64,000 bases of DNA from the NCBI RefSeq assembly GCF_004354985.1, contig NZ_SMSK01000001.1, positions 992,001-1,056,000 of the forward strand. Reading direction: 5' to 3'. The stretch's first letter is position 1; every line of letters starts with the position of its first letter. The translations under genes and the position numbers were made by a program. Below, piece by piece: positions 1 through 64,000 of this stretch. Source of the DNA: Segetibacter sp. 3557_3 (GTDB lineage: Bacteria > Bacteroidota > Bacteroidia > Chitinophagales > Chitinophagaceae). The notes under the pieces are model-generated. The model ran no database searches and was not told where the DNA came from. It worked only from the letters and a program-made list of their open reading frames with translations.

Positions 1-436
1 TTTCAATGTTGACAGGATTTATATCTGTTGCATATATTCTCGTGCGTTCCAGCAGACCCGCTTCTTTGAGCAAAATGGCCATCGAGAATACCTCTTCACC
101 GGTTGCACAGCCGGCATGCCAGATCCTGATCAGCGGATAAGTCGCGAGCCTTGGAAAAACCTCTTCTTTGATCGTTTTAAAAAACTCAGGATCCCTGAAC
201 ATCTCCGTGACATTCACGGATATAAACTCGAGGAAGTGTTCAAAGGTTGCTTTCTGTTCGCTCAGGTTGTAACGTAAATCATCATAGGTATTTAATCCTG
301 ATGCGTGCATAAATCGGTACACCCTTCGATGCATAGAGGCAGATGCATAACCTGTGAAGTCGTAGCCATATAACTGGTTGATCAGCTGCAACACTTCCGT
401 CAACTCTTGATCTGTTAACTCAATAACTCGGGACAT
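1..436 (-). CDS. CheR-type protein-glutamate methyltransferase, 3' end beyond window
   Basis: The first 145 codons are inside the window; the gene runs off the left edge. The N-terminal helical CheR domain is followed by the start of the SAM-binding fold, with the motif AGCATGEE near residues 116-123 preceded by IRIWH and followed by ATDIN. CheR enzymes methylate glutamates on chemoreceptors or act in non-chemotaxis sensory clusters. The ATG at 436 opens MSRVIELTDQELTEV, a typical CheR start. The gene lies 85 nt downstream of a hybrid kinase on the same strand, so the two are probably co-transcribed. A CheB methylesterase beyond the edge would be expected in this kind of cluster, but that is inference. 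Confidence 0.9.
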   Translation of the reverse strand, partial: MSRVIELTDQELTEVLQLINQLYGYDFTGYASASMHRRVYRFMHASGLNTYDDLRYNLSEQKATFEHFLEFISVNVTEMFRDPEFFKTIKEEVFPRLATYPLIRIWHAGCATGEEVFSMAILLKEAGLLERTRIYATDINPVNIE

Positions 437-521
437 AACCTCGCATATTCATGTTTTTGGGATCATACCCCGACCCTCACCTCTAACATTAAAATGAGCA
501 TACACCATCTTTCTTATTGCA

Positions 522-3500
522 TCAGGAGAGCCACACCTTCATCAACGATTTTAATTTCTGCATGTCCAGAGGCTTCGATATGTAGTCTGATGCACCCGCA
601 GCAATACACTTCTCCTTGTCTTCGGTCATTGCCTTTGCAGTAAGTGCGATAATCGGGAGCCGGGTTAAAGACATCTGCTTCCTGATATAATCCATAGCTT
701 GGTAACCATCCATGTTTGGCATCATGATATCCATCAATACAATGTCTACCGGTGATGCGTCTGATAACTGCTGCACTGCCTCACGACCATCACAAGCGGT
801 AAGAATCTCCATTTCCTCCGATTCAAGGGCTGCTGTAAGGGCAAAAATGTTTCGCATATCGTCATCCACCAGTAATGCCTTTTTTCCCTTTAAAATGCCA
901 TCGCCTAATGCCACTACTTTGTGCTTTTTCTCGGGCATATTTGTTTCCTGCTGTACCTTGTAAAGGAAGAGTTCCAGTTCATCCATCAGCCTTTCCGGAG
1001 ACCAGGAAGAACTTCGAACCACTACATCACTGATCTTTTTAAGTTGGAGATCATCACCTGGTGTAATATCCTCATCCAGGTAAATGATTACCGGTATACC
1101 CGGTGCCATATGGTCGTGTAGCCGGTTAAGTGCTGTAATACCGGGTCCCACGTTTTTTCCAATGTCCGCGATTACACAGTCATATCGTGTGTTGTTTGTC
1201 TTTTCAATTGCTTCTTCAACTGATACGGCAACTTCGCACTGAACGTCAAGCTGACGGTCGGCAATAAGCTTATTCAATACATTATCTTTAAGGTGCTCAC
1301 CCGTAATGAGCAGCACCCGTTTAACATCATTCTGGATGATCTCACCGATCAATACAAAAACATTGTCGAGATCCTTTTTGGATAAGGGCTTTTGTAAATA
1401 GGCAAAAGCGCCAGGCAGAATCGTTGGGTTATCCCGGGCGGTAATGATGTGAACAGGAATGTTCTTTAGTTCATTGTCGCTTTTAATCATCTGCAATACC
1501 GTGGCTCCGTCAATGTCGGGCAAGTGCATATCCAGGATGACAGCACCCGGCTTAAACTTTTTTGCCAGCTGAACACCTTCGTTACCCGTAAGTGCAAGAA
1601 TTGTTTTGAAATCATGGCTGAACCCAAATTGCCTGACAATTTTCGCAAATGTGTCATCGTCTTCAATAACCAGCAAAACTTTGTCACCCGGTTTAATGTC
1701 AAAGCGGTCATCAACTAGTCCTGAAGGGGTTACTGGTGCTTCGCTATGAAGGTTCCTAATATTCAGCGTTTTTGCAGTATCCTTCGACGTGCCTTTGAAT
1801 ATCGGGATGGTAACTTTGAAACGGCTCCCCTTGCCTTCGGTGCTTTCCAGCTTGATGTTCCCACCCAGCATTCGCACAAGTTCCTTCGAAATGGACAGTC
1901 CCAGACCCGTACCGCCATACTTCCTGTTGGTGGCACCATCTGCCTGCTGAAAAGCTTCGAAAATGAGCATTTGTTGAGAAGCAGAAATGCCGATACCGTT
2001 ATCGGAAACAGCAATTTCCATCACATCAGAACCTCCCTCCGACTTCTTGCTAAAATGAAGCGTTATGCACCCGTTGGGAGCAGTAAACTTAAAGGCGTTG
2101 GAAAGCAGGTTTTTTAACACCTGGCCAAGTCGCTGCTTATCGGTTTGTATTGTTAAGGGCACATCATCATCCACAATAATGTCGAATTTGATGTGCTTTT
2201 CTTCTGCTACAACATTAAATAGTTGTTCGATATCAGTGGTTATGCTCCTGAGTGGAAGCTCCTCAAAATTCAGGTCTACCTTACCTGCCTCAATTTTAGA
2301 TAAATCAAGTATGTCGTTGATGAGGTGCAGAAGATCAGCACCCGATTTGTGGATTATCTTAGCATGATTGACCTGTTTCTCAGACAAATTTTGGTCTTTA
2401 TTATCAGCCAGCAACTTAGCAAGAATAAGCACACTATTCAAAGGGGTTCGAAGTTCGTGCGACATATTTGCCAGGAACTCCGATTTGTACTTGCCGGTGA
2501 TTTCGAGCTCTCTTGCTTTTAACTCAAGTGCCCGACGTGCCGATTCAATGGTGGCATTTTTCTCTTCAAGCTCGGCGTTTATCTGGCGCAGTTCCTCCTC
2601 CTGTACTTTAAGTTCTTCCTCCGAATGTTGCAGTACCTCGGTTTGATGGCTTAACTCCTCGTTGCTTCTCCGAAGCTTTTCCTGTTGCTGTTCCAATGCC
2701 TCCTTATGCTCCTGCAGTTCCTTTAGGAGGCGCAATACATTTTCTCTTGCCTGTGCGGAGTTAATGGCAACTGCAACGTTGTCACAAATAACATCGAGTA
2801 ATCTTTTATGACGTCCTTCGAATAAGCCGAAAGTAGCAAGCTCCATAACACCTTTAACTTCATCGTCGAAATAGATGGGAAAATACAAGGCCTGGCCTGG
2901 CTTTTCACCCGAGTGACCAGCATCGCCCGTGATGTATGCCGGTGAAACGTGGGCAATGATGATCTGCCTGGTTAACATCGCCTGCCCTACAAACCCTTCA
3001 TTCAGCCGGTAAACGGGTTGCAGGTTTTCCGGCAATGCATGGCGGGCTGTTAACACGAGGCTCTTGTCTTCCTCATTATACATATAAAAAGCACCTCCAT
3101 CGAGGTTAAGGTACCTGATGATTGTTTCGAGTATCGACTGGCTTAGATTAGTATATCCCGTATCACGATGTAAACTGTTGTTTACCTCGGCCACTCCCTG
3201 CAACAACCAGTTCTTCTCATTGCTTTCTCTATTTACGCGCTCCAGCTGCTGAAAGTTGTCCTTCAACTCTTCCTCTGCTCTCTTACGGGTACTGAATTCC
3301 CGGAAAATAAAAAAGATAAGGGTAAGTACGATGATGAGGATAAGCGCTACACTAATAATCAAAGCCAGGCTGGCATTGGCAATGGCCTGGCTATTTTCCT
3401 GCTCGGCTTGTGTTAGCAACCCTTTTTCGATGTTTGTAATGTCGCTGATTTCCTCCCTGATTACTTCCATGCGTTGGCGTTCGGAGTCCATCAGCCGCGA

Positions 3501-3896
3501 AATGTATTCGGAAGACAACACGCTCAAATCTACCGGCAGACCGTTCCAAAATTTAAGTAATTCGTCAATGTGTTTCTCCAGCAACGGTATACGTGTTTTC
3601 ACCTCCTGGTCAACTGCCATCCTTTTAAGGCGGTAGAGTTCCGGATGTATTTTCCGGATTGCAATAACATAGGGTTTTAAAAAACGGGGCTCATTTGTGC
3701 TTCGGAAACCACGCCGGCCTGTCTCCATATCCAGCAGCAACAGCTGAATAGTTTGCATTTGGTTAAGCATCTTATAAGTGTTCTTAACCTTAAGAGTTTC
3801 GGCGTTTTGTTTTTTAAAGGTCAGGTAGGAATTGAATCCAACAACCAGAACCAAAACTATGGCGGCGATGAATCCTAAATACAAACGTGACTTCAT
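522..3896 (-). CDS. CHASE3-GAF hybrid histidine kinase with three receiver domains
   Basis: A membrane sensor kinase of 1124 residues. Visible order: TM1 (about 7-25), an extracytoplasmic CHASE3-like helical domain with the ETGRRGF motif (about 58-64), TM2 (about 173-198), GAF (about 230-385), a long coiled coil (385-470), HisKA with SHELRTPLN and phospho-acceptor His480, HATPase with N600, DNGIG (632-636) and GTGLGLS (662-668), then three receivers. Receiver 1 (about 739-850) has EDDD and Asp789. Receiver 3 (about 1005-1123) has VDDD and Asp1056. The middle receiver (about 859-980) keeps a possible Asp911 but has lost the paired acidic residues after its first strand. It is followed by cheR on the same strand, which suggests a chemosensory-like or regulatory cluster. 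The signal it senses is unknown. Confidence 0.93.
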   Translation of the reverse strand: MKSRLYLGFIAAIVLVLVVGFNSYLTFKKQNAETLKVKNTYKMLNQMQTIQLLLLDMETGRRGFRSTNEPRFLKPYVIAIRKIHPELYRLKRMAVDQEVKTRIPLLEKHIDELLKFWNGLPVDLSVLSSEYISRLMDSERQRMEVIREEISDITNIEKGLLTQAEQENSQAIANASLALIISVALILIIVLTLIFFIFREFSTRKRAEEELKDNFQQLERVNRESNEKNWLLQGVAEVNNSLHRDTGYTNLSQSILETIIRYLNLDGGAFYMYNEEDKSLVLTARHALPENLQPVYRLNEGFVGQAMLTRQIIIAHVSPAYITGDAGHSGEKPGQALYFPIYFDDEVKGVMELATFGLFEGRHKRLLDVICDNVAVAINSAQARENVLRLLKELQEHKEALEQQQEKLRRSNEELSHQTEVLQHSEEELKVQEEELRQINAELEEKNATIESARRALELKARELEITGKYKSEFLANMSHELRTPLNSVLILAKLLADNKDQNLSEKQVNHAKIIHKSGADLLHLINDILDLSKIEAGKVDLNFEELPLRSITTDIEQLFNVVAEEKHIKFDIIVDDDVPLTIQTDKQRLGQVLKNLLSNAFKFTAPNGCITLHFSKKSEGGSDVMEIAVSDNGIGISASQQMLIFEAFQQADGATNRKYGGTGLGLSISKELVRMLGGNIKLESTEGKGSRFKVTIPIFKGTSKDTAKTLNIRNLHSEAPVTPSGLVDDRFDIKPGDKVLLVIEDDDTFAKIVRQFGFSHDFKTILALTGNEGVQLAKKFKPGAVILDMHLPDIDGATVLQMIKSDNELKNIPVHIITARDNPTILPGAFAYLQKPLSKKDLDNVFVLIGEIIQNDVKRVLLITGEHLKDNVLNKLIADRQLDVQCEVAVSVEEAIEKTNNTRYDCVIADIGKNVGPGITALNRLHDHMAPGIPVIIYLDEDITPGDDLQLKKISDVVVRSSSWSPERLMDELELFLYKVQQETNMPEKKHKVVALGDGILKGKKALLVDDDMRNIFALTAALESEEMEILTACDGREAVQQLSDASPVDIVLMDIMMPNMDGYQAMDYIRKQMSLTRLPIIALTAKAMTEDKEKCIAAGASDYISKPLDMQKLKSLMKVWLS

Positions 3897-4052
3897 GGGT
3901 ATGTTCTAAGAGGATAATATTAGCACTATTTCATAACAACGTAAAAAACGAGATCTGCGTTGGAGAGCACTTAACAAATGTTTTGCCGCAATTACAATGT
4001 ACCAGGTCCCAATGCTGAATGTCTTTACATATTTTGCAGCTATTCTGACCCA

Positions 4053-5849
4053 ATGCAGAAAAATCAGTATATGAATGACGTGGCATCGGTTTACCAGCTT
4101 AACGTGGACTCCTACAAAACAGCGCTGACTAAGGTATCGAAAAAACTGTTCCTGATAGCTGCGGCAAGGCTGATCTCCTTTGTGCTCATAATAGGTTGTT
4201 TCTACTATTTAGTAAAGAATGGTGGCAATGCAGCGCTCGTTTCCGGAATCATAATGATCATCTTGTTTTTGTACCTTGTTAAAACAAGCAGCTCATACAC
4301 CTATGAAAAACAATTGCTACAGAAACGATTGTTTGTAAATGAAAATGAATGCTCAATTATAAATGGCGGCAAAAACGCATTTGATGACGGATCAATATTT
4401 CAGAGCGGGGAGCGCTATTTTGCCGACCTTGACATTTTCGGTCCCGGATCAATTTTTCACCTGCTGAACAGAACCTCAACGGTGCACGGTGCAACAGCAA
4501 TAGCTGCCACTTTGAAAAATCCACAACTTGATGCTGTCAACATCCTGGAGACCCAGGAGGCAATAAAGGCATTTGCACCCCAGGCAGGGTTGCGTGAACT
4601 TATCGTAGCCAAATCACTCCTGCATAGTAAAGATGCATCCAACATTGAAGGGCTTCAACGCTGGGTGCAACACCTGCCGAAGCTTTTGATTAACCGCTAC
4701 ATGAATATTGCCCGGTTTATTGTACCCACCATAAACCTGCTGGTATTGGTGCTCTCCTTTCTGTCGGGGGAATATTACTTTCTATCCTTAACCGTTCTTA
4801 TCACCTGGCTGCATATTGGCTTTTTCGCCCGGTATACCCAGCAGCAACACCTGATGATCAGTAAAAAGGAAGAAAGCCTGAAGCAGTACGCCGCGATACT
4901 GGAGTCATTCGAAAAAACAGAGATCGGTTCATCCGCTGTGCTAAGGCGCCTTCAAGAGAAGTGTTCCGATGCCCACACGCAGATTGCAAAGCTTTCCAAT
5001 CTCGCCAACATGCTTGATCAAAGGCTAAACCTGCTGGTAAATATTCTGTTGAATAGTTTTCTGATGTACGAGGTACAGTGTGTTTTTGCACTTGAAAAAT
5101 GGAAGCAGCAAAACAAGAATCGATTGGCTGACTGGATATATGCAGTTGGCGAAATAGAGTCGCTAACGAGCTTTGCTACATTCGCGTTTAACAACCCGCT
5201 TTACACCTATCCTACCTTAAATCATGATTCCGTAGTAATCGAGGGTGAGCAGGTTTCGCATCCGCTAATGCGAAGTGAACAGTGCGTAAGCAACGACTTT
5301 TCAATAGGTCGAACAGGTCGCATGATGCTTATTACGGGCTCTAATATGTCGGGTAAAACCACTTTCCTGCGAACAGTTGGTGTGAATACATTGCTGGCAC
5401 AATGCGGGGCTCCTGTTTGTGCAACACGTTTTTGTTTCACACCTGTTCGAATCTACAGTTCTATACGAATTAGTGACTCCCTGCAGGAAAACACTTCCTA
5501 TTTCATGGCTGAGCTCAAACGGCTTCACGAAATTAAACAGGAGATCGCCGATGGCAAACCGTGCTTGATATTGATTGACGAGATACTCAGGGGAACCAAT
5601 AGTGACGACAAATATTATGGCTCCGAGCAATTTATGCTCAGGTTGATTAACTACAATTGCCTTACCTTATTTGCTACGCACGACTTGAAATTAAGCGAAC
5701 TTGCAACAAGCCACAGCGGCGTGATAGAGAACTTTTGCTTCGAAAGCACCATCAGGGAGGAGGAACTCTATTTCGACTATAAAATCAGGAGTGGGGTTGC
5801 ACAAAACAGGAACGCGTCATTCCTGATGAAAAAGATGGAAATAATATAA
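4053..5849 (+). CDS. Membrane-embedded MutS-like ATPase
   Basis: About 598 residues from the ATG at 4053; an ATG at 4071 is also possible, and the open frame extends upstream to 3978. The C-terminal half is a MutS-type ABC ATPase: Walker A GSNMSGKT, a signature-like region around TSYFMAELKRL, Walker B LILIDEIL followed by RGTN, then FATHDLKL. Upstream is a MutS lever/clamp-like helical region. Unlike mismatch-repair MutS there is no mismatch-binding domain I. Instead there are hydrophobic helices near the N-terminus (two) and mid-protein (two). Such short MutS-related membrane proteins occur in Bacteroidota with no settled function. The gene is convergent with the sirtuin gene. The family call is firm; the role is unknown. 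Confidence 0.88.
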   Translation: MQKNQYMNDVASVYQLNVDSYKTALTKVSKKLFLIAAARLISFVLIIGCFYYLVKNGGNAALVSGIIMIILFLYLVKTSSSYTYEKQLLQKRLFVNENECSIINGGKNAFDDGSIFQSGERYFADLDIFGPGSIFHLLNRTSTVHGATAIAATLKNPQLDAVNILETQEAIKAFAPQAGLRELIVAKSLLHSKDASNIEGLQRWVQHLPKLLINRYMNIARFIVPTINLLVLVLSFLSGEYYFLSLTVLITWLHIGFFARYTQQQHLMISKKEESLKQYAAILESFEKTEIGSSAVLRRLQEKCSDAHTQIAKLSNLANMLDQRLNLLVNILLNSFLMYEVQCVFALEKWKQQNKNRLADWIYAVGEIESLTSFATFAFNNPLYTYPTLNHDSVVIEGEQVSHPLMRSEQCVSNDFSIGRTGRMMLITGSNMSGKTTFLRTVGVNTLLAQCGAPVCATRFCFTPVRIYSSIRISDSLQENTSYFMAELKRLHEIKQEIADGKPCLILIDEILRGTNSDDKYYGSEQFMLRLINYNCLTLFATHDLKLSELATSHSGVIENFCFESTIREEELYFDYKIRSGVAQNRNASFLMKKMEII

Positions 5850-5870
5850 GTAATGGACTCCAATAAAGCT

Positions 5871-6566
5871 TTAACGCGTTCCGTTGCGTAAAATCCTGAT
5901 CAACTCCCGTACCCCTGTGGTAGCCGGCTGCTCAATAGCTGTGAGGTTCTCCAACGACTGCGCATAAGGAATCTCTTTGTCGATAATGTACTTAGGAATA
6001 TGAGGGGGTGCATAGTTTACCAGCCCTGCCGCAGGATACACGATCAGCGAAGTTCCAACAACAGCAAAAAGGTCAGCCGTGCTCATAATCTCTATTGCCG
6101 GTTCAATCATGGGAACCATCTCTTCGAACCATACGATTGCCGGCCTTAGTTGACCACCATCGGGAGCAACGTCGCCGAGGTGTATATCCCCGGTGATATC
6201 GAAGGACTCCGTTTCGGAAAGAACACTTCGCATCTTTAAAATTTCGCCGTGTAAGTGTAAAACATTATGGCTGCCGGCACGCTCGTGCAGATCGTCAACA
6301 TTCTGGGTGATGATTTGTACGTCGAAATCATGCTGCAAATCAGCAAGGCCGACATGGGCGGCATTTGGCCGGGCCGCCAAAACATCTTTGCGACGCATAT
6401 TATAGAAGTCGAGCACCAACTTTGGGTTGTTTGCCCAACCACGTGGAGATGCAACTTCGTATACGTCGTAACCCTCCCAAAGGCCTCCACTATCGCGAAA
6501 AGTTTTTAACCCACTTTCGGCACTTACACCTGCACCCGTAAGTACAACAAGCCGTTTTTTTGACAT
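5871..6566 (-). CDS. cobB: SIR2-family NAD-dependent protein deacylase
   Basis: A 231-residue sirtuin that removes acyl groups from lysines using NAD. Seen: GAGVSAESG (11-19) and FRDSGGLW (23-30) for NAD binding, TQNVDDLHERAG (87-98), catalytic His106 in HLHGE, and RPAIVWFEE. Tyr55 and Arg58 form the YxxR pair that in class III sirtuins (CobB, SIRT5) favours acidic acyl groups such as succinyl-lysine. The stretch between the catalytic His and RPAIVWF, where zinc-binding sirtuins carry four cysteines, has none. The family assignment is secure; desuccinylase preference is inferred from two residues. It lies 31 nt downstream of the EVE gene on the same strand and probably shares its transcript. 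Confidence 0.92.
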   Translation of the reverse strand: MSKKRLVVLTGAGVSAESGLKTFRDSGGLWEGYDVYEVASPRGWANNPKLVLDFYNMRRKDVLAARPNAAHVGLADLQHDFDVQIITQNVDDLHERAGSHNVLHLHGEILKMRSVLSETESFDITGDIHLGDVAPDGGQLRPAIVWFEEMVPMIEPAIEIMSTADLFAVVGTSLIVYPAAGLVNYAPPHIPKYIIDKEIPYAQSLENLTAIEQPATTGVRELIRILRNGTR

Positions 6567-6597
6567 AAGCCGGACAGATTTTGTTGATGCATTTGTA

Positions 6598-7020
6598 CTA
6601 TGGCACCTGATTTCCTGCTTTACTTAATTCCAGGATGACCTTCCATTCATCGCTGGTAATTGCAGCAACTGAAAGCCGGGACAACCGGATGAGTTCTATC
6701 TCGGAAAGTCGCTCATCTTGTTTGATAACAGTTAGTGGCACAGGGTTTTTCAATTTTTTGGATGGCTTGAGGTCTACCACCACCCAGTTGGGATCTGAAG
6801 TTGTAGGATCCTGGTAAGCTTCTTTAACAACTTTGGCAATGCCTACAATTTCCAGTCCTTCGTTGCTGTGATAAAAAAACACCTCGTCACCTTTCTTCAT
6901 CTCCCGAAGGTTGTTCCTCGCCCGAAAGTTTCGTACACCATCCCATGATGTTTGTTTGTCAATCACAAACTGATCCCAGCTGTATTTCGATGGTTCAGAT
7001 TTAACCAGCCAGTACGCCAT
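6598..7020 (-). CDS. EVE domain protein
   Basis: A 140-residue single-domain protein of the EVE/PUA-like fold, related to human thymocyte nuclear protein 1. Motifs seen are WLVKSEP (4-10), WDGVRNFRARN (26-36), GDEVFFYHS (44-52) and EIVGIAKV. EVE domains bind modified bases in DNA or RNA in characterised relatives; the ligand here is unknown. The length is normal for a stand-alone bacterial EVE protein. It is transcribed just ahead of the sirtuin gene, with a short gap. Nothing nearby looks like a restriction system, so a housekeeping nucleic-acid role is more likely than defence, though this is inference. Confidence 0.88.
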   Translation of the reverse strand: MAYWLVKSEPSKYSWDQFVIDKQTSWDGVRNFRARNNLREMKKGDEVFFYHSNEGLEIVGIAKVVKEAYQDPTTSDPNWVVVDLKPSKKLKNPVPLTVIKQDERLSEIELIRLSRLSVAAITSDEWKVILELSKAGNQVP

Positions 7021-7074
7021 AGATACATTGTTGATTTTACGAACAAATAGGGTTAACGATAATTTGCCACTGTG

Positions 7075-7800
7075 CTAGTATTCCCAACCGCTTGCCAGAA
7101 CATCGGCAATGTGCATGGTGGTTAAATCGTAGCCTTTGTTTTTTATGTAGCCGTCGATATGCATAAGGCAACTAACATCGGTGCTGATGATGTATTTTGC
7201 CCCGGTTGCTAGTGCATTATTTACCTTTTGATCGGCCATAGCTATACTGATGGACTCAAACTTCACCGCAAACGTTCCACCGAAGCCACAGCAGGTTTCC
7301 ACGTCATTCATCTCCAGTAATTCCAGGCCCTTAACCTTGCTCAACAACTCGCGGGGTTCCTGTTTTATCCGGCACTCCCGTAGTCCTGCACAGCTATCAT
7401 GGTAGGTCGCCTTACCTTCCAGGATTGCACCAAAGTTGGTAATCTTAAGCACCTTTACCATAAACTCCGAAAACTCATAACAGTTTTCTGCAAGTTTTAG
7501 TACGTTGTTGTGTTGCGACGAATTGTCGAACATCGTATGGTAATAGTTTCTCACAAAACCAATACAACTTGCACTTGGTGCAACGATATACTCAGCGTTT
7601 TCAAAATCTTTAATAAATTTTGAACAAACTGCTTTCGACTCGTCGCGAAAACCGGCGTTATAAGCCGGCTGTCCGCAACATGTTTGTTCCCGGTTGTAAT
7701 AAACGTCGCAGCCTGCTTTTTCCAGCACCTTAACCATATTAAACGCGGTTTGTGGGTACAACTGGTCCATGAAACAGGGAATGAAAATGTGTACTTTCAT
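7075..7800 (-). CDS. CCG-domain iron-sulfur protein, LutA/YkgE type
   Basis: 241 residues with two cysteine-rich CCG repeats: CCGQPAYNAGF (41-51) and CCGFGGTF (170-177), plus upstream cysteines in each half (Cys79 and Cys137 regions). This is the architecture of LutA/YkgE, the Fe-S subunit of the L-lactate-oxidising LutABC complex, and of related subunits in glycolate and heterodisulfide oxidoreductases. LutB and LutC are not adjacent, so the partner must be encoded elsewhere or the protein does something else. It follows ribH by 30 nt on the same strand, so it may be co-transcribed with riboflavin synthesis. Family certain, substrate uncertain. Confidence 0.85.
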   Translation of the reverse strand: MKVHIFIPCFMDQLYPQTAFNMVKVLEKAGCDVYYNREQTCCGQPAYNAGFRDESKAVCSKFIKDFENAEYIVAPSASCIGFVRNYYHTMFDNSSQHNNVLKLAENCYEFSEFMVKVLKITNFGAILEGKATYHDSCAGLRECRIKQEPRELLSKVKGLELLEMNDVETCCGFGGTFAVKFESISIAMADQKVNNALATGAKYIISTDVSCLMHIDGYIKNKGYDLTTMHIADVLASGWEY

Positions 7801-7830
7801 GTGTATAACGCTGCTAAAAATTGTGCTGTT

Positions 7831-8316
7831 TTAAAAACTTGTTTGTCGATTAAGTCCGATCATTTTTATAGCTGTTAATGCAGCTTCCTGTCCCTTATGA
7901 CCATGAACACCACCGATCCTTTCCTGTGCCTGTTCTTCGTTGTTTACGGTAAGTATACCAAAGATCACCGGTACATCCAGTGTTAAGTTAAGCTGAACAA
8001 TACCATCGGTAACACCTTTGCATACATAATCAAAGTGAGGAGTATCACCACGTACAACGCTTCCCAGGGCAATGAAGGCATCAGCCCTGTTGCCATTTTG
8101 CCTGTCGTGAAGTCGCCTGATGATAAACGGGATCTCAAAAGCGCCGGGTACGGTGATGGTCTCGTAGGTTACGCCAGCTTCGGTTAAGGCCTGCTCGCAA
8201 CCAAGTGCAAGCTCGTTTACGATGTGTGCGTTCCATTCGGTTTTCACTATAACTACAAAGGCATCCTTTATCTGAGGGATGCCTTTGATAAGCTCACTGT
8301 TTCCTTTTGTAGCCAT
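7831..8316 (-). CDS. ribH: 6,7-dimethyl-8-ribityllumazine synthase
   Basis: 161 residues, the normal length. It condenses 5-amino-6-ribitylaminouracil with dihydroxybutanone phosphate in the penultimate step of riboflavin synthesis; the family forms cytosolic pentamers or icosahedral shells. Seen: the substrate-stacking aromatic Trp28, PGAFEIPF (57-64), and GSVVRGDTPHFDYV (85-98) with the catalytic His94. The ATG at 8316 begins 2 nt after the stop of the TPR gene, which indicates translational coupling. No other rib gene is in the window. Confidence 0.96.
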   Translation of the reverse strand: MATKGNSELIKGIPQIKDAFVVIVKTEWNAHIVNELALGCEQALTEAGVTYETITVPGAFEIPFIIRRLHDRQNGNRADAFIALGSVVRGDTPHFDYVCKGVTDGIVQLNLTLDVPVIFGILTVNNEEQAQERIGGVHGHKGQEAALTAIKMIGLNRQTSF

Positions 8317-8318
8317 AA

Positions 8319-9023
8319 TTATTTTACGCTGAATTCATTTTTTTCAACACTTAACCTGTAGATGTATTTGTCGATTGAATAGCCTTTTTCTGTTTTTGGG
8401 TAGTTCTCTTTCAAATCCCTGTAAACTTCAAGTGCTTCGTTTGTTTTACCCATGCTCTCCAATAGGTAACCGGCACGGAAGAGAAATTCTGAGGAGTTAA
8501 ACTCGTCTTCTTTGAAGTGTGTGCCCGCTTTTTTGTAATTGTCAACAGCATCTTCTTTTTTACCCAGTTCGCTATAAGCATCACCAAGCTTGCCATAAGC
8601 CAGCATTTGTATCTGCTTCGAAGAGGTGCTAAAGTCCTTAAGATATTTAACCGCGTTGTTAAAGTCGCCGGTTTTCAGGTAACAAACACCAGCATAAAAA
8701 TTCGCCAGGTTACCTGCTTTAGTACCGCCGTAGTTTTTAGCAATGTAAACGAAACCTTTGTTTTGACCATCGCCAAGTAGCGCAAGCTTAAGGCTATCAG
8801 CCCTGAAGTATTCCTCGGCTTTAAATATTGCTTCGGCTGCCCTGTTTTCAGCAGGCTCTTTGAACATTGACTTGTAAACAAGCCAGCCGACCAGCACAAG
8901 CACAACGGCAGCAAGCACTCCGGTGATAAGTTTCTTATTCTTGTCCCAGAAGCCCCTGGCACGTTCTACAGGATCCACATGAACGTCTTGCACTTTAACT
9001 TCCTCTACCTTGTTGTCAGCCAT
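8319..9023 (-). CDS. Membrane-anchored tetratricopeptide-repeat protein
   Basis: About 234 residues from ATG 9023; the open frame extends 15 codons upstream, but MADNKVEEVKV is the more natural N-terminus. A basic cytoplasmic stretch is followed by one TM helix (about 25-48) and then TPR-like helical pairs to the C-terminus, including AYGKLGDAYSELGKKEDAVDNY. The layout resembles YfgM/TPR_21 proteins, which assist periplasmic protein folding or cell-envelope assembly. It is directly upstream of ribH, separated by 2 nt, and 76 nt downstream of pdhA. Function is inferred from architecture only. Confidence 0.82.
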   Translation of the reverse strand: MADNKVEEVKVQDVHVDPVERARGFWDKNKKLITGVLAAVVLVLVGWLVYKSMFKEPAENRAAEAIFKAEEYFRADSLKLALLGDGQNKGFVYIAKNYGGTKAGNLANFYAGVCYLKTGDFNNAVKYLKDFSTSSKQIQMLAYGKLGDAYSELGKKEDAVDNYKKAGTHFKEDEFNSSEFLFRAGYLLESMGKTNEALEVYRDLKENYPKTEKGYSIDKYIYRLSVEKNEFSVK

Positions 9024-9099
9024 GCCAAATTTTAATTTATTGTTTTTAAGGGTTGTTGATTGGTTCACCTAACGCAGTTGCGCCCGAACCTGTAATATG

Positions 9100-10095
9100 T
9101 TAATCGGTAATGAAAGGATAATTCTGGTCGACATAAACGTCTTTCAACAATTCATCGTCATCCGGCCATGGGCTTTCTTCCGCAAACCTTACGCTTTCCT
9201 GCACAACTTCATCAATGCGTGCATCAATTGCGTTAAGCTCTTCTTGTGTAGCATATTTATTATCGAGAATGTTCTTGGTAACGAAAGTAATCGGGTCCTT
9301 TATTTTGTATTCGTCAAGTTCCTCTTTCCTCCGGTACTTCTGCGGATCGCTAATAGAATGCCCTTTGTAACGATAGGTCTTCATTTCAAGCAAAGTCGGT
9401 CCGCCTTTTTCACGCGCCCTTTTTACGGCTCTTGCAACAGCATCGTGCACCTGCTCGGGATCCATACCGTTTACTTTGTCTGCAGGCATTTCATATGCAT
9501 CGGCGAGTTTATAAATGTCGATCACATTACTCGTACGTTCAACTGACGTACCCATTGCGTAATTGTTGTTCTCACAAATAAAGATAACTGGCAGCTTCCA
9601 TAGCATTGCCATGTTGAAGGTCTCGTGCAATATACCTTGCCTTGCAGCACCGTCGCCAAAGAAACAAAGTACTACGTTATCGGTACCAAGGTATTGTTCA
9701 GCAAAAGCCAAACCTGCACCCGTTCCGATTTGGGCACCAACGATACCATGACCACCAAAGAATTTTTGTTCTACTCCAAAGAAGTGCATACTACCACCCT
9801 TCCCTTTTGCTACTCCGGTTGCTTTTCCGTAGAGTTCAGCCATACATCCATTTGGGCTCATCCCTTTTGCAAGGGCCCAACCATGGTCGCGGTATGCGGT
9901 GATAAACGGATCATCCTGGCGGGTGGCGGTCATACAACCAGCTGCAAGGGCCTCCTGGCCAACGTAAGCATGAAAAAAGCCACGGATCTTGCCAGCCATT
10001 TTGTACATCTCTTCGGCTTTCAATTCAAACTGGCGGATCAGCTGCATGAGCTCGTACCAGTACAGATAAGTTTCTTTGGAGAATTTGGTTGCCAC
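9100..10095 (-). CDS. pdhA: Pyruvate dehydrogenase E1 component, alpha subunit
   Basis: The thiamine-diphosphate E1 alpha subunit decarboxylates pyruvate and feeds acetyl groups to E2 of the pyruvate dehydrogenase complex. Seen: FHAYVGQEA, RDHGWALAKG, GGHGIVGAQIGTGAG, the TPP/Mg motif GDGAARQG ending in NNNYAMGT, and the loop YRYKGHSISDPQKYR that holds the regulatory serine region in relatives. The open frame extends to an ATG at 10170, but a GTG at 10095 gives MATKFSKETYLYWYEL, matching family N-termini. A strong promoter lies between the two codons, so GTG is chosen, giving 331 residues. The beta subunit is not adjacent. Confidence 0.93.
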   Translation of the reverse strand: MATKFSKETYLYWYELMQLIRQFELKAEEMYKMAGKIRGFFHAYVGQEALAAGCMTATRQDDPFITAYRDHGWALAKGMSPNGCMAELYGKATGVAKGKGGSMHFFGVEQKFFGGHGIVGAQIGTGAGLAFAEQYLGTDNVVLCFFGDGAARQGILHETFNMAMLWKLPVIFICENNNYAMGTSVERTSNVIDIYKLADAYEMPADKVNGMDPEQVHDAVARAVKRAREKGGPTLLEMKTYRYKGHSISDPQKYRRKEELDEYKIKDPITFVTKNILDNKYATQEELNAIDARIDEVVQESVRFAEESPWPDDDELLKDVYVDQNYPFITD

Positions 10096-10114
10096 TTTCG
10101 TCAAATTTTGGGGG

Positions 10115-10143
10115 CAAATATAGGTGTTTACATGCAAATCAAA
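10115..10143 (-). promoter_or_regulatory. Predicted pdhA promoter, Bacteroidota type
   Basis: On the minus strand, TTTG at 10143-10140 is separated by 17 nt from TATATTTG at 10122-10115, a perfect match to the Bacteroidota TTTG / TAnnTTTG consensus. Initiation about 6-8 nt downstream gives a leader of roughly a dozen bases before the GTG at 10095, and it excludes the upstream ATG at 10170. Confidence 0.65.
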
Positions 10144-10275
10144 CGGTAGATTCTTAGCTAAGCCAATCATTGTGCTTTGTGCTGGTAAACAGGCAAATTG
10201 GGCTTCAAAACAGCGCTGGTAAATGCATTTAATTAATCGCTACAGAATGTGAAAAAGCTGCCCGGAGTTTCAATT

Positions 10276-10335
10276 GTACAGGAGTGCGACGCAACCGGAG
10301 CCACATTAAAAGACTACCGCCAGGTCCAAAAAAAA
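10276..10335 (+). repeat. Interspersed intergenic repeat, copy A
   Basis: A 52-nt core from GTACAGGAGTGCGACGC to GGTCC, then a run of eight A. It shares its first 23 bases with copies at 13079 and 47478 (minus strand) almost perfectly. It lies in the 355-nt gap between the divergent pdhA and recF genes, which otherwise holds only the pdhA promoter. The core is open in one frame (VQECDATG then QVQKK), but no start or ribosome site supports a gene. Confidence 0.75.
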
Positions 10336-10450
10336 CCCAACCCCAAAGAGGCTAAAGTTCCGGAGAGTTCTTAAGGAGCTTATTGGGCCACTTCAAAAAG
10401 AGAAATGGTGGCAGGTGCTGTTTCAGGATGTTCCTATCTTGCACAACCAC

Positions 10451-11536
10451 ATGTTGCGTCTTGAAAATATAGCATTATACCAGTTTAAAAATTACGATCA
10501 ACAGCAATTTGGCTTTAATGCCAACGTGGTAGGTATCTGCGGCGATAATGGGCTGGGGAAAACCAACCTGCTCGACACGATCTATTTCCTTTGTTTTAGC
10601 AAAAGTTACTTTACGCGTTCGGATGCTTCGAGTGTTCAGCACGGCAAGGCAGGTATGCGTATCGAAGGCAATTTTGTACGAAACGACGCTGCAGAAAAGG
10701 TGGTGTGCATACTTCGGGAAAACAACCGGAAAGAGCTGCAACGCAATGGCGAAGACTATAAAAAATTTAGTCAGCACATCGGGCTTTTTCCGGCTGTTAT
10801 GATCGCGCCCGATGATGTTGAACTGATTATTGGCAGCAGCGAAATACGGAGAAAGTTTATTGATACCCTGTTGAGCCAGCTTGACCCTGACTACCTGGCG
10901 GCACTGATTGACTACAACAAAGTATTGCAGCAGCGCAACAGTTTTTTAAAAACCAGTGCCGACCGCGGTTATACGGATGAAGCGCTGTTGGAGATTTTTG
11001 ATGAACAATTGATCAAACCGGGGATGCTGATTTTTGAAAAAAGAACCCGGTTTTTAAACCAGTTTTTACCGGCGATCGCTTCAAGCTATAACCACATTGC
11101 CGGAACGTCGGAAAAGCTCCTGATTGAATACTACAGCCCGTTGCGCTCCGGTGGATTTCGGGAACTGCTGCAGACCTATAAGCAAAAAGACCTTTTGCTG
11201 CAACGCACTACCATTGGTATTCACAAAGACGATATTGAGTTTACCTTAGGCAACGAAACTTTCAGGCAGGTGGCATCGCAGGGGCAACGCAAAAGCCTGC
11301 TCTTTGCATTAAAGCTTGCCGAGTTTGAAGAACTTAAAGCCGCAAAAGGCTTTGCACCATTGCTATTGCTCGACGACGTTTTTGAAAAACTTGATGCCCG
11401 GCGGATGCAAAACCTGCTGCACCGGGTGTGTGTTGAAAATGAGGGGCAGGTATTTATTACCGACACGCACCGGCCAAGGCTGGAAGCGGCGTTAAGCTCA
11501 CTTGCCGTTGAGTACCAGATTATTTCACTTGAATAA
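10451..11536 (+). CDS. recF: DNA replication and repair protein RecF
   Basis: 361 residues from the ATG at 10451 (MLRLENIALYQFKNY); the frame extends 12 codons further upstream but that part is unlike the family. RecF is an SMC-like ATPase that, with RecO and RecR, loads RecA at single-strand gaps. Seen: Walker A GDNGLGKT (31-38), the long alpha-helical middle, signature SQGQRKSL near residue 276, Walker B LLLLDDVF followed by EKLD, and the D-loop/switch region VFITDTH. A DUF721/DciA-like gene follows on the same strand, as in many genomes where recF neighbours replication-initiation genes. Confidence 0.95.
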   Translation: MLRLENIALYQFKNYDQQQFGFNANVVGICGDNGLGKTNLLDTIYFLCFSKSYFTRSDASSVQHGKAGMRIEGNFVRNDAAEKVVCILRENNRKELQRNGEDYKKFSQHIGLFPAVMIAPDDVELIIGSSEIRRKFIDTLLSQLDPDYLAALIDYNKVLQQRNSFLKTSADRGYTDEALLEIFDEQLIKPGMLIFEKRTRFLNQFLPAIASSYNHIAGTSEKLLIEYYSPLRSGGFRELLQTYKQKDLLLQRTTIGIHKDDIEFTLGNETFRQVASQGQRKSLLFALKLAEFEELKAAKGFAPLLLLDDVFEKLDARRMQNLLHRVCVENEGQVFITDTHRPRLEAALSSLAVEYQIISLE

Positions 11537-11629
11537 TGGCGGCAAGCATTTGATATAGGATTGTTCGTTGACCTACTACCGCTTTAAAAAAAGCTTAAGT
11601 TTATAACGATCACCTGCTATCTTTATAAC

Positions 11630-11911
11630 ATGAGCGAGATATCTTTAGGCGATGCCATCAAATTGTTCCTGAGAAAGAGCAGGCTAAAGACGGGTATCCA
11701 GGCCCTGCAAATTGAAGAAGTCTGGGCGCAGCTGATGGGTAAAACCATTGCTAAATACACCGATAAAATTCAGATCATCAACCAAACCCTTTTTATTAAA
11801 ACCCATGTGGGCTCATTAAAGCAGGAGTTGGTTTATCAGAAAGACAAGATTATAGAAAGGGTAAATGAGGCACTTGGTGAAAAAGTGATTAAGGAAGTAG
11901 TTATTCAGTAA
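11630..11911 (+). CDS. DUF721 (DciA-like) protein
   Basis: 93 residues, a single DUF721 domain: VWAQLMGKTIAKYTDKIQI followed by LFIKTHVGSLKQELVYQKDKI, the typical helix then KH-like strand pattern. DUF721 includes DciA, which helps load replicative helicase in bacteria lacking DnaC-type loaders. This is the short form without the extended tail. The position immediately downstream of recF (93-nt gap) fits a replication or repair role. The domain call is good; DciA activity is inferred. Confidence 0.85.
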   Translation: MSEISLGDAIKLFLRKSRLKTGIQALQIEEVWAQLMGKTIAKYTDKIQIINQTLFIKTHVGSLKQELVYQKDKIIERVNEALGEKVIKEVVIQ

Positions 11912-12027
11912 TACAAGAACAGCTTTAATAACAAGCAACAGTCGATCGGCAATTCAGGCGCAAAGAAAACAATCAGCAAGAAACAATTAGCCGGCAATTT
12001 GCCGAGGAATTTAAACATCCAAACTTT

Positions 12028-12402
12028 ATGATCCAGGGCATCCGCACAGTGATCTATCATGTAAAAGACCTGGCTTTATCCAAAGAATGGTACACCAGGC
12101 TACTGGGCAAACCACCATACTTCGATGAGTCGTTTTACGTTGGCTTTAATGTTGAAGGTTTCGAACTTGGACTTCAACCAGATGTAAGTGGTGCATATTT
12201 CGAAAACAATACCGTTGCCTATTGGGGAGTAGCCGATGCCGTAACAACTTACCAGTATCTTTTAGCCAACAATTGCATCGAAAATGAACCGATACGAAAC
12301 GTAGGCGAAGGCATACTACTGGGCACAGTTATCGATCCGGCCGGCAATGTACTGGGCATTATTCAAAATCCGCACTTCAAGTATACCCCGCCCACGTTGT
12401 AA
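12028..12402 (+). CDS. VOC-superfamily (glyoxalase-like) protein
   Basis: 124 residues of paired beta-alpha-beta-beta-beta modules typical of the vicinal-oxygen-chelate fold: IRTVIYHVKDLALSKEWY at the start and GTVIDPAGNVLGIIQNP at the end, the standard first-helix and last-strand signatures. VOC members include glyoxalase I, dioxygenases and antibiotic-binding proteins; a divalent-metal site cannot be confirmed here because only some ligands are evident. It is convergent with the CBS gene 31 nt away. Substrate unknown. Confidence 0.85.
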   Translation: MIQGIRTVIYHVKDLALSKEWYTRLLGKPPYFDESFYVGFNVEGFELGLQPDVSGAYFENNTVAYWGVADAVTTYQYLLANNCIENEPIRNVGEGILLGTVIDPAGNVLGIIQNPHFKYTPPTL

Positions 12403-12433
12403 GAGGTTTACATTAACAGGTTTTGCCGTCCGA

Positions 12434-12853
12434 TCAGAAAATTTTCTCTCCGTTCAACTCAGGCTCCTGCATACTCATGGTTTCATCGAGCAAATCGGCC
12501 ATAGTGATGATACCCACAAAACGAAATTCGTCGAACACCGGCAGGAAGGACGTATTATTCGACTTCATCAACATCCAGCAAATCTGGGCGCTGTCTTCCA
12601 CGTTTACAGTTGGGAGATTTTTAGTAATCGACTCACCGATAGTGGTGGTGTAGCTGTTCTTACGCATTAGCACAACTTTCTGCGCATAATCTCTTGTAGA
12701 AAATATACCGGCATATGCACCGTTTGCAGTAACAACAACGTGTGTCAGGTTTTCGGATTCCATAATGGTCAGGGCATCCATCACGGGGGTATGCATATCC
12801 AGGCTGGTATGCTCCAGACATTTGGTTTGTAGTAGATCAATCACTTTAATCAT
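12434..12853 (-). CDS. Tandem CBS-domain protein
   Basis: 139 residues comprising two CBS motifs and nothing else. The first contains HTPVMDALTIMESENLTHVVVTA and the second LPTVNVEDSAQICWMLMKSN and FLPVFDEFRFVGIITMADLL. Pairs of CBS domains bind adenosine nucleotides or SAM and act as regulatory sensors. With no catalytic domain fused, it may regulate another protein in trans. No partner is suggested by its neighbours. Confidence 0.9.
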   Translation of the reverse strand: MIKVIDLLQTKCLEHTSLDMHTPVMDALTIMESENLTHVVVTANGAYAGIFSTRDYAQKVVLMRKNSYTTTIGESITKNLPTVNVEDSAQICWMLMKSNNTSFLPVFDEFRFVGIITMADLLDETMSMQEPELNGEKIF

Positions 12854-13018
12854 TTGGCAAGCTTTAAGGGTACATATTACTATATAATGTAAAATTTGCG
12901 CTTTTTCGATAATTGGCCAAGTTAATTCCCGGTTATGTTTATAGCATGTGAAGGCTAGTTACACGCGGATCAACAGGGTTCAGTGCGATGGAAAATAAGT
13001 ACAACCCCGAATGATGTT

Positions 13019-13079
13019 GTTTTTTGTGGACCCGGCTGAAGTATAACAATTTAGCCCCGGTTGCGTCGCACTCTTGTAC
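13019..13079 (-). repeat. Interspersed intergenic repeat, copy B
   Basis: Minus-strand copy. It reads GTACAAGAGTGCGACGC from 13079, reaches GGGTCC at position 52, and ends ACAAAAAAC. The first 23 bases differ from the 47478 copy at none and from the 10276 copy at about two positions. It lies in the gap between the CBS and DoxX genes, which otherwise shows no gene. Confidence 0.78.
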
Positions 13080-13137
13080 GGCATAACAGGTTTGGCCTGA
13101 AGCCAGGACAAACTAACAGTACCAAATAACCCCTTCG

Positions 13138-14271
13138 TTACTTTAATGATTTCAGGTGGGTATAGGCTTTACGATGATCTGCCGCAGCGTATTTACCAAG
13201 GATATTAGCCTGCCGCATAATTACATAGGTTGGGTTCTCCCGTGCTGCTGTTTTAATAACCGTATAGTCGCAAACCAAAAAGTTAACGTCGCTGGCTTTT
13301 ACATTAGGCAGGGTGTTGATATGCGCCCTTATGAGGTCGGGAGCCGCAGTAACAATAAATAAAGGGATATTTTTTTCTTTACAAACATCAACGATCGACG
13401 GAAGGTTATCCTCCCATCGGGTTTTTGCCGTGGCAAGGTCCTTTACGAAAACGAGCACATAATGATTCTCCTGGCTAAGGATTGCCTGGGTTGTATCAGT
13501 TCCGGATACACTCGACAGGTAAAAGTCTGTGATAGCGGGTTGAGCACTTGCAGGTCGTACGAGAACTTCGCGTCGCTCAACAAACTTGTAGGTACTGTCA
13601 TTAAAATCATCAGGAAAGTGATCGCCATCAAACTCAACTTTTTTGCCATTGTGCAGGTATACAAAGGTCATCGCAATACTGTCGGGTACTGCACCAGCAG
13701 GTAACTTCATTTTTTCTGTAATGTTGTTTCCAACCTTGTATGGAAGGCAGTCGACGATTGGCAGGTGCTTAAGCACGTACCACTGCATTACTCCGGCAAA
13801 CAGGCCTGTTAATATGATGAGGATACCACAAGTTGCAGAACGGAAAACGGGCACGATCCTGTTGCGGTGACTGAAGATGTAAACTATCAGGGCAAGTAGA
13901 ACAAGATCCTTTAAGAACGATTGCATTGGCGAAAGCGGTATACAGTCGCCAAAACATCCACATGCATGTATCTTGCCCGAGAAAACGGCATAGCCGGTCA
14001 GGAAGGTAAAGAAGATGATGAGCAAGAGCAAGAGCCAGCTAAATAAGCGCATTCGCCAGCCGAGTAAAACCGCTACCCCGGCCACGATTTCAAAGCCATT
14101 CATCATCAGCGAGAAAAACAGGGTATAGTCGTTGAGCGATTGCCAACCCCATACCTCGAAAAACTCCTGCATCTTATAGCTGAGTCCCAAAGGATCGTTT
14201 GCCTTTACTAAACCGGAAAATATAAACAACAGCCCCACAAGGACCCTTGAAACGTTCAAAGCTATTTTCAT
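13138..14271 (-). CDS. BT_3928-type DoxX/MauE membrane protein
   Basis: 377 residues. The N-terminal four-helix DoxX/MauE region (about 5-135) begins with RVLVGLLFIFSGLVKANDP and includes the CGCFGD cysteine motif near 113-118. A fifth helix (about 140-170) precedes a soluble C-terminal domain (about 200-370) with thioredoxin-like secondary structure but no clear CxxC. In Bacteroidota this family (BT_3928) is thought to serve redox or envelope disulfide chemistry; that is family-level knowledge, not proven. It is divergent from folP. Likely inner-membrane with the C-terminal domain outside or inside unresolved. Confidence 0.85.
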   Translation of the reverse strand: MKIALNVSRVLVGLLFIFSGLVKANDPLGLSYKMQEFFEVWGWQSLNDYTLFFSLMMNGFEIVAGVAVLLGWRMRLFSWLLLLLIIFFTFLTGYAVFSGKIHACGCFGDCIPLSPMQSFLKDLVLLALIVYIFSHRNRIVPVFRSATCGILIILTGLFAGVMQWYVLKHLPIVDCLPYKVGNNITEKMKLPAGAVPDSIAMTFVYLHNGKKVEFDGDHFPDDFNDSTYKFVERREVLVRPASAQPAITDFYLSSVSGTDTTQAILSQENHYVLVFVKDLATAKTRWEDNLPSIVDVCKEKNIPLFIVTAAPDLIRAHINTLPNVKASDVNFLVCDYTVIKTAARENPTYVIMRQANILGKYAAADHRKAYTHLKSLK

Positions 14272-14397
14272 CTGGTAGAATATTTTTTTGAGGGCTGTAA
14301 CAAATAAAACCGGAACAGTCCCTGCACTGATACCTACTTAATTACGCATCAGCATTGTGCATATTGGTATCTTGTCAAAAATAAAGGAAAGCAAGCA

Positions 14398-15240
14398 ATG
14401 TTTACCCTGAATTGTAGAGGCCGGCTGCTTACGATTGACCAGCCCGTTGTAATGGGTATAATCAATATTACCCCTGATTCATTTTATGAAGGAAGCAGAA
14501 TGGATACCAGCGACAACTACCTGTTGCGGGCATCAGAAATGATTTCAGCCGGGGCCACATTCCTCGATATCGGCGGACAAAGTACAAGGCCCGGGAGCCA
14601 ACTTTTGTCTGCTGAAGATGAGCTAAACCGGGTAATACCTGCAATAGCGCAAATACATCAACGTTTCCCTGAAGCAATACTTTCTGTTGACACCTTTTAT
14701 GCGGCAGTTGCCAGGGCAGCAATTGAGGCTGGGGCCGGTATTGTTAACGACATCAGCGCGGGTAACATGGACGATGGGATGATCGGAACGGTGGCTGACC
14801 TGGGGGTACCCTATATCGCAATGCATATGTTGGGCACTCCACAAACAATGCACAAAAACCCTGTTTATAACAACCTGGTAACTGATTTACTGGATTTCTT
14901 TATTCATAAAATAGCGTCAACAGCCGCAGCGGGCATCAAGGATGTCATCATCGATCCCGGGTTTGGATTTGGAAAAACCATTGCGCACAACTTTGAATTA
15001 TTGCATAAACTGGAAGCTTTTTCAATTCTCAACAAGCCACTGCTTGTTGGTCTTTCCCGCAAGTCGACCATCTACAAAACATTGCAGACAACAGCTGCAG
15101 ATGCGCTGAATGGCACATCCGTCTTAAACACCATTGCGGTTTTAAAAGGTGCTAACATCCTAAGGGTTCACGACGTTAAGGAAGCTGTTGAAGTAATCAA
15201 ACTGTTAAGCGCTTACCAACAGCAGGGTGTTGGCAAATAA
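14398..15240 (+). CDS. folP: Dihydropteroate synthase
   Basis: 280 residues. It joins p-aminobenzoate to dihydropterin pyrophosphate in folate synthesis and is the sulfonamide target. Seen: GIINITPDSFY (20-30), FLDIGGQSTRPGS (55-67), SVDTF (96-100), NDIS (117-120), DPGFGFGKT (around 191) and GLSRKS (around 218), all lining the pterin and pABA sites. Normal length and TIM-barrel layout. It is monocistronic, closed by a strong hairpin terminator shared with the convergent gene. folB lies 22 kb away in the same window. Confidence 0.96.
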   Translation: MFTLNCRGRLLTIDQPVVMGIINITPDSFYEGSRMDTSDNYLLRASEMISAGATFLDIGGQSTRPGSQLLSAEDELNRVIPAIAQIHQRFPEAILSVDTFYAAVARAAIEAGAGIVNDISAGNMDDGMIGTVADLGVPYIAMHMLGTPQTMHKNPVYNNLVTDLLDFFIHKIASTAAAGIKDVIIDPGFGFGKTIAHNFELLHKLEAFSILNKPLLVGLSRKSTIYKTLQTTAADALNGTSVLNTIAVLKGANILRVHDVKEAVEVIKLLSAYQQQGVGK

Positions 15241-15270
15241 CAATGGTTACCGGTAAGGTATCGGCTTAGC

Positions 15271-15309
15271 AAAAAAAAGGTGGCTGCCTTAGGAGCAGCC
15301 ACCTTTTTT
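15271..15309. terminator. Bidirectional intrinsic terminator, folP / T9SS giant
   Basis: An A-run, stem GGTGGCTGC, 7-nt loop, GCAGCCACC and a T-run. The stem is 9 bp perfect, extending through A/T pairs, with a U-tract on either strand, so it can end transcription of both convergent genes. Confidence 0.88.
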
Positions 15310-15325
15310 GTGATTTAAGATGAAG

Positions 15326-18300
15326 TTATTGTCGCATTACTTTGGCAGTATACCGTTTCCCATCTAGATCGGCACTCAGTATATAAACGCCTTTGCTAGT
15401 CAAGTTGGAGGTGAGGTTAAACCGGATCACTGACTGCGACAAACTGTTGAATTCCACTTTTTCAACAAGTTTACCTGCTGCATCTGTCAATTGCAAGCGA
15501 ACCCTTCCGGCTGGTGTTTTGCCGAACCGAATATCGAGGTAGGTGCTGAAAGGATTATTGATTACAAACATTCCCTGGCTGGTCTTTGGATTTTTCAGCA
15601 GGACTACATTGCTGTACCGCGACTTATTATCGGCGTCAACCAGGTTCAGGCGATAGTAGTTAATCGCTGCGGCAAATTCCTTGTCCGTGTAATTGTAGTT
15701 GCGTTTGGAGCTGCTGTTACCTGCAGCTTTAACCGTAATCAACTTGCGGTAGTTGACCCCATCATACGACTTCTCGAGATCAAACTGTTTGCTGTTTGCC
15801 TCAGATGAAGTACTCCAGTCAAGTAAAGCATGGTCGTTTTGCAATTTGCCGTCGAAGTTTAACAGGGTAATCGGCAAAGGAGCTAGTGGAATTCCAAAAC
15901 CAAATCCCGAGAAGCCACCGCTGATGTTTGCAGTTACAAAGTACATGTGCCCGATATTGCCAACATTGGTTGGTTCAATAACCTGAACGGTACCTGGACC
16001 ATCGGGGGCGGGGTTAGAAGCAGAAACGGCTGATACCTGTCCTGGCAGCTTGATGATCCTGATGTTTTGAAAACTTTGTTTTGTAGCGGCTTCCCAACCT
16101 TCTTTTTCTTCGCGGCTAAAATAGAACGTGGCTTCGTAGGTTCCTGCGGGATCATTGGTAGTTGGAAGTACGCGGTACGTTTTGTTCATCAGGAAGCTAG
16201 ACGTATCGGTGTCGCTCCAGAATTTCGAAACCCCTGTACCTGCCCTGTCGATGACCACCTGGGTACAGCCGTAATCTGAATTTGAGGTGTTTTTAAACTT
16301 CGCCAGTATTTCCCTTGCGGGTGTATAGTTACGAGCAGGAGCATAAAAAACCAGGTCATTTGTTGATGAAGCGGTCCTAAAGTTCTCTGTATCTGAATTG
16401 TTGAGTGTTGTTGCAGCCATAGTACCAATATCGATGGCCTCAGTAAAACCAATGGTCGGCTTAAGTCCTGAATAATAACCAAATTGGCCTGACCCGGCAT
16501 CGAAAGCGCCATCACAATCGATGTTGTTTTGCCAGATAAAGTTCGATTGCTTGCTCGTTGTTTCATCAGCGTAACCAATTGTCCTGTCTACGGTTCCGGA
16601 ACTGTCTGCATTGCCATTATTGTAACAAAGCTCCACCACTAAACTGCTGGTTCCATCCCAGGTGAAAGGCGCATCTAACTTGATAGAATTACTTGCGAAA
16701 CTATTATTCACAACGGGTGTAAATGTAGATCGATTTTTTACAAGAGTTGTCGTTACTGGAACATACGCCTGACCAGAGTCATATAACACGTTTCGTGTTG
16801 TTAATCCCATTTTAACCATGAAATTACTATAGCTTCTAACGGTAGCCACATGGGTCATAGTCAAGGTAAAACTTTCTATTCTGCCTGCCCGAAGTCCCCT
16901 TGACAGTAATTCGGCAGGTGTAAATAGAAATTGTGACCTTCTGCTCGACAGCCGTTGATCCATAGGAAATGAAGTATTACCAGTGGTCAGGTAATATTGT
17001 AGGCTGCCGATAGTAGCATTCTGCGTGATGTTCGTGGGCAGTACAGGAGCAAGATCATCGTCTTTGATGCTAACCGTGAAAGTAGCCGCAGAACCAGCAG
17101 CTGCGTTCGTGGAACCGGAGATATCGAAGCTAATGACAAATGTTTCAGGTGTTTCTACTTCTGCATCGTCGTAAATTCTAAGGGTTATAATTTTACTCGC
17201 CAGTACCCCATTGGTAAATACCTGCTGTTTCGTCGAATTAGTGAAACTGCCGTTTGCGGTCCAGTCGAAGTCCATGCCCTCCACAGCAGTATTCCCGGCT
17301 TTTATGTTGTAGGTAATAGTAGCATCCCCGTTCGGCGGCGAGATAATTGAAACGTCGACATTGTAGTCCCGATAATTTCTACATCCTGTTGTTGGTGCAG
17401 TCGTTCCTTCATTGATAACAAGGGAAGGAGCATTAAATCTAATCTCGGGGTTCGACGGCAAAACCGCAGTAAACACTCCCCTGCCATGCGTGGCTGCAAC
17501 AACGGTATTGTCACTTAATCTTAAGCGCAACATATCCGTGCGCACGGTAGGGAAGTTTGTTTCCGGAGTCCAAACCGTATTTGCCCCTTCAATGGCACCT
17601 GTAGTATATACACCGGCTTCAGTAGCCAGCAACAATTTGCTGTTGCTTTGCGGATCAAAGATGGCCCAGCGTACGGGCATATCGGGCAGTCCACCCGCAC
17701 CGGGTGTACCATCGATGTTCGTCCATGATGTTCCGGCATTGTTGCTGAACCATACATGTTTTACCCCGTAGCTGGAGAATGTTGCTACAAGGAAACTGTC
17801 AGAAGAACCAACGTTTACACAGCTTACATAACCACTGTCAAAATTTGCCCCCGAGATATTTTTTGAGTTTGCACTGGCATTGGAATTGGAAACAGAACTG
17901 GCATTATCGAGGCGTACGATCGCACCTTTGTTTCCGCCTACAAAAACCCGGTCCGTAGTATATGGCGAAACCTTTAGCACAGTGGCGTTGTTAGCGGTAT
18001 TTGTATTGGTTGTTACCAACTCGTTCAACGTTAGTATTGAAGTATCTGTATTCGACGCGTGCGCATTCCTCCATCTTATAATTTGCCTGTTCGGTTGTGG
18101 GCGTCCGGCCCAACTGGCATATAGTATGTTTTGACCACCATCATAATCATATTGATTCACGAAATCACCCATCGTGCCTGATAAATTTACTTGGCTCCAT
18201 GTGGCTCCGCCGTCCACGCTACGGCGGTATTGATTATATACATAGGTTGCAAACTGGATTTGCGGGTTTTGCTGGTTGATGTGAACAAAACAACCATCGC

Positions 18301-19903
18301 CACCGGTTACCTCAGTTGAGTAACTTAGTCCGGGGTTCTTTAATTGATGGGTACCATTATCTTGCGCTCCGGCGATGATATAAGGTGAACCTTGTGCAGG
18401 GTGAATTCCGGCGTCGTAGAATTGCTTGATGGCCAGGTTCCTGTTTTTGTCGGTCCAGGTAGCTCCCGCATTGTTCGAAAGATAAACGCCACCGTCACAA
18501 CCAATAACGATCCTGCTTTGGTTCCCAACCATCCACCATTGCATAAAGTGGTGGTCTGCGTGCACGTACGGAACACCTGGCCCAACCCAATAAGTTAATC
18601 TTGTAGGGGCGCTTACCCCGCTATTGGTAAAACGATAAGCATCCAAACCACCGGCAATAAATTCACGCGAATTGATGGGATTAATTGCGAGCGTAAGGTT
18701 ATACCAGCCCTGTCCATTTAATATTTCGGTAGGCAAAGCCGAAGCATTTTGCCTGGTCCAGGTAGCACCGCCATCGATTGACTTGTATACACTATCGAGG
18801 TTTGATGATGAGTTAACTGTAACCCCATATAAAGTGTCGGCGATTGCTGCTAATTCAAGGCGTAATGATACAACAGTACTGTTTCTTAAGCCGGTACTGG
18901 TGTTCCAGGAGCCTGGTGATACCGTTGCAGGGGTGGCGGTGTAGAGGTGTTGTACCCTGTTGGTGCCTCCCGTATTATAGCCGAAACTTGCATGTAATTT
19001 TCCGGTGCTTGAAATTTCAATGTCGGTGCAGCTTGCGTTAGTACTGGTAAGGTTATTCGGCGTGATATTTTCCCATGTAGCTCCCTGGTCTTTTGAACGT
19101 ACTAATCCAAGAGTTTGTGACACAGGTGAACTTGCACTCCTTGCAATTACCCGTTCTGCGGCATATACGTTACCCTGCGCATCACACATTAACTTGAAGG
19201 TGCGTACTAAATTAGCGGTCTGTGGCAACCTGATCCAGGAAGTGCCTCCATTTGATGATTTCCACAGTCCGAGTCCATTTACAGCGTCAGCGTTTGAGGT
19301 GGGTTCACCGGTGGAAAAGTACATTATTGCTGGATTGGTGGGATCCTGGCAAATCGACGAGATCGCGAGATTATCAAACCGGTCGTTGATGTTTTGCCAA
19401 TTTGGAACACCGGTCAAAAAATTGGTACACTTCCACAAACCACCGGCAATCCCACCACAAAAGACTGTGTTGCCGGAAGGGTCATTTAAGGTATCAATAA
19501 GAATAGCGCGTGTTCTTCCCGAAGTGTAGGTGCCAGGTGCCATCCTGTTGGCGCCTCTAGTATTTCCATTACTCGGGCCAACAGTATCGAAGATGGGGCC
19601 TCTTTCAGTCCAGGATAGTGCATATGTTCTCAGAGCGTCTGATCTTTTAGCCTTCAGGTCTTCGGTGTAATCTACAGCCTGTAACATTCTTTCAAGCGGA
19701 ACATAACCAAGTGAGGGGTCTTTGATGCGTTCGAATTCAAACCTGTCCCTGGCTGCAGCCTCATCATAGCCTTCGTGTTCTTCTTCGTCTTGTTGTACGG
19801 CTATCTTATCGGGATGTTTTTTGTGGATATCGCCTGAGTGGCAGGCGTACAGTAATGACACAAGAATAGCCATTACAAGGGGCTTCCTTAGAATATTGGA
19901 CAT
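15326..19903 (-). CDS. Giant secreted beta-propeller protein with Calx-beta and T9SS sorting domain
   Basis: About 1525 residues (start MSNILRKPLV at 19903). The N-terminus has a signal peptide ending LLYACHSGD, a lipobox-like site. Residues about 60-850 carry repeated Asp-box/BNR signatures (SNGGTSW, KDQGATW, DGGATW, NNAGATW, NNAGTSW) of a sortilin/exo-alpha-sialidase-like propeller. Then comes a Calx-beta-like domain (about 870-1000, with DDAEVETPETF), a middle region of unknown type, and a C-terminal T9SS type A-like sorting domain (last ~80 residues, MFVINNPFS to GVYILSADLDGKRYTAKV). Likely exported by T9SS to the surface. It is monocistronic. Substrate or adhesive role unknown. Confidence 0.88.
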   Translation of the reverse strand: MSNILRKPLVMAILVSLLYACHSGDIHKKHPDKIAVQQDEEEHEGYDEAAARDRFEFERIKDPSLGYVPLERMLQAVDYTEDLKAKRSDALRTYALSWTERGPIFDTVGPSNGNTRGANRMAPGTYTSGRTRAILIDTLNDPSGNTVFCGGIAGGLWKCTNFLTGVPNWQNINDRFDNLAISSICQDPTNPAIMYFSTGEPTSNADAVNGLGLWKSSNGGTSWIRLPQTANLVRTFKLMCDAQGNVYAAERVIARSASSPVSQTLGLVRSKDQGATWENITPNNLTSTNASCTDIEISSTGKLHASFGYNTGGTNRVQHLYTATPATVSPGSWNTSTGLRNSTVVSLRLELAAIADTLYGVTVNSSSNLDSVYKSIDGGATWTRQNASALPTEILNGQGWYNLTLAINPINSREFIAGGLDAYRFTNSGVSAPTRLTYWVGPGVPYVHADHHFMQWWMVGNQSRIVIGCDGGVYLSNNAGATWTDKNRNLAIKQFYDAGIHPAQGSPYIIAGAQDNGTHQLKNPGLSYSTEVTGGDGCFVHINQQNPQIQFATYVYNQYRRSVDGGATWSQVNLSGTMGDFVNQYDYDGGQNILYASWAGRPQPNRQIIRWRNAHASNTDTSILTLNELVTTNTNTANNATVLKVSPYTTDRVFVGGNKGAIVRLDNASSVSNSNASANSKNISGANFDSGYVSCVNVGSSDSFLVATFSSYGVKHVWFSNNAGTSWTNIDGTPGAGGLPDMPVRWAIFDPQSNSKLLLATEAGVYTTGAIEGANTVWTPETNFPTVRTDMLRLRLSDNTVVAATHGRGVFTAVLPSNPEIRFNAPSLVINEGTTAPTTGCRNYRDYNVDVSIISPPNGDATITYNIKAGNTAVEGMDFDWTANGSFTNSTKQQVFTNGVLASKIITLRIYDDAEVETPETFVISFDISGSTNAAAGSAATFTVSIKDDDLAPVLPTNITQNATIGSLQYYLTTGNTSFPMDQRLSSRRSQFLFTPAELLSRGLRAGRIESFTLTMTHVATVRSYSNFMVKMGLTTRNVLYDSGQAYVPVTTTLVKNRSTFTPVVNNSFASNSIKLDAPFTWDGTSSLVVELCYNNGNADSSGTVDRTIGYADETTSKQSNFIWQNNIDCDGAFDAGSGQFGYYSGLKPTIGFTEAIDIGTMAATTLNNSDTENFRTASSTNDLVFYAPARNYTPAREILAKFKNTSNSDYGCTQVVIDRAGTGVSKFWSDTDTSSFLMNKTYRVLPTTNDPAGTYEATFYFSREEKEGWEAATKQSFQNIRIIKLPGQVSAVSASNPAPDGPGTVQVIEPTNVGNIGHMYFVTANISGGFSGFGFGIPLAPLPITLLNFDGKLQNDHALLDWSTSSEANSKQFDLEKSYDGVNYRKLITVKAAGNSSSKRNYNYTDKEFAAAINYYRLNLVDADNKSRYSNVVLLKNPKTSQGMFVINNPFSTYLDIRFGKTPAGRVRLQLTDAAGKLVEKVEFNSLSQSVIRFNLTSNLTSKGVYILSADLDGKRYTAKVMRQ

Positions 19904-20067
19904 CGTCAACGATTTGTTAGCAATATACGGATTTCCTAAAATGGGAAATCATTTAAAAGAAAAGTTCCGCGAAATCATTCGTAAAACCGGCTGGTAAACT
20001 TAGAAAGGGTGTCCAGTCTCGAGGGTTGTCACACTCCTAACAACATCCGGTTTGGATCTGCCGGATG

Positions 20068-20565
20068 TCAGGGATATATTATGGGATCAAGCTCTGAGAT
20101 ACTTTTCACTTCGAAGAACATTTCTTTTTTGTTGTAAAGTGCTTTTATAATCATCGGAGTTGAGGCAGCAGATGTAAACTTTGCAGGCAAGGGCTGGGGG
20201 GTTCCCTTCTGAAAACTTAGCTCCCATAAATTGTTTCCCGGCGTTGCAGCGAGTTCAATTTTCAACGCGGTATTGAGGCCGGTTCCCGGTATTACAGGAC
20301 TGGTTACCTTAGCGCCGGACACATCATACAACTGCTTGTTTATCCAGGCTGTTGTCCAAACGGGTTCAATTGCCGACGGAACTTCAATGTATGCGATATA
20401 TTGTGAGTCAGGACCAGGATTGATGGGTCCCCCCTTTTCGTCAACTGCAAGAGCACCACGTGAATTTTGTCTTAGAAAACCGTATGTGTTGCTTACAGCT
20501 ATTTTAGACTGTGCACAGGAAGCAAATGCAATTAGACAAAAAGACAACAGGGAAAGTAGTTGCAT
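20068..20565 (-). CDS. Uncharacterised lipoprotein
   Basis: 165 residues. A signal peptide with lipobox FASC (Cys17 region) indicates a lipid-anchored envelope protein. The mature part is predicted beta-rich with no motif I recognise; it mentions paired Pro/Gly-rich turns such as GGPINPGPDSQYIAYIEVP and a conserved-looking VWTTAWINKQLYDV. An 8-bp hairpin (ACATCCGG / CCGGATGT) begins at its stop codon but lacks a T-run. Neighbours give no functional hint. It could be a lineage-restricted family. Confidence 0.75.
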   Translation of the reverse strand: MQLLSLLSFCLIAFASCAQSKIAVSNTYGFLRQNSRGALAVDEKGGPINPGPDSQYIAYIEVPSAIEPVWTTAWINKQLYDVSGAKVTSPVIPGTGLNTALKIELAATPGNNLWELSFQKGTPQPLPAKFTSAASTPMIIKALYNKKEMFFEVKSISELDPIIYP

Positions 20566-20680
20566 AATATACGCTTAATGGGAGAATGTTAATCATTTCG
20601 ATATAGGTATTCGCTAGAGTCTTGTGAACGTAGCTGGCAGTCTGTAATGTAAACGGATACCCTGGGCTTTTGCTTCAACA

Positions 20681-20710
20681 AAAAAGACTGCCTTGTGAGC
20701 AGTCTTTTGA
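20681..20710 (-). terminator. Intrinsic terminator of the PUR-domain gene
   Basis: On the minus strand: GACTGC, a 7-nt loop, GCAGTC, then TTTTTT. The stem extends through flanking A/T pairs. It lies about 20 nt past the stop of the DUF3276 gene. Confidence 0.82.
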
Positions 20711-20728
20711 TAAAGCTTATTTGGGTTT

Positions 20729-21217
20729 TTACCACTTGTCAACTTCTTCAGTAGAATGGTCGGCTCTTTCAGTCACCGGTAACACGGGTGCAGCTACCGC
20801 AACTGGCTTAAACTCCTCGGGTTCCTCCACCGGTTCCGGAGCAGTAACAGATGTTAATGGAGCCTCATCCTGTGATAACTCATCTGCACCGCCCTGGAGC
20901 CCCGCTGAAACACCATTTTCATCGTAATTATCATGATTGAAAGCATCGAAGTCGAAATCGGGCATTAGATCTGTTTTTACATAATCAACTGCCTCGGTTA
21001 ATGCCTTCAGAAATTTATTGAAGTCTTCTTTGTACAGAAATATCTTGTGCCTGTCGTAACCATTATCATTGAAACGTTTCCTGCTTTCTGTGATGGTAAG
21101 AAAGTAATCGTTCCCACGAGTTGCTCGAACATCAAAAAAGTAAGTTCTCCTTTTTCCGGCTCTTATCCTTTTGCTGTAAACACTTTCGATCTTTTGTTCG
21201 TTGTTTTCGTAAGCCAC
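20729..21217 (-). CDS. PUR-family DNA/RNA-binding protein (DUF3276)
   Basis: 162 residues. The N-terminal ~85 residues are a single PUR (PC4-like) repeat: ESVYSKRIRAGKRRTYFFDV, then DYFLTITESRKRF and HKIFLYKEDFNKFLKAL. The C-terminal half is acidic and Pro/Val/Glu-rich, likely disordered. PUR domains bind single-stranded G-rich nucleic acid in Borrelia and eukaryotic relatives; the Bacteroidota proteins are abundant but little studied. A perfect Bacteroidota promoter precedes it and a terminator follows, so it is a single-gene transcription unit. Confidence 0.9.
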   Translation of the reverse strand: MAYENNEQKIESVYSKRIRAGKRRTYFFDVRATRGNDYFLTITESRKRFNDNGYDRHKIFLYKEDFNKFLKALTEAVDYVKTDLMPDFDFDAFNHDNYDENGVSAGLQGGADELSQDEAPLTSVTAPEPVEEPEEFKPVAVAAPVLPVTERADHSTEEVDKW

Positions 21218-21259
21218 AGTTGTTAGTTTTAATATTAAGCGTGCCTAAAATGGTTGACA

Positions 21260-21290
21260 CAAATATATGATTACTTTTGATTTACAAAAA
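21260..21290 (-). promoter_or_regulatory. Predicted promoter of the PUR-domain gene
   Basis: Minus strand: TTTTTG ending at 21285, 17-nt spacer, then TATATTTG at 21267-21260, matching the Bacteroidota TTTG / TAnnTTTG pattern. The leader would be about 35 nt to the ATG at 21217. Confidence 0.65.
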
Positions 21291-21596
21291 TTTGAATTGG
21301 AACTTCAAAATTAATTATTTATCGGTTTTCAGGTAGCGATAAAACGATCGCTATGTGATGATTATCAGCGATTAAACCACCGGCTGTAAAGCTTTGGAAC
21401 TTTATGATACAAATCATATTATTCGAATCAAATATAAATCGCACACCCAGGTATATACCAATTTAATAGCAACAGAAATCTTCAAAAAAGGAACCCGCGA
21501 GAGCTCCGCAAACTTTTGAATACAAAGTCGCGGCTACAATTTGATGGTGTTTGTTTTACCTGAATTCAGGCTGGTATGCCGAATAGCATTGTTGCG

Positions 21597-21657
21597 GTAC
21601 AAGTGAGTGACACAACCAAAGCCACACCTGGCTTCTACCGCTGGTGCCATAAAAAAC
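21597..21657 (+). repeat. Interspersed intergenic repeat, copy D
   Basis: Begins GTACAAGTGAGTGACAC, reaches GGTGCC at the same 52-nt distance as copies A-C, and ends ATAAAAAAC. Immediately upstream it also shares AATAGCATT (21571-21579) with the copy at 29965. It sits in a 575-nt gap downstream of the ABC exporter gene; apart from this repeat and the DUF3276 promoter I see nothing in that gap. Confidence 0.75.
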
Positions 21658-21792
21658 TTCTTGCTTGATTTACTCCGGGTAGAATTTGTAGCAGTTCAAT
21701 TTTTCGGAAAACAACCAAGGTAAATCGACCCACTTGAAAAATTGATATGTCTAGCATGAGCGTGTACGAAAAAGCGTGAACGCATTTCAACC

Positions 21793-23619
21793 CTATTCAA
21801 CCACTTCCTCCTGCTGGGGCGACATTACCTGGGTACGGTACAATTCCGCATAATATCCGTTTGATTTCATCAATTCCTGGTGGGTTCCCTGTTCCGCAAT
21901 GTGGCCGTCTTCAAGAATGATAATTTTATCAAATTCAAATACGGGGAAAATACGATGGGTAATAATGATAGAAGTCTTCTCCCTGAGGTATTCATAAAAG
22001 TTCGAGATAATGATATTTTCGGTTGCTGTATCAACAGCGCTCAGGCAGTCGTCGAATACCACAATCTGCGGATCTTTAACAAGTGCCCGCGCAATGGATA
22101 TACGCTGCTTTTGCCCCCCGCTCAAGGTTACCCCCCGCTCCCCTACTAACGTATTGTATTCCCCCGGAAATTGCATGATCTCTTTGTCGATATTTGCTCG
22201 TTGGGCAGCCTGTCTCACCTTGTCGAAGGTATGTTCACGAACGCCAAAGCTGATGTTGTTTTCGATGGAATCGCTGAAAAGAAATACGTCCTGCGGCACA
22301 TAACTTACCTGCTGCCGCAAAGCCCTGAGTTGAAATTCCGGCAGCTTTCTGCCCCCAATCGTTATGGTACCTGTTGAAGGCTCATAAAATCTCAACAGCA
22401 ATTGTGCAATCGTTGATTTGCCGCTACCAGTTTTTCCAAGGATCAAAACCTTTTCACCGTTTTTAACGTGCAGGTTAAAATCTTCAACTGCTTTTATACC
22501 TGTATGCGGATAGGTAAAATTCACATCCTTAAACAGGATATCTCCCTCCAATACCTCCACCGAACCATTATCCTGAATGACCGGAACGGTTTGCAGGAAC
22601 TCGTTAAGGCGTTTTTGCGACGCCGATGCACGCTGGATCATACTGGCGACCCAACCAATTGCACTAACGGGAAAGGTGAGCATGTTGATGTAGATAACAA
22701 ATTCAACGATGATCCCAACCCTCGACGTATCGTGGATCGCCTGGATACCACCAATCAGGATTGTTATTAGGGTACTGAGACCGATCATTAAGGCCATACT
22801 TGGGAAGTATACCGCTTCCACCTTTGCAAGACCGATTGCATTCCTTTTATAGTCCTCGCTGTTGCGTTCAAAAAACCCCTGCATGGCCTTCTCCTGTACA
22901 AAGGATTTGATTACCCTTATGCCCGAATAACTCTCCTGTGCGTTTGTTGTCAGGTCGGACAACAAGCCCTGGATCTGTTCGCTCTTTTTATGGATGATGG
23001 TATTGACCACATAGATCGCAAAGGCCAGCAGCGGTAGTGGAGCAAGAACATATAGCGTAAGCATCGGATCTTTCCGGACCATGTTTACCACACAAAAGGT
23101 GATTAATGCAATCAGGTTGATCAGGTACATGATTGCCGGACCAGTATACATCCGAACCCTGCTAACGTCCTCTGCCATCCTGTTCATCAGGTCGCCGGTA
23201 CTGTTGGTCTTGTAAAAATTGGTATCCAGTAATTCATAGTGCTGGAATATCTCGTTTTTTTGGTCGAACTCGATATGCCGGCTCATCACGATAATCGTCT
23301 GGCGCATAAAAAACATGAGCAAACCACGGAGGACCGCTAACAAAAGGATAACCAGGCAACAAATGGTAATCAGCAGCGAAAAGTCACTTTGCATCGGCTC
23401 CATGAGCCGGATAAACCAGTTTACAAGCGCATCATGCACTTCTTTGCGAACTACCGGGCGTGCGCCGGGCAAGCGTTGTTGTACCTGGTTGACGATATAG
23501 CCGGTAACCTGGGGAGCAAGAACAGCGAAGTAATTTGAAGTGACAACGAATAAGATACCTACGATAAACCTGACCCGGTATTTCCAGAAGTATTTATTAA
23601 TAGCTTTTAAGTGCTTCAA
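21793..23619 (-). CDS. ABC exporter, fused permease and ATPase (MsbA-like)
   Basis: 608 residues: six TM helices (about 18-325) then one nucleotide-binding domain (about 355-595). Walker A GKTGSGKST, Q-loop VPQDVF, signature LSGGQKQR, Walker B VVFDD and the H-loop ITHR are present. The residue after Walker B is Asp (FDDCLSAVDT) where the catalytic Glu usually stands. Half-transporters of this class export lipids, drugs or peptides as dimers; the substrate is unknown. A -7-like TACATTTG at 23642-23635 lies 16 nt before the start codon. It stands alone, with no second half-transporter next to it. Confidence 0.92.
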   Translation of the reverse strand: MKHLKAINKYFWKYRVRFIVGILFVVTSNYFAVLAPQVTGYIVNQVQQRLPGARPVVRKEVHDALVNWFIRLMEPMQSDFSLLITICCLVILLLAVLRGLLMFFMRQTIIVMSRHIEFDQKNEIFQHYELLDTNFYKTNSTGDLMNRMAEDVSRVRMYTGPAIMYLINLIALITFCVVNMVRKDPMLTLYVLAPLPLLAFAIYVVNTIIHKKSEQIQGLLSDLTTNAQESYSGIRVIKSFVQEKAMQGFFERNSEDYKRNAIGLAKVEAVYFPSMALMIGLSTLITILIGGIQAIHDTSRVGIIVEFVIYINMLTFPVSAIGWVASMIQRASASQKRLNEFLQTVPVIQDNGSVEVLEGDILFKDVNFTYPHTGIKAVEDFNLHVKNGEKVLILGKTGSGKSTIAQLLLRFYEPSTGTITIGGRKLPEFQLRALRQQVSYVPQDVFLFSDSIENNISFGVREHTFDKVRQAAQRANIDKEIMQFPGEYNTLVGERGVTLSGGQKQRISIARALVKDPQIVVFDDCLSAVDTATENIIISNFYEYLREKTSIIITHRIFPVFEFDKIIILEDGHIAEQGTHQELMKSNGYYAELYRTQVMSPQQEEVVE

Positions 23620-23833
23620 TCAAAAAAATTTGCACAAATGTACATTAAGTTACTGTGGCGAAAGCGGCGGAACGGCATTGTGATCTGAGGCGATCATCCC
23701 TACCCTGGTAATGGTCTACTGGGTGAGTTTGCCTGATAAAGTGTTCCGGCAAGCGTTCTCTTCGTATTTTCAGCCCTTCCGCACCGTACCTTATCTGTAT
23801 AGGCGAATGGTTAACGTAAATCACCGAATGCAT

Positions 23834-25441
23834 ATGCTCCAATTGAAAAACATAGTACCCATACTTATTTTCTTTAGCTTATCTGCGCTGGCACAATCCC
23901 CATCAAACCTGAACCAAGTCGTGCCCTTTAAACACCATGTTGGCGCAACACAGCTGCCCGATACCATTGCCCCCGTAACTGCACCCTTCAAGATGCCGTT
24001 GTTTAAAAAACCACAATTCCCATCTTTAACCGTTGCCATCAACGACAAAGGCGCACAGGAGAATGTAAAAGCTACAACTATTATCCAGGCAACCATAGAT
24101 GAGGTGAGCAGTCGTGGCGGTGGTAGGGTTGTTATCCCAAAGGGCAGTTGGTTTACCGGCCGGATCAGTCTGAAGTCCAACGTGAACTTACATATTGCTG
24201 AAGGTGCCGAACTACGTTTTAGTGGCGAAATTGAAGATTACCGACCCGCGGTGTTTACCCGGAACGAAGGGATTGAAGTAATGTCACTCGGCGCATGTAT
24301 CTATGCGAACAACCAACAGAATATTGCCGTCACCGGCAAAGGAAAACTCATCGGTCCACCCGATGGCTCTGTTCGAAAACAGGTAATGAATGCCGACGTA
24401 ATAGAAAAGATTGTCCCGCATGATAAACCGGTTGCAGAACGGGTTTATGAAGGATACAATGGAGATTTCATATTTCTCCCGATGTTTATCTCGCCCATCA
24501 ACTGCAAAAATGTTTATATAGAAGGGATATCGCTTGAAAACACGGCCTTTTGGAACGTTGTACCCGTTTATTGCGACGGGGTGATCATCAGGGGTATAAC
24601 GGTGCATTCGGTTGGCATACCCAGGGGCGATGGGATTGACATCGAGTCATCCAGAAATGTGCTGATCGAATACTGTACGCTGAGTTCCGGTGACGATTGC
24701 TTTACCATAAAAGCCGGCCGTGGAGAAGATGGGCTTCGGGTGAATAAGCCCACCGAAAATGTGGTCATACGGTATTGCCTTGCCCAGGAGGGGCATGGCG
24801 GTATAACCTGTGGAAGCGAAACTGCGGGTATGATCCGTAACCTGTATGTGCACGACTGTGTATTTGATGATACCGGTGTTGGCATCAGGTTTAAGACCAG
24901 ACGACCCCGTGGTGGTGGTGGAGAAAACCTGTACTATAACCGGATCAGGATGACTTTACGCGATCATGCATTCAATTGGGACATGTTGGGTGGAAGGGCC
25001 TATGTTGGAGATCTTGCCGACAGGTTACCTGCAAGGGCTGTTAATCGGCTTACGCCCGTTTACCGGAAAATTGTTGCGCAAAATATTATTGTCGACAAAT
25101 GCAAGCAGTTTATTAAGGTTACCGGTATACCTGAGTCTCCACTGACAAGTTTAAGCATTGAAAATGCCGATATCCGCAGTTCGGGCCTGATTACACTGCA
25201 GGATGTAACGGATATCACCATTAGTAATTCGACAATTGAAAGTAAAGACGCGGTGCTAACGGTACTGGATGGAAAGGACATCCGCTTCGACAAGGTGGTT
25301 TTCAAGGTGCCTGGCAAACAGGTGGTAACAAAGATTTCAGGAGAAAAATCAGGCAACATCATCTTTAGAAATTCCCTGCCGCAAAAGCCGAAAGACTGGA
25401 AGAGCAACACCTACAAGCCGGGAAAGTCAACGGGTGATTAA
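23834..25441 (+). CDS. Secreted glycoside hydrolase family 28 (polygalacturonase-like)
   Basis: About 535 residues from ATG 23834 (ATG 23828 is an alternative; the frame extends to 23711). Signal peptide IVPILIFFSLSALAQ is followed by a right-handed parallel beta-helix. GH28 hallmarks are in order: GDGIDIES (general acid region), SSGDDCFTIKAG with the paired aspartates, EGHGGITCGSE, and GVGIRFKTR corresponding to the RIK motif. GH28 enzymes cleave galacturonic-acid linkages in pectin, often exo-acting in Bacteroidota. No SusC/SusD or other polysaccharide-utilisation genes adjoin it, so it is an isolated enzyme here. Confidence 0.92.
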   Translation: MLQLKNIVPILIFFSLSALAQSPSNLNQVVPFKHHVGATQLPDTIAPVTAPFKMPLFKKPQFPSLTVAINDKGAQENVKATTIIQATIDEVSSRGGGRVVIPKGSWFTGRISLKSNVNLHIAEGAELRFSGEIEDYRPAVFTRNEGIEVMSLGACIYANNQQNIAVTGKGKLIGPPDGSVRKQVMNADVIEKIVPHDKPVAERVYEGYNGDFIFLPMFISPINCKNVYIEGISLENTAFWNVVPVYCDGVIIRGITVHSVGIPRGDGIDIESSRNVLIEYCTLSSGDDCFTIKAGRGEDGLRVNKPTENVVIRYCLAQEGHGGITCGSETAGMIRNLYVHDCVFDDTGVGIRFKTRRPRGGGGENLYYNRIRMTLRDHAFNWDMLGGRAYVGDLADRLPARAVNRLTPVYRKIVAQNIIVDKCKQFIKVTGIPESPLTSLSIENADIRSSGLITLQDVTDITISNSTIESKDAVLTVLDGKDIRFDKVVFKVPGKQVVTKISGEKSGNIIFRNSLPQKPKDWKSNTYKPGKSTGD

Positions 25442-25614
25442 TTTTCGAAGAAAAGCGGCGATACAGGTTCAAGGGCTCAAAATCATGCTTAGCTTTTGAC
25501 ATCCATATATAGAGAGCCCGCAGAGGTAATAATCCTGTTCCGAAGAGCATGAATAAGCCCACAATAACCAACCTGGCAAAAGGCCTGTTTACCTGGCTGT
25601 TTCAAATCGTGAAC

Positions 25615-26634
25615 TTAGTACTGGAAAAATATTTCCGTGGCGCCATAGCCAAAGCGGGGGTCATATTGGTTTATGAAGGATTTTACCTCGTGGCGGGTTT
25701 TTAATATTTCATGTATCTCTTCTTTCAGCCGCCCCTTGCCTACACCATGTATAACAATCAGGTTAGGTTGCCGGTGTGCTATGGCCAGGTCATAGTATTT
25801 TTCAAACTCCTTCAACTGCATAGAAATGATCTCGAGGTTGGAAAGTCGTTCCCAATCGTTGGTGATTTTCTCGATGTGCAGGTCTACAATGCTGCGTGCG
25901 GGATCAAGGTGTTGACGAGCATTTTTAGCATTGTAAACTTTAAAGCCTACGTTGGAAAGTGCCGCGAGATCCATCTTTTCTTCAGGACGTGGGGGATACT
26001 TTTCTAATAAGAGGTGATTGATAGAAGGCTCATTGTTTTCCTTTAAGCTTTCAATTTTCTTAAAGAGTTGCTTAGGCTTTATCTTAAATGAAGCTTCGCA
26101 GTATTCTGCTTTGTTTTTGTCGGGTTTCACGAGTGAAAATTCAAATTCGAAGGAGGGATTGTCGTTCAAACTTTCAAACGATACATCGTGTAAGTAAAAA
26201 TCTTTAAACCCGTTAATCTCGCTGGTAATCTCGAAATCATTCCGCCCAAAGAAATTGAGTTTGTAGGTAAACTCGTAGGCCAGTTCGGTGCGATTGATCA
26301 GGTAGATCTTAAATAAATCAACCTGTTCATCGCCAAAAACATCCGTGTCGAACTTTGGAAAAAACGCAAGCCATATACCGTTTTCAACCTTTACCTCGTC
26401 TCTACGCTTTTCCTTTTGCACCTGGTCTACATACACCTTCTCCTTCTTTTTTTCGGGAAATAGTTTTTTCTCCGTAAAACGTTTGAAATAGGGAAAGTCT
26501 ATCTGGTCCATATAGGCGGGAAACTTGACCCCCTTAACTTCTATCAACACCATCTTATCATTAATCACTTCAATCACCTTCCCGGTGTCATTGCTGTGCA
26601 CCACCACAATCTCATCACCAACCTGGTATTTCAT
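25615..26634 (-). CDS. DUF2027 and Smr-domain protein
   Basis: 339 residues. The N-terminal DUF2027 part starts MKYQVGDEIVVVHSNDTGKV with a short SH3-like barrel, continues through a basic KKKEKV linker (about 60-75) and a beta-sandwich middle domain. The C-terminal Smr domain (about 245-339) has VDLHIEKI, the LIVIHGVGKGRLKEEIH core and a GYGATEIFFQ end. Smr domains nick or bind structured nucleic acid, including MutS2-linked ribosome-rescue nucleases. This two-part protein is typical of Bacteroidota. Activity is inferred from the Smr motifs HGxGxG and DLH. Confidence 0.9.
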   Translation of the reverse strand: MKYQVGDEIVVVHSNDTGKVIEVINDKMVLIEVKGVKFPAYMDQIDFPYFKRFTEKKLFPEKKKEKVYVDQVQKEKRRDEVKVENGIWLAFFPKFDTDVFGDEQVDLFKIYLINRTELAYEFTYKLNFFGRNDFEITSEINGFKDFYLHDVSFESLNDNPSFEFEFSLVKPDKNKAEYCEASFKIKPKQLFKKIESLKENNEPSINHLLLEKYPPRPEEKMDLAALSNVGFKVYNAKNARQHLDPARSIVDLHIEKITNDWERLSNLEIISMQLKEFEKYYDLAIAHRQPNLIVIHGVGKGRLKEEIHEILKTRHEVKSFINQYDPRFGYGATEIFFQY

Positions 26635-26710
26635 ATAACAAAAAATTGAACATTAACCCGGGCATGCAAGCCGTACGGAAACAGCAAATTTACTACAGTT
26701 GGGCGGATTT

Positions 26711-26817
26711 GGGTGTTGAGTATTGGGGTATTGGGTATTAAGGTATTTAGGTATTGGGTATTGAGGTAATCAACATATTAACCATCAACATATCAACCAA
26801 TCAACTGATCACCCACT
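26711..26817. repeat. Two adjacent tandem microsatellites
   Basis: 26711-26770 is built of GGTATT(G/T/A) heptamer-like units read on the plus strand. 26771-26817 consists of CAACATAT/CAACCAAT units, that is GTTGAT-type units on the minus strand. Together they fill the space between the DUF2027 gene start and the permease stop. They look like slippage-prone repeats, not a coding or CRISPR structure. Confidence 0.75.
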
Positions 26818-28515
26818 CTAAACTTCCCTCCTCCTCAGCTTACTATGGCGATAACCATAAAGAAAATAAACGATCAGTCCCAATCCCAGCCAGATTAGAA
26901 ACCTGTACCAATTGGTATGGCTTTCCTGCGCCATCAGGTAAAAACAACTTAGTAAACCCAACACAGGAATAAGCGAAAGGTTCCTAAGGTAGCTAAGCAC
27001 ACTCATGATAATCGCTATCAAAAAAAATGCAATCATCGGAAAACCTTCAATGGTAAACATGCCCGAATAGTACCCCGGGAAGGCCCGCGCAACGAGTATC
27101 ATAGCAACAATCAGCATTGCGGGAACAATGTATTTACCATTCAGATAAGGAACCTTAAAGCGGCTTTCCGACCTGGTCGGCCTAAGCTGTAGCACCAGTA
27201 CACCACCACAAACCAGTACAAATGCAAAAAGGGTCCCGATACTGGTTAGTGCAATTACCACGTCAAGGTTAAGAAACAAGGCCGGTATGGCTACAAGGCA
27301 ACCGGTAAGAATGGTAGAAAAATAAGGGGTCTTATACTTAGGATGAATAAGCGAAAAAATACGCGGTAGCAGGCCGTCGCGGCTCATGCTCATCCATATG
27401 CGAGGCTGGCCCAGTTGAAACACCAGCAACACGCTTGCAGTGGCAATTACCGCACTTACCGCTACTATTCCCGACACCCACTTTAAGCCAACCTCATCAA
27501 ACACAAGTGCGAGCGGATCGCCAACATTCAACTTGGTATAGCTTACCATTCCGGTTAGTACCAGCGCAAGTACAACATACAACACGGTACAGATAATGAG
27601 TGAATAGATCATTCCACGTGGCAAATCCCTTTGCGGGTTCTTACATTCTTCCGCCGTGGTTGAGATCGCATCAAAACCGATGTATGCAAAAAATACTGCC
27701 GACACCCCTTTTAAAATACCAGTTGCACCATTTGGGCTAAAGGGGGTCCAGTTTGCAGGATCAACATAATAGCCACCCACAACAATCACTAGAAAAATTA
27801 CTGCGAGCTTTATCAGCACCAGTATATTGCTGGTGGTACGCGACTCCTTTATACCACGCAATACAATATAAGTGATCAGGGCAACAATTAACAATGCGGG
27901 CAGGTCAATAATGATATGCATTCCGCCCATCAGCGGCGCATTAAGCCAGGCCATATATTTCGATACGAGTCCCGAATCAATAGCCGTTAGTGCCTGACCT
28001 GAGCGCAGCAAACCGGTTACTTCGTTGTAACCCGACTGCGCCGATGTTGCATCCATGGTTAACCATTCCGGTATGTTCCAGCCAAAGCCCGACATCAGGC
28101 GGGTGAAATAATCGCTCCACGAAATCGCAACCGCGATATTGCCGATTGCATATTCCATCAAAAGGTCCCAACCGATGATCCAGGCGAAAATCTCCCCAAA
28201 TGCCACGTACGAATAGGTATACGCACTGCCTGACACCGGAACCGTAGAAGCAAATTCAGCATAACACAAGGCAGCAAATCCACACGCTACTGCGGTAAAG
28301 AGGTATAAGAAAATAATGCCCGGTCCGCCATCAAATGAAGCCTTACCAATACTGCTGAAAATGCCCGCACCAATTACGGCAGCAATTCCCATGGCAGTAA
28401 GGTCTTTTACACCCAGTACTTTCTTCAGTGATGAACCGTGCCCATCGCCATAACCTTCCTGCGCATCCCGTAAAATGGTGTCGATTGATTTTTTCCTGAA
28501 CAGGGAATTTGACAT
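26818..28515 (-). CDS. APC-family amino-acid permease
   Basis: 565 residues with about 13-14 predicted TM helices. The first helix carries the APC substrate motif GAGIFSSIG after KDLTAMGIAAVI, and helix 6 contains FFAYIGFDAISTTAEE, typical of cationic-amino-acid transporters (CAT/YfnA group). The N-terminal cytoplasmic stretch and a C-terminal basic tail (RHSKLRRREV) flank the helices. It probably imports amino acids with protons across the inner membrane; the exact substrate cannot be read. It is a lone gene ending in the microsatellite tract. Confidence 0.9.
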   Translation of the reverse strand: MSNSLFRKKSIDTILRDAQEGYGDGHGSSLKKVLGVKDLTAMGIAAVIGAGIFSSIGKASFDGGPGIIFLYLFTAVACGFAALCYAEFASTVPVSGSAYTYSYVAFGEIFAWIIGWDLLMEYAIGNIAVAISWSDYFTRLMSGFGWNIPEWLTMDATSAQSGYNEVTGLLRSGQALTAIDSGLVSKYMAWLNAPLMGGMHIIIDLPALLIVALITYIVLRGIKESRTTSNILVLIKLAVIFLVIVVGGYYVDPANWTPFSPNGATGILKGVSAVFFAYIGFDAISTTAEECKNPQRDLPRGMIYSLIICTVLYVVLALVLTGMVSYTKLNVGDPLALVFDEVGLKWVSGIVAVSAVIATASVLLVFQLGQPRIWMSMSRDGLLPRIFSLIHPKYKTPYFSTILTGCLVAIPALFLNLDVVIALTSIGTLFAFVLVCGGVLVLQLRPTRSESRFKVPYLNGKYIVPAMLIVAMILVARAFPGYYSGMFTIEGFPMIAFFLIAIIMSVLSYLRNLSLIPVLGLLSCFYLMAQESHTNWYRFLIWLGLGLIVYFLYGYRHSKLRRREV

Positions 28516-28702
28516 CTGCAGTTTTCTTTTTTTGGTTGCCGTTAAGATAGGTATTTATGATATGGCTGGCCGGTTGCAGTTTACGGATTCTTTTGGCACC
28601 AGCCACAGCAATGTGGCGACATCGTTGCTACGCTCAGTTGAAACTTTGGTTGCTTTGCTGAGCCCCGGTCTGCTGTTTGATCAGCCTGGCAAATGGTAAG
28701 GT

Positions 28703-29668
28703 CTAGTAATCGCGGTGAACAAGAAATGACGCAAGCTCTTCAAGCGGCTTTTTACGCGCGGATAGTACGGCGGTATCTTCAAGGTGTTTGAATGCGGTAT
28801 TGATGTAACTGTCTTTTAGTTGCTTCGCCCAGGCATCCACACCGCATGATTTAAAAATCTCCAATACCTTTTCCACCTTGCCGGGTTCGTTACCGGAGAT
28901 AAGTTCCTGTAATTGTTCGGCCTGGTTACCGGTGGCAATTTCCAAAGCATAAATCAACAAAAATGTCTTTTTGTTGGCAACTATGTCCCCACCAACTTTT
29001 TTCCCGAATTTCCCGGGGTCACCGAAGGCATCGAGGTAATCATCCTGCACCTGGAAAGCGATACCCAGGTTGCGACCAAATTCGTACAGGTGCTTTGCAT
29101 TGCCCTCACCTGCCCCGCCAAGTATTGCGCCCATCTGTAAACTCGCGGCGATTAAAACAGATGTTTTTAGTTCAACCATTCTAATATACTCGTCCAGGGC
29201 CACGATCTGCTGTTTCTCAAAATCCATATCCAGTTGCTGTCCTTCACAAACCTGGCTTGCCGTTTTATTAAACAGGTGTAAGATCTTATGGAGGTATGTA
29301 GCGTTTATTTTGTTCAGGTAGTCGTATGCTTTAATCAGCATTACATCCCCGCTGAGCAGCGCCGTATTTTCACCGTACTGTTCATGAACGGTTTTCATGC
29401 CCCTGCGCAAAGGAGCTTTGTCCATAATGTCGTCGTGTATCAGCGTAAAGTTGTGAAACAGCTCAATTGCAGTGGCTACGTGATAGGCGTCCGGCTTGAT
29501 GGCATCAAAAAGCTCATTGCCCATCAGGCACATTACAGGCCGGATACGTTTGCCCCCGATTTGCAGAAAATATTGTCCGGGTTCGTAAAGCGTACGTGGA
29601 CTCTCGGGAAAGTGATCAATATTGAAACGCGCTGAAAAATCAGCAGCCAGATCCTGGAATGTATGCAT
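28703..29668 (-). CDS. Polyprenyl synthetase (isoprenyl diphosphate synthase)
   Basis: About 321 residues from ATG 29668 (MHTFQDLAADFSARF); the frame continues upstream into repeat-rich DNA and that part is rejected. It condenses isopentenyl diphosphate with allylic diphosphates. Seen: GGKRIRP for the IPP site, first Asp-rich motif DDIMD followed by KAPLRRG, second Asp-rich motif DDYLDAFGD, and a KKT motif (NKKTFLL) for diphosphate binding. Phe at -5 from the first motif suggests a short product such as farnesyl or geranylgeranyl diphosphate, but chain length is inference. Confidence 0.9.
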   Translation of the reverse strand: MHTFQDLAADFSARFNIDHFPESPRTLYEPGQYFLQIGGKRIRPVMCLMGNELFDAIKPDAYHVATAIELFHNFTLIHDDIMDKAPLRRGMKTVHEQYGENTALLSGDVMLIKAYDYLNKINATYLHKILHLFNKTASQVCEGQQLDMDFEKQQIVALDEYIRMVELKTSVLIAASLQMGAILGGAGEGNAKHLYEFGRNLGIAFQVQDDYLDAFGDPGKFGKKVGGDIVANKKTFLLIYALEIATGNQAEQLQELISGNEPGKVEKVLEIFKSCGVDAWAKQLKDSYINTAFKHLEDTAVLSARKKPLEELASFLVHRDY

Positions 29669-29934
29669 ACAATATGGTTGGCGGCAAAAGTATTGCAATC
29701 GGCCCAAAAGTTTGCCGGCACTTACAGCGTTTACCCGCAGTTGTTTATGTGCCCAAACAGGCACACGATACCAGCCTGTTCTCGACTCAGCCTGGGGTTG
29801 TGTCGCAAAGCGTTTTGGTATTATACAACCTGAGATTCACTGCTTAAATCCTGTTATTTTTATAGCCCTTGTGAGCAAACCGGTAAATTGTCATTCACCC
29901 AACCCGCACGCGTGCACGTAATCTTTTCCTGGAA
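29669..29934. other. Intergenic stretch without a supportable gene
   Basis: This is the first part of a 460-nt gap between the prenyl synthase start and rnr stop. Open frames run through it on both strands, but none has a credible start, family motif or ribosome site. The remainder of the gap (29935-30077) is a repeat copy. Confidence 0.5.
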
Positions 29935-30077
29935 GTTGGTCATGGCTCAATAGCATTACTGAAAGTACAAGTGAGTGACACCCGTCCGAACTGGTTCATC
30001 CGGGCGGACAACCAAAGATCAGCGAGGTACGCATGCTGGTCCCCAAAAAAGCATTGCAAAGAAATTACCCGTTTGTT
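29935..30077 (+). repeat. Interspersed repeat, copy E (long form with hairpin insert)
   Basis: Core GTACAAGTGAGTGACAC starts at 29965. At 29982-30007 a hairpin is inserted: CCGTCCG, 12-nt loop, CGGGCGG, pairing with one G.U. The core then resumes with AACCAAAGATCA, AGGTAC, ATGCTGGTCCCC and an A-run. Blocks upstream (GTTGGTCAT..AATAGCRTTAC from 29935) and downstream (GAAATTACCCGTTTGTT, 30061-30077) are shared with the copy at 58116. Confidence 0.75.
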
Positions 30078-30128
30078 ATCCGAAGCAGGTTGGGTTCGTT
30101 GAAATACCTCTTAGCTGTAGGGGGGATG

Positions 30129-32210
30129 TTATTCTTTCTTTTTGCGTTTTGATTTCTCCCGTGTTCCTGCTTTTGGTTTTGCCGGTACCCCCGTGCGCTC
30201 CCTGCCCCTTGGCTTACTTATGCTTTCAGGTGCCTGCCGCTCATCCTGGTCAAGACCTGCTTTTATCACCCATTCAAAATCAAGCTGGCGCTTCGTTAGG
30301 TTCGCAGCCACCACCCGTATTGTAACACGATCGCCCATTCTAAACTTTCTGCCGCTTCGCCTTCCAACCAGTGCGTAGTCGCCTTCCACCAACCTGAAGT
30401 CGTCGTAATCGATGAGGCTGGTAACGGTAACTAGTCCCTCACATTTGTGTTCAACCGTTTCCACCCAAAATCCAAACCCTGCAACCCCGCTAACTACCCC
30501 CTCAAACTCTTCCCCGAGGTGATCTTTAAGAAATTCAACCTGCTTGTACTTATTTCCTGCACGCTCTGCATCCATGGCATTTCGTTCCTGCTCGCTGCAA
30601 TGTTTATTTTTCTCCTCCATCTTTTTATCGATGACGGGCTTCTTTTGCAGAACCGACTCAAGTACCCGGTGAACGAGTATATCGGGATAGCGCCTGATGG
30701 GCGAAGTGAAGTGGCAGTAATTTTCGAAGCCGAGACCATAGTGGCCGATGTTTTCGGTGGTGTAAAAAGCTTTGGCCATTGTTCTTATGCCCAGTTGTTC
30801 CAGCACATGTTGCTCTGGCTTTCCCTTAACCGCTTCAAGCATTGCGTTGAAACTCGACGCAATGTTCTCGGGCGAGGATATATCGAAACGATGTCCAAAC
30901 TTGGTGGCAAATGCAATGAAAGGCGCAAGCTTTTGTTCGTCGGGCCTGTCGTGAACCCGATAAGAAAATGGAATATCTTTCTGACGTACCTTAACCTTAG
31001 ATACTGTTTCTGCAACAGCTTTATTTGCAAGCAACATAAACTCTTCAATAAGCTGGTGCGATTCTTTGCTTTCTTTTACAACGATACCAACGGGCTTTCC
31101 TTTCTCGTCTAATTTAAACCGCACTTCGGTTGAAGAAAAGTTTATTGCACCCTTTCTAAAACGCTCCGACCTTAGGGTTTGTGCAATGGTGTTCAAAAGC
31201 AAAACATCATTTTCATGTGGACCTTGCTTCGTTTCAATAATCTGCTGCACGTCTTCATAAGTAAACCGGTGATTGCTATGTATCACGGTTCTGCCCAACC
31301 ACTGGCGACTAATCTCGCCCTTTGTATTCATCTCGAAAACTGCGGAAAAGGTAAGTTTGTCTTCATGTGGCCGTAACGAACATAACTCGTTTGAAATGCG
31401 CTCGGGCAACATTGGGTTTACCCGATCAGGCAAATACACTGAGGTAGCCCGGTGATAACCTTCCTTGTCGAGCTCTGTTTCGGGAACCACGAAATGACTT
31501 ACATCGGCAATGTGTACCCCGATTTCGTATAGATCATCAGTAAGTTTTTTTATTGACAATGCATCATCGAAATCGCGTGCATCAACCGGGTCGATGGTAA
31601 AAGTAAGCACGTCTCTAAAGTCCTTTCTCTTACTGATTTCGTCTTCGCCGATAATGTCGGGCAACCTTTCGGCTTCTTCAAGTACCTCGTCAGGAAACTC
31701 CAGCGGAAAACCATTCTCCGCTAAAATTTCTTTCATGGCGATGTTACTTTCGTCCTCCGCATGAATCACCTGCACAACTGTGCCCTCAGGTTTCTTGCTG
31801 CCGTTTTCCCAATTGGTAATCCTGGCAATTACCCGTTCCTTGTTTTTAGCGCCGTTGAGGTTTTCAAGTGGAATATAAAGGTCGGGCATTGGTTTATCGG
31901 TATCGGGAACAAAAAAGGCGTAGTTGGTACTAAGCTGTATGTGCCCAACAAATTCGTTTTGCTTACGGGTCAAAACTTCCACTATTCTCCCTTCTCTTTT
32001 CCCGTTGCGGTCGTTTTCTTTAGTAACCTCAACACGTACCGTATCGCCGTTGAGCGCTGAATTGAAGTTGCCTGGTCTAACCAATATATCGCCGCTGTCA
32101 CCGGGCATGACCACAAAGCCTAAACCACTCCTGGTAATTTCCAGTATACCCTTCGGATCATTCGCGGTGCCAGCCTTACGCCTGGGTTGCTTTTGTTCTT
32201 TCTTGCTCAT
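30129..32210 (-). CDS. rnr: Ribonuclease R
   Basis: 693 residues. Domain order: cold-shock-like OB folds (about 20-180), the RNB catalytic domain (about 205-530) with TIDPVDARDFDDALS supplying the Mg-binding aspartates, S1 domain (about 565-650), and a Lys/Arg-rich tail (KPRGRERTG to KRKKKE). RNase R is a processive 3'-5' exoribonuclease that unwinds structured RNA in mRNA and rRNA decay. Its ATG overlaps the lpxK stop by 4 nt (ATGA), so it is the last gene of the overlapping operon that starts at the DUF3822 gene. Confidence 0.96.
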   Translation of the reverse strand: MSKKEQKQPRRKAGTANDPKGILEITRSGLGFVVMPGDSGDILVRPGNFNSALNGDTVRVEVTKENDRNGKREGRIVEVLTRKQNEFVGHIQLSTNYAFFVPDTDKPMPDLYIPLENLNGAKNKERVIARITNWENGSKKPEGTVVQVIHAEDESNIAMKEILAENGFPLEFPDEVLEEAERLPDIIGEDEISKRKDFRDVLTFTIDPVDARDFDDALSIKKLTDDLYEIGVHIADVSHFVVPETELDKEGYHRATSVYLPDRVNPMLPERISNELCSLRPHEDKLTFSAVFEMNTKGEISRQWLGRTVIHSNHRFTYEDVQQIIETKQGPHENDVLLLNTIAQTLRSERFRKGAINFSSTEVRFKLDEKGKPVGIVVKESKESHQLIEEFMLLANKAVAETVSKVKVRQKDIPFSYRVHDRPDEQKLAPFIAFATKFGHRFDISSPENIASSFNAMLEAVKGKPEQHVLEQLGIRTMAKAFYTTENIGHYGLGFENYCHFTSPIRRYPDILVHRVLESVLQKKPVIDKKMEEKNKHCSEQERNAMDAERAGNKYKQVEFLKDHLGEEFEGVVSGVAGFGFWVETVEHKCEGLVTVTSLIDYDDFRLVEGDYALVGRRSGRKFRMGDRVTIRVVAANLTKRQLDFEWVIKAGLDQDERQAPESISKPRGRERTGVPAKPKAGTREKSKRKKKE

Positions 32211-33292
32211 GGTGTTTTTGATTGCGTATGAAAATTATTGATAAAGGCCTTAACCAGATTATTGAACCGCTCCCCTTCATTAAAAAGGAATTGATGACGT
32301 ACAGGCAAAACATATACCGGAAGGTGGGTAAGCTGTTGCTGAAACTTCATTAATCGTACACCATCTTTTTCCGTGGTTAAAATAAACTTGTCCGTCGACT
32401 GGATTTGCCGGTACTTATGCTCTATTTCCTTTAGATCATCTATTGTAAAAATATGGTGGTCGGCAAACAACAGTTCGGAATATGTTTTTGCCTGCTCCCC
32501 AAGGTGATTCTTTAACGGCCGCGGGTTGGCAATTCCGCAAAACAGCACCACTTCATCATTATGGGTTATGCGTCGTTCTTCGCGGGTGATTACATGATAT
32601 GGCGTTTCATATTCCATGCTGGTGAAAAAGATATGCTGATCTTTTAATGGTTTGATTTCGTCGCGGATAACCTTTTTTTCACCTTCCGTGAGTGTTGGCG
32701 GACATTTGGTGACGATGATAACCTGTGCCCGCTTGTAAGATTGACGCTGATCCCTGAGGTCGCCTGTTGGCAGGAAAAAATCGCGGGTAAACAGGTTTGA
32801 ACAATCGGTAAGCAATATATTAAACCCCGCCTGCACACTTCTATGCTGAAATGCGTCATCTAAAATGATCACCTCGGTATCAGGACGATCATGCAGCAAC
32901 TGTGGTATGGCAACAATCCTTTCCTCCCCTACTGCTACAGCTACTTCGGGAAACTTATAGTGAAACTGCATAGGCTCGTCGCCTATCTCCAACGCTGTAG
33001 TTGACTCATGGGCGAGGGCGTAACCCCTGGTTTTTCTTTTGTAGCCCCTGCTGAGTGTTGCAACTTTATAGTCGGTCCTGAGCAGCCGCAGCAAGTACTC
33101 GACTGTTGGCGTTTTACCGGTGCCCCCTGTTGAAAGGTTACCGACACATATAACCGGCATATTAAAGCGGGCCGATTTAAAGAATTGTTTGTTGAATAAG
33201 AAATTGCGGGTTATTACAATCAGGCCATAAATCAGAGAAAAGGGGAAAAGTAGAATCCTGAATGACTTCAGCAGGTAAAAATTAAAATTCAT
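32207..33292 (-). CDS. lpxK: Tetraacyldisaccharide 4'-kinase
   Basis: 361 residues. It phosphorylates the 4' position of the lipid A precursor at the inner membrane, so this is a Gram-negative envelope gene. Seen: N-terminal membrane helix (about 8-30), GNLSTGGTGKTP as Walker A (about 52-63), LSRGYKRKTRGY, IGDEPMQ, IILDDAFQHRSV, and FCGIANPRPLKNHL. It overlaps the 5-formyl-THF cyclo-ligase gene by 11 nt upstream and rnr by 4 nt downstream, so translation is probably coupled. Confidence 0.95.
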   Translation of the reverse strand: MNFNFYLLKSFRILLFPFSLIYGLIVITRNFLFNKQFFKSARFNMPVICVGNLSTGGTGKTPTVEYLLRLLRTDYKVATLSRGYKRKTRGYALAHESTTALEIGDEPMQFHYKFPEVAVAVGEERIVAIPQLLHDRPDTEVIILDDAFQHRSVQAGFNILLTDCSNLFTRDFFLPTGDLRDQRQSYKRAQVIIVTKCPPTLTEGEKKVIRDEIKPLKDQHIFFTSMEYETPYHVITREERRITHNDEVVLFCGIANPRPLKNHLGEQAKTYSELLFADHHIFTIDDLKEIEHKYRQIQSTDKFILTTEKDGVRLMKFQQQLTHLPVYVLPVRHQFLFNEGERFNNLVKAFINNFHTQSKTP

Positions 33293-33851
33293 ACAATCTC
33301 TGTGGCGTGATACAGTAATTTAAAGGTACATCAAATTGATTGCGGTCATCGATTTTATCTATTGCTTCGAAATAGGAAAACCCGACCTTATTTACCTCGG
33401 GGCTGCATCGCATCAGGAAGCGATCATAAAACCCTTTTCCATATCCAACACGATAGCCTTCTGCATCAAAGGCCAGTAATGGAACAAACACCATGTCAAT
33501 GTCGTGGGGATCAACAGCAACAGCATTTTCCGGCTCCGCAATGTTGTACTCGTTCAGCTTAAATGTAGTGTCGTCATTAACTTCAAATGCCGTCATTTCA
33601 GCTGTATCCGGGTTGATTACGGGGTAGCACACACGCAATCCGGGTATCAGGTATTCGAGATAGCGTACAAATAAATGCGTGTTCATTTCACCACGCTCTT
33701 CTATGGGCCAATAGCTCAGCACCGTTGTAACCGTGTCAAAGGCCAGTCGCTGAAACCATATCAGCATCAGGTCATCCATCTTCATCCGCTCGGGTGAAGA
33801 CAGTGAGAACCGCTTAGCTTTATAAAGGTTACGAACTTCTTTTTTTGTCAT
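33282..33851 (-). CDS. 5-formyltetrahydrofolate cyclo-ligase
   Basis: 189 residues from ATG 33851. An in-frame TTG two codons upstream is less likely. It converts 5-formyl-THF to methenyl-THF using ATP. The family signature GYRVGYGKGFYDRFL is near the C-terminus, with FVPLLAFD just before it, and the N-terminal basic KKEVRNLYKAKRFSL matches the ATP-site lysines. It starts 14 nt after bioD and overlaps lpxK, placing folate recycling inside a mixed-function operon. Confidence 0.94.
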   Translation of the reverse strand: MTKKEVRNLYKAKRFSLSSPERMKMDDLMLIWFQRLAFDTVTTVLSYWPIEERGEMNTHLFVRYLEYLIPGLRVCYPVINPDTAEMTAFEVNDDTTFKLNEYNIAEPENAVAVDPHDIDMVFVPLLAFDAEGYRVGYGKGFYDRFLMRCSPEVNKVGFSYFEAIDKIDDRNQFDVPLNYCITPQRLYEF

Positions 33852-33864
33852 GTACAATTGGTCT

Positions 33865-34536
33865 CTACCGGTTTGGTTTCTTTGCGGGATCCTGTTGCAA
33901 TGATCTTTCTAATTGCGGCTTTAGCTTTTCGGCATGTTCTGAAATGAATGCTTTATCAATGGTCTGCGTAAAGGGAATGCGTCCCAGCGAAGGATAGCCC
34001 GACCATTTAACAATGTCTTCCTCATATCCCATTACTTCATCATTAAATACCCAGCCAAGAATGTTGAGATTTCGTTGACGGCAGAGTTGAGCGGTAAGCA
34101 GGGAGTGATTGATACTTCCAAGGTAATTTCTGCTTACAATGATCACTCTTGCATCAAGCTTGGCAATCAGGTCAGCCACAAACTCTTTTTCATTCAGTGG
34201 CACCATCAGGCCACCTGCACCTTCAATCACGAGGTGAGGGTTAACACTCGACAGGTGCCGGAAGGAACGTTCTAATACAGAGAGGTCAATACGTACATTG
34301 TCTTTTTCCGCAGCCAGGTGTGGAGAACTGCGCATGGATAGTTTGTAAAATTCGTGGTGCACCTTTGAAATCCCGTTGCTTACAAGGTTACCTACGGTTA
34401 CACTGTCAAAATCATCTCCAAAACCAGCCTGGATAGGTTTCCAATAATCAGCCTGGAGGGCTTCCGAAACCGCTGCCGCCACCAGGGTTTTACCTACACT
34501 TGTGCCAATGCCGGTGACAAAAATAGGTTTGTTCAT
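33865..34536 (-). CDS. bioD: ATP-dependent dethiobiotin synthetase
   Basis: 223 residues. It closes the ureido ring of biotin from diaminopelargonic acid, CO2 and ATP. Seen: P-loop TGIGTSVGKTLVAAA (9-23), the KPIQAGF substrate strand, IEGAGGLMVPLNE, and the C-terminal IPFTQTID. Lengths match the family. The start codon overlaps the rsmD stop by 4 nt. No other bio genes lie in the window, so biotin synthesis is scattered or incomplete here. Confidence 0.95.
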   Translation of the reverse strand: MNKPIFVTGIGTSVGKTLVAAAVSEALQADYWKPIQAGFGDDFDSVTVGNLVSNGISKVHHEFYKLSMRSSPHLAAEKDNVRIDLSVLERSFRHLSSVNPHLVIEGAGGLMVPLNEKEFVADLIAKLDARVIIVSRNYLGSINHSLLTAQLCRQRNLNILGWVFNDEVMGYEEDIVKWSGYPSLGRIPFTQTIDKAFISEHAEKLKPQLERSLQQDPAKKPNR

Positions 34537-35075
34537 TCCTTGTTTTTGAAAAAGGAGAAAATAGTCGTGCCATAGTTCCGCTGGAAATCAAACCCATCAA
34601 AATTGGTATACTCGTTTCTTGGCGTATGCTCCAACACGAAAATACCAGCGGGCGAAAGCAATTGTTTTTGCATGATCACTTTCGGCAATTCATCAATGCT
34701 GCCAAGTGCATATGGCGGACCGGCAAAAATAAAATCAAACTTTTCTGTACAGGTAGACAGGTAGGAAAACACATCGAGCCTGATCACTTTGAAAGTTTCG
34801 ATTGCAAGTATAGCGGCGGTCTTCTTTATAAAGTCGTACATCGCGGTATCCTTCTCAATTATCGTAAGGTCTGTTGCGCCTCTTGATGCCAGTTCGTAGC
34901 TGATGCTTCCTGTTCCACCAAAAAGGTCAAGTGTTTTCAAGCCCTCAAAATCTATCCGGCTGTTAAGTATGTTAAAGAGACCTTCTTTTGCAATGTCGGT
35001 TGTTGGCCGGGTGTTGGGCATGTTCGCCGGCGGGTTTATCTTTCTTCCGCCAAGGGTACCTGAGATTATTCTCAT
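34533..35075 (-). CDS. rsmD: 16S rRNA (guanine-966 N2)-methyltransferase, RsmD family
   Basis: 180 residues. A Rossmann SAM-dependent methyltransferase that modifies the small-subunit rRNA. Seen: MRIISGTLGGRKI, the TRPTTDIAKEGLFNIL substrate region, SAM motif LDLFGGTGSISYELASRG, and motif IV. Motif IV reads AGPPY where the consensus is (D/N)PP(Y/F), so the usual acidic or amide residue is replaced by Gly. Its ATG overlaps the DUF3822 stop and its own stop overlaps bioD, both by 4 nt. Confidence 0.93.
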   Translation of the reverse strand: MRIISGTLGGRKINPPANMPNTRPTTDIAKEGLFNILNSRIDFEGLKTLDLFGGTGSISYELASRGATDLTIIEKDTAMYDFIKKTAAILAIETFKVIRLDVFSYLSTCTEKFDFIFAGPPYALGSIDELPKVIMQKQLLSPAGIFVLEHTPRNEYTNFDGFDFQRNYGTTIFSFFKNKE

Positions 35076-35914
35076 AGGGCAAGATTAAAGATGGGCGTAA
35101 AATAATGCATTGGGTATTCACTTGCATCAAGGTGGATCAACCGGCTATCCGCTTCTTCCACAACCACGTTTCTAAAGTACTTTTCTACTTCCTTATAAAG
35201 CGGCGAGTTCAAATCGATCATTCCACTGATCTCCAGTTTTAGCGTTTGTACATCGGCATTCACCAGCTCCGTTATATTCAGCAGGTAGTACAATACATCA
35301 GCAGGCACCTGGTACTGGTAAGATTGCACCAATTTGAGTACCCCGTTAGAAGCAACGGCAACAATAAAGTGATTACCGTAAAACTGAACCTTGAAAACAG
35401 CATTCGAAGCTGGCAGGTCATTCGGGAAACTGCGTATAATCTGGCTATAGGTATGATGAATTTCTATTTCACCTAGTGTTTCCGGAAAGTCGTTCTCGCT
35501 TGAATTTGGCAGGCTGTAAACGTTAACGATACCGCCAAATGTGTCAACGTGTTCGTGCCGGACGATAACATTACCCTGGGGCTGGCTGGTTGCGGTTAGG
35601 TAATCAGCAGCTTTATTCTTATTAAACAATGGTGCAGGCACCAGCACACTTCGGGCATTCTGAACAAAGACCTTAGTTTTTACATATCGCTCCTGCAAAA
35701 TTTTTGAATGCGGAAGAATGTCGGCGAGCACCCCTCTTAAAAACTTGGTAGATTTCGCAATCTTAAACAATTCGAAGGAAGCGATGGTCCTGCTTTTTGA
35801 ACTTTTAACCTGGCAGGCGATATGAGTGTCTGCAATTTCAAGAATCAGCTGGTCATCGTCATAAACTTCACCCGGTGATTGTGGACTGTATATACTAAAA
35901 ATCTTGTTGGCCAT
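35072..35914 (-). CDS. DUF3822 family protein
   Basis: About 280 residues from ATG 35914 (MANKIFSIYSPQSPGEVY); the frame extends 18 codons further but that part looks untranslated. DUF3822 is a Bacteroidota family, usually next to rsmD as here, with an ASKHA-like (actin/hexokinase) beta-alpha layout suggested by alternating strands and helices. No catalytic motif is certain. It opens the overlapping operon; the 4-nt overlap with rsmD implies tight co-expression, perhaps a role in ribosome or coenzyme-A-linked metabolism, which is only inferred from recurrence. Confidence 0.8.
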   Translation of the reverse strand: MANKIFSIYSPQSPGEVYDDDQLILEIADTHIACQVKSSKSRTIASFELFKIAKSTKFLRGVLADILPHSKILQERYVKTKVFVQNARSVLVPAPLFNKNKAADYLTATSQPQGNVIVRHEHVDTFGGIVNVYSLPNSSENDFPETLGEIEIHHTYSQIIRSFPNDLPASNAVFKVQFYGNHFIVAVASNGVLKLVQSYQYQVPADVLYYLLNITELVNADVQTLKLEISGMIDLNSPLYKEVEKYFRNVVVEEADSRLIHLDASEYPMHYFTPIFNLAL

Positions 35915-36204
35915 CTGCTTTCTATTGCGGTGCAAGTATACCAAAAAATTAGCTGGTAGCGGCGCCAAAGCACTTGCGGCCGAATTTGAACCGGGCTATT
36001 TGTAGTGGCGCGAATAAAAGAAAAATCGGAACACTAGTCGTGCGGGCAAATGCAAACAGAGGAACCTTATTGTAGATTGGTTTGCTGATGGTGAAGGATT
36101 GGCTAAAGCAAAGTTTCGTCTGCTAATTTTTTACCGGTTAGCAATACAACCCTCATCAACCCTGCCAGGAGAGAGCGTAATGCACAGCGAAAAGAGGACG
36201 ATAG

Positions 36205-36957
36205 CTATTGCATTTCCTCCAGCAGCTTTTTGCCAGCTGCTTTGTACCCGGCATCATCAGGGGTACGATTGGGTAACCGAACGAGTTTATTAAGCACCTC
36301 GATTGCCTTTGCCGGTTTGTTGTCGTGTTTATAAGCCTTTGCCAACTCCAGGTAATTGACTACAAAGTACTGATCAACGCTCCGGGCTTTTTCCATGTAC
36401 TTGATTGCATCTTCGATAGTTGCATCCGGCATACCGCCGAAAAATGTTTTTACCGCAACACGTTTAACCCATGATAGCTGTACCATTTCGAAATGCCACT
36501 TGCCCAACGAAAAGTTCGCCCTTGCATGATTGGGGTTTAGTGCAACAGCTTTTGCAGCATACACCTGGATGTTTTTTACATTTTCAATGATCTTTTTGTT
36601 CTCGGTTTCCGTTTCAGTAAGTCTTGCGGCCACCATCGACATCACATAGTTTGCATCGGCATTATTAGGGTCAATCGCGAGCGCCTTATCAACATATTGC
36701 CTTGCAGCGTCTACAAAAGGTTTCTTTGCTTTTTTATCTGCTTGCCGCGCCCCAATCGAAGCAGATAATTCCGCCGCCTTGATGAGTGCATTGATGTTGT
36801 TAGCGTCAGCACCTACAGCCTGCTTGTATTTTTCAAGTGCCTCAGCGACTTTCAGTGACCTTTCAAAATTTTCACCTTCTTTCAATAGCACATTTACGTC
36901 CTGTGCAAAACACATTGGAGCCAAAAGCAACAGATAGATTAATACGGAAAATCTCAT
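36205..36957 (-). CDS. Periplasmic tetratricopeptide-repeat protein
   Basis: 250 residues from ATG 36957, with signal peptide MRFSVLIYLLLLAPMCFAQ. The mature part is a chain of TPR-like helices: ALEKYKQAVGADANNINALI, YVDKALAIDPNNADANYVM, AKAVALNPNHARANFSLG and a C-terminal AYKHDNKPAKAIEVLNKL. The family resembles Bacteroidota TPR proteins with a regulator-of-microtubule-dynamics-like fold, function unknown. It begins 1 nt after the folB stop, so it is translationally coupled to folB, an odd pairing of a folate enzyme and an exported scaffold. Confidence 0.85.
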   Translation of the reverse strand: MRFSVLIYLLLLAPMCFAQDVNVLLKEGENFERSLKVAEALEKYKQAVGADANNINALIKAAELSASIGARQADKKAKKPFVDAARQYVDKALAIDPNNADANYVMSMVAARLTETETENKKIIENVKNIQVYAAKAVALNPNHARANFSLGKWHFEMVQLSWVKRVAVKTFFGGMPDATIEDAIKYMEKARSVDQYFVVNYLELAKAYKHDNKPAKAIEVLNKLVRLPNRTPDDAGYKAAGKKLLEEMQ

Positions 36958-36958
36958 T

Positions 36959-37318
36959 TTAGTCGTTTCTTTTTTTCTGGTAAGTAATGCCAACAGTTCC
37001 GACAAACGAAGCAATTGGAGGCTGCAATTTTGTGATCGATATTTCAACTTCCCTGATTAACGAAAATTGTTCCAAAAAAACATCCGCAATTTCCATGGCT
37101 ATTGTTTCTAAAAGAGGCGAAGGCCGGTTCATCCGGTCTTTGATGATTTCATAAAGGGAAACATAGTTGATCGTTTCCTCAAGCTGCCTGATAATTCCCT
37201 GCCTGGGCTTGTACCTCACCAGGGCATTCACTTCAAAATTCCCTCCTGCAATACCTTCCTCTTCGTGTACCCCATGGTAGCTGTAAAAAGCAAGTTTTTT
37301 TAAATGAACGGTGATCAT
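36959..37318 (-). CDS. folB: Dihydroneopterin aldolase
   Basis: 119 residues from ATG 37318. The open frame runs to 37522, but that upstream part overlaps trxB and is rejected. It cleaves dihydroneopterin to the hydroxymethyl pterin used by HppK and FolP. Seen: KLAFYSYHGVHEEEG with the conserved Tyr-His-Gly-Val-E pocket, YVSLYEII, the SPLLETIAMEIAD helix with pterin-binding Glu, and the TKLQPPI strand. It sits downstream of a trxB terminator, so it probably has its own promoter. Confidence 0.93.
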   Translation of the reverse strand: MITVHLKKLAFYSYHGVHEEEGIAGGNFEVNALVRYKPRQGIIRQLEETINYVSLYEIIKDRMNRPSPLLETIAMEIADVFLEQFSLIREVEISITKLQPPIASFVGTVGITYQKKRND

Positions 37319-37324
37319 ATAGGT

Positions 37325-37359
37325 CAAAAATAAGGCGATCATCCCTAAGATGACCGCCT
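37325..37359 (-). terminator. Intrinsic terminator after trxB
   Basis: Minus strand: AGGCGGTCATC, 5-nt loop, GATGATCGCCT, then TTATTTTT. The 11-bp stem is complete with a single G.U pair. It ends the trxB transcript just before folB. Confidence 0.8.
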
Positions 37360-37400
37360 GTAAATAGTTGAGCCTGTTAAATGATTTACAATGATAATGC

Positions 37401-38348
37401 TTAGATGAACCCTTTGATCGCCAGGTAGCGTTCGGCATCAAGTGCAGCCATACAACCTGTACCAGCAGCAGTAATTGCCTGCCGGTAAATTTTGTCTTGT
37501 ACGTCGCCAGCTGCAAATACACCTTCTACATTGGTTTTACTGGTACCGGGTATTGTTTTGAGATAGCCTTCGTCGTCCATATCGAGCCAGCCTTTAAAGA
37601 TATCTGTATTGGGCTGGTGTCCAATTGCAACAAAAAACGCACTCACCGGTATCTCACGCAAGGCTTTGGTTTTGGTATCAATAATCCGGATCGCTTCCAC
37701 TTTCTTCTCGCCCAACACCTCATCTGTTTCAGAGTTCCAATGCACCTCAATGTTGGGTGCTTTAAATACCCGATCCTGCATCACCTTCGATGCGCGCATC
37801 TGGTCTTTGCGCACCAGCATATGTACCTTTGAACACAATTTTGAAAGATAAAGTGCCTCTTCAGCAGCCGTGTCACCCGCACCTACAATGGCCACATCTT
37901 TGCCTTTGAAGAAGAAGCCATCACAAACCGCACATGCACTAACCCCATAACCATTCAGCCGCTGCTCACTCGGGAGGCCAAGCCATTTTGCTGAGGCGCC
38001 GGTACTAACGATAACGGCGTCAGCTTCAATTAACTTGTCGTCATCCACCCATACTTTGTAAGGATGCTCCATGAAATCTACCTTGGTGGCAAGACCGTAC
38101 CGAATATCTGTTCCCATCCGGGCAGCCTGCTTTTCGAAATTGATCATCATCTCCGGACCCTGTATTCCTTCGGGGTAACCGGGATAATTCTCCACCTCAG
38201 TTGTAATGGTAAGTTGTCCGCCAGGTTGAATACCCTGGTATAACACCGGCTTCATATTAGCGCGTGCTGCGTAAATGGCGGCCGTATAACCTGCCGGTCC
38301 CGAACCTATAATCAGACAATGGACTTTTTCTGCTGTATTATTCTCCAT
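37401..38348 (-). CDS. trxB: Thioredoxin-disulfide reductase
   Basis: 315 residues. It transfers electrons from NADPH through FAD to thioredoxin. Seen: FAD motif IIGSGPAGYTAAIYAARA (about 13-30), redox centre CAVCDG (about 143-148), NADPH motif VGAGDTAAEEA (about 161-171), and the C-terminal FAD-binding GVFAAGDVQD. Normal length, single gene bounded by a terminator. It is divergent from nothing nearby; DUF4249 lies upstream on the same strand with 128 nt between. Confidence 0.96.
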   Translation of the reverse strand: MENNTAEKVHCLIIGSGPAGYTAAIYAARANMKPVLYQGIQPGGQLTITTEVENYPGYPEGIQGPEMMINFEKQAARMGTDIRYGLATKVDFMEHPYKVWVDDDKLIEADAVIVSTGASAKWLGLPSEQRLNGYGVSACAVCDGFFFKGKDVAIVGAGDTAAEEALYLSKLCSKVHMLVRKDQMRASKVMQDRVFKAPNIEVHWNSETDEVLGEKKVEAIRIIDTKTKALREIPVSAFFVAIGHQPNTDIFKGWLDMDDEGYLKTIPGTSKTNVEGVFAAGDVQDKIYRQAITAAGTGCMAALDAERYLAIKGFI

Positions 38349-38476
38349 GCTTGTATTTTATATTTTATATATCCCTTGTGTTGCTTTGCTTTACATGCGG
38401 GCTTTGCTATAGCACCAATCGTGGCAATATGCTGCTGTTTTATAAAGCTTGCAGGTAGCGGCCAAACTAGGATCTT

Positions 38477-39352
38477 TTATTTAGGAATGATCACGGTTTT
38501 ATATTGAACGGCATATCCGCAAAATGCGCCCAGTGCGCCGTTGCTAATGTTTCCTACTACCCTTGTTGGGGTTGAAAACGGGTTTCCAACACTTTGATAG
38601 CTGTATTCAAGGCCACGCCAAAACTCAAAACTCACTTTATCAATATTGGCAAACTTAACGGTTGCGGTGTCCCCCCTCCTGAAAAACCCATATTCCTTTT
38701 CATCCAGGGTATCGTTCCTGTTGATACCCCTGTCTACCTGTATCTCGTACGTGGTACCATCAACTATCTGGTCGTCAAATACAGAACTGGCACCCGGAAA
38801 AAACGGATCGCGGTTCACCCTGGTAAAGTACCTGATGTAATTGCCATAACCGGGTGGATCCGTAACCTTAACCATAAGAGTAACCCTTGGTGTATCTTCT
38901 ACCCTTGGGGCTGGCTTCCACCAAAGGCTGTCAATCGTTTTTGCCAGCACCGGTATGGTTGTGCTGGAAGTGTACACCGCCCCGCCAACACGAATATCTA
39001 ACTTGTAAGTCTTGCCCTCCTCTCCTAATAATAAGGGCGCTCCGGCAGGCAAGCCATAATAATAAACAAAATACCCGCTGTCAATCGGCACTTTATATTC
39101 TATCAATGGTTGCGACAAGGTGCCATTCGACACGGTTACAGCCGCGTCATGTACAAATGAACCCTGCAGCATTGCTCTTGTAATAAGGCTAAAAAAGTTC
39201 AGCGAATTGCTAAGTTGAACTATGGGAGGCTGTCCGTTTTCAATCTGGGCTTCCACTACCAGTTTCGCCGGCTGGTTCTCAGGTTGGATCGTGATGCCTT
39301 TTTCGCAAGCCAAAAAAAACACCGCAAGTACAATGACAATGTATGGCTTCAT
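38477..39352 (-). CDS. DUF4249 family lipoprotein
   Basis: 291 residues with signal peptide and lipobox FLAC (Cys16). The early KLVVEAQIENGQPPIVQLS strand and the VTVSNG region match DUF4249, an outer-membrane lipoprotein family often paired with TonB-dependent receptors in Bacteroidota. No receptor gene is adjacent here. A TAATTTTG -7-like box on the minus strand lies only 6-13 nt before the ATG (39365-39358), so the start codon or the promoter assignment may need moving. The gene is divergent from the OmpA-like gene. Confidence 0.82.
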   Translation of the reverse strand: MKPYIVIVLAVFFLACEKGITIQPENQPAKLVVEAQIENGQPPIVQLSNSLNFFSLITRAMLQGSFVHDAAVTVSNGTLSQPLIEYKVPIDSGYFVYYYGLPAGAPLLLGEEGKTYKLDIRVGGAVYTSSTTIPVLAKTIDSLWWKPAPRVEDTPRVTLMVKVTDPPGYGNYIRYFTRVNRDPFFPGASSVFDDQIVDGTTYEIQVDRGINRNDTLDEKEYGFFRRGDTATVKFANIDKVSFEFWRGLEYSYQSVGNPFSTPTRVVGNISNGALGAFCGYAVQYKTVIIPK

Positions 39353-39473
39353 GCCGGCAAAATTAATGGTTCTTAAGTTTGTATTTATGCTCAGGGGTAT
39401 TGCAAATCAACAGCCTGTTTTCATAATCAGTCGTTATGGCACGATAATTACGCATCATCGGAAAAATATTACC

Positions 39474-40325
39474 ATGACCAAAACAACCTTAACAGTTGCA
39501 TTGTTGTTTCTGTTCTCTCTTACCTCCTGTGTTGCTAAAAAGAAATTCCTCCAGGCGCAGGATACCATCAGCGATTTAAGGAGTGATAGTGCCAATAAGG
39601 CTACCCGAATCAACAAATACGAGCAAGACGTGCTTGGTTTGGAAACAAACATCAGGAACCTTGAAAGAACCCGGAACGGGCTCCAGCGCCAGGTAGACTC
39701 GATCAATCAACGACTTGACGCGGCTAACCGGGATGCATCCAATAAGCTACAGGACGCTTCGAGTAAACTTACCTTAAGCCAAAAGCAGATTGCGGATCAA
39801 CAACAGCGCCTTGAGCAATTGCAGGAACTAATGGATCAGCAGAAGAAAAACCGTGAGGAACTCCGGAAAAAAATCTCAGATGCGCTGGTGAGTTTCAATT
39901 CCAATGAACTGACGGTAGCTACTAAAAACGGGAAAGTTTATGTAAGCCTGCAGGAAAACCTCTTGTTTCCTTCAGGAAGCGCAGTAGTTAATCAAAAAGG
40001 CACCCAGGCACTGTCGAAACTTGCTGAAGTATTGAATGTCAATCCCGATATCAATATTGAAATTGAAGGTCATACCGACTCAATTCCTATGAAAGGCCGG
40101 TACTCCGACAACTGGGACCTGAGCACGGCCCGTTCTACCGCTATCGTACGGATACTTACCAACAGCTATAAGGTTGATCCGATCAGGGTTAAGGCTGCGG
40201 GACGAAGCAAATACGAGCCGGTCGACGTAAACTCAACAGCTGATGGCAGGGCTAAAAACAGGCGTACAGAAATCATCCTGTCACCCAAACTTGACGAATT
40301 AATGCGCCTTGTTCAATCAGAATAA
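39474..40325 (+). CDS. OmpA-family peptidoglycan-binding lipoprotein
   Basis: 283 residues from ATG 39474; the frame extends upstream over the DUF4249 start and is rejected. Signal peptide and lipobox LTSC (Cys19), a coiled-coil stalk rich in Gln/Asp/Arg (about 28-135), then an OmpA/MotB domain (about 150-270) with the meso-DAP-binding signature IEIEGHTDS and NWDLSTARS ending in NRRTEI. It tethers the outer membrane to peptidoglycan. The transcript ends in a shared terminator before rpoD. Confidence 0.92.
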   Translation: MTKTTLTVALLFLFSLTSCVAKKKFLQAQDTISDLRSDSANKATRINKYEQDVLGLETNIRNLERTRNGLQRQVDSINQRLDAANRDASNKLQDASSKLTLSQKQIADQQQRLEQLQELMDQQKKNREELRKKISDALVSFNSNELTVATKNGKVYVSLQENLLFPSGSAVVNQKGTQALSKLAEVLNVNPDINIEIEGHTDSIPMKGRYSDNWDLSTARSTAIVRILTNSYKVDPIRVKAAGRSKYEPVDVNSTADGRAKNRRTEIILSPKLDELMRLVQSE

Positions 40326-40344
40326 GTAAATAATCAATACAAAT

Positions 40345-40380
40345 AAAAAAACCCCTCATCTTTGGATGAAGGGTTTTTTA
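40345..40380. terminator. Bidirectional terminator, OmpA-like gene / sigma factor
   Basis: An A-run, ACCCCTCATC, TTTG loop, GATGAAGGGT, T-run. There is one mismatch in the stem, with T-tracts on both strands, between two convergent genes. Confidence 0.82.
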
Positions 40381-40396
40381 TTTCAAGTCAATTATA

Positions 40397-41254
40397 CTAT
40401 CCCAGGTAAGCCTTTAGGGCGTTACTATACCGCGCTTTCTGAAGGCGTTTGATTGCACGCTCTTTGATCTGCCGGATACGCTCTTTTGTCAGGTCGTACT
40501 TCTGGCCAATTTGCTCGATTGTTACACCGTTTTCTCCATCCAATCCGAAGTAAGCATTAACGATCTCTGCCTCACGGGGAGACAAAGATTTTAATACACG
40601 ACGTATCTCCTCTCTCAAACTGTCCTTCATTACATCATCATCTGTATCGTCGCCACCTTGTAAAAGGTCACCCATCGCCACATCTTCCGCTTCGTGCACC
40701 GGCGCATCCAATGATGTATGACGGGTGTTGCTTTGAAAGATGTTGTTTATCTCCGTTTCACTCATTTCCAGTATCTCGGATAACTCCTCTGTACTGGGTT
40801 CCCTTTCATGCTCCTGTTCGAAAGCCATATAGGCTTTGTTCGCCTTGTTGTAAGTTCCAATCTTGTTTTGTGGAAGTCTTACCAGGCGACCTTGCTCAGC
40901 TAATGCCTGCAGGATCGATTGGCGGATCCACCAAACTGCATAAGAAATAAATTTGAAACCTTTAGTTTCATCAAAACGCTGGGCTGCTTTGATAAGCCCT
41001 AGATTCCCCTCGTTGATCAAATCGCTTAAAGATAATCCCTGGTGTTGATATTGCTTTGCTACTGAAACCACAAAACGAAGGTTAGCTGTTGTTAACCTTT
41101 CCAGAGCCCGCTGATCCCCCATTTTGATTTTCTGAGCAAGAATAGTTTCTTCTTCAGGGGTAATCATAGGAATTTTGGAGATTTCCTGCAGGTATTTTTC
41201 AACCGCCTGCGAGTCTCTGTTTGTGATCTGAGTGGCAATTTTAAGCTGCCTCAT
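40397..41254 (-). CDS. rpoD: Primary sigma-70 factor (RpoD/SigA)
   Basis: 285 residues, the compact Bacteroidota form lacking region 1.1. Seen: region 1.2 (YLQEISKIPMITPEEE), region 2 with NLRFVVSVAKQYQ, DLINEGNLGLIKAA, and the -10-melting segment FKFISYAVWWIRQSI, region 3, and region 4 helix-turn-helix TIEQIGQKYDLTKERIRQI. It directs most transcription, recognising the TTTG / TAnnTTTG promoters seen in this window. It is transcribed alone from a promoter at about 41359. Confidence 0.95.
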   Translation of the reverse strand: MRQLKIATQITNRDSQAVEKYLQEISKIPMITPEEETILAQKIKMGDQRALERLTTANLRFVVSVAKQYQHQGLSLSDLINEGNLGLIKAAQRFDETKGFKFISYAVWWIRQSILQALAEQGRLVRLPQNKIGTYNKANKAYMAFEQEHEREPSTEELSEILEMSETEINNIFQSNTRHTSLDAPVHEAEDVAMGDLLQGGDDTDDDVMKDSLREEIRRVLKSLSPREAEIVNAYFGLDGENGVTIEQIGQKYDLTKERIRQIKERAIKRLQKARYSNALKAYLG

Positions 41255-41358
41255 AATGTATATGTATTAATGAATAGAAACCGCTAATAAGACACATTTC
41301 CTATCGGGTATGTTGCAAAACTGTGAGCCATTATTATAAAAAAGGAACAAAATGCGTG

Positions 41359-41389
41359 CAAAACTACGTTGGAACATCGGTTTTTAAAA
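41359..41389 (-). promoter_or_regulatory. Predicted sigma-factor gene promoter
   Basis: Minus strand TAGTTTTG at 41366-41359 is an exact TAnnTTTG box. A TTTT tract about 19 nt upstream stands where TTTG is expected. The leader to the ATG at 41254 would be about 100 nt. The rest of the 425-nt gap to the threonine aldolase gene shows no gene. Confidence 0.5.
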
Positions 41390-41679
41390 GGGAAAACCCA
41401 TATATCTACGTGTTTTAGGGTATAATTAACCGAATATTTTAGTATTATTCCGTCCAGCTCCTTATTGTTCATGAACGCACACGTATATTCCGGCGCAAGT
41501 ACACCTGATCTGGTAATAATACGACCGTACTAACACGGGGGACTCATACATGCGGGAATGGATCGCGTAATCAAATAACCATTTACGTTAAAACACTTTC
41601 AAGCCCAATTTTTAAGCCCGAAAAATCGGGGAATTATGCCTCCGGATGTAAGTGCTATTCACGTAAATTCGTGCCCATT

Positions 41680-42693
41680 ATGATTGATTTTCGCTCCGAC
41701 ACTTTCACCAAACCTACACCCGGGATGCTTGAAGCAATGTGCCGGGCCGAAGTAGGAGACGATGTATATGGTGAAGACCCCACCGTAAACAGGCTGGAAA
41801 TATTGTCAGCTGACCTATTTGGAATGGAAGCTGCCATCTTCTGCCCCAGCGGAACAATGACCAACCAGATTGCCATTAAATGCCATACCCAACCCGGGGA
41901 CGAGGTCATCTGTGATAAATTATCCCACATTTATATTTATGAAGGTGGTGGGGTTGCGTTCAATTCGCTAAGTTCCGTTCGGCCGATAGAGGGCGATCGG
42001 GGCCGGATAACTGCAGAGCAGGTTTTAGAAAGTATTAATCCCGACGACATTCATAAGCCTGTAACCAGCCTTGTAAGCCTTGAAAATACCGCAAATCGCG
42101 GCGGAGGAAGTTGTTACGACTTCGAAGAATTCAGAAGGATAAAAGAAGTTTGTCTTGCGCATAAACTGGCGCTTCATCTTGATGGGGCAAGGTTATACAA
42201 CGCAATTGTTGCCGGTAATCAATCGCCCCGTCATTACGGCGAAGTGTTCGATAGTATTTCCGTATGCCTCAGCAAAGGCCTGGGTACACCGGTTGGCAGC
42301 GTGCTCATCGGAACCAATGAACTGGTAAAAAAAGCTCGGCGCTTACGCAAAGTATTTGGTGGTGGAATGCGCCAGGCAGGCTTCCTGGCTGCAGCAGGGA
42401 TCTATGCCCTGGAAAACAATGTGGATCGCCTGGCAGAGGATCATAAACATGCCGCGATGCTTGCTGCGGCACTTGCACAAAAAGATTTCACCGGCGAGAT
42501 CCTGCCCGTAGAAACCAATATCCTCATATTTGAAGTCAAAGGCAGGTTTACTGCCCAGGAGCTTGTGGATAAATTCAGGGAACAGGAAATTGTAACGATA
42601 GCCATTTCAAAAAAACAAGTTCGGATGGTTTTACATTTAGATATTACTTTTGAAATGGTACAAAGAACCATACAGGTGATCAAAAATCTGTAA
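41680..42693 (+). CDS. ltaE: Low-specificity L-threonine aldolase
   Basis: 337 residues from ATG 41680; an in-frame GTG at 41671 is less likely. A pyridoxal-phosphate fold-type I enzyme that cleaves L-threonine or allo-threonine to glycine and acetaldehyde. Seen: MIDFRSDTFTKPTPGM, GDDVYGEDPTV, the HLDGARLYNA strand holding the PLP-aspartate, and SKGLGTPVGSVL with the Schiff-base lysine. It is followed 48 nt later by pgi on the same strand. Confidence 0.93.
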   Translation: MIDFRSDTFTKPTPGMLEAMCRAEVGDDVYGEDPTVNRLEILSADLFGMEAAIFCPSGTMTNQIAIKCHTQPGDEVICDKLSHIYIYEGGGVAFNSLSSVRPIEGDRGRITAEQVLESINPDDIHKPVTSLVSLENTANRGGGSCYDFEEFRRIKEVCLAHKLALHLDGARLYNAIVAGNQSPRHYGEVFDSISVCLSKGLGTPVGSVLIGTNELVKKARRLRKVFGGGMRQAGFLAAAGIYALENNVDRLAEDHKHAAMLAAALAQKDFTGEILPVETNILIFEVKGRFTAQELVDKFREQEIVTIAISKKQVRMVLHLDITFEMVQRTIQVIKNL

Positions 42694-42741
42694 AGTGCGA
42701 ATCGAATATCCGGCAAAAAAAAAAGCTAATAACAAGCAATT

Positions 42742-44397
42742 ATGCTCCCAAAGATCAATCCGACCATTACCCAGGCGTGGCTATTACTTCGCAGGCATTA
42801 CGACGAAGAAATGCAGCGTAACCATCTAAGAAAACTATTCGCGGGAGATGATGACCGTTTTAAAAAGTTCTCACTGTGTTTCGATGACATCTTATTTGAT
42901 TATTCCAAAAACATCATCAATAACAAAACCTTGCAGCTGCTATTGCAATTGGCAGAAGATTGCAAGGTTAAAGACGCTATTGATGCAATGTTTAATGGCG
43001 AGAAGATAAACGAAACAGAAGACAGATCGGTATTGCATGTTGCGTTAAGAAACTTTTCCAATAAACCTTATTTCGCAAACGGCGAAGATGTTATGCCTGC
43101 TATACGGCAGGTGCAACAGCAGATGCGTACGATTTGTGAAAAAGTGCACAGTGGCAATTGGAAGGGTTACACCGGCAAACCTATTCGTTACATCGTAAAC
43201 ATCGGTATTGGCGGGAGTGACCTGGGCCCGGTGATGGTTACTGAAGCACTTAAACCTTATTGGCAACCTAACATCCAGACTTATTTTGTAAGCAACATCG
43301 ATGGCACCCACATCGCTGAAACCCTAAAAAAAGTAAACCCCGAAGAAACGCTTTTCCTGATCGCCAGTAAAACATTTACGACGCAGGAAACCATGACAAA
43401 TGCGCATACCGCACGCAGTTGGTTCCTACACCATGCACATGATGAAGCGCACATTGCCAAACATTTTGCTGCGCTGAGCACCAACCAGGCAGAGGTGGTT
43501 AAATTTGGTATCGCTCCCGAAAACATGTTTGTTTTTTGGGACTGGGTTGGTGGAAGGTATTCGCTTTGGAGTGCAATAGGTCTATCCATAGCGCTTACCA
43601 TTGGTTACGACAACTTTGAAGAACTGCTGAAAGGTGCCCACCAGGTTGACGAGCATTTTGCATCTGAGAAGTTTGCTACAAACATTCCCGTGGTAATGGC
43701 CGTACTGGGCATATGGTACACCAACTTCTTTGGCGCACAAAGCGAAGCGATATTGCCGTATGACCAATACATGAGTCGTTTTGCGGCCTATTTCCAGCAA
43801 GGAAATATGGAGAGTAATGGTAAGAGTGTAGATAGAAACGGTTACGAAGTTAACTATGAAACGGGTCCGGTAATCTGGGGAGAACCCGGAACAAATGGCC
43901 AACATGCCTTCTACCAGCTTATTCACCAGGGAACCCTGGTGATCCCCTGCGACTTTATTGCACCGGCAAGAAGCCATAACCCGATTGGCGATCACCATGC
44001 CAAGCTACTCAGTAACTTTTTTGCGCAAACCGAAGCGTTGATGAATGGCAAAACGGAAGAAGAGGCAAAGAGCGAATTAGAAAGCTCCGGCAAATCAAAA
44101 GAAGAGGTAAAGAAACTACTGCGATTCAAGGTGTTTGAAGGAAATAAACCAACCAACTCTTTTCTTGTAAAACTGATCACGCCTAAAACCCTGGGCAGCC
44201 TGATTGCCATGTACGAACACAAAATTTTTGTACAGGGTATCATATGGAACATATTCAGCTTCGACCAATGGGGTGTTGAGCTTGGCAAACAGTTGGCCAA
44301 CAAAATTCTGCCGGAACTACAAAGCGCCGAACCGGTGACCAATCATGATACGTCGACGAACGGTTTGATAAACACCTATAAACAATGGAAATCCTGA
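42742..44397 (+). CDS. pgi: Glucose-6-phosphate isomerase
   Basis: 551 residues, the long PGI form. It interconverts glucose-6-phosphate and fructose-6-phosphate in glycolysis. Seen: [17 protein letters not shown] (about 152-168), family signature [30 protein letters not shown], and a C-terminal lysine region [11 protein letters not shown]. It ends at a strong terminator. Linkage to threonine aldolase upstream probably reflects a shared transcript without a shared pathway. Confidence 0.97.
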
Positions 44398-44418
44398 TCT
44401 GGGGTACATACCAATATT

Positions 44419-44454
44419 ACAAAAGGTTGCCTTAAACGGCAGCCTTTTGTATTT
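44419..44454 (+). terminator. Intrinsic terminator after pgi
   Basis: ACAAAAGGTTGCC, 6-nt loop, GGCAGCCTTTTGT, then ATTT. The 13-bp stem contains one G.U pair. It begins about 22 nt after the pgi stop. Confidence 0.82.
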
Positions 44455-44526
44455 ATATGGGTGCTGAGTTCGTTGTTCTGCAGTATCGTTTAATTTGCCG
44501 GATAACAGCCGCCCGAAGCACTCAAG

Positions 44527-44600
44527 GTACAAGTGAGTGATACGCGTCCGACTGCGCAGCGGGCGGGCAACAATGACCGGCAATTAACATATACCGCCGA
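44527..44600 (+). repeat. Interspersed repeat, copy F (with hairpin insert)
   Basis: Starts GTACAAGTGAGTGATAC, then a hairpin (CGTCCG, 9-nt loop, CGGGCG at 44545-44565, one G.U) inserted at the same point as in the copy at 29965, then GGCAACAATGACC. Downstream similarity fades, so this copy is partly degenerate. It lies between the convergent pgi and FKBP genes, between their terminators. Confidence 0.65.
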
Positions 44601-44624
44601 CCAAGAAATCACCATTCTGAAGCA

Positions 44625-44657
44625 TAAAAAAACCACCGTCTTGCGGTGGCTTTTTCT
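44625..44657 (-). terminator. Intrinsic terminator after the FKBP gene
   Basis: Minus strand reads CCACCG, short loop, CGGTGG, then a T-run of seven (the plus-strand A-run); the plus strand also has T5 after the stem, so it may work both ways. It lies about 20-30 nt past the FKBP stop. Confidence 0.8.
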
Positions 44658-44676
44658 TATTCGTAAAAGATAACAA

Positions 44677-45675
44677 TTAACGTGGAGGTTGTTGCGGTTG
44701 CCCCTGCCCTTGTGGCGGTTGCTGACCCTGCTGTTGTTGCTGTTGCTGCATTTGCTCCTGCAATTGCTGTAACATACGGGGATCCATCTGTTGTTGTGGT
44801 TGCTGCTTTGGCGCGTCGGTTACGCTTTTAACTGTTACGTCGAAAACGAGGTTGGAATATGGAGGTATGGGCCCTTTGCCACCTGGACCATAAGCCATAA
44901 GAGCAGGAACAAGTATACGTCCGCTGCCACCTTCGCCAAAGTAAGGAAGTGCTTCTTCCCATGCCGGAATAACCTGGCCCGATCCCATAACAAGTGAAAG
45001 GGGTTCAGTATGGTGAAAAGCTGTATCCAGGTTGCTATCGAAAACCTTTCCCGTAGTCATTAACGATCCTTTGTACATCACAGAAACCTGCTTACCGGTT
45101 AAGGCTTTGTTGGCATTACCCGGATTGGTAACTTCAACGAAAACCCCGCTAGGAAGTTTTTGCGCTTTTATTTTGTTTTTGGTAATGTAGGCCTGTACAT
45201 CTGCAATCTCCCTGCTCTTCTCTTTCTCAAGTTCAGCTTGCTGGTCTTTCGTTTTAGCCTCATCAGATGCCATTACCTGCAGGATACGTATGCTGGTTAC
45301 AATCTGGTCGCGACGTTTTAAAAAATCGTTGTATTGCACCCCACCTCTTTTAACCAGGGTATCTACCTGCGCAATGGTAATAAGGCTGTCACCAACAGAG
45401 CAATATTTCAACACTTCGGTAAAATCGTGTGTGTTCTTTGCAGCGGTGTCAAAAGGAAGGTACTCCGGCAAACGACCGTAGGTTGAAAACAAGACTGAGT
45501 CGTTGCTGGCAATTTTTACGGCAGCATTAATTTTTAGAATTTGGCCGGGTTGAATTTTTTCTTTCCCGTTTCCTTTGATGATCTTATAGGCAAGACCCGA
45601 AGGTGTTTTGTCATATTTCGGATTGCACGAAGCAACAAGTGCAGCCAACCCAATAATGCTAAATAATCGTTTCAT
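44677..45675 (-). CDS. FKBP-type peptidyl-prolyl isomerase lipoprotein
   Basis: 332 residues. Signal peptide and lipobox VASC (Cys17). An N-terminal domain (about 25-130) resembling a degenerate FKBP precedes a linker and a C-terminal FKBP domain (about 185-285) with VSVMYKGSLMTTGKVFDSN, VIPAWEEAL and GKGPIPPYSNLVFDV, the isomerase pocket residues. The tail (about 295-332) is almost all Gln, Gly and Pro. It speeds prolyl isomerisation of envelope proteins. It starts 3 nt after the nrnA stop, so it is co-transcribed with nrnA. Confidence 0.93.
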   Translation of the reverse strand: MKRLFSIIGLAALVASCNPKYDKTPSGLAYKIIKGNGKEKIQPGQILKINAAVKIASNDSVLFSTYGRLPEYLPFDTAAKNTHDFTEVLKYCSVGDSLITIAQVDTLVKRGGVQYNDFLKRRDQIVTSIRILQVMASDEAKTKDQQAELEKEKSREIADVQAYITKNKIKAQKLPSGVFVEVTNPGNANKALTGKQVSVMYKGSLMTTGKVFDSNLDTAFHHTEPLSLVMGSGQVIPAWEEALPYFGEGGSGRILVPALMAYGPGGKGPIPPYSNLVFDVTVKSVTDAPKQQPQQQMDPRMLQQLQEQMQQQQQQQGQQPPQGQGQPQQPPR

Positions 45676-45678
45676 AAT

Positions 45679-46686
45679 TTACTGTAATTGTATTGCGTAT
45701 TCTTTAATAACCTGTTTAAATTTTCGAACAGTTTGATCCAGCGATTCACTGCTGCGACCCCCAGCGGCATTGTAATGACCTCCACCCTCAAAGTGGGTTC
45801 TGGCAAAGGTGTTAGCGTCGAAATTCCCCTTGCTCCTGAAGCTCCATTTTCTTTCTTCATCCCTGTCTATCACTAAAGCTGCCAGCTTCATACCCTGGAT
45901 AGTAAGGAGGTAATTTACAAGACCTTCGGTGTCTCCTGTTTTGATGTGAAACCGGAGCAGATCCTGTTTCGATATGGCCATTAAAGCAGTGTTGTATTCA
46001 TAAAATACTTCCATCCGGTTTAACAGAACGAAACCCGTAAAACGAACCCTGTTTTCAAGAAAGTTGTCATAAATATTTTCGTGCACCTGGGTATGTCTGA
46101 AGCCAGTTGATTTAAGAACGGCCACCATCTTGTGCACACTGGCCGAAGCAGCAGGAAAACGAAATGAACCCGTATCGGTCATCACTCCCGTATACAAACA
46201 TTCAGCAATGGGTACATCAATCAGGTCGGCATATCCACTGTCCACGATGAAGTCGTAAACCATCTCGGCAGTAGAACTTTTCGAGGTATCGCTGATCCCG
46301 TAATGGAATACGCCTTGCTGGGGTTGTTCGTGGTGGTCGATCAGAATGCGGGTACATTCAAGCGCAGCCAGGTAGGGCTCCATATTTTTGGTTCGATGCA
46401 GTACGTTAAAGTCGAGGCAGAAAAGCAGTTCTGCTTCGTTTAGCGCCCCAAGCGCTTTTTCACGATCATAATCAAAATCTATCACCCCTTTACAGCCGGG
46501 CATCCATTTTAGAAACCCCGCCCAGTTTGTAGGAGAGATCACCGTGACCGTGTGCCCAAGTTGTATCAAAAAGTGATACAAACCCAGGGAAGAACCCATG
46601 GCATCCCCATCCGGCTTTTGGTGAGTAGTGATAACAACCTTCCTGGGAATAGTGAGCTGATCGTAAAAGGCCTGTAATGCTTGCAT
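45679..46686 (-). CDS. nrnA: Bifunctional oligoribonuclease / PAP phosphatase NrnA
   Basis: 335 residues of the DHH/DHHA1 family. Seen: TTHQKPDGDAMGSSLGL (metal site), FCLDFN, the namesake ILIDHHEQPQ, DTGSFRF, and the C-terminal DHHA1 substrate motif HFEGGGHYNAAGG. NrnA degrades nano-RNA dinucleotides and dephosphorylates 3'-phosphoadenosine-5'-phosphate in the cytosol. It is divergent from ndk and immediately upstream of the FKBP gene. Confidence 0.93.
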   Translation of the reverse strand: MQALQAFYDQLTIPRKVVITTHQKPDGDAMGSSLGLYHFLIQLGHTVTVISPTNWAGFLKWMPGCKGVIDFDYDREKALGALNEAELLFCLDFNVLHRTKNMEPYLAALECTRILIDHHEQPQQGVFHYGISDTSKSSTAEMVYDFIVDSGYADLIDVPIAECLYTGVMTDTGSFRFPAASASVHKMVAVLKSTGFRHTQVHENIYDNFLENRVRFTGFVLLNRMEVFYEYNTALMAISKQDLLRFHIKTGDTEGLVNYLLTIQGMKLAALVIDRDEERKWSFRSKGNFDANTFARTHFEGGGHYNAAGGRSSESLDQTVRKFKQVIKEYAIQLQ

Positions 46687-46789
46687 AGAAAGGGCGCAAA
46701 AATCATTTATTTGTGCTACAACGTCAAAAACATTTTTGCAGGGAGCGCAAACGTGCTCATAAAATTTTAGGTTTAGGAGTTATATCTAC

Positions 46790-46797
46790 TACTTTTG
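46790..46797 (+). promoter_or_regulatory. Predicted -7 box of ndk promoter
   Basis: TACTTTTG matches TAnnTTTG exactly, 19 nt before the ndk ATG. The -33 region is only T-rich (TTTTAGG) and is not a clean TTTG match. Confidence 0.5.
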
Positions 46798-46816
46798 CGT
46801 CGCAAATTTTAAAGAT

Positions 46817-47233
46817 ATGAGCAACAGAACATTTACGATGATCAAGCCCGATGCAACCTCAAAAGGTCATACCGGAGCGATTCTCGACCAGATCATCAAA
46901 GCGGGTTTCTCCATAAAAGCAATGAAATGGACCTCGCTGACCAACGAAAAAGCAGGCGAATTTTATGCTGTACATAAAGAAAGACCATTTTACGGCGAAT
47001 TGGTGACTTTCATGAGCAGCGGTCCTATAGTTGCGGCAATCCTGGAAAAGGAAAACGCGGTTGCTGATTTCAGAAAATTGATCGGCGCAACCAACCCCGC
47101 CCAGGCCGAGGAAGGCACCATTAGAAAAAACTTTGCAGCATCAGTAGGCGAAAACGCGGTTCACGGAAGTGACAGCGACGAAAATGCGGCAATCGAAGGC
47201 AACTTCTTTTTTAGCAACCTCGAGCGTTTCTAA
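46817..47233 (+). CDS. ndk: Nucleoside-diphosphate kinase
   Basis: 138 residues, the normal length. It balances nucleoside triphosphates through a phospho-histidine. Seen: [11 protein letters not shown] at the start, the [17 protein letters not shown] helix-strand, [18 protein letters not shown], and the active-site [12 protein letters not shown], where the His is the phosphate carrier. It forms a monocistronic unit with a -7 box and a terminator. Confidence 0.97.
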
Positions 47234-47260
47234 TCTCTGTAACAAATTTTATCGGATAGG

Positions 47261-47289
47261 CAGCCTGCATTTAGCAGGCTGTTTTGTTT
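47261..47289 (+). terminator. Intrinsic terminator after ndk
   Basis: CAGCCTGC, 5-nt loop, GCAGGCTG, then TTTTGTTT. Perfect 8-bp GC-rich stem, 28 nt past the ndk stop. Confidence 0.88.
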
Positions 47290-47417
47290 GTGCCCGTTTA
47301 TGGTTGAATTTAGCAGAGCAACAACAATGTCCTCCCATAGCAGTTGCACCACATCTACACTTTCTCCCCGTAAGCGAGCATAATTGGTTCCGGCAAAAAT
47401 GCACGATATAAGGACCC

Positions 47418-47478
47418 ATTTTTTTGGGACCCTGCTTTTGAACCTACGGGCATCCCCGGTTGCGTCGCACTCTTGTAC
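47418..47478 (-). repeat. Interspersed intergenic repeat, copy C
   Basis: Minus strand: GTACAAGAGTGCGACGC from 47478, GGGTCC at the 52-nt position, CAAAAAAAT at the end, followed by a second GGGTCC. It sits between the convergent ndk and sdaA genes. Its frame is open across the core (IVQECDATG to VPKK), as in the other copies, but no gene is supported. Confidence 0.78.
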
Positions 47479-47522
47479 GATTGGTTCTTTATTCAACTTA
47501 AGCCACGTGCCCCCCTACCATA

Positions 47523-48950
47523 TCAACATTCGCTAAGGCTTATTGGCAGCTGAACTGCAAGGCCACCATCAGACGTTTCCTTGTATTTACTGTTCATATC
47601 AAGCGCGGTGTTCCACATCGTTGCAATTACCTTATCCAGCGAAACTTTAGCATAGTCGGGCATACTTTGTAACGCAAGCTGAGAAGCGGTTATAGCCTTG
47701 ATTGCACCCATCGTATTTCTTTCAATACAGGGTATTTGCACCAATCCGCCAATAGGGTCGCAGGTCATGCCCAAATGATGTTCCATTGCAATTTCTGCAG
47801 CCATCATCGCCTGGCGCTGGCTGCCGCCGAGGGCCTCCGTAAGTCCAGCAGCTGCCATTGCCGATGATACGCCAATCTCAGCCTGGCAACCACCCATGGC
47901 TGCCGAGATAGTTGCACCCTTTTTGAAGATGCTGCCAATCTCAGAAGCTGTTAGTAAAAAGCGGAAAATCTTTTCTTCGTCTTCGCCCCCCGCAAAGCAG
48001 ATAAAGTATTGCAACACGGCAGGAATAACGCCTGCGGCCCCATTGGTCGGCGCAGTAACCACCCGACCGAATGCAGCGTTTTCTTCATTTACAGCAAGCG
48101 CAAAACAACTTACCCAATCGAGGATGTAACGAAAATCCATCCCGCCTTTTTTGATTGCCTCTATCCATGTGGTGTAGTCGTGGTAAACGGCCTGGCCAAG
48201 CAATTTTTTGTTAAGATCATAAGCACGACGTTTTACAAACAGGCCGCCCGGTAGGGTACCTTTTGTATGGCAACCCCGATACATACACTCCTTCATTGTT
48301 TGCCAGATCCTGCGCAGGCCAGTGCGGGTCGCCTGCTCGGCTCGCCAGGCCGTTTCATTTTCAAGCACTACTTCGTAAATGGGCAAACCTGTTTTTATAC
48401 ACCAGTGGAGCAGGTCATCTGCGGTATCTATCGGGAAGGGTAAATCAACAGGTGTACCCGCTGATTCGTCCTCTCCTTCTTTTACGACAAAACCTCCCCC
48501 GATGGAATAATAGGTTTCACTCCATTGATGACCATTGTTCATTTGAACCAGGAAAGTCATCCCGTTTGGATGAAAAGCGAGTGCTTCGGAGAAAAGAAAA
48601 ACAACGTTCACTTGCGGTTCGAAATTGATTCTATTTGCCCCGCCAAGCATTAAGGTTTTGCCGGTTGATATCTCCTGAATTCGAGTGGTTATCGAACTTA
48701 CATCAACAGTTTCGGGGTCATCGCCACATAAGCCAAGAATTACTGCGATATCAGTGCCGTGTCCAATACCTGTTTTTGCAAGAGAACCATATAACATTAC
48801 GGTAACGGCCCGCACATCATCCAGGCTTGCTTTGGCACGTATGCTTTCGAGCAAACGCAGGGAAGCTCGCCACGGACCGAGGGTGTGAGAACTGGAAGGC
48901 CCCACCCCTATTTTAAACATGTCGAATACCGATATGGCTTCGTGCGGCAT
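47523..48950 (-). CDS. sdaA: L-serine dehydratase (single-chain, iron-sulfur)
   Basis: 475 residues. It deaminates L-serine to pyruvate. The N-terminal beta domain (about 1-160) has [20 protein letters not shown]; the alpha domain (about 195-475) has [14 protein letters not shown], the [13 protein letters not shown] and [20 protein letters not shown] segments, with cysteines that hold the 4Fe-4S cluster. Single-chain form typical of Proteobacteria and Bacteroidota, unlike the two-subunit Firmicute enzyme. It stands alone. Confidence 0.95.
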
Positions 48951-50546
48951 ATAATCGAATTAACTTCAAAAGTAACGGTGTTAAATGAAAGAAACTGCTA
49001 AAGCGACAAGAGAGGACCTCAGCTACCAACAAGAACTAATTTCACGCTAAGCGTACTTCTGGCACAACTAAGTTAAAGCGTGATACCATCTATCCTCTCC
49101 CGCCGTTGATGTGCTACTCATGGAAGGTCAGTTTCGTCTTAAACCCCGCTCTCGGAGTGAAACATCGTGATAATGTAAAACTTAGCATGACCCATCTGTT
49201 CAAACATATAACAGAGCATAGTAGGTAATGCAAGACTACACAAGTGGTAAGGCTGATATCCGGGCAGAACTAAAGGGGTTGATGCAAGAAAACGCGTAGG
49301 TAAACCGCAGTTAGAATGGAATAGTAAGGATATAAACTTCTTAATGTGCGAGGTTAACCTGTTGTCCTGGTCTAAACAATTTATTGAATTAATCATCACC
49401 CGAAACGCAATTAATTATTAAGCATTTTAGGGTGCTTATTTACAATAATCCATACCCCAATTAATTATTTAATTAAAAGAATTACGACCAACTTATCAGT
49501 ATGAAAACGGTTAACAGCGCAAACGGAATTACTGATTCACCAGCAACGATCAGTACACCTGAATTCTGGTTCTAAAAGATGTGCGAAATCTAATTCTGAA
49601 TGTTTACCGTCAATTCAATTACACGTTTATTATAGTCATTGTACAAGAATTGTAATACCAAATGGGTTTATCAACGATACATTCTATGCTATAGAAAAAC
49701 AATCAAGAACAAGGTCTATGAAGCGAAGCAGCAATTATTTTTGAAAAGAAGAGAAATTGCTAAATGGAACCAGATACTAAATTGATCTTTACTTCATCGG
49801 GATGACTACCCAGGCACGGGTCCTGTTTACAACCAGTTGGACCTATGGGACCAGTGGGCCGCCGGATGCTCGCTCTTCTCCCACCAGGTTGGCCGCAATA
49901 AACACAACAATAAGTATCCTTCAAAGGATTGATAAACCTTCTGGATTAAGCAGCTTATACTGCGATGCTGTGGTAGACGCCGACTTGAAAACACCTGGAA
50001 TCCGGTGTAAAAAAACACACTATAGATACCCGGAAAAAGTTATGTGGAAACTTGCATAAATTGTGAAAACATATTTACTTTACGGCGGCGACACAAATTA
50101 AACGGCAAGAATTATGTGCATTGTTTTTAATTCTTTGTAAAATAGTTTCAATCAGGTTCCCTGGGTAATCCTGAAAATCTCAAAACCCGTAAACCAATAT
50201 TCTGGATTTCACCAATCTTTTCTTCGCCCTTTGGCACAATAGTCCAATCCAACATTCTGTGAACAGTTGTTCATAAACAATTTATACCTGGTAATTGAGA
50301 ATTGGCTGGTATTGTAATCGCAATTACCGGGTACACTGCAGTGCTAAGAATTGCCAGATTACTTACAGGGGGAACCTGTGCAAAAAACCGAAACATTTAA
50401 AGCTCCTGCTTTCAGGCGGGTGAACTATCCGGGTGGACCCGGTAAGATTCCTGCGCGTATGCATGTTCTAAAACACGCGCCGTACAAACTTTTATACCGT
50501 CGTAAACATTTTTCATTCTTTTCCTTAAACCTTAAACGTAAGAATT
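48951..50546. other. Gene-poor, AT-rich 1.6-kb region
   Basis: No protein over about 85 residues with credible features is encoded here. Visible structure: AT-rich blocks with AATTAATTATT at 49400-49485 repeated three times, a GGTAATTG / CAATTACC inverted pair around 50285-50330, and a short GC-richer patch at 49800-50030 with an 85-codon frame of no recognisable family. It may be decayed DNA, a long regulatory leader of the downstream lectin gene, or hold small RNAs or peptides. Confidence 0.5.
49501..49575 (+). CDS. Possible 24-residue small ORF
   Basis: ATG to TAA encodes MKTVNSANGITDSPA followed by TISTPEFWF. The first codon follows an AT-rich stretch; there is no clear ribosome site, but Bacteroidota rarely use one. 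It resembles a short precursor peptide only in size and aromatic C-terminus, and there are no neighbouring maturation or export genes. Treat as speculative. Confidence 0.18.
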   Translation: MKTVNSANGITDSPATISTPEFWF

Positions 50547-51974
50547 ATGAAAACCTTTGTACTGAACTTTTCAGGGAAATGTAAGCTTCTCGCAATCTTC
50601 ATTATGCTCTGTTTTTTAAACGCCGCCGTGGCACAGGGGCCGGTGGTTGGATACGACTTTTTGGGATCTTGCTCCGGCCATAATTACTATATCACCCAGG
50701 GCTATTTCTTCGGTAATCAGATCAGCGGTAGAGTTGCAGATTTCCAAAGTAAAACTGCTGTCCCCGACAATCATGTGTATGCTGCGGCAATTGCCAATGC
50801 TGCCGAAAACGAGTGCATTACCAACTTAATGCTTGCTTATAATGCTTCCAAATATGGTGGGCAGGCAAAAGCACCTGGCGCCGGTTGGAACGATATAAGA
50901 AATGCATGGATTGGGTTTACCGACGTCAACAATGAAGGCAACTTTGCCTGGTCCAATGGTCAGCCAAACTGTAATAATTATCGAAACTGGAATATCGACG
51001 AGCCGAATAATCATGGCGGAAACGTTTCCAATGGTGAAGACTATACACAGATCCTGATTATGGAACCATATCTATACCATGGCCAACCCATTAATCCGCT
51101 CGGAAAATGGAACGATTGGTACAACCAGAACATTATCTTGCCGAATGGCCAAGATCTCGGTCCAACCCCTCTTCCCGTAATTATCGAGGTGGGCCCTGCT
51201 GATTGTCCAACCGACCGCGACAATTACGGCTGTAGTCATGGTTATTGGAAGAACGCAGCAACTAAGGCCTGGACTGATGCAGGTTATGCACGTACAGACA
51301 TCATTTCAACAGAATTTGGCATCACAAATGGTCGCAATGTGATTACACTGGGTGGCACTACCCTAGACGCCGGCCTTGACTTAAATGGCGGAGGCTACAA
51401 CCAGGTTGCAAAACAAGGAATTGCGGCTTTGCTGAATGCAGGCCAGGGTTTTTACCCCTATACTACTGCCGAGATTATTACAGCTGTACGTTCTATGTTT
51501 AATACCGGATCTGCTACATTACCGGCTATTAACGTGGCTGGAAAAACATACAGCGGCGGCAACTTTAATTCACCTAATGCACTTGCGAGTTACCTCGAAA
51601 TGTTGAATAACCTTGGTTGCCCGTTGAACAATCATGGATACCCTGAAGGCCAGGGAGGTGGAGGACCAAAGAACGACAAGCGGACAATGGCTGTGAATGT
51701 TGACGCAAAACAAGTTGTTGCAGGAAACCAATTCATGGTTGATGTTCTTCAAAACCCTTCGAATGGCGCTTTCAACCTCAGACTTTCTGGGTCCTCTGCT
51801 GAGAAAATTAGCATACGTGTAATGGATGCACAAGGCCGGATAATGGAACAGCGGCAGAATGTTCCTTTCGAACAGGTGCTTAGGCTGGGTTCAGACTACC
51901 AATCTGGAATCTATGTAGCTGAAATAATGCAGGGATCTACAAGAAGACAGGTAAAACTGGTAAAAGGGAAGTAA
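50547..51974 (+). CDS. Secreted C-type lectin-like protein with GYWKN region and T9SS domain
   Basis: 475 residues. Signal peptide (about 1-30, FLNAAVAQ). Residues about 40-215 form a C-type lectin-like domain: WIGFTD (121-126), EPN (152-154) and KWNDW (187-191); EPN plus WND are the calcium and sugar ligands of mannose-type lectins. Residues about 220-360 hold a GCSHGYWKN motif (228-236), seen in other secreted proteins of unknown role. A T9SS type A-like sorting domain occupies the end (about 395-475: NPSNGAFNLRL to GIYVAEIMQG). It is likely surface-displayed and carbohydrate-binding. A strong terminator follows. Confidence 0.85.
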   Translation: MKTFVLNFSGKCKLLAIFIMLCFLNAAVAQGPVVGYDFLGSCSGHNYYITQGYFFGNQISGRVADFQSKTAVPDNHVYAAAIANAAENECITNLMLAYNASKYGGQAKAPGAGWNDIRNAWIGFTDVNNEGNFAWSNGQPNCNNYRNWNIDEPNNHGGNVSNGEDYTQILIMEPYLYHGQPINPLGKWNDWYNQNIILPNGQDLGPTPLPVIIEVGPADCPTDRDNYGCSHGYWKNAATKAWTDAGYARTDIISTEFGITNGRNVITLGGTTLDAGLDLNGGGYNQVAKQGIAALLNAGQGFYPYTTAEIITAVRSMFNTGSATLPAINVAGKTYSGGNFNSPNALASYLEMLNNLGCPLNNHGYPEGQGGGGPKNDKRTMAVNVDAKQVVAGNQFMVDVLQNPSNGAFNLRLSGSSAEKISIRVMDAQGRIMEQRQNVPFEQVLRLGSDYQSGIYVAEIMQGSTRRQVKLVKGK

Positions 51975-51999
51975 CCTATAACGATTGATAATAAGGCTC

Positions 52000-52038
52000 A
52001 AATGAAAAAGACCGGATTTGTTCCGGTCTTTTTCATTT
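52000..52038 (+). terminator. Long intrinsic terminator after the lectin gene
   Basis: AAATGAAAAAGACCGGA, 5-nt loop, TCCGGTCTTTTTCATTT: a 17-bp perfect stem with an internal T5 on the descending arm. Placed about 26 nt past the stop. Confidence 0.85.
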
Positions 52039-52174
52039 AATGTAAAAGGAACGTTGGTGCACACGCGCGGAATTAACACCGGGGCGTTTTCAAAATCCGT
52101 AAAACGATGTAATAAAGGCGCAAAATCGACTAAATTACGTTGTGCTTAAGCTGCTGAACTAATCAACCTGTATT

Positions 52175-53485
52175 ATGAAGCGCCTTCACCTACTTATTGT
52201 TTTATGCCTGGCTTTCCTGTTTGCCAATGCACAAAAGGTCATATCCATCAAGGTTGATGGTTCTATCAATCCGGCTTCTGCCTCGTTTATCAAAAACGGT
52301 ATTGATAAAGCTGCTGCTGAAAAAGCAGAATGTCTTATCATTCACCTCAATACCCCGGGTGGCTTATTAAAATCGACCCGGGTGATTGTGAGTGACATAC
52401 TGGGCTCACCTATTCCCGTTATTGTTTACGTCTCTCCGTCCGGTGCCCATGCAGGTTCAGCAGGTGTTTTTATTACCATGGCGGCGCATATTGCAGCAAT
52501 GGCTCCGGGTACAAACATCGGCGCAGCACACCCGGTTAATATGCAGGGTGGAATGGACTCTACAATGGCAAACAAAACAACAAATGATGCAGCGGCTTTT
52601 ATCAGGAGTATTGCGGAGAAAAGAAACCGAAATCTCGACTGGGCGGAGGAAGCGGTCCGTAATAGTGTATCCATCACAGAAGCCGAAGCAGTTTCCAAAC
52701 GGGTAGTGGACCTGGTTGCTCCATCTGAAGAAGCCCTGCTAGACAGCATCAATGGAAAATCAATTAGCCTGCCCTCGGGTACAAAAACCCTTCAAACCGG
52801 TAAGGCTACAACAGAGGTGCTGGAGATGAGCTTCGTTGAGCGTTTACTCGACATGATAAGTGATCCGAATGTAGCGTACATCCTGATGATGCTTGGATTT
52901 TATGGACTCTTATTCGAACTATATAGTCCTGGAGCCGTTGCCCCCGGGGTCATCGGAGGCATTTGCCTGATCCTGGCGTTTTATTCGATACACACCTTAC
53001 CATTAAATTATGCCGGGCTTGCGCTGATCATTTTTGCTATTTTGTTGTTTGTTTTGGAAGTAAAAATTGTAAGTCATGGCATACTCGGTATTGGGGGTGT
53101 AATTTCGCTCGCGCTCGGGTCGATGATGTTAATTAAGACCGACTCTGCGCTTGAATTCATCAGGATATCGGTAGGCGTAATCATATCTGCAACCGTATTA
53201 ACTGCCCTGTTTTTCCTGTTCCTCGTTTACATGGTTGTTAAGGGACAGAAAGCAAAACCAATTACGGGAATGGAAGGGATCATTGGTGAAACGGGTGAGG
53301 TGTTGCGGGATCTTGTGCCATCGGGAACAGTTAGGGTGCATGGAGAAATCTGGAAAGCAAATGCGCTAACAGGAAACCTCCAAAAGGGACAACGCATAAT
53401 TGTTAAAGGAATTGATAACCTGACCTTGACTGTAGAACAGATTGGTGATAAAGCTGAGCTTTCAACAGGTAGTCACGAAATGTAA
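52175..53485 (+). CDS. NfeD-family membrane serine protease
   Basis: 436 residues. Signal peptide (about 1-20), a ClpP-like protease domain (about 22-200) with the nucleophile motif HAGSAGVF (Ser95) and the probable general-base Lys134, four hydrophobic helices (about 230-350), and a C-terminal NfeD OB-fold (about 365-430). This is the long NfeD type, whose archaeal 1510-N homologue cleaves the C-terminus of its stomatin partner. The slipin gene begins 5 nt downstream, so they form the classic NfeD-stomatin operon. Confidence 0.93.
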
Positions 53486-53490
53486 TAACT

Positions 53491-54273
53491 ATGGATAATT
53501 TACCCATCACACTCATCATTGTTGTCGTTTTTATTATTTACCTGCTTGGCAGTTGTATAAAAATTTTAAATGAATACGAGCGCGGGGTGGTATTCAGATT
53601 GGGAAGGATGGTGGGTGTGCGCGGTCCTGGTCTCATCTTGTTAGTTCCATTTATTGAAAAAATGGTAAAGGTGAGTTTGCGCACCGTGGTTATGGATGTT
53701 CCACCACAGGATGTTATCACCCAGGATAACGTTTCCATAAAAGTAAACGCCGTTATTTACTTCAGGGTAATTCAACCAGAAAAAGCCATTGTAGAAGTTG
53801 AAAACTTTTTGATGGCAACATCCCAGATTTCGCAGACGACCCTAAGAAGCGTTTTGGGACAATCTGAACTTGACGACCTGCTCGGTCAAAGAGAGAAAAT
53901 CAACCAGCGTCTGCAACAAATCATCGATAACCAAACGGAACCCTGGGGCATAAAAGTTTCTACCGTTGAGGTGAAACAAATAGACCTGCCACAGGAAATG
54001 CAAAGGGCAATGGCACGCCAGGCTGAAGCAGAACGCGAACGCCGCAGTAAAGTGATATCTGCAGAAGGTGAGTTCCAGGCTTCGCAGCGGTTGGCGGATG
54101 CGGCAAAAGTATTAAGCGAACAACCGAGTGCACTAACCCTCCGGTATCTGCAAACCTTGCGCGAGATAGCGGTCGAAAATAATTCTACCACCATCTTCCC
54201 GGTACCGATTGATCTGATCACCCCTTTTTTAAACCAGGTGTTTAAGAAAGATACTGAGCACAAAGAAGGCTAA
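53491..54273 (+). CDS. Slipin (SPFH/stomatin family) membrane protein
   Basis: 260 residues: one N-terminal TM helix (about 4-24), the SPFH/band-7 domain (about 25-185) with [13 protein letters not shown] and [11 protein letters not shown], a charged coiled coil ([16 protein letters not shown]), and the C-terminal [12 protein letters not shown], the hydrophobic segment recognised by NfeD proteases in archaea. Slipins oligomerise into membrane microdomain scaffolds. It is co-transcribed with the protease gene upstream. Confidence 0.94.
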
Positions 54274-54330
54274 TCCGATGCTTCTAACCAACCGTGCAAG
54301 CTATATTTTAAATCGTGCAACTGAGCATCT

Positions 54331-54362
54331 TCTACCCTATACCTCAACTCCCAATACCTCAG
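54331..54362. repeat. Short copy of the GGTATT-type microsatellite
   Basis: Minus strand reads GAGGTATTGGGAGTTGAGG then TATAGGG, the same unit type as at 26711-26770, here directly before the antiporter stop codon. Confidence 0.55.
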
Positions 54363-54365
54363 CTC

Positions 54366-55613
54366 CTATTCCGGGATCTCCTCATGTGGTAGCTTTTCCT
54401 TGAGATGTTGCATGATTGGTGTTGCGGTTATGCCGTGAATGATTACGGATAACAATATGGTGAATGCAACGATTGCCCAAAGCTCATCTTTGTAATCAAA
54501 GTCGGCACTTTTAAAAGCAAATGCAAGGTAGAAAACGGAGCCCATCCCCCTGATGCCGAAAAAACTGATCGCCAGTTTTTCTTTTAGATGCGCATCTTTA
54601 CCGTACATACTGAGATATGCTGCCACGGGCCGCACAACCAGGAGGAACAACACGGTAAACAGCGCCATTTGCCAGGTAAGCGGTTTTAAAATTCCATTTA
54701 CCAGGCATCCACCAAAAAGAATGAGGAGCAACGCCACAAACAACCTTTCGGCCTGGTCGGTAAATGAATGCAGATCATGATGGTAATCGTGTGTTTTTTC
54801 GAAATGCCTGAGGTTGATTGCACAAACGAAAACTGCAACAAAGCCGTACCCGTGAACCAATTCTGTTATACCATATACAGCCAGTGTAAGTGAAATGGCG
54901 AGAAACCCGTCTCGTGTTTCTAAAAACTTAGACTTTTCAGCAACGCGAAAAACGAGGTAGCCTGCAGCCTTGCCAAGTAAATAGCCCACTACTGCACCAA
55001 TAATTAATTTGTATAAAAGATAAAATCCAAACCAATATCCGACCCCGGTGCCTTCAGCAGAACTGCCCAATGCGAGCAGAATAGCGAGCCATGTAAATGG
55101 AAAAGCCATCCCGTCGTTCATGCCAGCCTCAGCAGTAAGCGCGAATTTGGTCTCTGATTTCTTTCGTTCATTCGGCGGTCCCACCTGCACGTCCGAAGCA
55201 AGAACGGGATCGGTAGGCGCGAGCACTGCACCAAGCAGCAATGCAGCCGCTATGTCGAATCTGAGCAAGGTATAGCCAAGCCATGCCGCTGCTCCGATGC
55301 AAAGCAACATGGCTACAGAAACGAGTCGAAGCGGTGAGGCCCAATTAGTAATTGAGAAACCCCGGTCGATTTTAATCCCGGTTCCCATGAGTGAGATAAT
55401 GACCACCAGTTCCGTAAGATGCACGGTGAAATCCAGGTTGCTTCCAGGATCAGGATCAGGCATAATACCAGGGAAAAGAACATACAAGATTATCCCCAAC
55501 AGAATATAAATTATTGCATACGATACACCTGTCTTTTTTGTTATTGCCGGCATCCAGGCCATGCCAAATGCGGCGAGGCCAAAAAAGGTAAGCAAGAGTA
55601 TATATCTATCCAT
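54366..55613 (-). CDS. CPA1-type Na+/H+ (cation:proton) antiporter
   Basis: 415 residues from ATG 55613, with about 12-13 TM helices. The GAVLAPTDPVLASDVQVGPP segment carries the TDP of the CPA1 unwound helix, and EAGMNDGMAFP carries the ND motif of electroneutral CPA1 exchangers; GIRGMGSVFYLAFA is also typical. It exchanges Na+ or K+ for protons in the inner membrane. No C-terminal TrkA domain is present. It is convergent with slipin. Confidence 0.92.
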   Translation of the reverse strand: MDRYILLLTFFGLAAFGMAWMPAITKKTGVSYAIIYILLGIILYVLFPGIMPDPDPGSNLDFTVHLTELVVIISLMGTGIKIDRGFSITNWASPLRLVSVAMLLCIGAAAWLGYTLLRFDIAAALLLGAVLAPTDPVLASDVQVGPPNERKKSETKFALTAEAGMNDGMAFPFTWLAILLALGSSAEGTGVGYWFGFYLLYKLIIGAVVGYLLGKAAGYLVFRVAEKSKFLETRDGFLAISLTLAVYGITELVHGYGFVAVFVCAINLRHFEKTHDYHHDLHSFTDQAERLFVALLLILFGGCLVNGILKPLTWQMALFTVLFLLVVRPVAAYLSMYGKDAHLKEKLAISFFGIRGMGSVFYLAFAFKSADFDYKDELWAIVAFTILLSVIIHGITATPIMQHLKEKLPHEEIPE

Positions 55614-55897
55614 GCCGTACCTTGTCAAACTGCGTACCACCATGCGGTTTCACAACAAAATAGGACCGTTAGGTGAAAGCATGGTGGACCGTTAACCCAA
55701 ACTGAAGCTTACAATCTCAACCCGAAGGCTTTCAGGAACATACGTTGATGCGCAACGACAGGTATAATTGAAATGCAGAGAGATACTGTGATAGCTGACA
55801 AAAGCGTCGCCGGAACGCATAAACATTTATTTGTTTTCTAAACAAAGCTTATAGAAGTTTGTAAAGGGTTGTTTCAAATCCGTTTAAAAGCTTCAAC

Positions 55898-56659
55898 ATG
55901 AAACGCAAACTTGCCTTTACGCTGCTCCTGGCTGTTGGTATTACCTTTTCACATGCTCAATTGGTTAGCCCGGATCGTGAAAACGTTAGAGGTGGCGAAA
56001 TGACCATTCAGCCAATCACCCACGCAACCCTTGTTTTAAGCTACAACAAAAAGAACATCTACGTGGACCCAACAGGTGGAGCAACGGCTTTCACCGGACT
56101 TGCAGCTCCCGATATTATATTGGTTACTGATATTCACGGGGATCATTTTGACCCAAAAACAATTGAAGCCATCAACACTTCAAAAGCTGTTTTGGTAGTG
56201 CCGCAGGCAGTTGCCGACAAGCTTCCTGCTACGATGGAAAAAACAAAGGTGATCATTTTAAATAACGGCGATAAGACAATGCAGCAAAGCATTGGCATCA
56301 CTGCCGTGCCCATGTATAACCTCCCGGAAGCAGCAGATGCATTCCACACAAAAGGACGGGGAAATGGCTATGTGTTATCGATTGGTGGCAAAAATGTTTA
56401 CATTTCGGGCGACACTGAAGATATACCTGAGATGCGGTCTTTGAAAGATATTGATTTTGCATTCGTTTGTATGAACCTTCCTTATACGATGGATGTGAGC
56501 CAGGCAGCAAGCGGTGTTCTTGCCTTTAAGCCAAAGGTGGTATACCCTTACCATTACCGCGGACAAGATGTAAATACCTTTAAGACGGTTGTAAATTCCG
56601 GGGATGCCTCGATTGACGTGCGACTGAGAAATTGGTACCCTGCTGCGCAAAAATCGTGA
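55898..56659 (+). CDS. Secreted MBL-fold metallo-hydrolase, UlaG-like
   Basis: 253 residues with signal peptide (FTLLLAVGITFSHAQ). The beta-lactamase-like fold shows ITHATLVLSYNKKNIYVDPTGG, DIILVTDIHGDHFD, ISGDTEDIPEM and YPYHYRGQDV. The zinc motif normally reads HxHxDH; here the first His is Asp (DIHGDH), while the other ligands remain. UlaG-type enzymes hydrolyse lactones or phosphodiesters, but the exported form has no known substrate. The VF530 gene follows within 19 nt. Confidence 0.9.
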   Translation: MKRKLAFTLLLAVGITFSHAQLVSPDRENVRGGEMTIQPITHATLVLSYNKKNIYVDPTGGATAFTGLAAPDIILVTDIHGDHFDPKTIEAINTSKAVLVVPQAVADKLPATMEKTKVIILNNGDKTMQQSIGITAVPMYNLPEAADAFHTKGRGNGYVLSIGGKNVYISGDTEDIPEMRSLKDIDFAFVCMNLPYTMDVSQAASGVLAFKPKVVYPYHYRGQDVNTFKTVVNSGDASIDVRLRNWYPAAQKS

Positions 56660-56678
56660 GTGCTGATACTGTTACATT

Positions 56679-56888
56679 ATGATGACGTCAAACGATCCCC
56701 TGCATGGTAAAACACTCGAAATGATTCTCACCTACCTCGTGGAACATTTCGGTTGGGAAGATTTGGGTAGAATTATAAACATCAACTGCTTTACAAACAA
56801 CCCAAGTATCAAGTCAAGTTTAACCTTTCTACGAAAAACACCCTGGGCGCGGAAGAAGGTTGAAGAATTATACCTGAGCACCTTGTGA
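56679..56888 (+). CDS. VF530/DUF2132 DNA-binding protein
   Basis: 69 residues matching the whole VF530 family: [52 protein letters not shown]. Small helical proteins of this family, first solved from Vibrio fischeri, resemble SAP/HTH-like DNA binders; role unknown. Two adjacent ATG codons start the gene. The 292 nt after it contain no supported gene, only a 12-nt direct repeat (AAGGATTCTGCA) at about 57068 and 57148. Confidence 0.88.
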
Positions 56889-57180
56889 TGAACAAAACGA
56901 GATTGATATTGTAAAATCTGCCAATAACAATACAAACTTCGGGATGGTAGCGCCGTTGCTGTTGATGCGGTGTCCTCCAATCTACCAAATCATCCTGCTT
57001 AGTATTCTACCTTGTGCCGGTGTAAAACGTAAAGACCTCACCCCTGCTCCTGACCTTACACCTGCAAGGATTCTGCATTGGTCGGGGACACACATCTTAA
57101 ACAACCCGAAGCCGTTACAACACATTGGTGATGATCTTTAGCCGGGTTTAAGGATTCTGCAAATAAGCTTTTTAGGTTGT

Positions 57181-57951
57181 CTACCAACTCCTGACATTCC
57201 GTGAGCGTTGCCCACGGTAAGCCGGAGTTTTATTTAGAAACCTTTTTACGAGCAGCAACCCGAATATAAAGCCGCCTATATGAGCAGCATAGGCGATACC
57301 CCCACCCTCCTGTCCACCCAACGTACCCAATCCATTGAGCAATTGAAAGACAAACCAAATTCCAACAACCAGGAATGCCGGTAAGGTGATTACAAATAAG
57401 AATATCCAAACATGCACACCTCTTCGTGGAAACAAAAGCAGGTAGCCACCCATTACCCCTGATATCGCGCCTGAGGCGCCAAGCGAAGGGATAAGCATAC
57501 TTTGCGGCAGGATTACCGTACTAAACACATGGCTAAGGCCGGCAAGTATCCCGCAAAGCAGGTAAAACATCAGGTACTTAAGATGACCCAATACGTTTTC
57601 GAGATTATCGCCAAATACCCATAAAAACAACATGTTACCAAAAAGGTGCGCTATACCGCCGTGCATAAACATAGAAGAAACCAGGGTAAAAAAAACGGGA
57701 ATTGGTGTAGGTTGCAATCCGGGAAGTTCAACCTGGTTGCCAAGTGCATCCGTTACGATTTCAGGACGGGTAACAATATCGGAGGCCGTTAGTATCTCCG
57801 CCGGCACTGCTGCATATGCAAACGTAAACGGAACATTTGAACCGATACCCTGCCAATAGATAAATACAAATATGTTTAAAGCAATCAGCAGGTAGTTTAT
57901 AAAAGGGGTAATCTTCCGGTCTCTGTTATCGTCACCAATGGGTAAAAACAT
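57181..57951 (-). CDS. Rhomboid-family intramembrane serine protease
   Basis: 256 residues with six TM helices plus short ends. Catalytic Ser160 is in SLGASGAISG, partner His224 in AYAAHIGGF; the loop/helix HLFGNMLFLWVFGDN (102-116) supplies the oxyanion Asn. Rhomboids cleave TM segments within the membrane. The protein begins PIGDDNRDRKITPFINYLL, standard for this bacterial subgroup. The substrate is not evident. It stands alone. Confidence 0.94.
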   Translation of the reverse strand: MFLPIGDDNRDRKITPFINYLLIALNIFVFIYWQGIGSNVPFTFAYAAVPAEILTASDIVTRPEIVTDALGNQVELPGLQPTPIPVFFTLVSSMFMHGGIAHLFGNMLFLWVFGDNLENVLGHLKYLMFYLLCGILAGLSHVFSTVILPQSMLIPSLGASGAISGVMGGYLLLFPRRGVHVWIFLFVITLPAFLVVGIWFVFQLLNGLGTLGGQEGGGIAYAAHIGGFIFGLLLVKRFLNKTPAYRGQRSRNVRSW

Positions 57952-58085
57952 CGTTTTCGTACAGTTATTACAAATCTTGTTCCCCCCTATCTTTCGATTT
58001 TAAAAGATAAACACGATGGGTCGACTCATTGCGATCTGCAGTTTGCATTCGGCTGTATTATATGAGTAAAAGCGGGATGTTACAT

Positions 58086-58201
58086 GTTGGTCATTGCTGA
58101 ATAGCGTTACAAAAAGTACAAGGGAGTGACACAACAAAAGATCAATCAAGGTACCAATGCTGGTCACCAAAAAAAGACCGAATTGGAATTGCCCGTTTGT
58201 T
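58086..58201 (+). repeat. Interspersed repeat, copy G (extended form)
   Basis: Core from 58116: GTACAAGGGAGTGACAC, AACAAAAGATCA, AGGTACC, ATGCTGGTCACC, A-run, without the hairpin insert. Upstream GTTGGTCATTGCTGAATAGC and downstream GAATTGCCCGTTTGTT (58186-58201) match the copy at 29965. It lies in a 405-nt gap between the rhomboid and family-10-like glycosylhydrolase genes, with no gene seen in that gap. Confidence 0.75.
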
Positions 58202-58356
58202 GTGACTCGGATGCACGTGCGTTGTAAGTGGGGAATAATATTAAGCACTTGCTGCTTTAAACAGACCGGGTTGCGGCTGGCTTCCGACGGAGTTCTCTCA
58301 TCGGCTTCCATCCCCGGTTCCAAAAGCTACTTCAGTTCCCGGTATTCACCAGGCAA

Positions 58357-59868
58357 TCACTGGTTTGTTGGTAAGGCATTCCACTTGCTTTCGTTACCGA
58401 GCCGGTCTACCGCGGATACGCCAACCTGGGTCAGTGGTTGCTTTGAACTTTCGGAAATGGTTTTAATTGTGATCGACCTGGTTTTACGTGTACAAACCTG
58501 GTAGCTCCATTTGTCGCCATATTGATAATAGACTACGTATTCAAACGCATCGTTCACATCGGCAGGCACCCAATTGATGGTTAAATCGTCACCCTGGCTC
58601 ATCATCTTTACGACCGGGGGTTGAGGTGCCTTACTGTCGAGCCACGGCGACGGGGGCACAAGCGCCTGCGGCCGGTAAACCCCCTGCAGCAATGCAGCTG
58701 ACAAGTTTACGTTGCGCATAACAGCCGACAAACTCCAGTGGATGACCCCCTTGCTTTGGGGCAGCATTCCGCGCGATACCAGGATTTGGTTTACCGTTTC
58801 GTTTACGGTTCGGTAACCGGTATCGGCACCAACGTTTATACCGGGCCAGAGGTGCCTGGCCATGGTATTCTCTTTCTGCCACCAGCCCAGTAGTACAGGA
58901 AAGCTTTGTGGAATGCGGTTTATGGGCCAATACAATTGCGGTGCGAAATAGTCAATCCAGCCTTTGTTCAGCCAAAGTTTTGCATCGGCATATAACTGCT
59001 CGTACTGGTCAAACCCCTCGATTGACCCGGGATTGCCGGGTCGCCATATTCCAAATGGACTGATGCCAAATTTTACATGGGGTTTCTCTTTTTTGATCGC
59101 CCTATGCAATCGTTTAATCAAGGTGTTTACACTTTCACGTCTCCAGTCACCCCGGGATAATTTACCGCCACCAAGTTGATATGCCGACCAACTGGTTGAG
59201 TCCGGAAAATCTTCGCCAAGATTATATGACGGATAAGGATAGAAGTAATCATCGAAGTGCACCCCATCAATATCATAACGCTTAACGATGTCTAAAACAA
59301 CGTTGGTTGTACGTTCCTGGGTTCCTTTTTGTGCAGGATCCATCCAGTAGTAGCCTTCCTTTAGTTTCACTACAAGTTCAGGGTTGGTTCTAACGATCGA
59401 CTGTTCACTTATTTCATTACCATCTTTGTGGTGCGCGCGATAAGGATTTAGCCAGACATGCAGTTCGAGTCCACGGTCGTGGGCAGCCTCAACCCAAAAT
59501 TCAAGCGGATCGTATAGCGGTTCAGGTGCCTGGCCTTGTTTGCCGGTTAGAAAATAAGACCATGGTTCGAGCTTGCTATTGTAGAGTGCATCAGCTTGCG
59601 GACGCACCTGGAAAATGACCGCGTTAAAATGATGATCCTTGAGGAAGTCAAGCAAGACAAGTGCTTCTTTTTGTTGCTCGGCAGTACTTAATCCGGGACG
59701 CGATGGCCAGTTGATGTTTGCTACGGTTGCAATCCATGCGGCCCTAAACTCAGCAACAGCCCTGGGCCTGGCAATGCCGACACGAGCAGTAGAAGGCTTA
59801 ACCTGGGCATAGATACCTACGAAAAACAGGGATGAAAATATGGACAACAGCAATCTTTTCAAGTTCAT
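58357..59868 (-). CDS. Family-10-like glycosylhydrolase (GHL10/YngK type)
   Basis: 503 residues from ATG 59868. Signal peptide (LLLSIFSSLFFVGIYAQ), then a TIM-barrel (about 50-400) with EFRAAWIATVANINWPS, HHFNAVIFQVRPQADALY, DRGLELHVWLNPYRAH, DGVHFDDYFYPYP, and FGISPFGIWRPG, the hallmarks of GHL10 (formerly DUF187). A C-terminal fibronectin-III-like domain (about 425-500) follows. These enzymes act on peptidoglycan- or glycan-like substrates; YngK relatives are poorly assigned. Likely periplasmic or secreted. Confidence 0.9.
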   Translation of the reverse strand: MNLKRLLLSIFSSLFFVGIYAQVKPSTARVGIARPRAVAEFRAAWIATVANINWPSRPGLSTAEQQKEALVLLDFLKDHHFNAVIFQVRPQADALYNSKLEPWSYFLTGKQGQAPEPLYDPLEFWVEAAHDRGLELHVWLNPYRAHHKDGNEISEQSIVRTNPELVVKLKEGYYWMDPAQKGTQERTTNVVLDIVKRYDIDGVHFDDYFYPYPSYNLGEDFPDSTSWSAYQLGGGKLSRGDWRRESVNTLIKRLHRAIKKEKPHVKFGISPFGIWRPGNPGSIEGFDQYEQLYADAKLWLNKGWIDYFAPQLYWPINRIPQSFPVLLGWWQKENTMARHLWPGINVGADTGYRTVNETVNQILVSRGMLPQSKGVIHWSLSAVMRNVNLSAALLQGVYRPQALVPPSPWLDSKAPQPPVVKMMSQGDDLTINWVPADVNDAFEYVVYYQYGDKWSYQVCTRKTRSITIKTISESSKQPLTQVGVSAVDRLGNESKWNALPTNQ

Positions 59869-60110
59869 GTACCGGTTGTTTTCGTGAAGATACATTTGTT
59901 CTTAATGCCCCTACCCTGATATACCGGGACCTGATTGAAGGGCTGTTTAAGCTTGTCGACTAAACACAAAAAACAAGCATTTAGAAAATCGCACCTGGTT
60001 CCTGGGTTGTCAGCAATTGGGAAGACTGAAATGACTGGCCAGACGGTACGATTAGGTAAAAAGGCCATCAGTGCCTTATTCGGGGCTCACTGCAACTGGC
60101 CTGGATTGTT

Positions 60111-60599
60111 TTACCGGGTGAGCCGGTCTATTACCGTGGCATTACCAGGGAAAAATGCATTTAAAATCGAACGGTCCGCCATCTCGAAATCGCGAAAATC
60201 AAACCCGGGCGACACCGTGCAGCCCACCAGCGAATATTGGGTTCCCGGGGCAGGCTCCGAGGCGAACCAGGCATTTGCCGGTACTACATACTGGAATACG
60301 TCGCCAGCGCTAAGATCAGCGCCAAGGCGTATACAGGTATATGCTCCTCCCCTTTCAAGTATATGGATCAACAATGTGCCACCTGCGTAGAAGTGCCAGC
60401 ACTCATCACTTTTAATCCGGTGGAAGGCTGAGAACTGATTCTCCGGTAACAGGTAGTAAATGGCTGTCGAGCAGTTTCGCGGGCCATCGAAGCCTGCAGG
60501 ACAGGGAATGATTGCAGGAGAACGGTACGTTTCGCGGTAATACCCACCTTCCGGGTGTGGCTGAAGCTGCAGTTGACTAATGTATTGCTCGAAGTCCAT
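60111..60599 (-). CDS. Cupin-fold DUF985 protein
   Basis: 162 residues, one cupin barrel of the DUF985 (cupin_5) family: LQPHPEGGYYRETYRS, STAIYYLLPENQFSAFHRI, DECWHFYAGG, and FASEPAPGTQYSLVGCTVSPGFDFRDFEMA. Histidine and glutamate positions for metal are plausible (HPEGG, HRIKSDECWHFY). Functions in this family are largely unknown. It is monocistronic. Confidence 0.9.
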   Translation of the reverse strand: MDFEQYISQLQLQPHPEGGYYRETYRSPAIIPCPAGFDGPRNCSTAIYYLLPENQFSAFHRIKSDECWHFYAGGTLLIHILERGGAYTCIRLGADLSAGDVFQYVVPANAWFASEPAPGTQYSLVGCTVSPGFDFRDFEMADRSILNAFFPGNATVIDRLTR

Positions 60600-60756
60600 T
60601 ATCAGGTGTTTAACAAAATTGCGTGTAAGCCAACCGGACAGGTTGTGGCTGGCAGCGTACTGGTTTATAGATGATTATAAGTAGCCACTACAAAGTGAAG
60701 CGGAACAAAAAACTAAAATTATCGCTTATTATTGCCGCAAAGAACACTTTGACACT

Positions 60757-61500
60757 ATGCAAATTACAGATGTTGCCGTAGCAACCATCACCTGGGCACG
60801 GGATCACGAAGAAGAACAACTGCTAAGAGACGCATTAACCCAACTGGCGGCACACAACATTCCCGTATTTATCTGCGACGGTGGATCACCCCAGGCGTTT
60901 ATTGACTTCTTAAATGGCTTTGAAAATTTTACGGTCGTCGAGTCCAAAGTACGGGGATTATGGGGACAAGTACATACGAGCCTAAAGGCTGCATCTCAGT
61001 CCGGACGGACATTTATCTTTTATACAGAACCGGACAAGGAAGCATTTTTCAGAGAGTCCCTCGCCGGCTTTTTAATGGATGCTTCGCCAGATGCGCACAC
61101 CGGAATTGTATTAGCATCCCGCTCTGCGGGGGCATTCTCAACCTTCCCGGAGTTTCAACAAAAAACAGAAACCACCATCAACTTTTGTTGCACCGAGGTG
61201 ATTAAACAAGAACTCGACTACACTTATGGTCCCTTTCTGCTTACGCGCGAACTAATCCCTTATTTCAGCAGGCTACCAGATAGCATAGGCTGGGGCTGGC
61301 GTCCCTTTGCATTTGTGCTGGCACATAAGCTGGGTTTTAAAGTGCGTTCGCAGCCAGGCGAGTTCAATTGCCCTGAACCACAACGGAGTGATGATGCAAG
61401 CGAACGATTATACCGGATGCGTCAACTTGCGCAGAATATCGAAGGAGTGCTCGAAGCGGCCAGTTTTCAATTGAAGCCAGGGAACAGTGCAGGCGAGTGA
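60757..61500 (+). CDS. Uncharacterised protein with GT-A-like fold
   Basis: 247 residues, no signal peptide. The pattern VAVATITWARDHEEEQLLRD, IPVFICDGGSP, FVVES-like strands, then FIFYTEPDKEAFFRESL looks like a nucleotide-sugar-transferase (GT-A) Rossmann half with an acidic TEPDKE where a DxD-like metal motif might sit; the DLG-type middle and C-terminal IGWGWRPFAFVLAHKLG are otherwise unfamiliar. I cannot name a family with certainty. It stands alone between divergent and unrelated genes. Confidence 0.75.
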   Translation: MQITDVAVATITWARDHEEEQLLRDALTQLAAHNIPVFICDGGSPQAFIDFLNGFENFTVVESKVRGLWGQVHTSLKAASQSGRTFIFYTEPDKEAFFRESLAGFLMDASPDAHTGIVLASRSAGAFSTFPEFQQKTETTINFCCTEVIKQELDYTYGPFLLTRELIPYFSRLPDSIGWGWRPFAFVLAHKLGFKVRSQPGEFNCPEPQRSDDASERLYRMRQLAQNIEGVLEAASFQLKPGNSAGE

Positions 61501-61678
61501 ATACCAATTGATACAGCATTTTATTAGGTAATTATTTGCACACTAAGATCCCGGCATGCGCCTGCATAGCTTTTTAAGGAAGGCGGGTTTTCCGGCACAA
61601 TTTTCTCTTTTGCTTCAGCAAAAATCCTCCAGGCAGCATTGAATATGGCCCTGAATTAGAAAATGAAAAATATTGTTT

Positions 61679-62122
61679 ATGAAAAATGCAAAGTTTACAT
61701 CTGTTTTAAGTCGTGCCGGGTTCGTTAGTTTGGTCTTAATTGCAGTGCTCGCAGTAAGCTCCTGTTCGAAAAAAATCAGTTTTCAAACATCGACGGCGGT
61801 GCCTGCTGCACAAGGCGTAGTTAAGTACAAAAAAGATGGCAACAACAATTACCGCATTGAGGTAGATATCAAAAACCTGGCTGCCCCCAAAAGACTTGAG
61901 CCACCTAAAAGCACTTATGTGGTATGGATTGAAACTGATGCCAACGGAACAAAAAACATCGGCCAGTTGAAAACCTCAAGTGGAATATTTACGAGTACGC
62001 TAAAGGCTTCCTTAACCACGGTAAGTGCATTTAAACCAGCTTTCCTGTTTATTACAGCTGAAGAAAATGGAGATATTCAGTATCCCGGCTACCAGGTGGT
62101 GTTGCGAACCAATCGTTTTTAA
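61679..62122 (+). CDS. Uncharacterised lipoprotein
   Basis: 147 residues from ATG 61679 (the frame begins two codons earlier). Signal peptide with lipobox VSSC (SSCSKK). The mature part is a small beta-sandwich: VVKYKKDGNNNYRIEVDIKNLA, RLEPPKSTYVVWIETDANG, NIGQLKTSSGIFTSTLKASL, FKPAFLFITAEE. The PPKSTYVVWIE core resembles the C-terminal anti-sigma-K-like fold, but no sigma gene is nearby. An envelope-exposed role is likely; function unknown. Confidence 0.8.
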   Translation: MKNAKFTSVLSRAGFVSLVLIAVLAVSSCSKKISFQTSTAVPAAQGVVKYKKDGNNNYRIEVDIKNLAAPKRLEPPKSTYVVWIETDANGTKNIGQLKTSSGIFTSTLKASLTTVSAFKPAFLFITAEENGDIQYPGYQVVLRTNRF

Positions 62123-62346
62123 GCACCCGTTGACTCTGGTGATTGTTTACCAGACAAATTCAATCTCGCGACTTTAGGCACATGGAGCTGCAGTCTTCAT
62201 TATAAGCGTCTGCAAAAAAAGCAACCAGGGGTCCGGTTTTCACGTCATGCCTGTTCACGGTAAGCCACATTAAGTTATCCTTATGTTTACCCGTTAACGA
62301 CTAACCAGGCACAACAAACATTTTTCACCCACTAAATTTACACTTC

Positions 62347-62991
62347 ATGTTTTGGTATGAGGATGAGGTAAAAAGACTTGAAGAAGATCTTTCCATTGTT
62401 ACAGAGCCACACGGGGTTGTCTTTTATGGCAGTTCCTCAATACGACTATGGGATTCGCTCCAGGAAGATTTTGCGGACTATGCACCGGTAAATACCGGCT
62501 TTGGCGGATCTACACTCGCGGCGTGTGGTTGGTTTTTCAATCGCATCTTTACCAACCTTAATCCAAAGTCAATTATTTTGTATGCAGGTGATAACGACCT
62601 TGGCGATGGCCGCCATCCAGAAGAAGTCTTTCTTTTCTTTAAGGAACTGGTGGATATGATTCACGAGCGTTATGGCGACATTCCACTAGGCTTTATTTCC
62701 ATAAAGCCCAGCTTTACCCGCTGGGATATTGTTGATAAAATCAGGTACACAAACAAGCTCATTGAAGCGGAAATCAACCGGCTCGGCCGCAATATGTGCT
62801 TTATAAATGTTCACGATAAAATGACGGATAAAACAGGTTATCCAAAAAAAGAATATCTTGACCCTGACGGTTTGCACATTAATGAAAAAGGATACGCCTT
62901 ATGGAAAGAAACCATTATGGAAAGTGTTAGAGCGGGTGAAATGAAGCTTTTTAAATTGATCCCGGAACACCCGCCGGCAATAGATATGTGA
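62347..62991 (+). CDS. SGNH/GDSL hydrolase
   Basis: 214 residues, cytosolic by sequence. Block I VVFYGSSSIRLWD (Ser29/30 nucleophile), block II TGFGGSTL (Gly), block III YAGDNDLGDG (Asn), block V DPDGLHINEKGY (Asp-His). All four SGNH residues are visible, so it should be an active esterase or lipase. It is followed 16 nt later by an alpha/beta-hydrolase esterase gene, suggesting a two-esterase operon. Confidence 0.93.
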   Translation: MFWYEDEVKRLEEDLSIVTEPHGVVFYGSSSIRLWDSLQEDFADYAPVNTGFGGSTLAACGWFFNRIFTNLNPKSIILYAGDNDLGDGRHPEEVFLFFKELVDMIHERYGDIPLGFISIKPSFTRWDIVDKIRYTNKLIEAEINRLGRNMCFINVHDKMTDKTGYPKKEYLDPDGLHINEKGYALWKETIMESVRAGEMKLFKLIPEHPPAIDM

Positions 62992-63007
62992 ACCTAATCC
63001 CCTCATT

Positions 63008-63736
63008 ATGAAAAGAGAATATCAAAGATGGTATAGTCCGAATTTAGAAAGAGATATGGAACTATTGATATTCGGTCACCGGGGTACACCGATTCTTTTT
63101 TTCCCTACCAGGATGGCGCGCTTCTATGATTACGAAGATTGGGGAGTAATCGGTGCAATCAGGGATAAAATTAGTCGTGGCAAAATACAGGTGTATTGTG
63201 TGGATAGTGTTGATGGAAACAGTTTTTATGCAAAAGATCTTCATCCCTCCGAACGGGTCAAACGTCACAGCTGCTACGAAAAATACATTCTTAACGAAGT
63301 TATTCCGCTAATAAAATCAAGGAACAAAAACCCCGGGCTTATATCGGCGGGTTGTAGCCTGGGCGCGTTTCATGCAGTTAACCTTTGCTTCAGGTATCCC
63401 CACCTCTTTAAAAAAGTAATTGGCATGAGCGGCAGATATGATCTGACCCTTAAGCTTCAATACTTTGACGACCTGTTTGACGGTTATTGGGATGAAAACG
63501 TCTATTTCAATACCCCTGTTCAGTACCTGCAAAACTTCAATGATGAGCAACTGATCCGGTCACTCCAGAAGATCGAGATCATACTGGCCATTGGCCTTGA
63601 AGACGCTTTCCTTGAAAACAACATCCTGCTCAGCACCCTATTGCAGGAGAAAGGCATTCGCAACCGGCTCGACTTTTTACCCGGTGAGGCACACAAAGCC
63701 AGGTATTGGGGCGAACTCCTGCAACAATACCTGTGA
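63008..63736 (+). CDS. Esterase-D-like alpha/beta hydrolase
   Basis: 242 residues, cytosolic. The nucleophile elbow is SAGCSLGAFHAVNL (Ser near 118), preceded by a GHRGTPILFFPT region and a later GMSGRYDL and GLEDAFLENN segment giving Asp, with His in PGEAHKARYWG at the end. This is the esterase/acetylesterase branch of the alpha/beta-hydrolase fold. It is probably co-transcribed with the SGNH gene. A bulged hairpin (ACAGAA..TTCTGT, 63798-63829) without a T-run lies after it. Confidence 0.9.
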   Translation: MKREYQRWYSPNLERDMELLIFGHRGTPILFFPTRMARFYDYEDWGVIGAIRDKISRGKIQVYCVDSVDGNSFYAKDLHPSERVKRHSCYEKYILNEVIPLIKSRNKNPGLISAGCSLGAFHAVNLCFRYPHLFKKVIGMSGRYDLTLKLQYFDDLFDGYWDENVYFNTPVQYLQNFNDEQLIRSLQKIEIILAIGLEDAFLENNILLSTLLQEKGIRNRLDFLPGEAHKARYWGELLQQYL

Positions 63737-63927
63737 TGGTTCTCCTGCCAAATAGGGGTCTTTACCACGTTCTGCAATCAGTTAACAGACCCGGTTGACA
63801 GAATGGTCATTCGAACGGTCACCTTCTGTTATATGCTTGGCTTGGTATAATCATCAACAAAGCAGAGCATCGCGCAGCATAACTCCATTCCTATCATTTT
63901 CAGGTTATTCTTGGGCGCAATCAGTAC

Positions 63928-64000
63928 TTATCTCAATAGGGTTACCGATCCGGTAATCTGCTTCCGTCCGTTTTTAGGATCGATAATATAGTAGTAAACA
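63928..64000 (-). CDS. 3' end of a T9SS type B-like sorting-domain protein
   Basis: Only 24 codons before the stop are in view, reading YYYIIDPKNGRKQI and ending GSVTLLR. The tyrosine-rich strand, glycine turn and final SVTLLR match the end of the gliding-motility-associated C-terminal (type B) domain that targets large proteins to the T9SS. The gene starts beyond the right edge. Confidence 0.7.
   Translation of the reverse strand, partial: VYYYIIDPKNGRKQITGSVTLLR

Follow-up and report, generated by a model that had tools for sequence, protein, structure and literature searches.

The GC-rich hairpin that interrupts some copies of a dispersed repeat in Segetibacter sp. 3557_3 is, in a reading that we hold with moderate confidence, a small non-autonomous palindromic unit that has inserted into that repeat and is separable from it. 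The hairpin occupies a fixed site, filled and empty forms of the repeat occur together, diverged core variants share hairpin types at the corresponding position, units stand in tandem or nested within one another, and the cores of sampled relatives are hairpin-minus only. These features, together with similar MITE copies carrying zero, one or two units, support the suggestion of a second, nested element made in an earlier annotation from the letters alone (the sequence-only reading).

The window analysed here, a stretch of 64,000 nucleotides, contains both filled and empty copies. A hairpin had been reported at one internal site in the copies at 29965 and 44527, and direct reading agrees: the inserts of 28 and 25 nt, respectively, share a site, GACAC^AAC or GATAC^AAC. 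The first copy (29945–30050, plus strand; limits approximate, flanks weakly conserved) has a v1 core, GTACAAGTGAGTGACAC (29965–29981), interrupted between GACAC and AAC by a 28-nt variant of the type A hairpin, CCGTCCGAACTGGTTCATCCGGGCGGAC (29982–30009, plus strand), and followed by AACCAAAGATCA and an A-run to 30050. The second (44507–44609, plus strand) lies between pgi, which ends at 44397, and an FKBP-type PPIase gene (44677–45675, minus strand); its v1 core with GATAC, GTACAAGTGAGTGATAC (44527–44543), precedes a 25-nt type F hairpin, GCGTCCGACTGCGCAGCGGGCGGGC (44544–44568, plus strand), and then AACAATG. In the third (58087–58175, plus strand), the core GTACAAGGGAGTGACAC (58116–58132) runs directly into AACAAAAGATCA with no insert. 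Aligned with the 29965 copy it is identical in 95 of 118 columns, with the 28-nt hairpin as the sole large gap and one further gap of 1 nt, and it is a genuine empty paralogue, as had been proposed. The accompanying claim that the core resumes exactly as in uninterrupted copies holds to within one base (AACCAAAG at 29965, AACAAAAG at 58116), and the hairpin described as CCGTCCG/CGGGCGG is present, with the predicted fold pairing GTCCG with the final CGGAC or CGGGC in a slightly shifted register. A fourth, hairpin-less copy with a v1 core is at 21597 (21577–21656, plus strand), and three hairpin-less copies have a variant (v2) core: GTACAGGAGTGCGACGCAAC at 10276 (copy 10276–10337, plus strand), 13079–13063 (13018–13079, minus strand) and 47478–47462 (47418–47478, minus strand). 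The inverted pair at 10276–13079 was considered as a composite transposon and rejected; genes for a recF/SMC-type ATPase and a CBS-domain protein are among those between the two copies, and no transposase family was found in the three enclosed ORFs scanned.

Neither window hairpin, taken by itself, folds exceptionally well compared with shuffled versions of its sequence (z of -2.0 and -0.5 as RNA, -1.6 and +0.3 as DNA). This is compatible with a chance alignment of two unrelated GC-rich hairpins, and their significance rests on recurrence. In this genome the hairpin pattern has 43 matches at up to three mismatches and the reversed pattern has none, and 36 of the 43 are at one repeat site. Chance, which the sequence-only reading had itself named as the outcome that would count against it, is refuted by these genome-wide counts and is vanishingly improbable. 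The repeat, which is intergenic, is itself very abundant: with one mismatch allowed its core matches 176 times and the reversed control never, and with up to three allowed the 17-mer core matches 236 times vs 6 for the reversed pattern. Since both core and hairpin counts far exceed those of reversed patterns, the hairpin is not a chance occurrence.

Filled and empty forms do coexist, as the sequence-only reading had asked to be checked, with 33 of 131 exact v1 cores from this genome carrying an insert and 98 lacking one (29 and 97 assigned by parser, five by eye). Because this census starts from the core, it is biased by design towards the GACRC site. A search that starts from the hairpin provides an independent test: in it the 36 matches directly follow GACRC or a one-base variant and four, as assigned by script, are at a second core site in opposite orientation. 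The remaining three comprise another at the second site (L342, by eye), a decayed copy (L346) and one outside any core (L352). The second site follows GTACAAG, with an inverted hairpin, at L037, L053, L332, L336 and L345. The hairpin also occurs without an intact core, although rarely (L352 and L355).

The unit is a palindrome of about 25–31 nt with the core GTCCGA...CGGGCGGGC, and a site holds zero, one, two or three units in tandem or nested arrangements. For example, at L063 a 28-nt unit lies inside the loop of another hairpin (GAACGG^AGTTC), for which the empty form is seen at L031 and L040. The junction GACRC^AAC is intact in empty copies and the insert ends have at most 1 nt in common; no target site duplication was found for the hairpin itself, and neither a transposition event nor an excision product was seen in the copies examined. 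Among 96 units, type A occurs 22, 7 and 1 times in v1, v2 and v3 cores, respectively, D 4, 10 and 0, E 0, 5 and 3, and F 3, 1 and 0; a further five contain a nested unit, and the script assigned no type to 35, which include type B.

An alternative is that the hairpin does not move by itself, and owes its spread to the duplication of entire elements (the MITE or others), with recombination between elements and later loss in some. Of the repeat copies examined in this genome, 36 are carried by a MITE whose inverted ends span 18 bp and whose target duplications span 10 bp. Terminal inverted repeats CAATGTCGTTTACTTAAG (up to three mismatches) are present at both ends of 37 elements in the stretches scanned, all from this genome, and the 10-bp duplications match at a mean of 8.32 of 10 positions vs 5.38 (sd 0.17) for permuted flanks, identifying these as MITEs that multiply whole. 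Hairpin carriers outside the MITE also include close paralogues (L010 and L038). However, hairpin number is unclustered among the MITE copies: the 26 MITE-like copies include 13 with no unit, five with one, five with two and three with nested units, and on a poorly resolved tree of 18 of them, each 91–97% identical to its nearest copy, unit number needs 10 changes vs 9.4 with shuffled labels. Hairpin types are moreover common to different core variants, with the exact 26-nt A unit as first unit in 16 v1 and two v2 copies, and v1 is distinguished from v2 by a difference two bases from the junction, so that conversion tracts would need to end exactly there. Precise loss without flanking direct repeats is also unlikely. 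We regard spread by whole-element copying as unlikely overall.

The surroundings of the A unit bear on the same point. The exact unit was found at 20 distinct places in the DNA examined, of which 17 were parsed, 12 outside the MITE and five inside. Outside it, the flanks of the carriers match poorly, with a median identity of 0.41 in the 32 nt upstream (highest 0.53, shuffled 0.37) and an identity of 0.50 in the 48 nt after the insert (highest 0.69, shuffled 0.38); the latter likeness is as expected of the weak consensus of the repeat, and also of partial common descent. Inside the MITE the corresponding flank identities are 0.86 and 0.93. The MITE was also considered as the source of the whole repeat and rejected: of 188 copies in this genome, both ends match at 12 or more of 18 positions in 32 and either end in 61 (shuffled, 9), most copies are at background, and sampling of other genomes did not reveal the MITE. 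It is also unmatched in the plasmid record collection.

Structured RNAs commonly have optional peripheral stems at a fixed site, and the sequence-only reading had offered, as its second option, that the hairpin is a structural variant of the same RNA. The repeat would then be a structured RNA or its gene, with a peripheral stem gained and lost under selection on RNA structure. Several observations fit this: among 47 distinct units with the GTCCGA form, 43 give the better hairpin fold on the core strand; in a pair-by-pair covariation scan of 128 v1 and 43 v2 copies there is a weak 3' signal in v1, with none above permuted in v2; the best four-pair stack in the 3' part scores 4.09 vs a maximum of 3.39 in 20 column-permuted runs, which covered a slightly smaller region; and each flanking arm folds somewhat better than its letter-shuffled versions, the 3' arm at -4.49 vs -3.98 (sd 0.18) in v1 and -5.07 vs -4.13 (sd 0.25) in v2. 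However, the 3' covariation is confounded with phylogeny and may reflect two subfamilies, and for 46 hairpin-less copies RNAalifold predicts nothing under default scoring and a stem of four pairs under its other scoring. Complementarity between the two flanking arms of a copy (-9.24) barely exceeds that with arms of other copies (-8.92, sd 0.20), no Rfam family matches at gathering score in the window or at E of 0.5 or less in eight loci, copies lie in both orientations relative to genes, and hairpins at the second insertion site are in opposite orientation. We consider a peripheral RNA stem weakly supported and unlikely.

In all 47 units of the GTCCGA form the second stem base is T, and the opposite base is G in 41 and A in six. 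Hairpin arms pair only modestly better with their own partner (-11.10) than with the arms of other units (-10.63, sd 0.18), and the lowest of 200 permutations is also -11.10. A separate idea, that the repeat consists of tandem half-sites with a 5' flank and a 3' part alike (GAATAG...), was rejected, as likeness within copies (5.87) is close to that between copies (5.73, sd 0.13).

The repeat extends beyond this genome, with core matches confined to one Bacteroidota family among 99 genomes searched; one sister species has 701 (G001, 4.1 Mb) and another has one (G007). The hairpin, in contrast, is in none of 60 copies from sister species, 36 from other genera and 20 of viral origin, all picked by v1 core, and from this comparison of sequences the empty form is probably ancestral. 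The unit does extend beyond this genome, as two contigs from other Bacteroidota MAGs have a related hairpin at the same site. In viral contigs the hairpin pattern has three matches, one a plausible unit (L442) and two chance-like; the ispA protein has no match in viral contigs, and a hairpin-bearing copy is unmatched in the phage record collection. A subset of the open-access literature yielded no description of or name for the host repeat by topic and no match to the core string as text, and GTGCGACGCAAC as text matches only in an unrelated plant paper.

For a unit that inserts into a separable repeat, these patterns suggest a series of steps. In the lineage leading to this genome, the unit would have entered many pre-existing repeat copies, mostly at its preferred junction GACRC^AAC and more rarely, inverted, at the second junction of the same repeat; lodged units would accumulate beside or inside others, giving arrays of one to three and hairpins in hairpin loops. 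The housing repeat would need its own means of spread. We infer that each filled copy arose by insertion and not by loss of the hairpin from others, and that the active form of the unit is a single-stranded hairpin; the better fold is predicted for the strand bearing the T.G pair. Insertions could be made by a putative trans-acting enzyme that recognizes hairpins, or by template switching at the hairpin.

No candidate for a moving enzyme was found, and HUH Y1 matches (PF01797), at 0–7 per genome of the genus, do not track core number. A RAYT as mover of the core was rejected accordingly: G007 has seven Y1 matches and its single core, G001 two weak Y1 matches (one with stops) and its 701 cores, and G006 no Y1 and 64 cores. 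Association with RAYTs also bears on whether the hairpin belongs to the known REP superfamilies, tagged GTAG or CGTC and moved by a RAYT-type HUH transposase. Its size, GC-rich palindrome, intergenic setting and the letters CGTC at its foot are in keeping with this, and the Y1 gene at L146 lies between two head-to-head hairpin-bearing copies, about 0.4 kb before and about 0.1 kb after it. Among 30 fetched Y1 loci there are six v2 cores (a raw count), but 28 have no v1 core in their fetched flanks and two do (likewise raw counts), and in this genome both intact Y1 genes (G000:C29, about 359.2 kb, and G000:C3, about 3.2 kb) are adjoined by other palindromes. As described in PMC3733652, REP families carry GTAG or CGTC as an unpaired terminal tag, CGTC families an 8–9 bp stem starting with AT and a CCA tail, and GTAG families a linked RAYT/Y1 gene. 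In contrast, G, T and C of the CGTC letters are paired in the predicted fold (GTCCG/CGGGC), the stem starts with GTCCG, and AAC follows the insert in nearly all copies, with no unpaired tag, AT start or CCA tail found. Membership of these superfamilies is improbable.

A self-moving hairpin would be among the smallest site-specific mobile units, and its many filled and empty sites within one genome would form a ready-made assay. It could also serve for tracking down whatever moves such tiny palindromes, be it an enzyme or an error of copying; the same question stands for organellar GC clusters and for REPs that lack a transposase.

Elements of this organization are reminiscent of several described systems. 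Pneumococcal BOX elements (boxA-boxB(n)-boxC, MITE-like; PMC3049150) are likewise composite intergenic repeats with a self-folding inner module present 0–n times at a fixed place between conserved outer parts, as are the zero to three units here. The likeness is one of arrangement; here the inner module is a 25–31-nt GC-rich hairpin that is also nested in its own loop and inverted at a second site. The BrickBuilt MITE of Porphyromonas gingivalis (PMC4596501) is a MITE from the same phylum, Bacteroidota, likewise with inverted ends around an inner repeat that varies, but the latter is given there as a 23-nt tandem repeat, an internal minisatellite, whereas ours is a palindrome found in repeats with or without MITE ends. 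REP/REPIN and GTAG/CGTC palindromes (PMC3733652, PMC3116915) are similarly short and often have many intergenic copies, and head-to-head core pairs in the sister species resemble REP doublets; here, however, tag, stem start and tail do not fit those accounts, no consistent RAYT association was found among the Y1 loci sampled, and the hairpin is lodged at a set position inside another repeat. The Bacteroidetes HUH TnpA subclass 2.6 (PMC6006769), with atypical flanking structures, shares the phylum and offers a possible mechanism in a single-strand nuclease that moves hairpins, although we found no gene of this kind with a clear link to the hairpin. Yeast mitochondrial GC clusters (GC42, 42 nt; PMC4478555) are also short GC-rich palindromic mobile units that merge and shuffle by an unsettled mechanism, but are organellar with an AG target, whereas the present unit is bacterial with a 17–20-nt repeat core as target. 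We tentatively propose, as a possibility of less than even standing, that the 25–31-nt hairpin is itself mobile, a bacterial counterpart of these clusters, inserting with site and strand specificity into one or two repeat junctions and its own loops, in a layered transposition of hairpin in repeat in MITE. The hairpin-in-repeat is a variant form among modular MITE, REP or BOX-type repeats.

The copies of a dispersed intergenic repeat at 29965 and 44527 are both interrupted by a GC-rich hairpin, and direct reading bears out the positions given for it in the sequence-only reading. At 29965 a 28-nt insert (29982–30009) separates the 17-mer core GTACAAGTGAGTGACAC from AACCAAAGATCA; at 44527 a 25-nt insert (44544–44568) lies between GATAC and AAC; and at 58116 the core is joined directly to AAC. 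Alignment of 29910–30120 with 58061–58240 contains a single large gap in the homologous part, corresponding to the hairpin, plus one 1-nt gap, and outside the hairpin 95 of 118 columns agree over a stretch that runs from GTTGGTCAT on the upstream side to CCCGTTTGTT on the downstream side. The two copies are hence paralogues, one filled and one empty, and the short form at 58116 is, as proposed, the empty version of 29965. The window also contains a hairpin-less copy at 21597 and three further copies with a variant core. At 10276–13079, two inverted copies of core variant v2 with 61-nt arms flank a recF/SMC-type ATPase gene, a CBS-domain gene, and others; the scanned ORFs enclosed by the pair include no transposase family.

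Filled and empty forms coexist in the genome from which the window derives (G000; 6.75 Mb, 35 contigs). Of 134 places with an exact v1 core (v1 being the core type of the three copies above), 131 distinct ones were fetched, and the insert is present in 33 and absent from 98 (29 and 97 by parser, the remaining five by eye). When up to three mismatches are allowed, the cores of the DNA sampled include 72 parsed hairpin copies (45 v1, 24 v2 and 3 v3) and 121 that lack the hairpin, and the parser left 13 unclassed. Hairpins follow 27 v2 cores, and the v2 share among hairpin copies is not a frequency because many v2 loci were fetched via the hairpin. The insert is absent from v1 copies in other species of the genus (0/60), other genera (0/36), and viral contigs (0/20), and from v2 copies met incidentally in the same groups (0/23, 0/5, and 0/4), counts that omit copies from the exact v2 search, whose pattern required an empty junction. 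A strict hairpin pattern matches 1 of 59 genomes; two Bacteroidota MAG contigs have a related hairpin at the identical site, and a wider sample would therefore extend its range.

In G000 the 17-mer core of the repeat that houses the hairpin has 236 matches with up to three mismatches (6 for the reversed pattern) and 176 with up to one (0 for the reversed pattern); the 134 exact cores comprise 69 of a T form and 65 of a G form, and only 42 more are within one mismatch of the T form. Matches occur in 27 of 99 genomes searched, every one in a single bacterial family (f1), and the 39 genomes from outside f1 have none; among members of the genus, counts at up to one mismatch span 701 (G001) to 1 (G007). 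Variant v2 (ending in GTGCGACGCAAC) departs from v1 at two bases ahead of the junction; its exact form is present in 37 of the 99 genomes, in f1 only, and v3 (GATGAACG...TGCGACGCAA) occurs at 13 places among the DNA sampled, all within the genus. Both v1 and v2 are common to other genera and so are older than the genus. The repeat, present in G001, G034, G033, G013 and others, is apparently an unnamed family, restricted to f1 among the 99 genomes; in one 4.1-Mb genome 351 v2 matches accompany the 701 v1 matches at up to one mismatch, and the repeat is near absent from a sister species.

Profiles of hairpin-less copies contain a near-invariant block, GTACAAGKGAGTGACACAAC, upstream of which weak preferences extend for about 20 bases, together with some 25 poorly conserved bases and an A-run. 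The copies were chosen by core, which accounts in part for the core conservation; even so, the 134 exact cores of G000 compare with only 42 near matches. By a simple ORF call, copies are mostly intergenic and in both orientations relative to genes. Outside the genus the A-run end is close to the following gene (for v1, medians of 11 and 47 nt depending on gene direction), and in G000 it is farther away (126 and 130 nt). Six of nine congeneric species have copies upstream of ispA (adjoining rnr where both are present), in either orientation or paired, and three have none there; in three of the six carriers (G004, G006 and G008) rnr is not adjacent within the stretch examined. Head-to-head pairs are present in G001 and several other genera and absent from G000 (0/86 copies). 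Those in sister species and other genera (e.g. L271, L202, L203, L179 and L200) are 16–198 bp apart, often pair v1 with v2, and could form a long hairpin. At L243 (G006:C1), two head-to-head cores flank a pair of inverted GTCATTGCGAGGAG...GAAGCAATC-type sequences that may be a CGTC-type REP. The core is also present in contigs from a viral collection (L164–L178), several times just before an ATG, and in L164 at least it follows the stop codon of the preceding open frame.

Several features suggest that the hairpin is separable from the repeat. The same hairpin types occur in more than one core variant; among 96 units the v1/v2/v3 distribution is 22/7/1 for type A, 4/10/0 for D, 0/5/3 for E, and 3/1/0 for F, with five units containing a nested unit and 35 untyped, type B included. 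The A unit in its exact 26-nt form comes first in 16 v1 and 2 v2 copies. Of its 20 places, 17 were parsed, 12 outside and 5 inside a MITE, an element with 18-bp inverted ends and 10-bp target duplications. Outside the MITE, flank identity among carriers is 0.41 upstream (0.37 shuffled) and 0.50 downstream (0.38 shuffled), and inside it is 0.86 and 0.93; the flank-mismatch argument alone is weak, since the flanks of empty copies differ equally.

The hairpin also recurs away from the window copies, so that chance alignment of two isolated cases does not hold. A hairpin-anchored search gives 43 places: 36 (by script) directly after GACRC or a one-base variant, four oppositely oriented at a second site that follows GTACAAG, and one each at a decayed second site, in a decayed copy, and without a core. 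A local hairpin cluster outside intact cores lies at about 18–67 kb of G000 contig C30 (L352, L355 and L336), some hairpins being between GGGGACAAGC and GCAAAAAGG and some forming opposed pairs. Units are found in tandem (72 first, 23 second and one third, as parsed), and a 28-nt relative sits in the loop of another hairpin of which an uninterrupted form exists. If replication switched templates at hairpins, such tandem and nested units could arise without an enzyme, but this does not easily explain an identical unit in unrelated copies. Insert ends have no direct repeat longer than 1 nt, making simple slippage an unlikely source of empty forms.

The MITE is one carrier of the repeat rather than its definition, as most cores lack its ends and it is not seen in the other genomes sampled. 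In G000, 37 elements end in CAATGTCGTTTACTTAAG and its complement (up to three mismatches), with target duplications matching at a mean of 8.32 of 10 positions (permuted 5.38, sd 0.17), and 36 of the 37 contain the core as marked by script; both ends (at least 12/18 each) surround 32 of 188 cores. A 115-bp element with MITE ends and no core (L400; G000:C22, 304.4–305.0 kb) is possibly a version that predates or lacks the repeat. The unit is missing from 13 of 26 MITE-like copies; five have one, five have two, and three have a nested unit. Unit number is unclustered on a tree of 18 such copies (10 changes, shuffled mean 9.4), in which each copy is 91–97% identical to its nearest and no inner branch is well supported.

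The sequence-only reading offered either a nested element or a structural variant of one RNA, and it is the nested element that is favoured, with types crossing core variants and units in tandem or nested. In 47 distinct GTCCGA-form units (22–28 nt, C-terminated), the second base, T, lies opposite G in 41 and A in six, and the core strand folds better than its complement in 43, with means of -11.1 versus -7.5 kcal/mol for RNA and -4.6 versus -3.5 with DNA parameters. Arms with their own partners average -11.10 versus -10.63 (sd 0.18) with arms of other units, the lowest of 200 permutations likewise being -11.10. Strand preference and arm fit point to a putative role for the single strand, of small effect; by themselves, the folds of the two window hairpins are not distinct from shuffles. 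That the hairpin is a structural variant of a repeat RNA would agree with this strand preference, with weak 3' covariation, and with the somewhat stronger folding of the flanking arms relative to shuffled sequence, but is improbable given no consensus fold, little arm-to-arm complementarity, and no Rfam match.

A natural candidate for moving the unit is an HUH-type single-strand nuclease of the Y1 family (PF01797), which the evidence does not favour. Y1 matches are few, with three in G000, one of them with a stop, and other palindromes adjoin both intact genes; v1 cores are near only 2 of 30 Y1 loci. On the other side, there are six v2 cores among the 30 loci, and Y1 gene L146 (G000:C3, ~1.7–5.0 kb) lies between two head-to-head hairpin-bearing copies, about 0.4 kb before and 0.1 kb after. 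L146 has palindromes of its own, and at L136 (G000:C29, ~357.7–361.0 kb) a Y1 gene is followed by a long palindrome array centred on GCCCCGCTGGGGCATG, which belongs to another REP-like family.

The best-supported account has several layers, in which a dispersed repeat of family f1 would be entered at set junctions by a tiny palindromic unit in the G000 lineage, and a MITE would transport repeat and unit together. The original observation is confirmed and significant; its interest is moderate, and would be greater if self-mobility of the hairpin were shown.

Neither repeat nor hairpin was found described in the portions of the open-access literature covered, and a hairpin within a repeat adds a new form to the modular small repeats. 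REP superfamilies are unlike the hairpin in tag, stem, and tail (PMC3733652), REPINs are inverted-pair REP doublets (PMC3116915), and in the Bacteroidetes Y1 subclass 2.6 the flanking structures are atypical (PMC6006769). The GC clusters of yeast mitochondria, short GC palindromes, undergo merging and shuffling, the mechanism of which is unsettled (PMC4478555), and a MITE containing an inner minisatellite is reported from the same phylum (PMC4596501). Closest in logic are the pneumococcal BOX elements, in which inner modules that fold on themselves occur in varying number between outer parts (PMC3049150).
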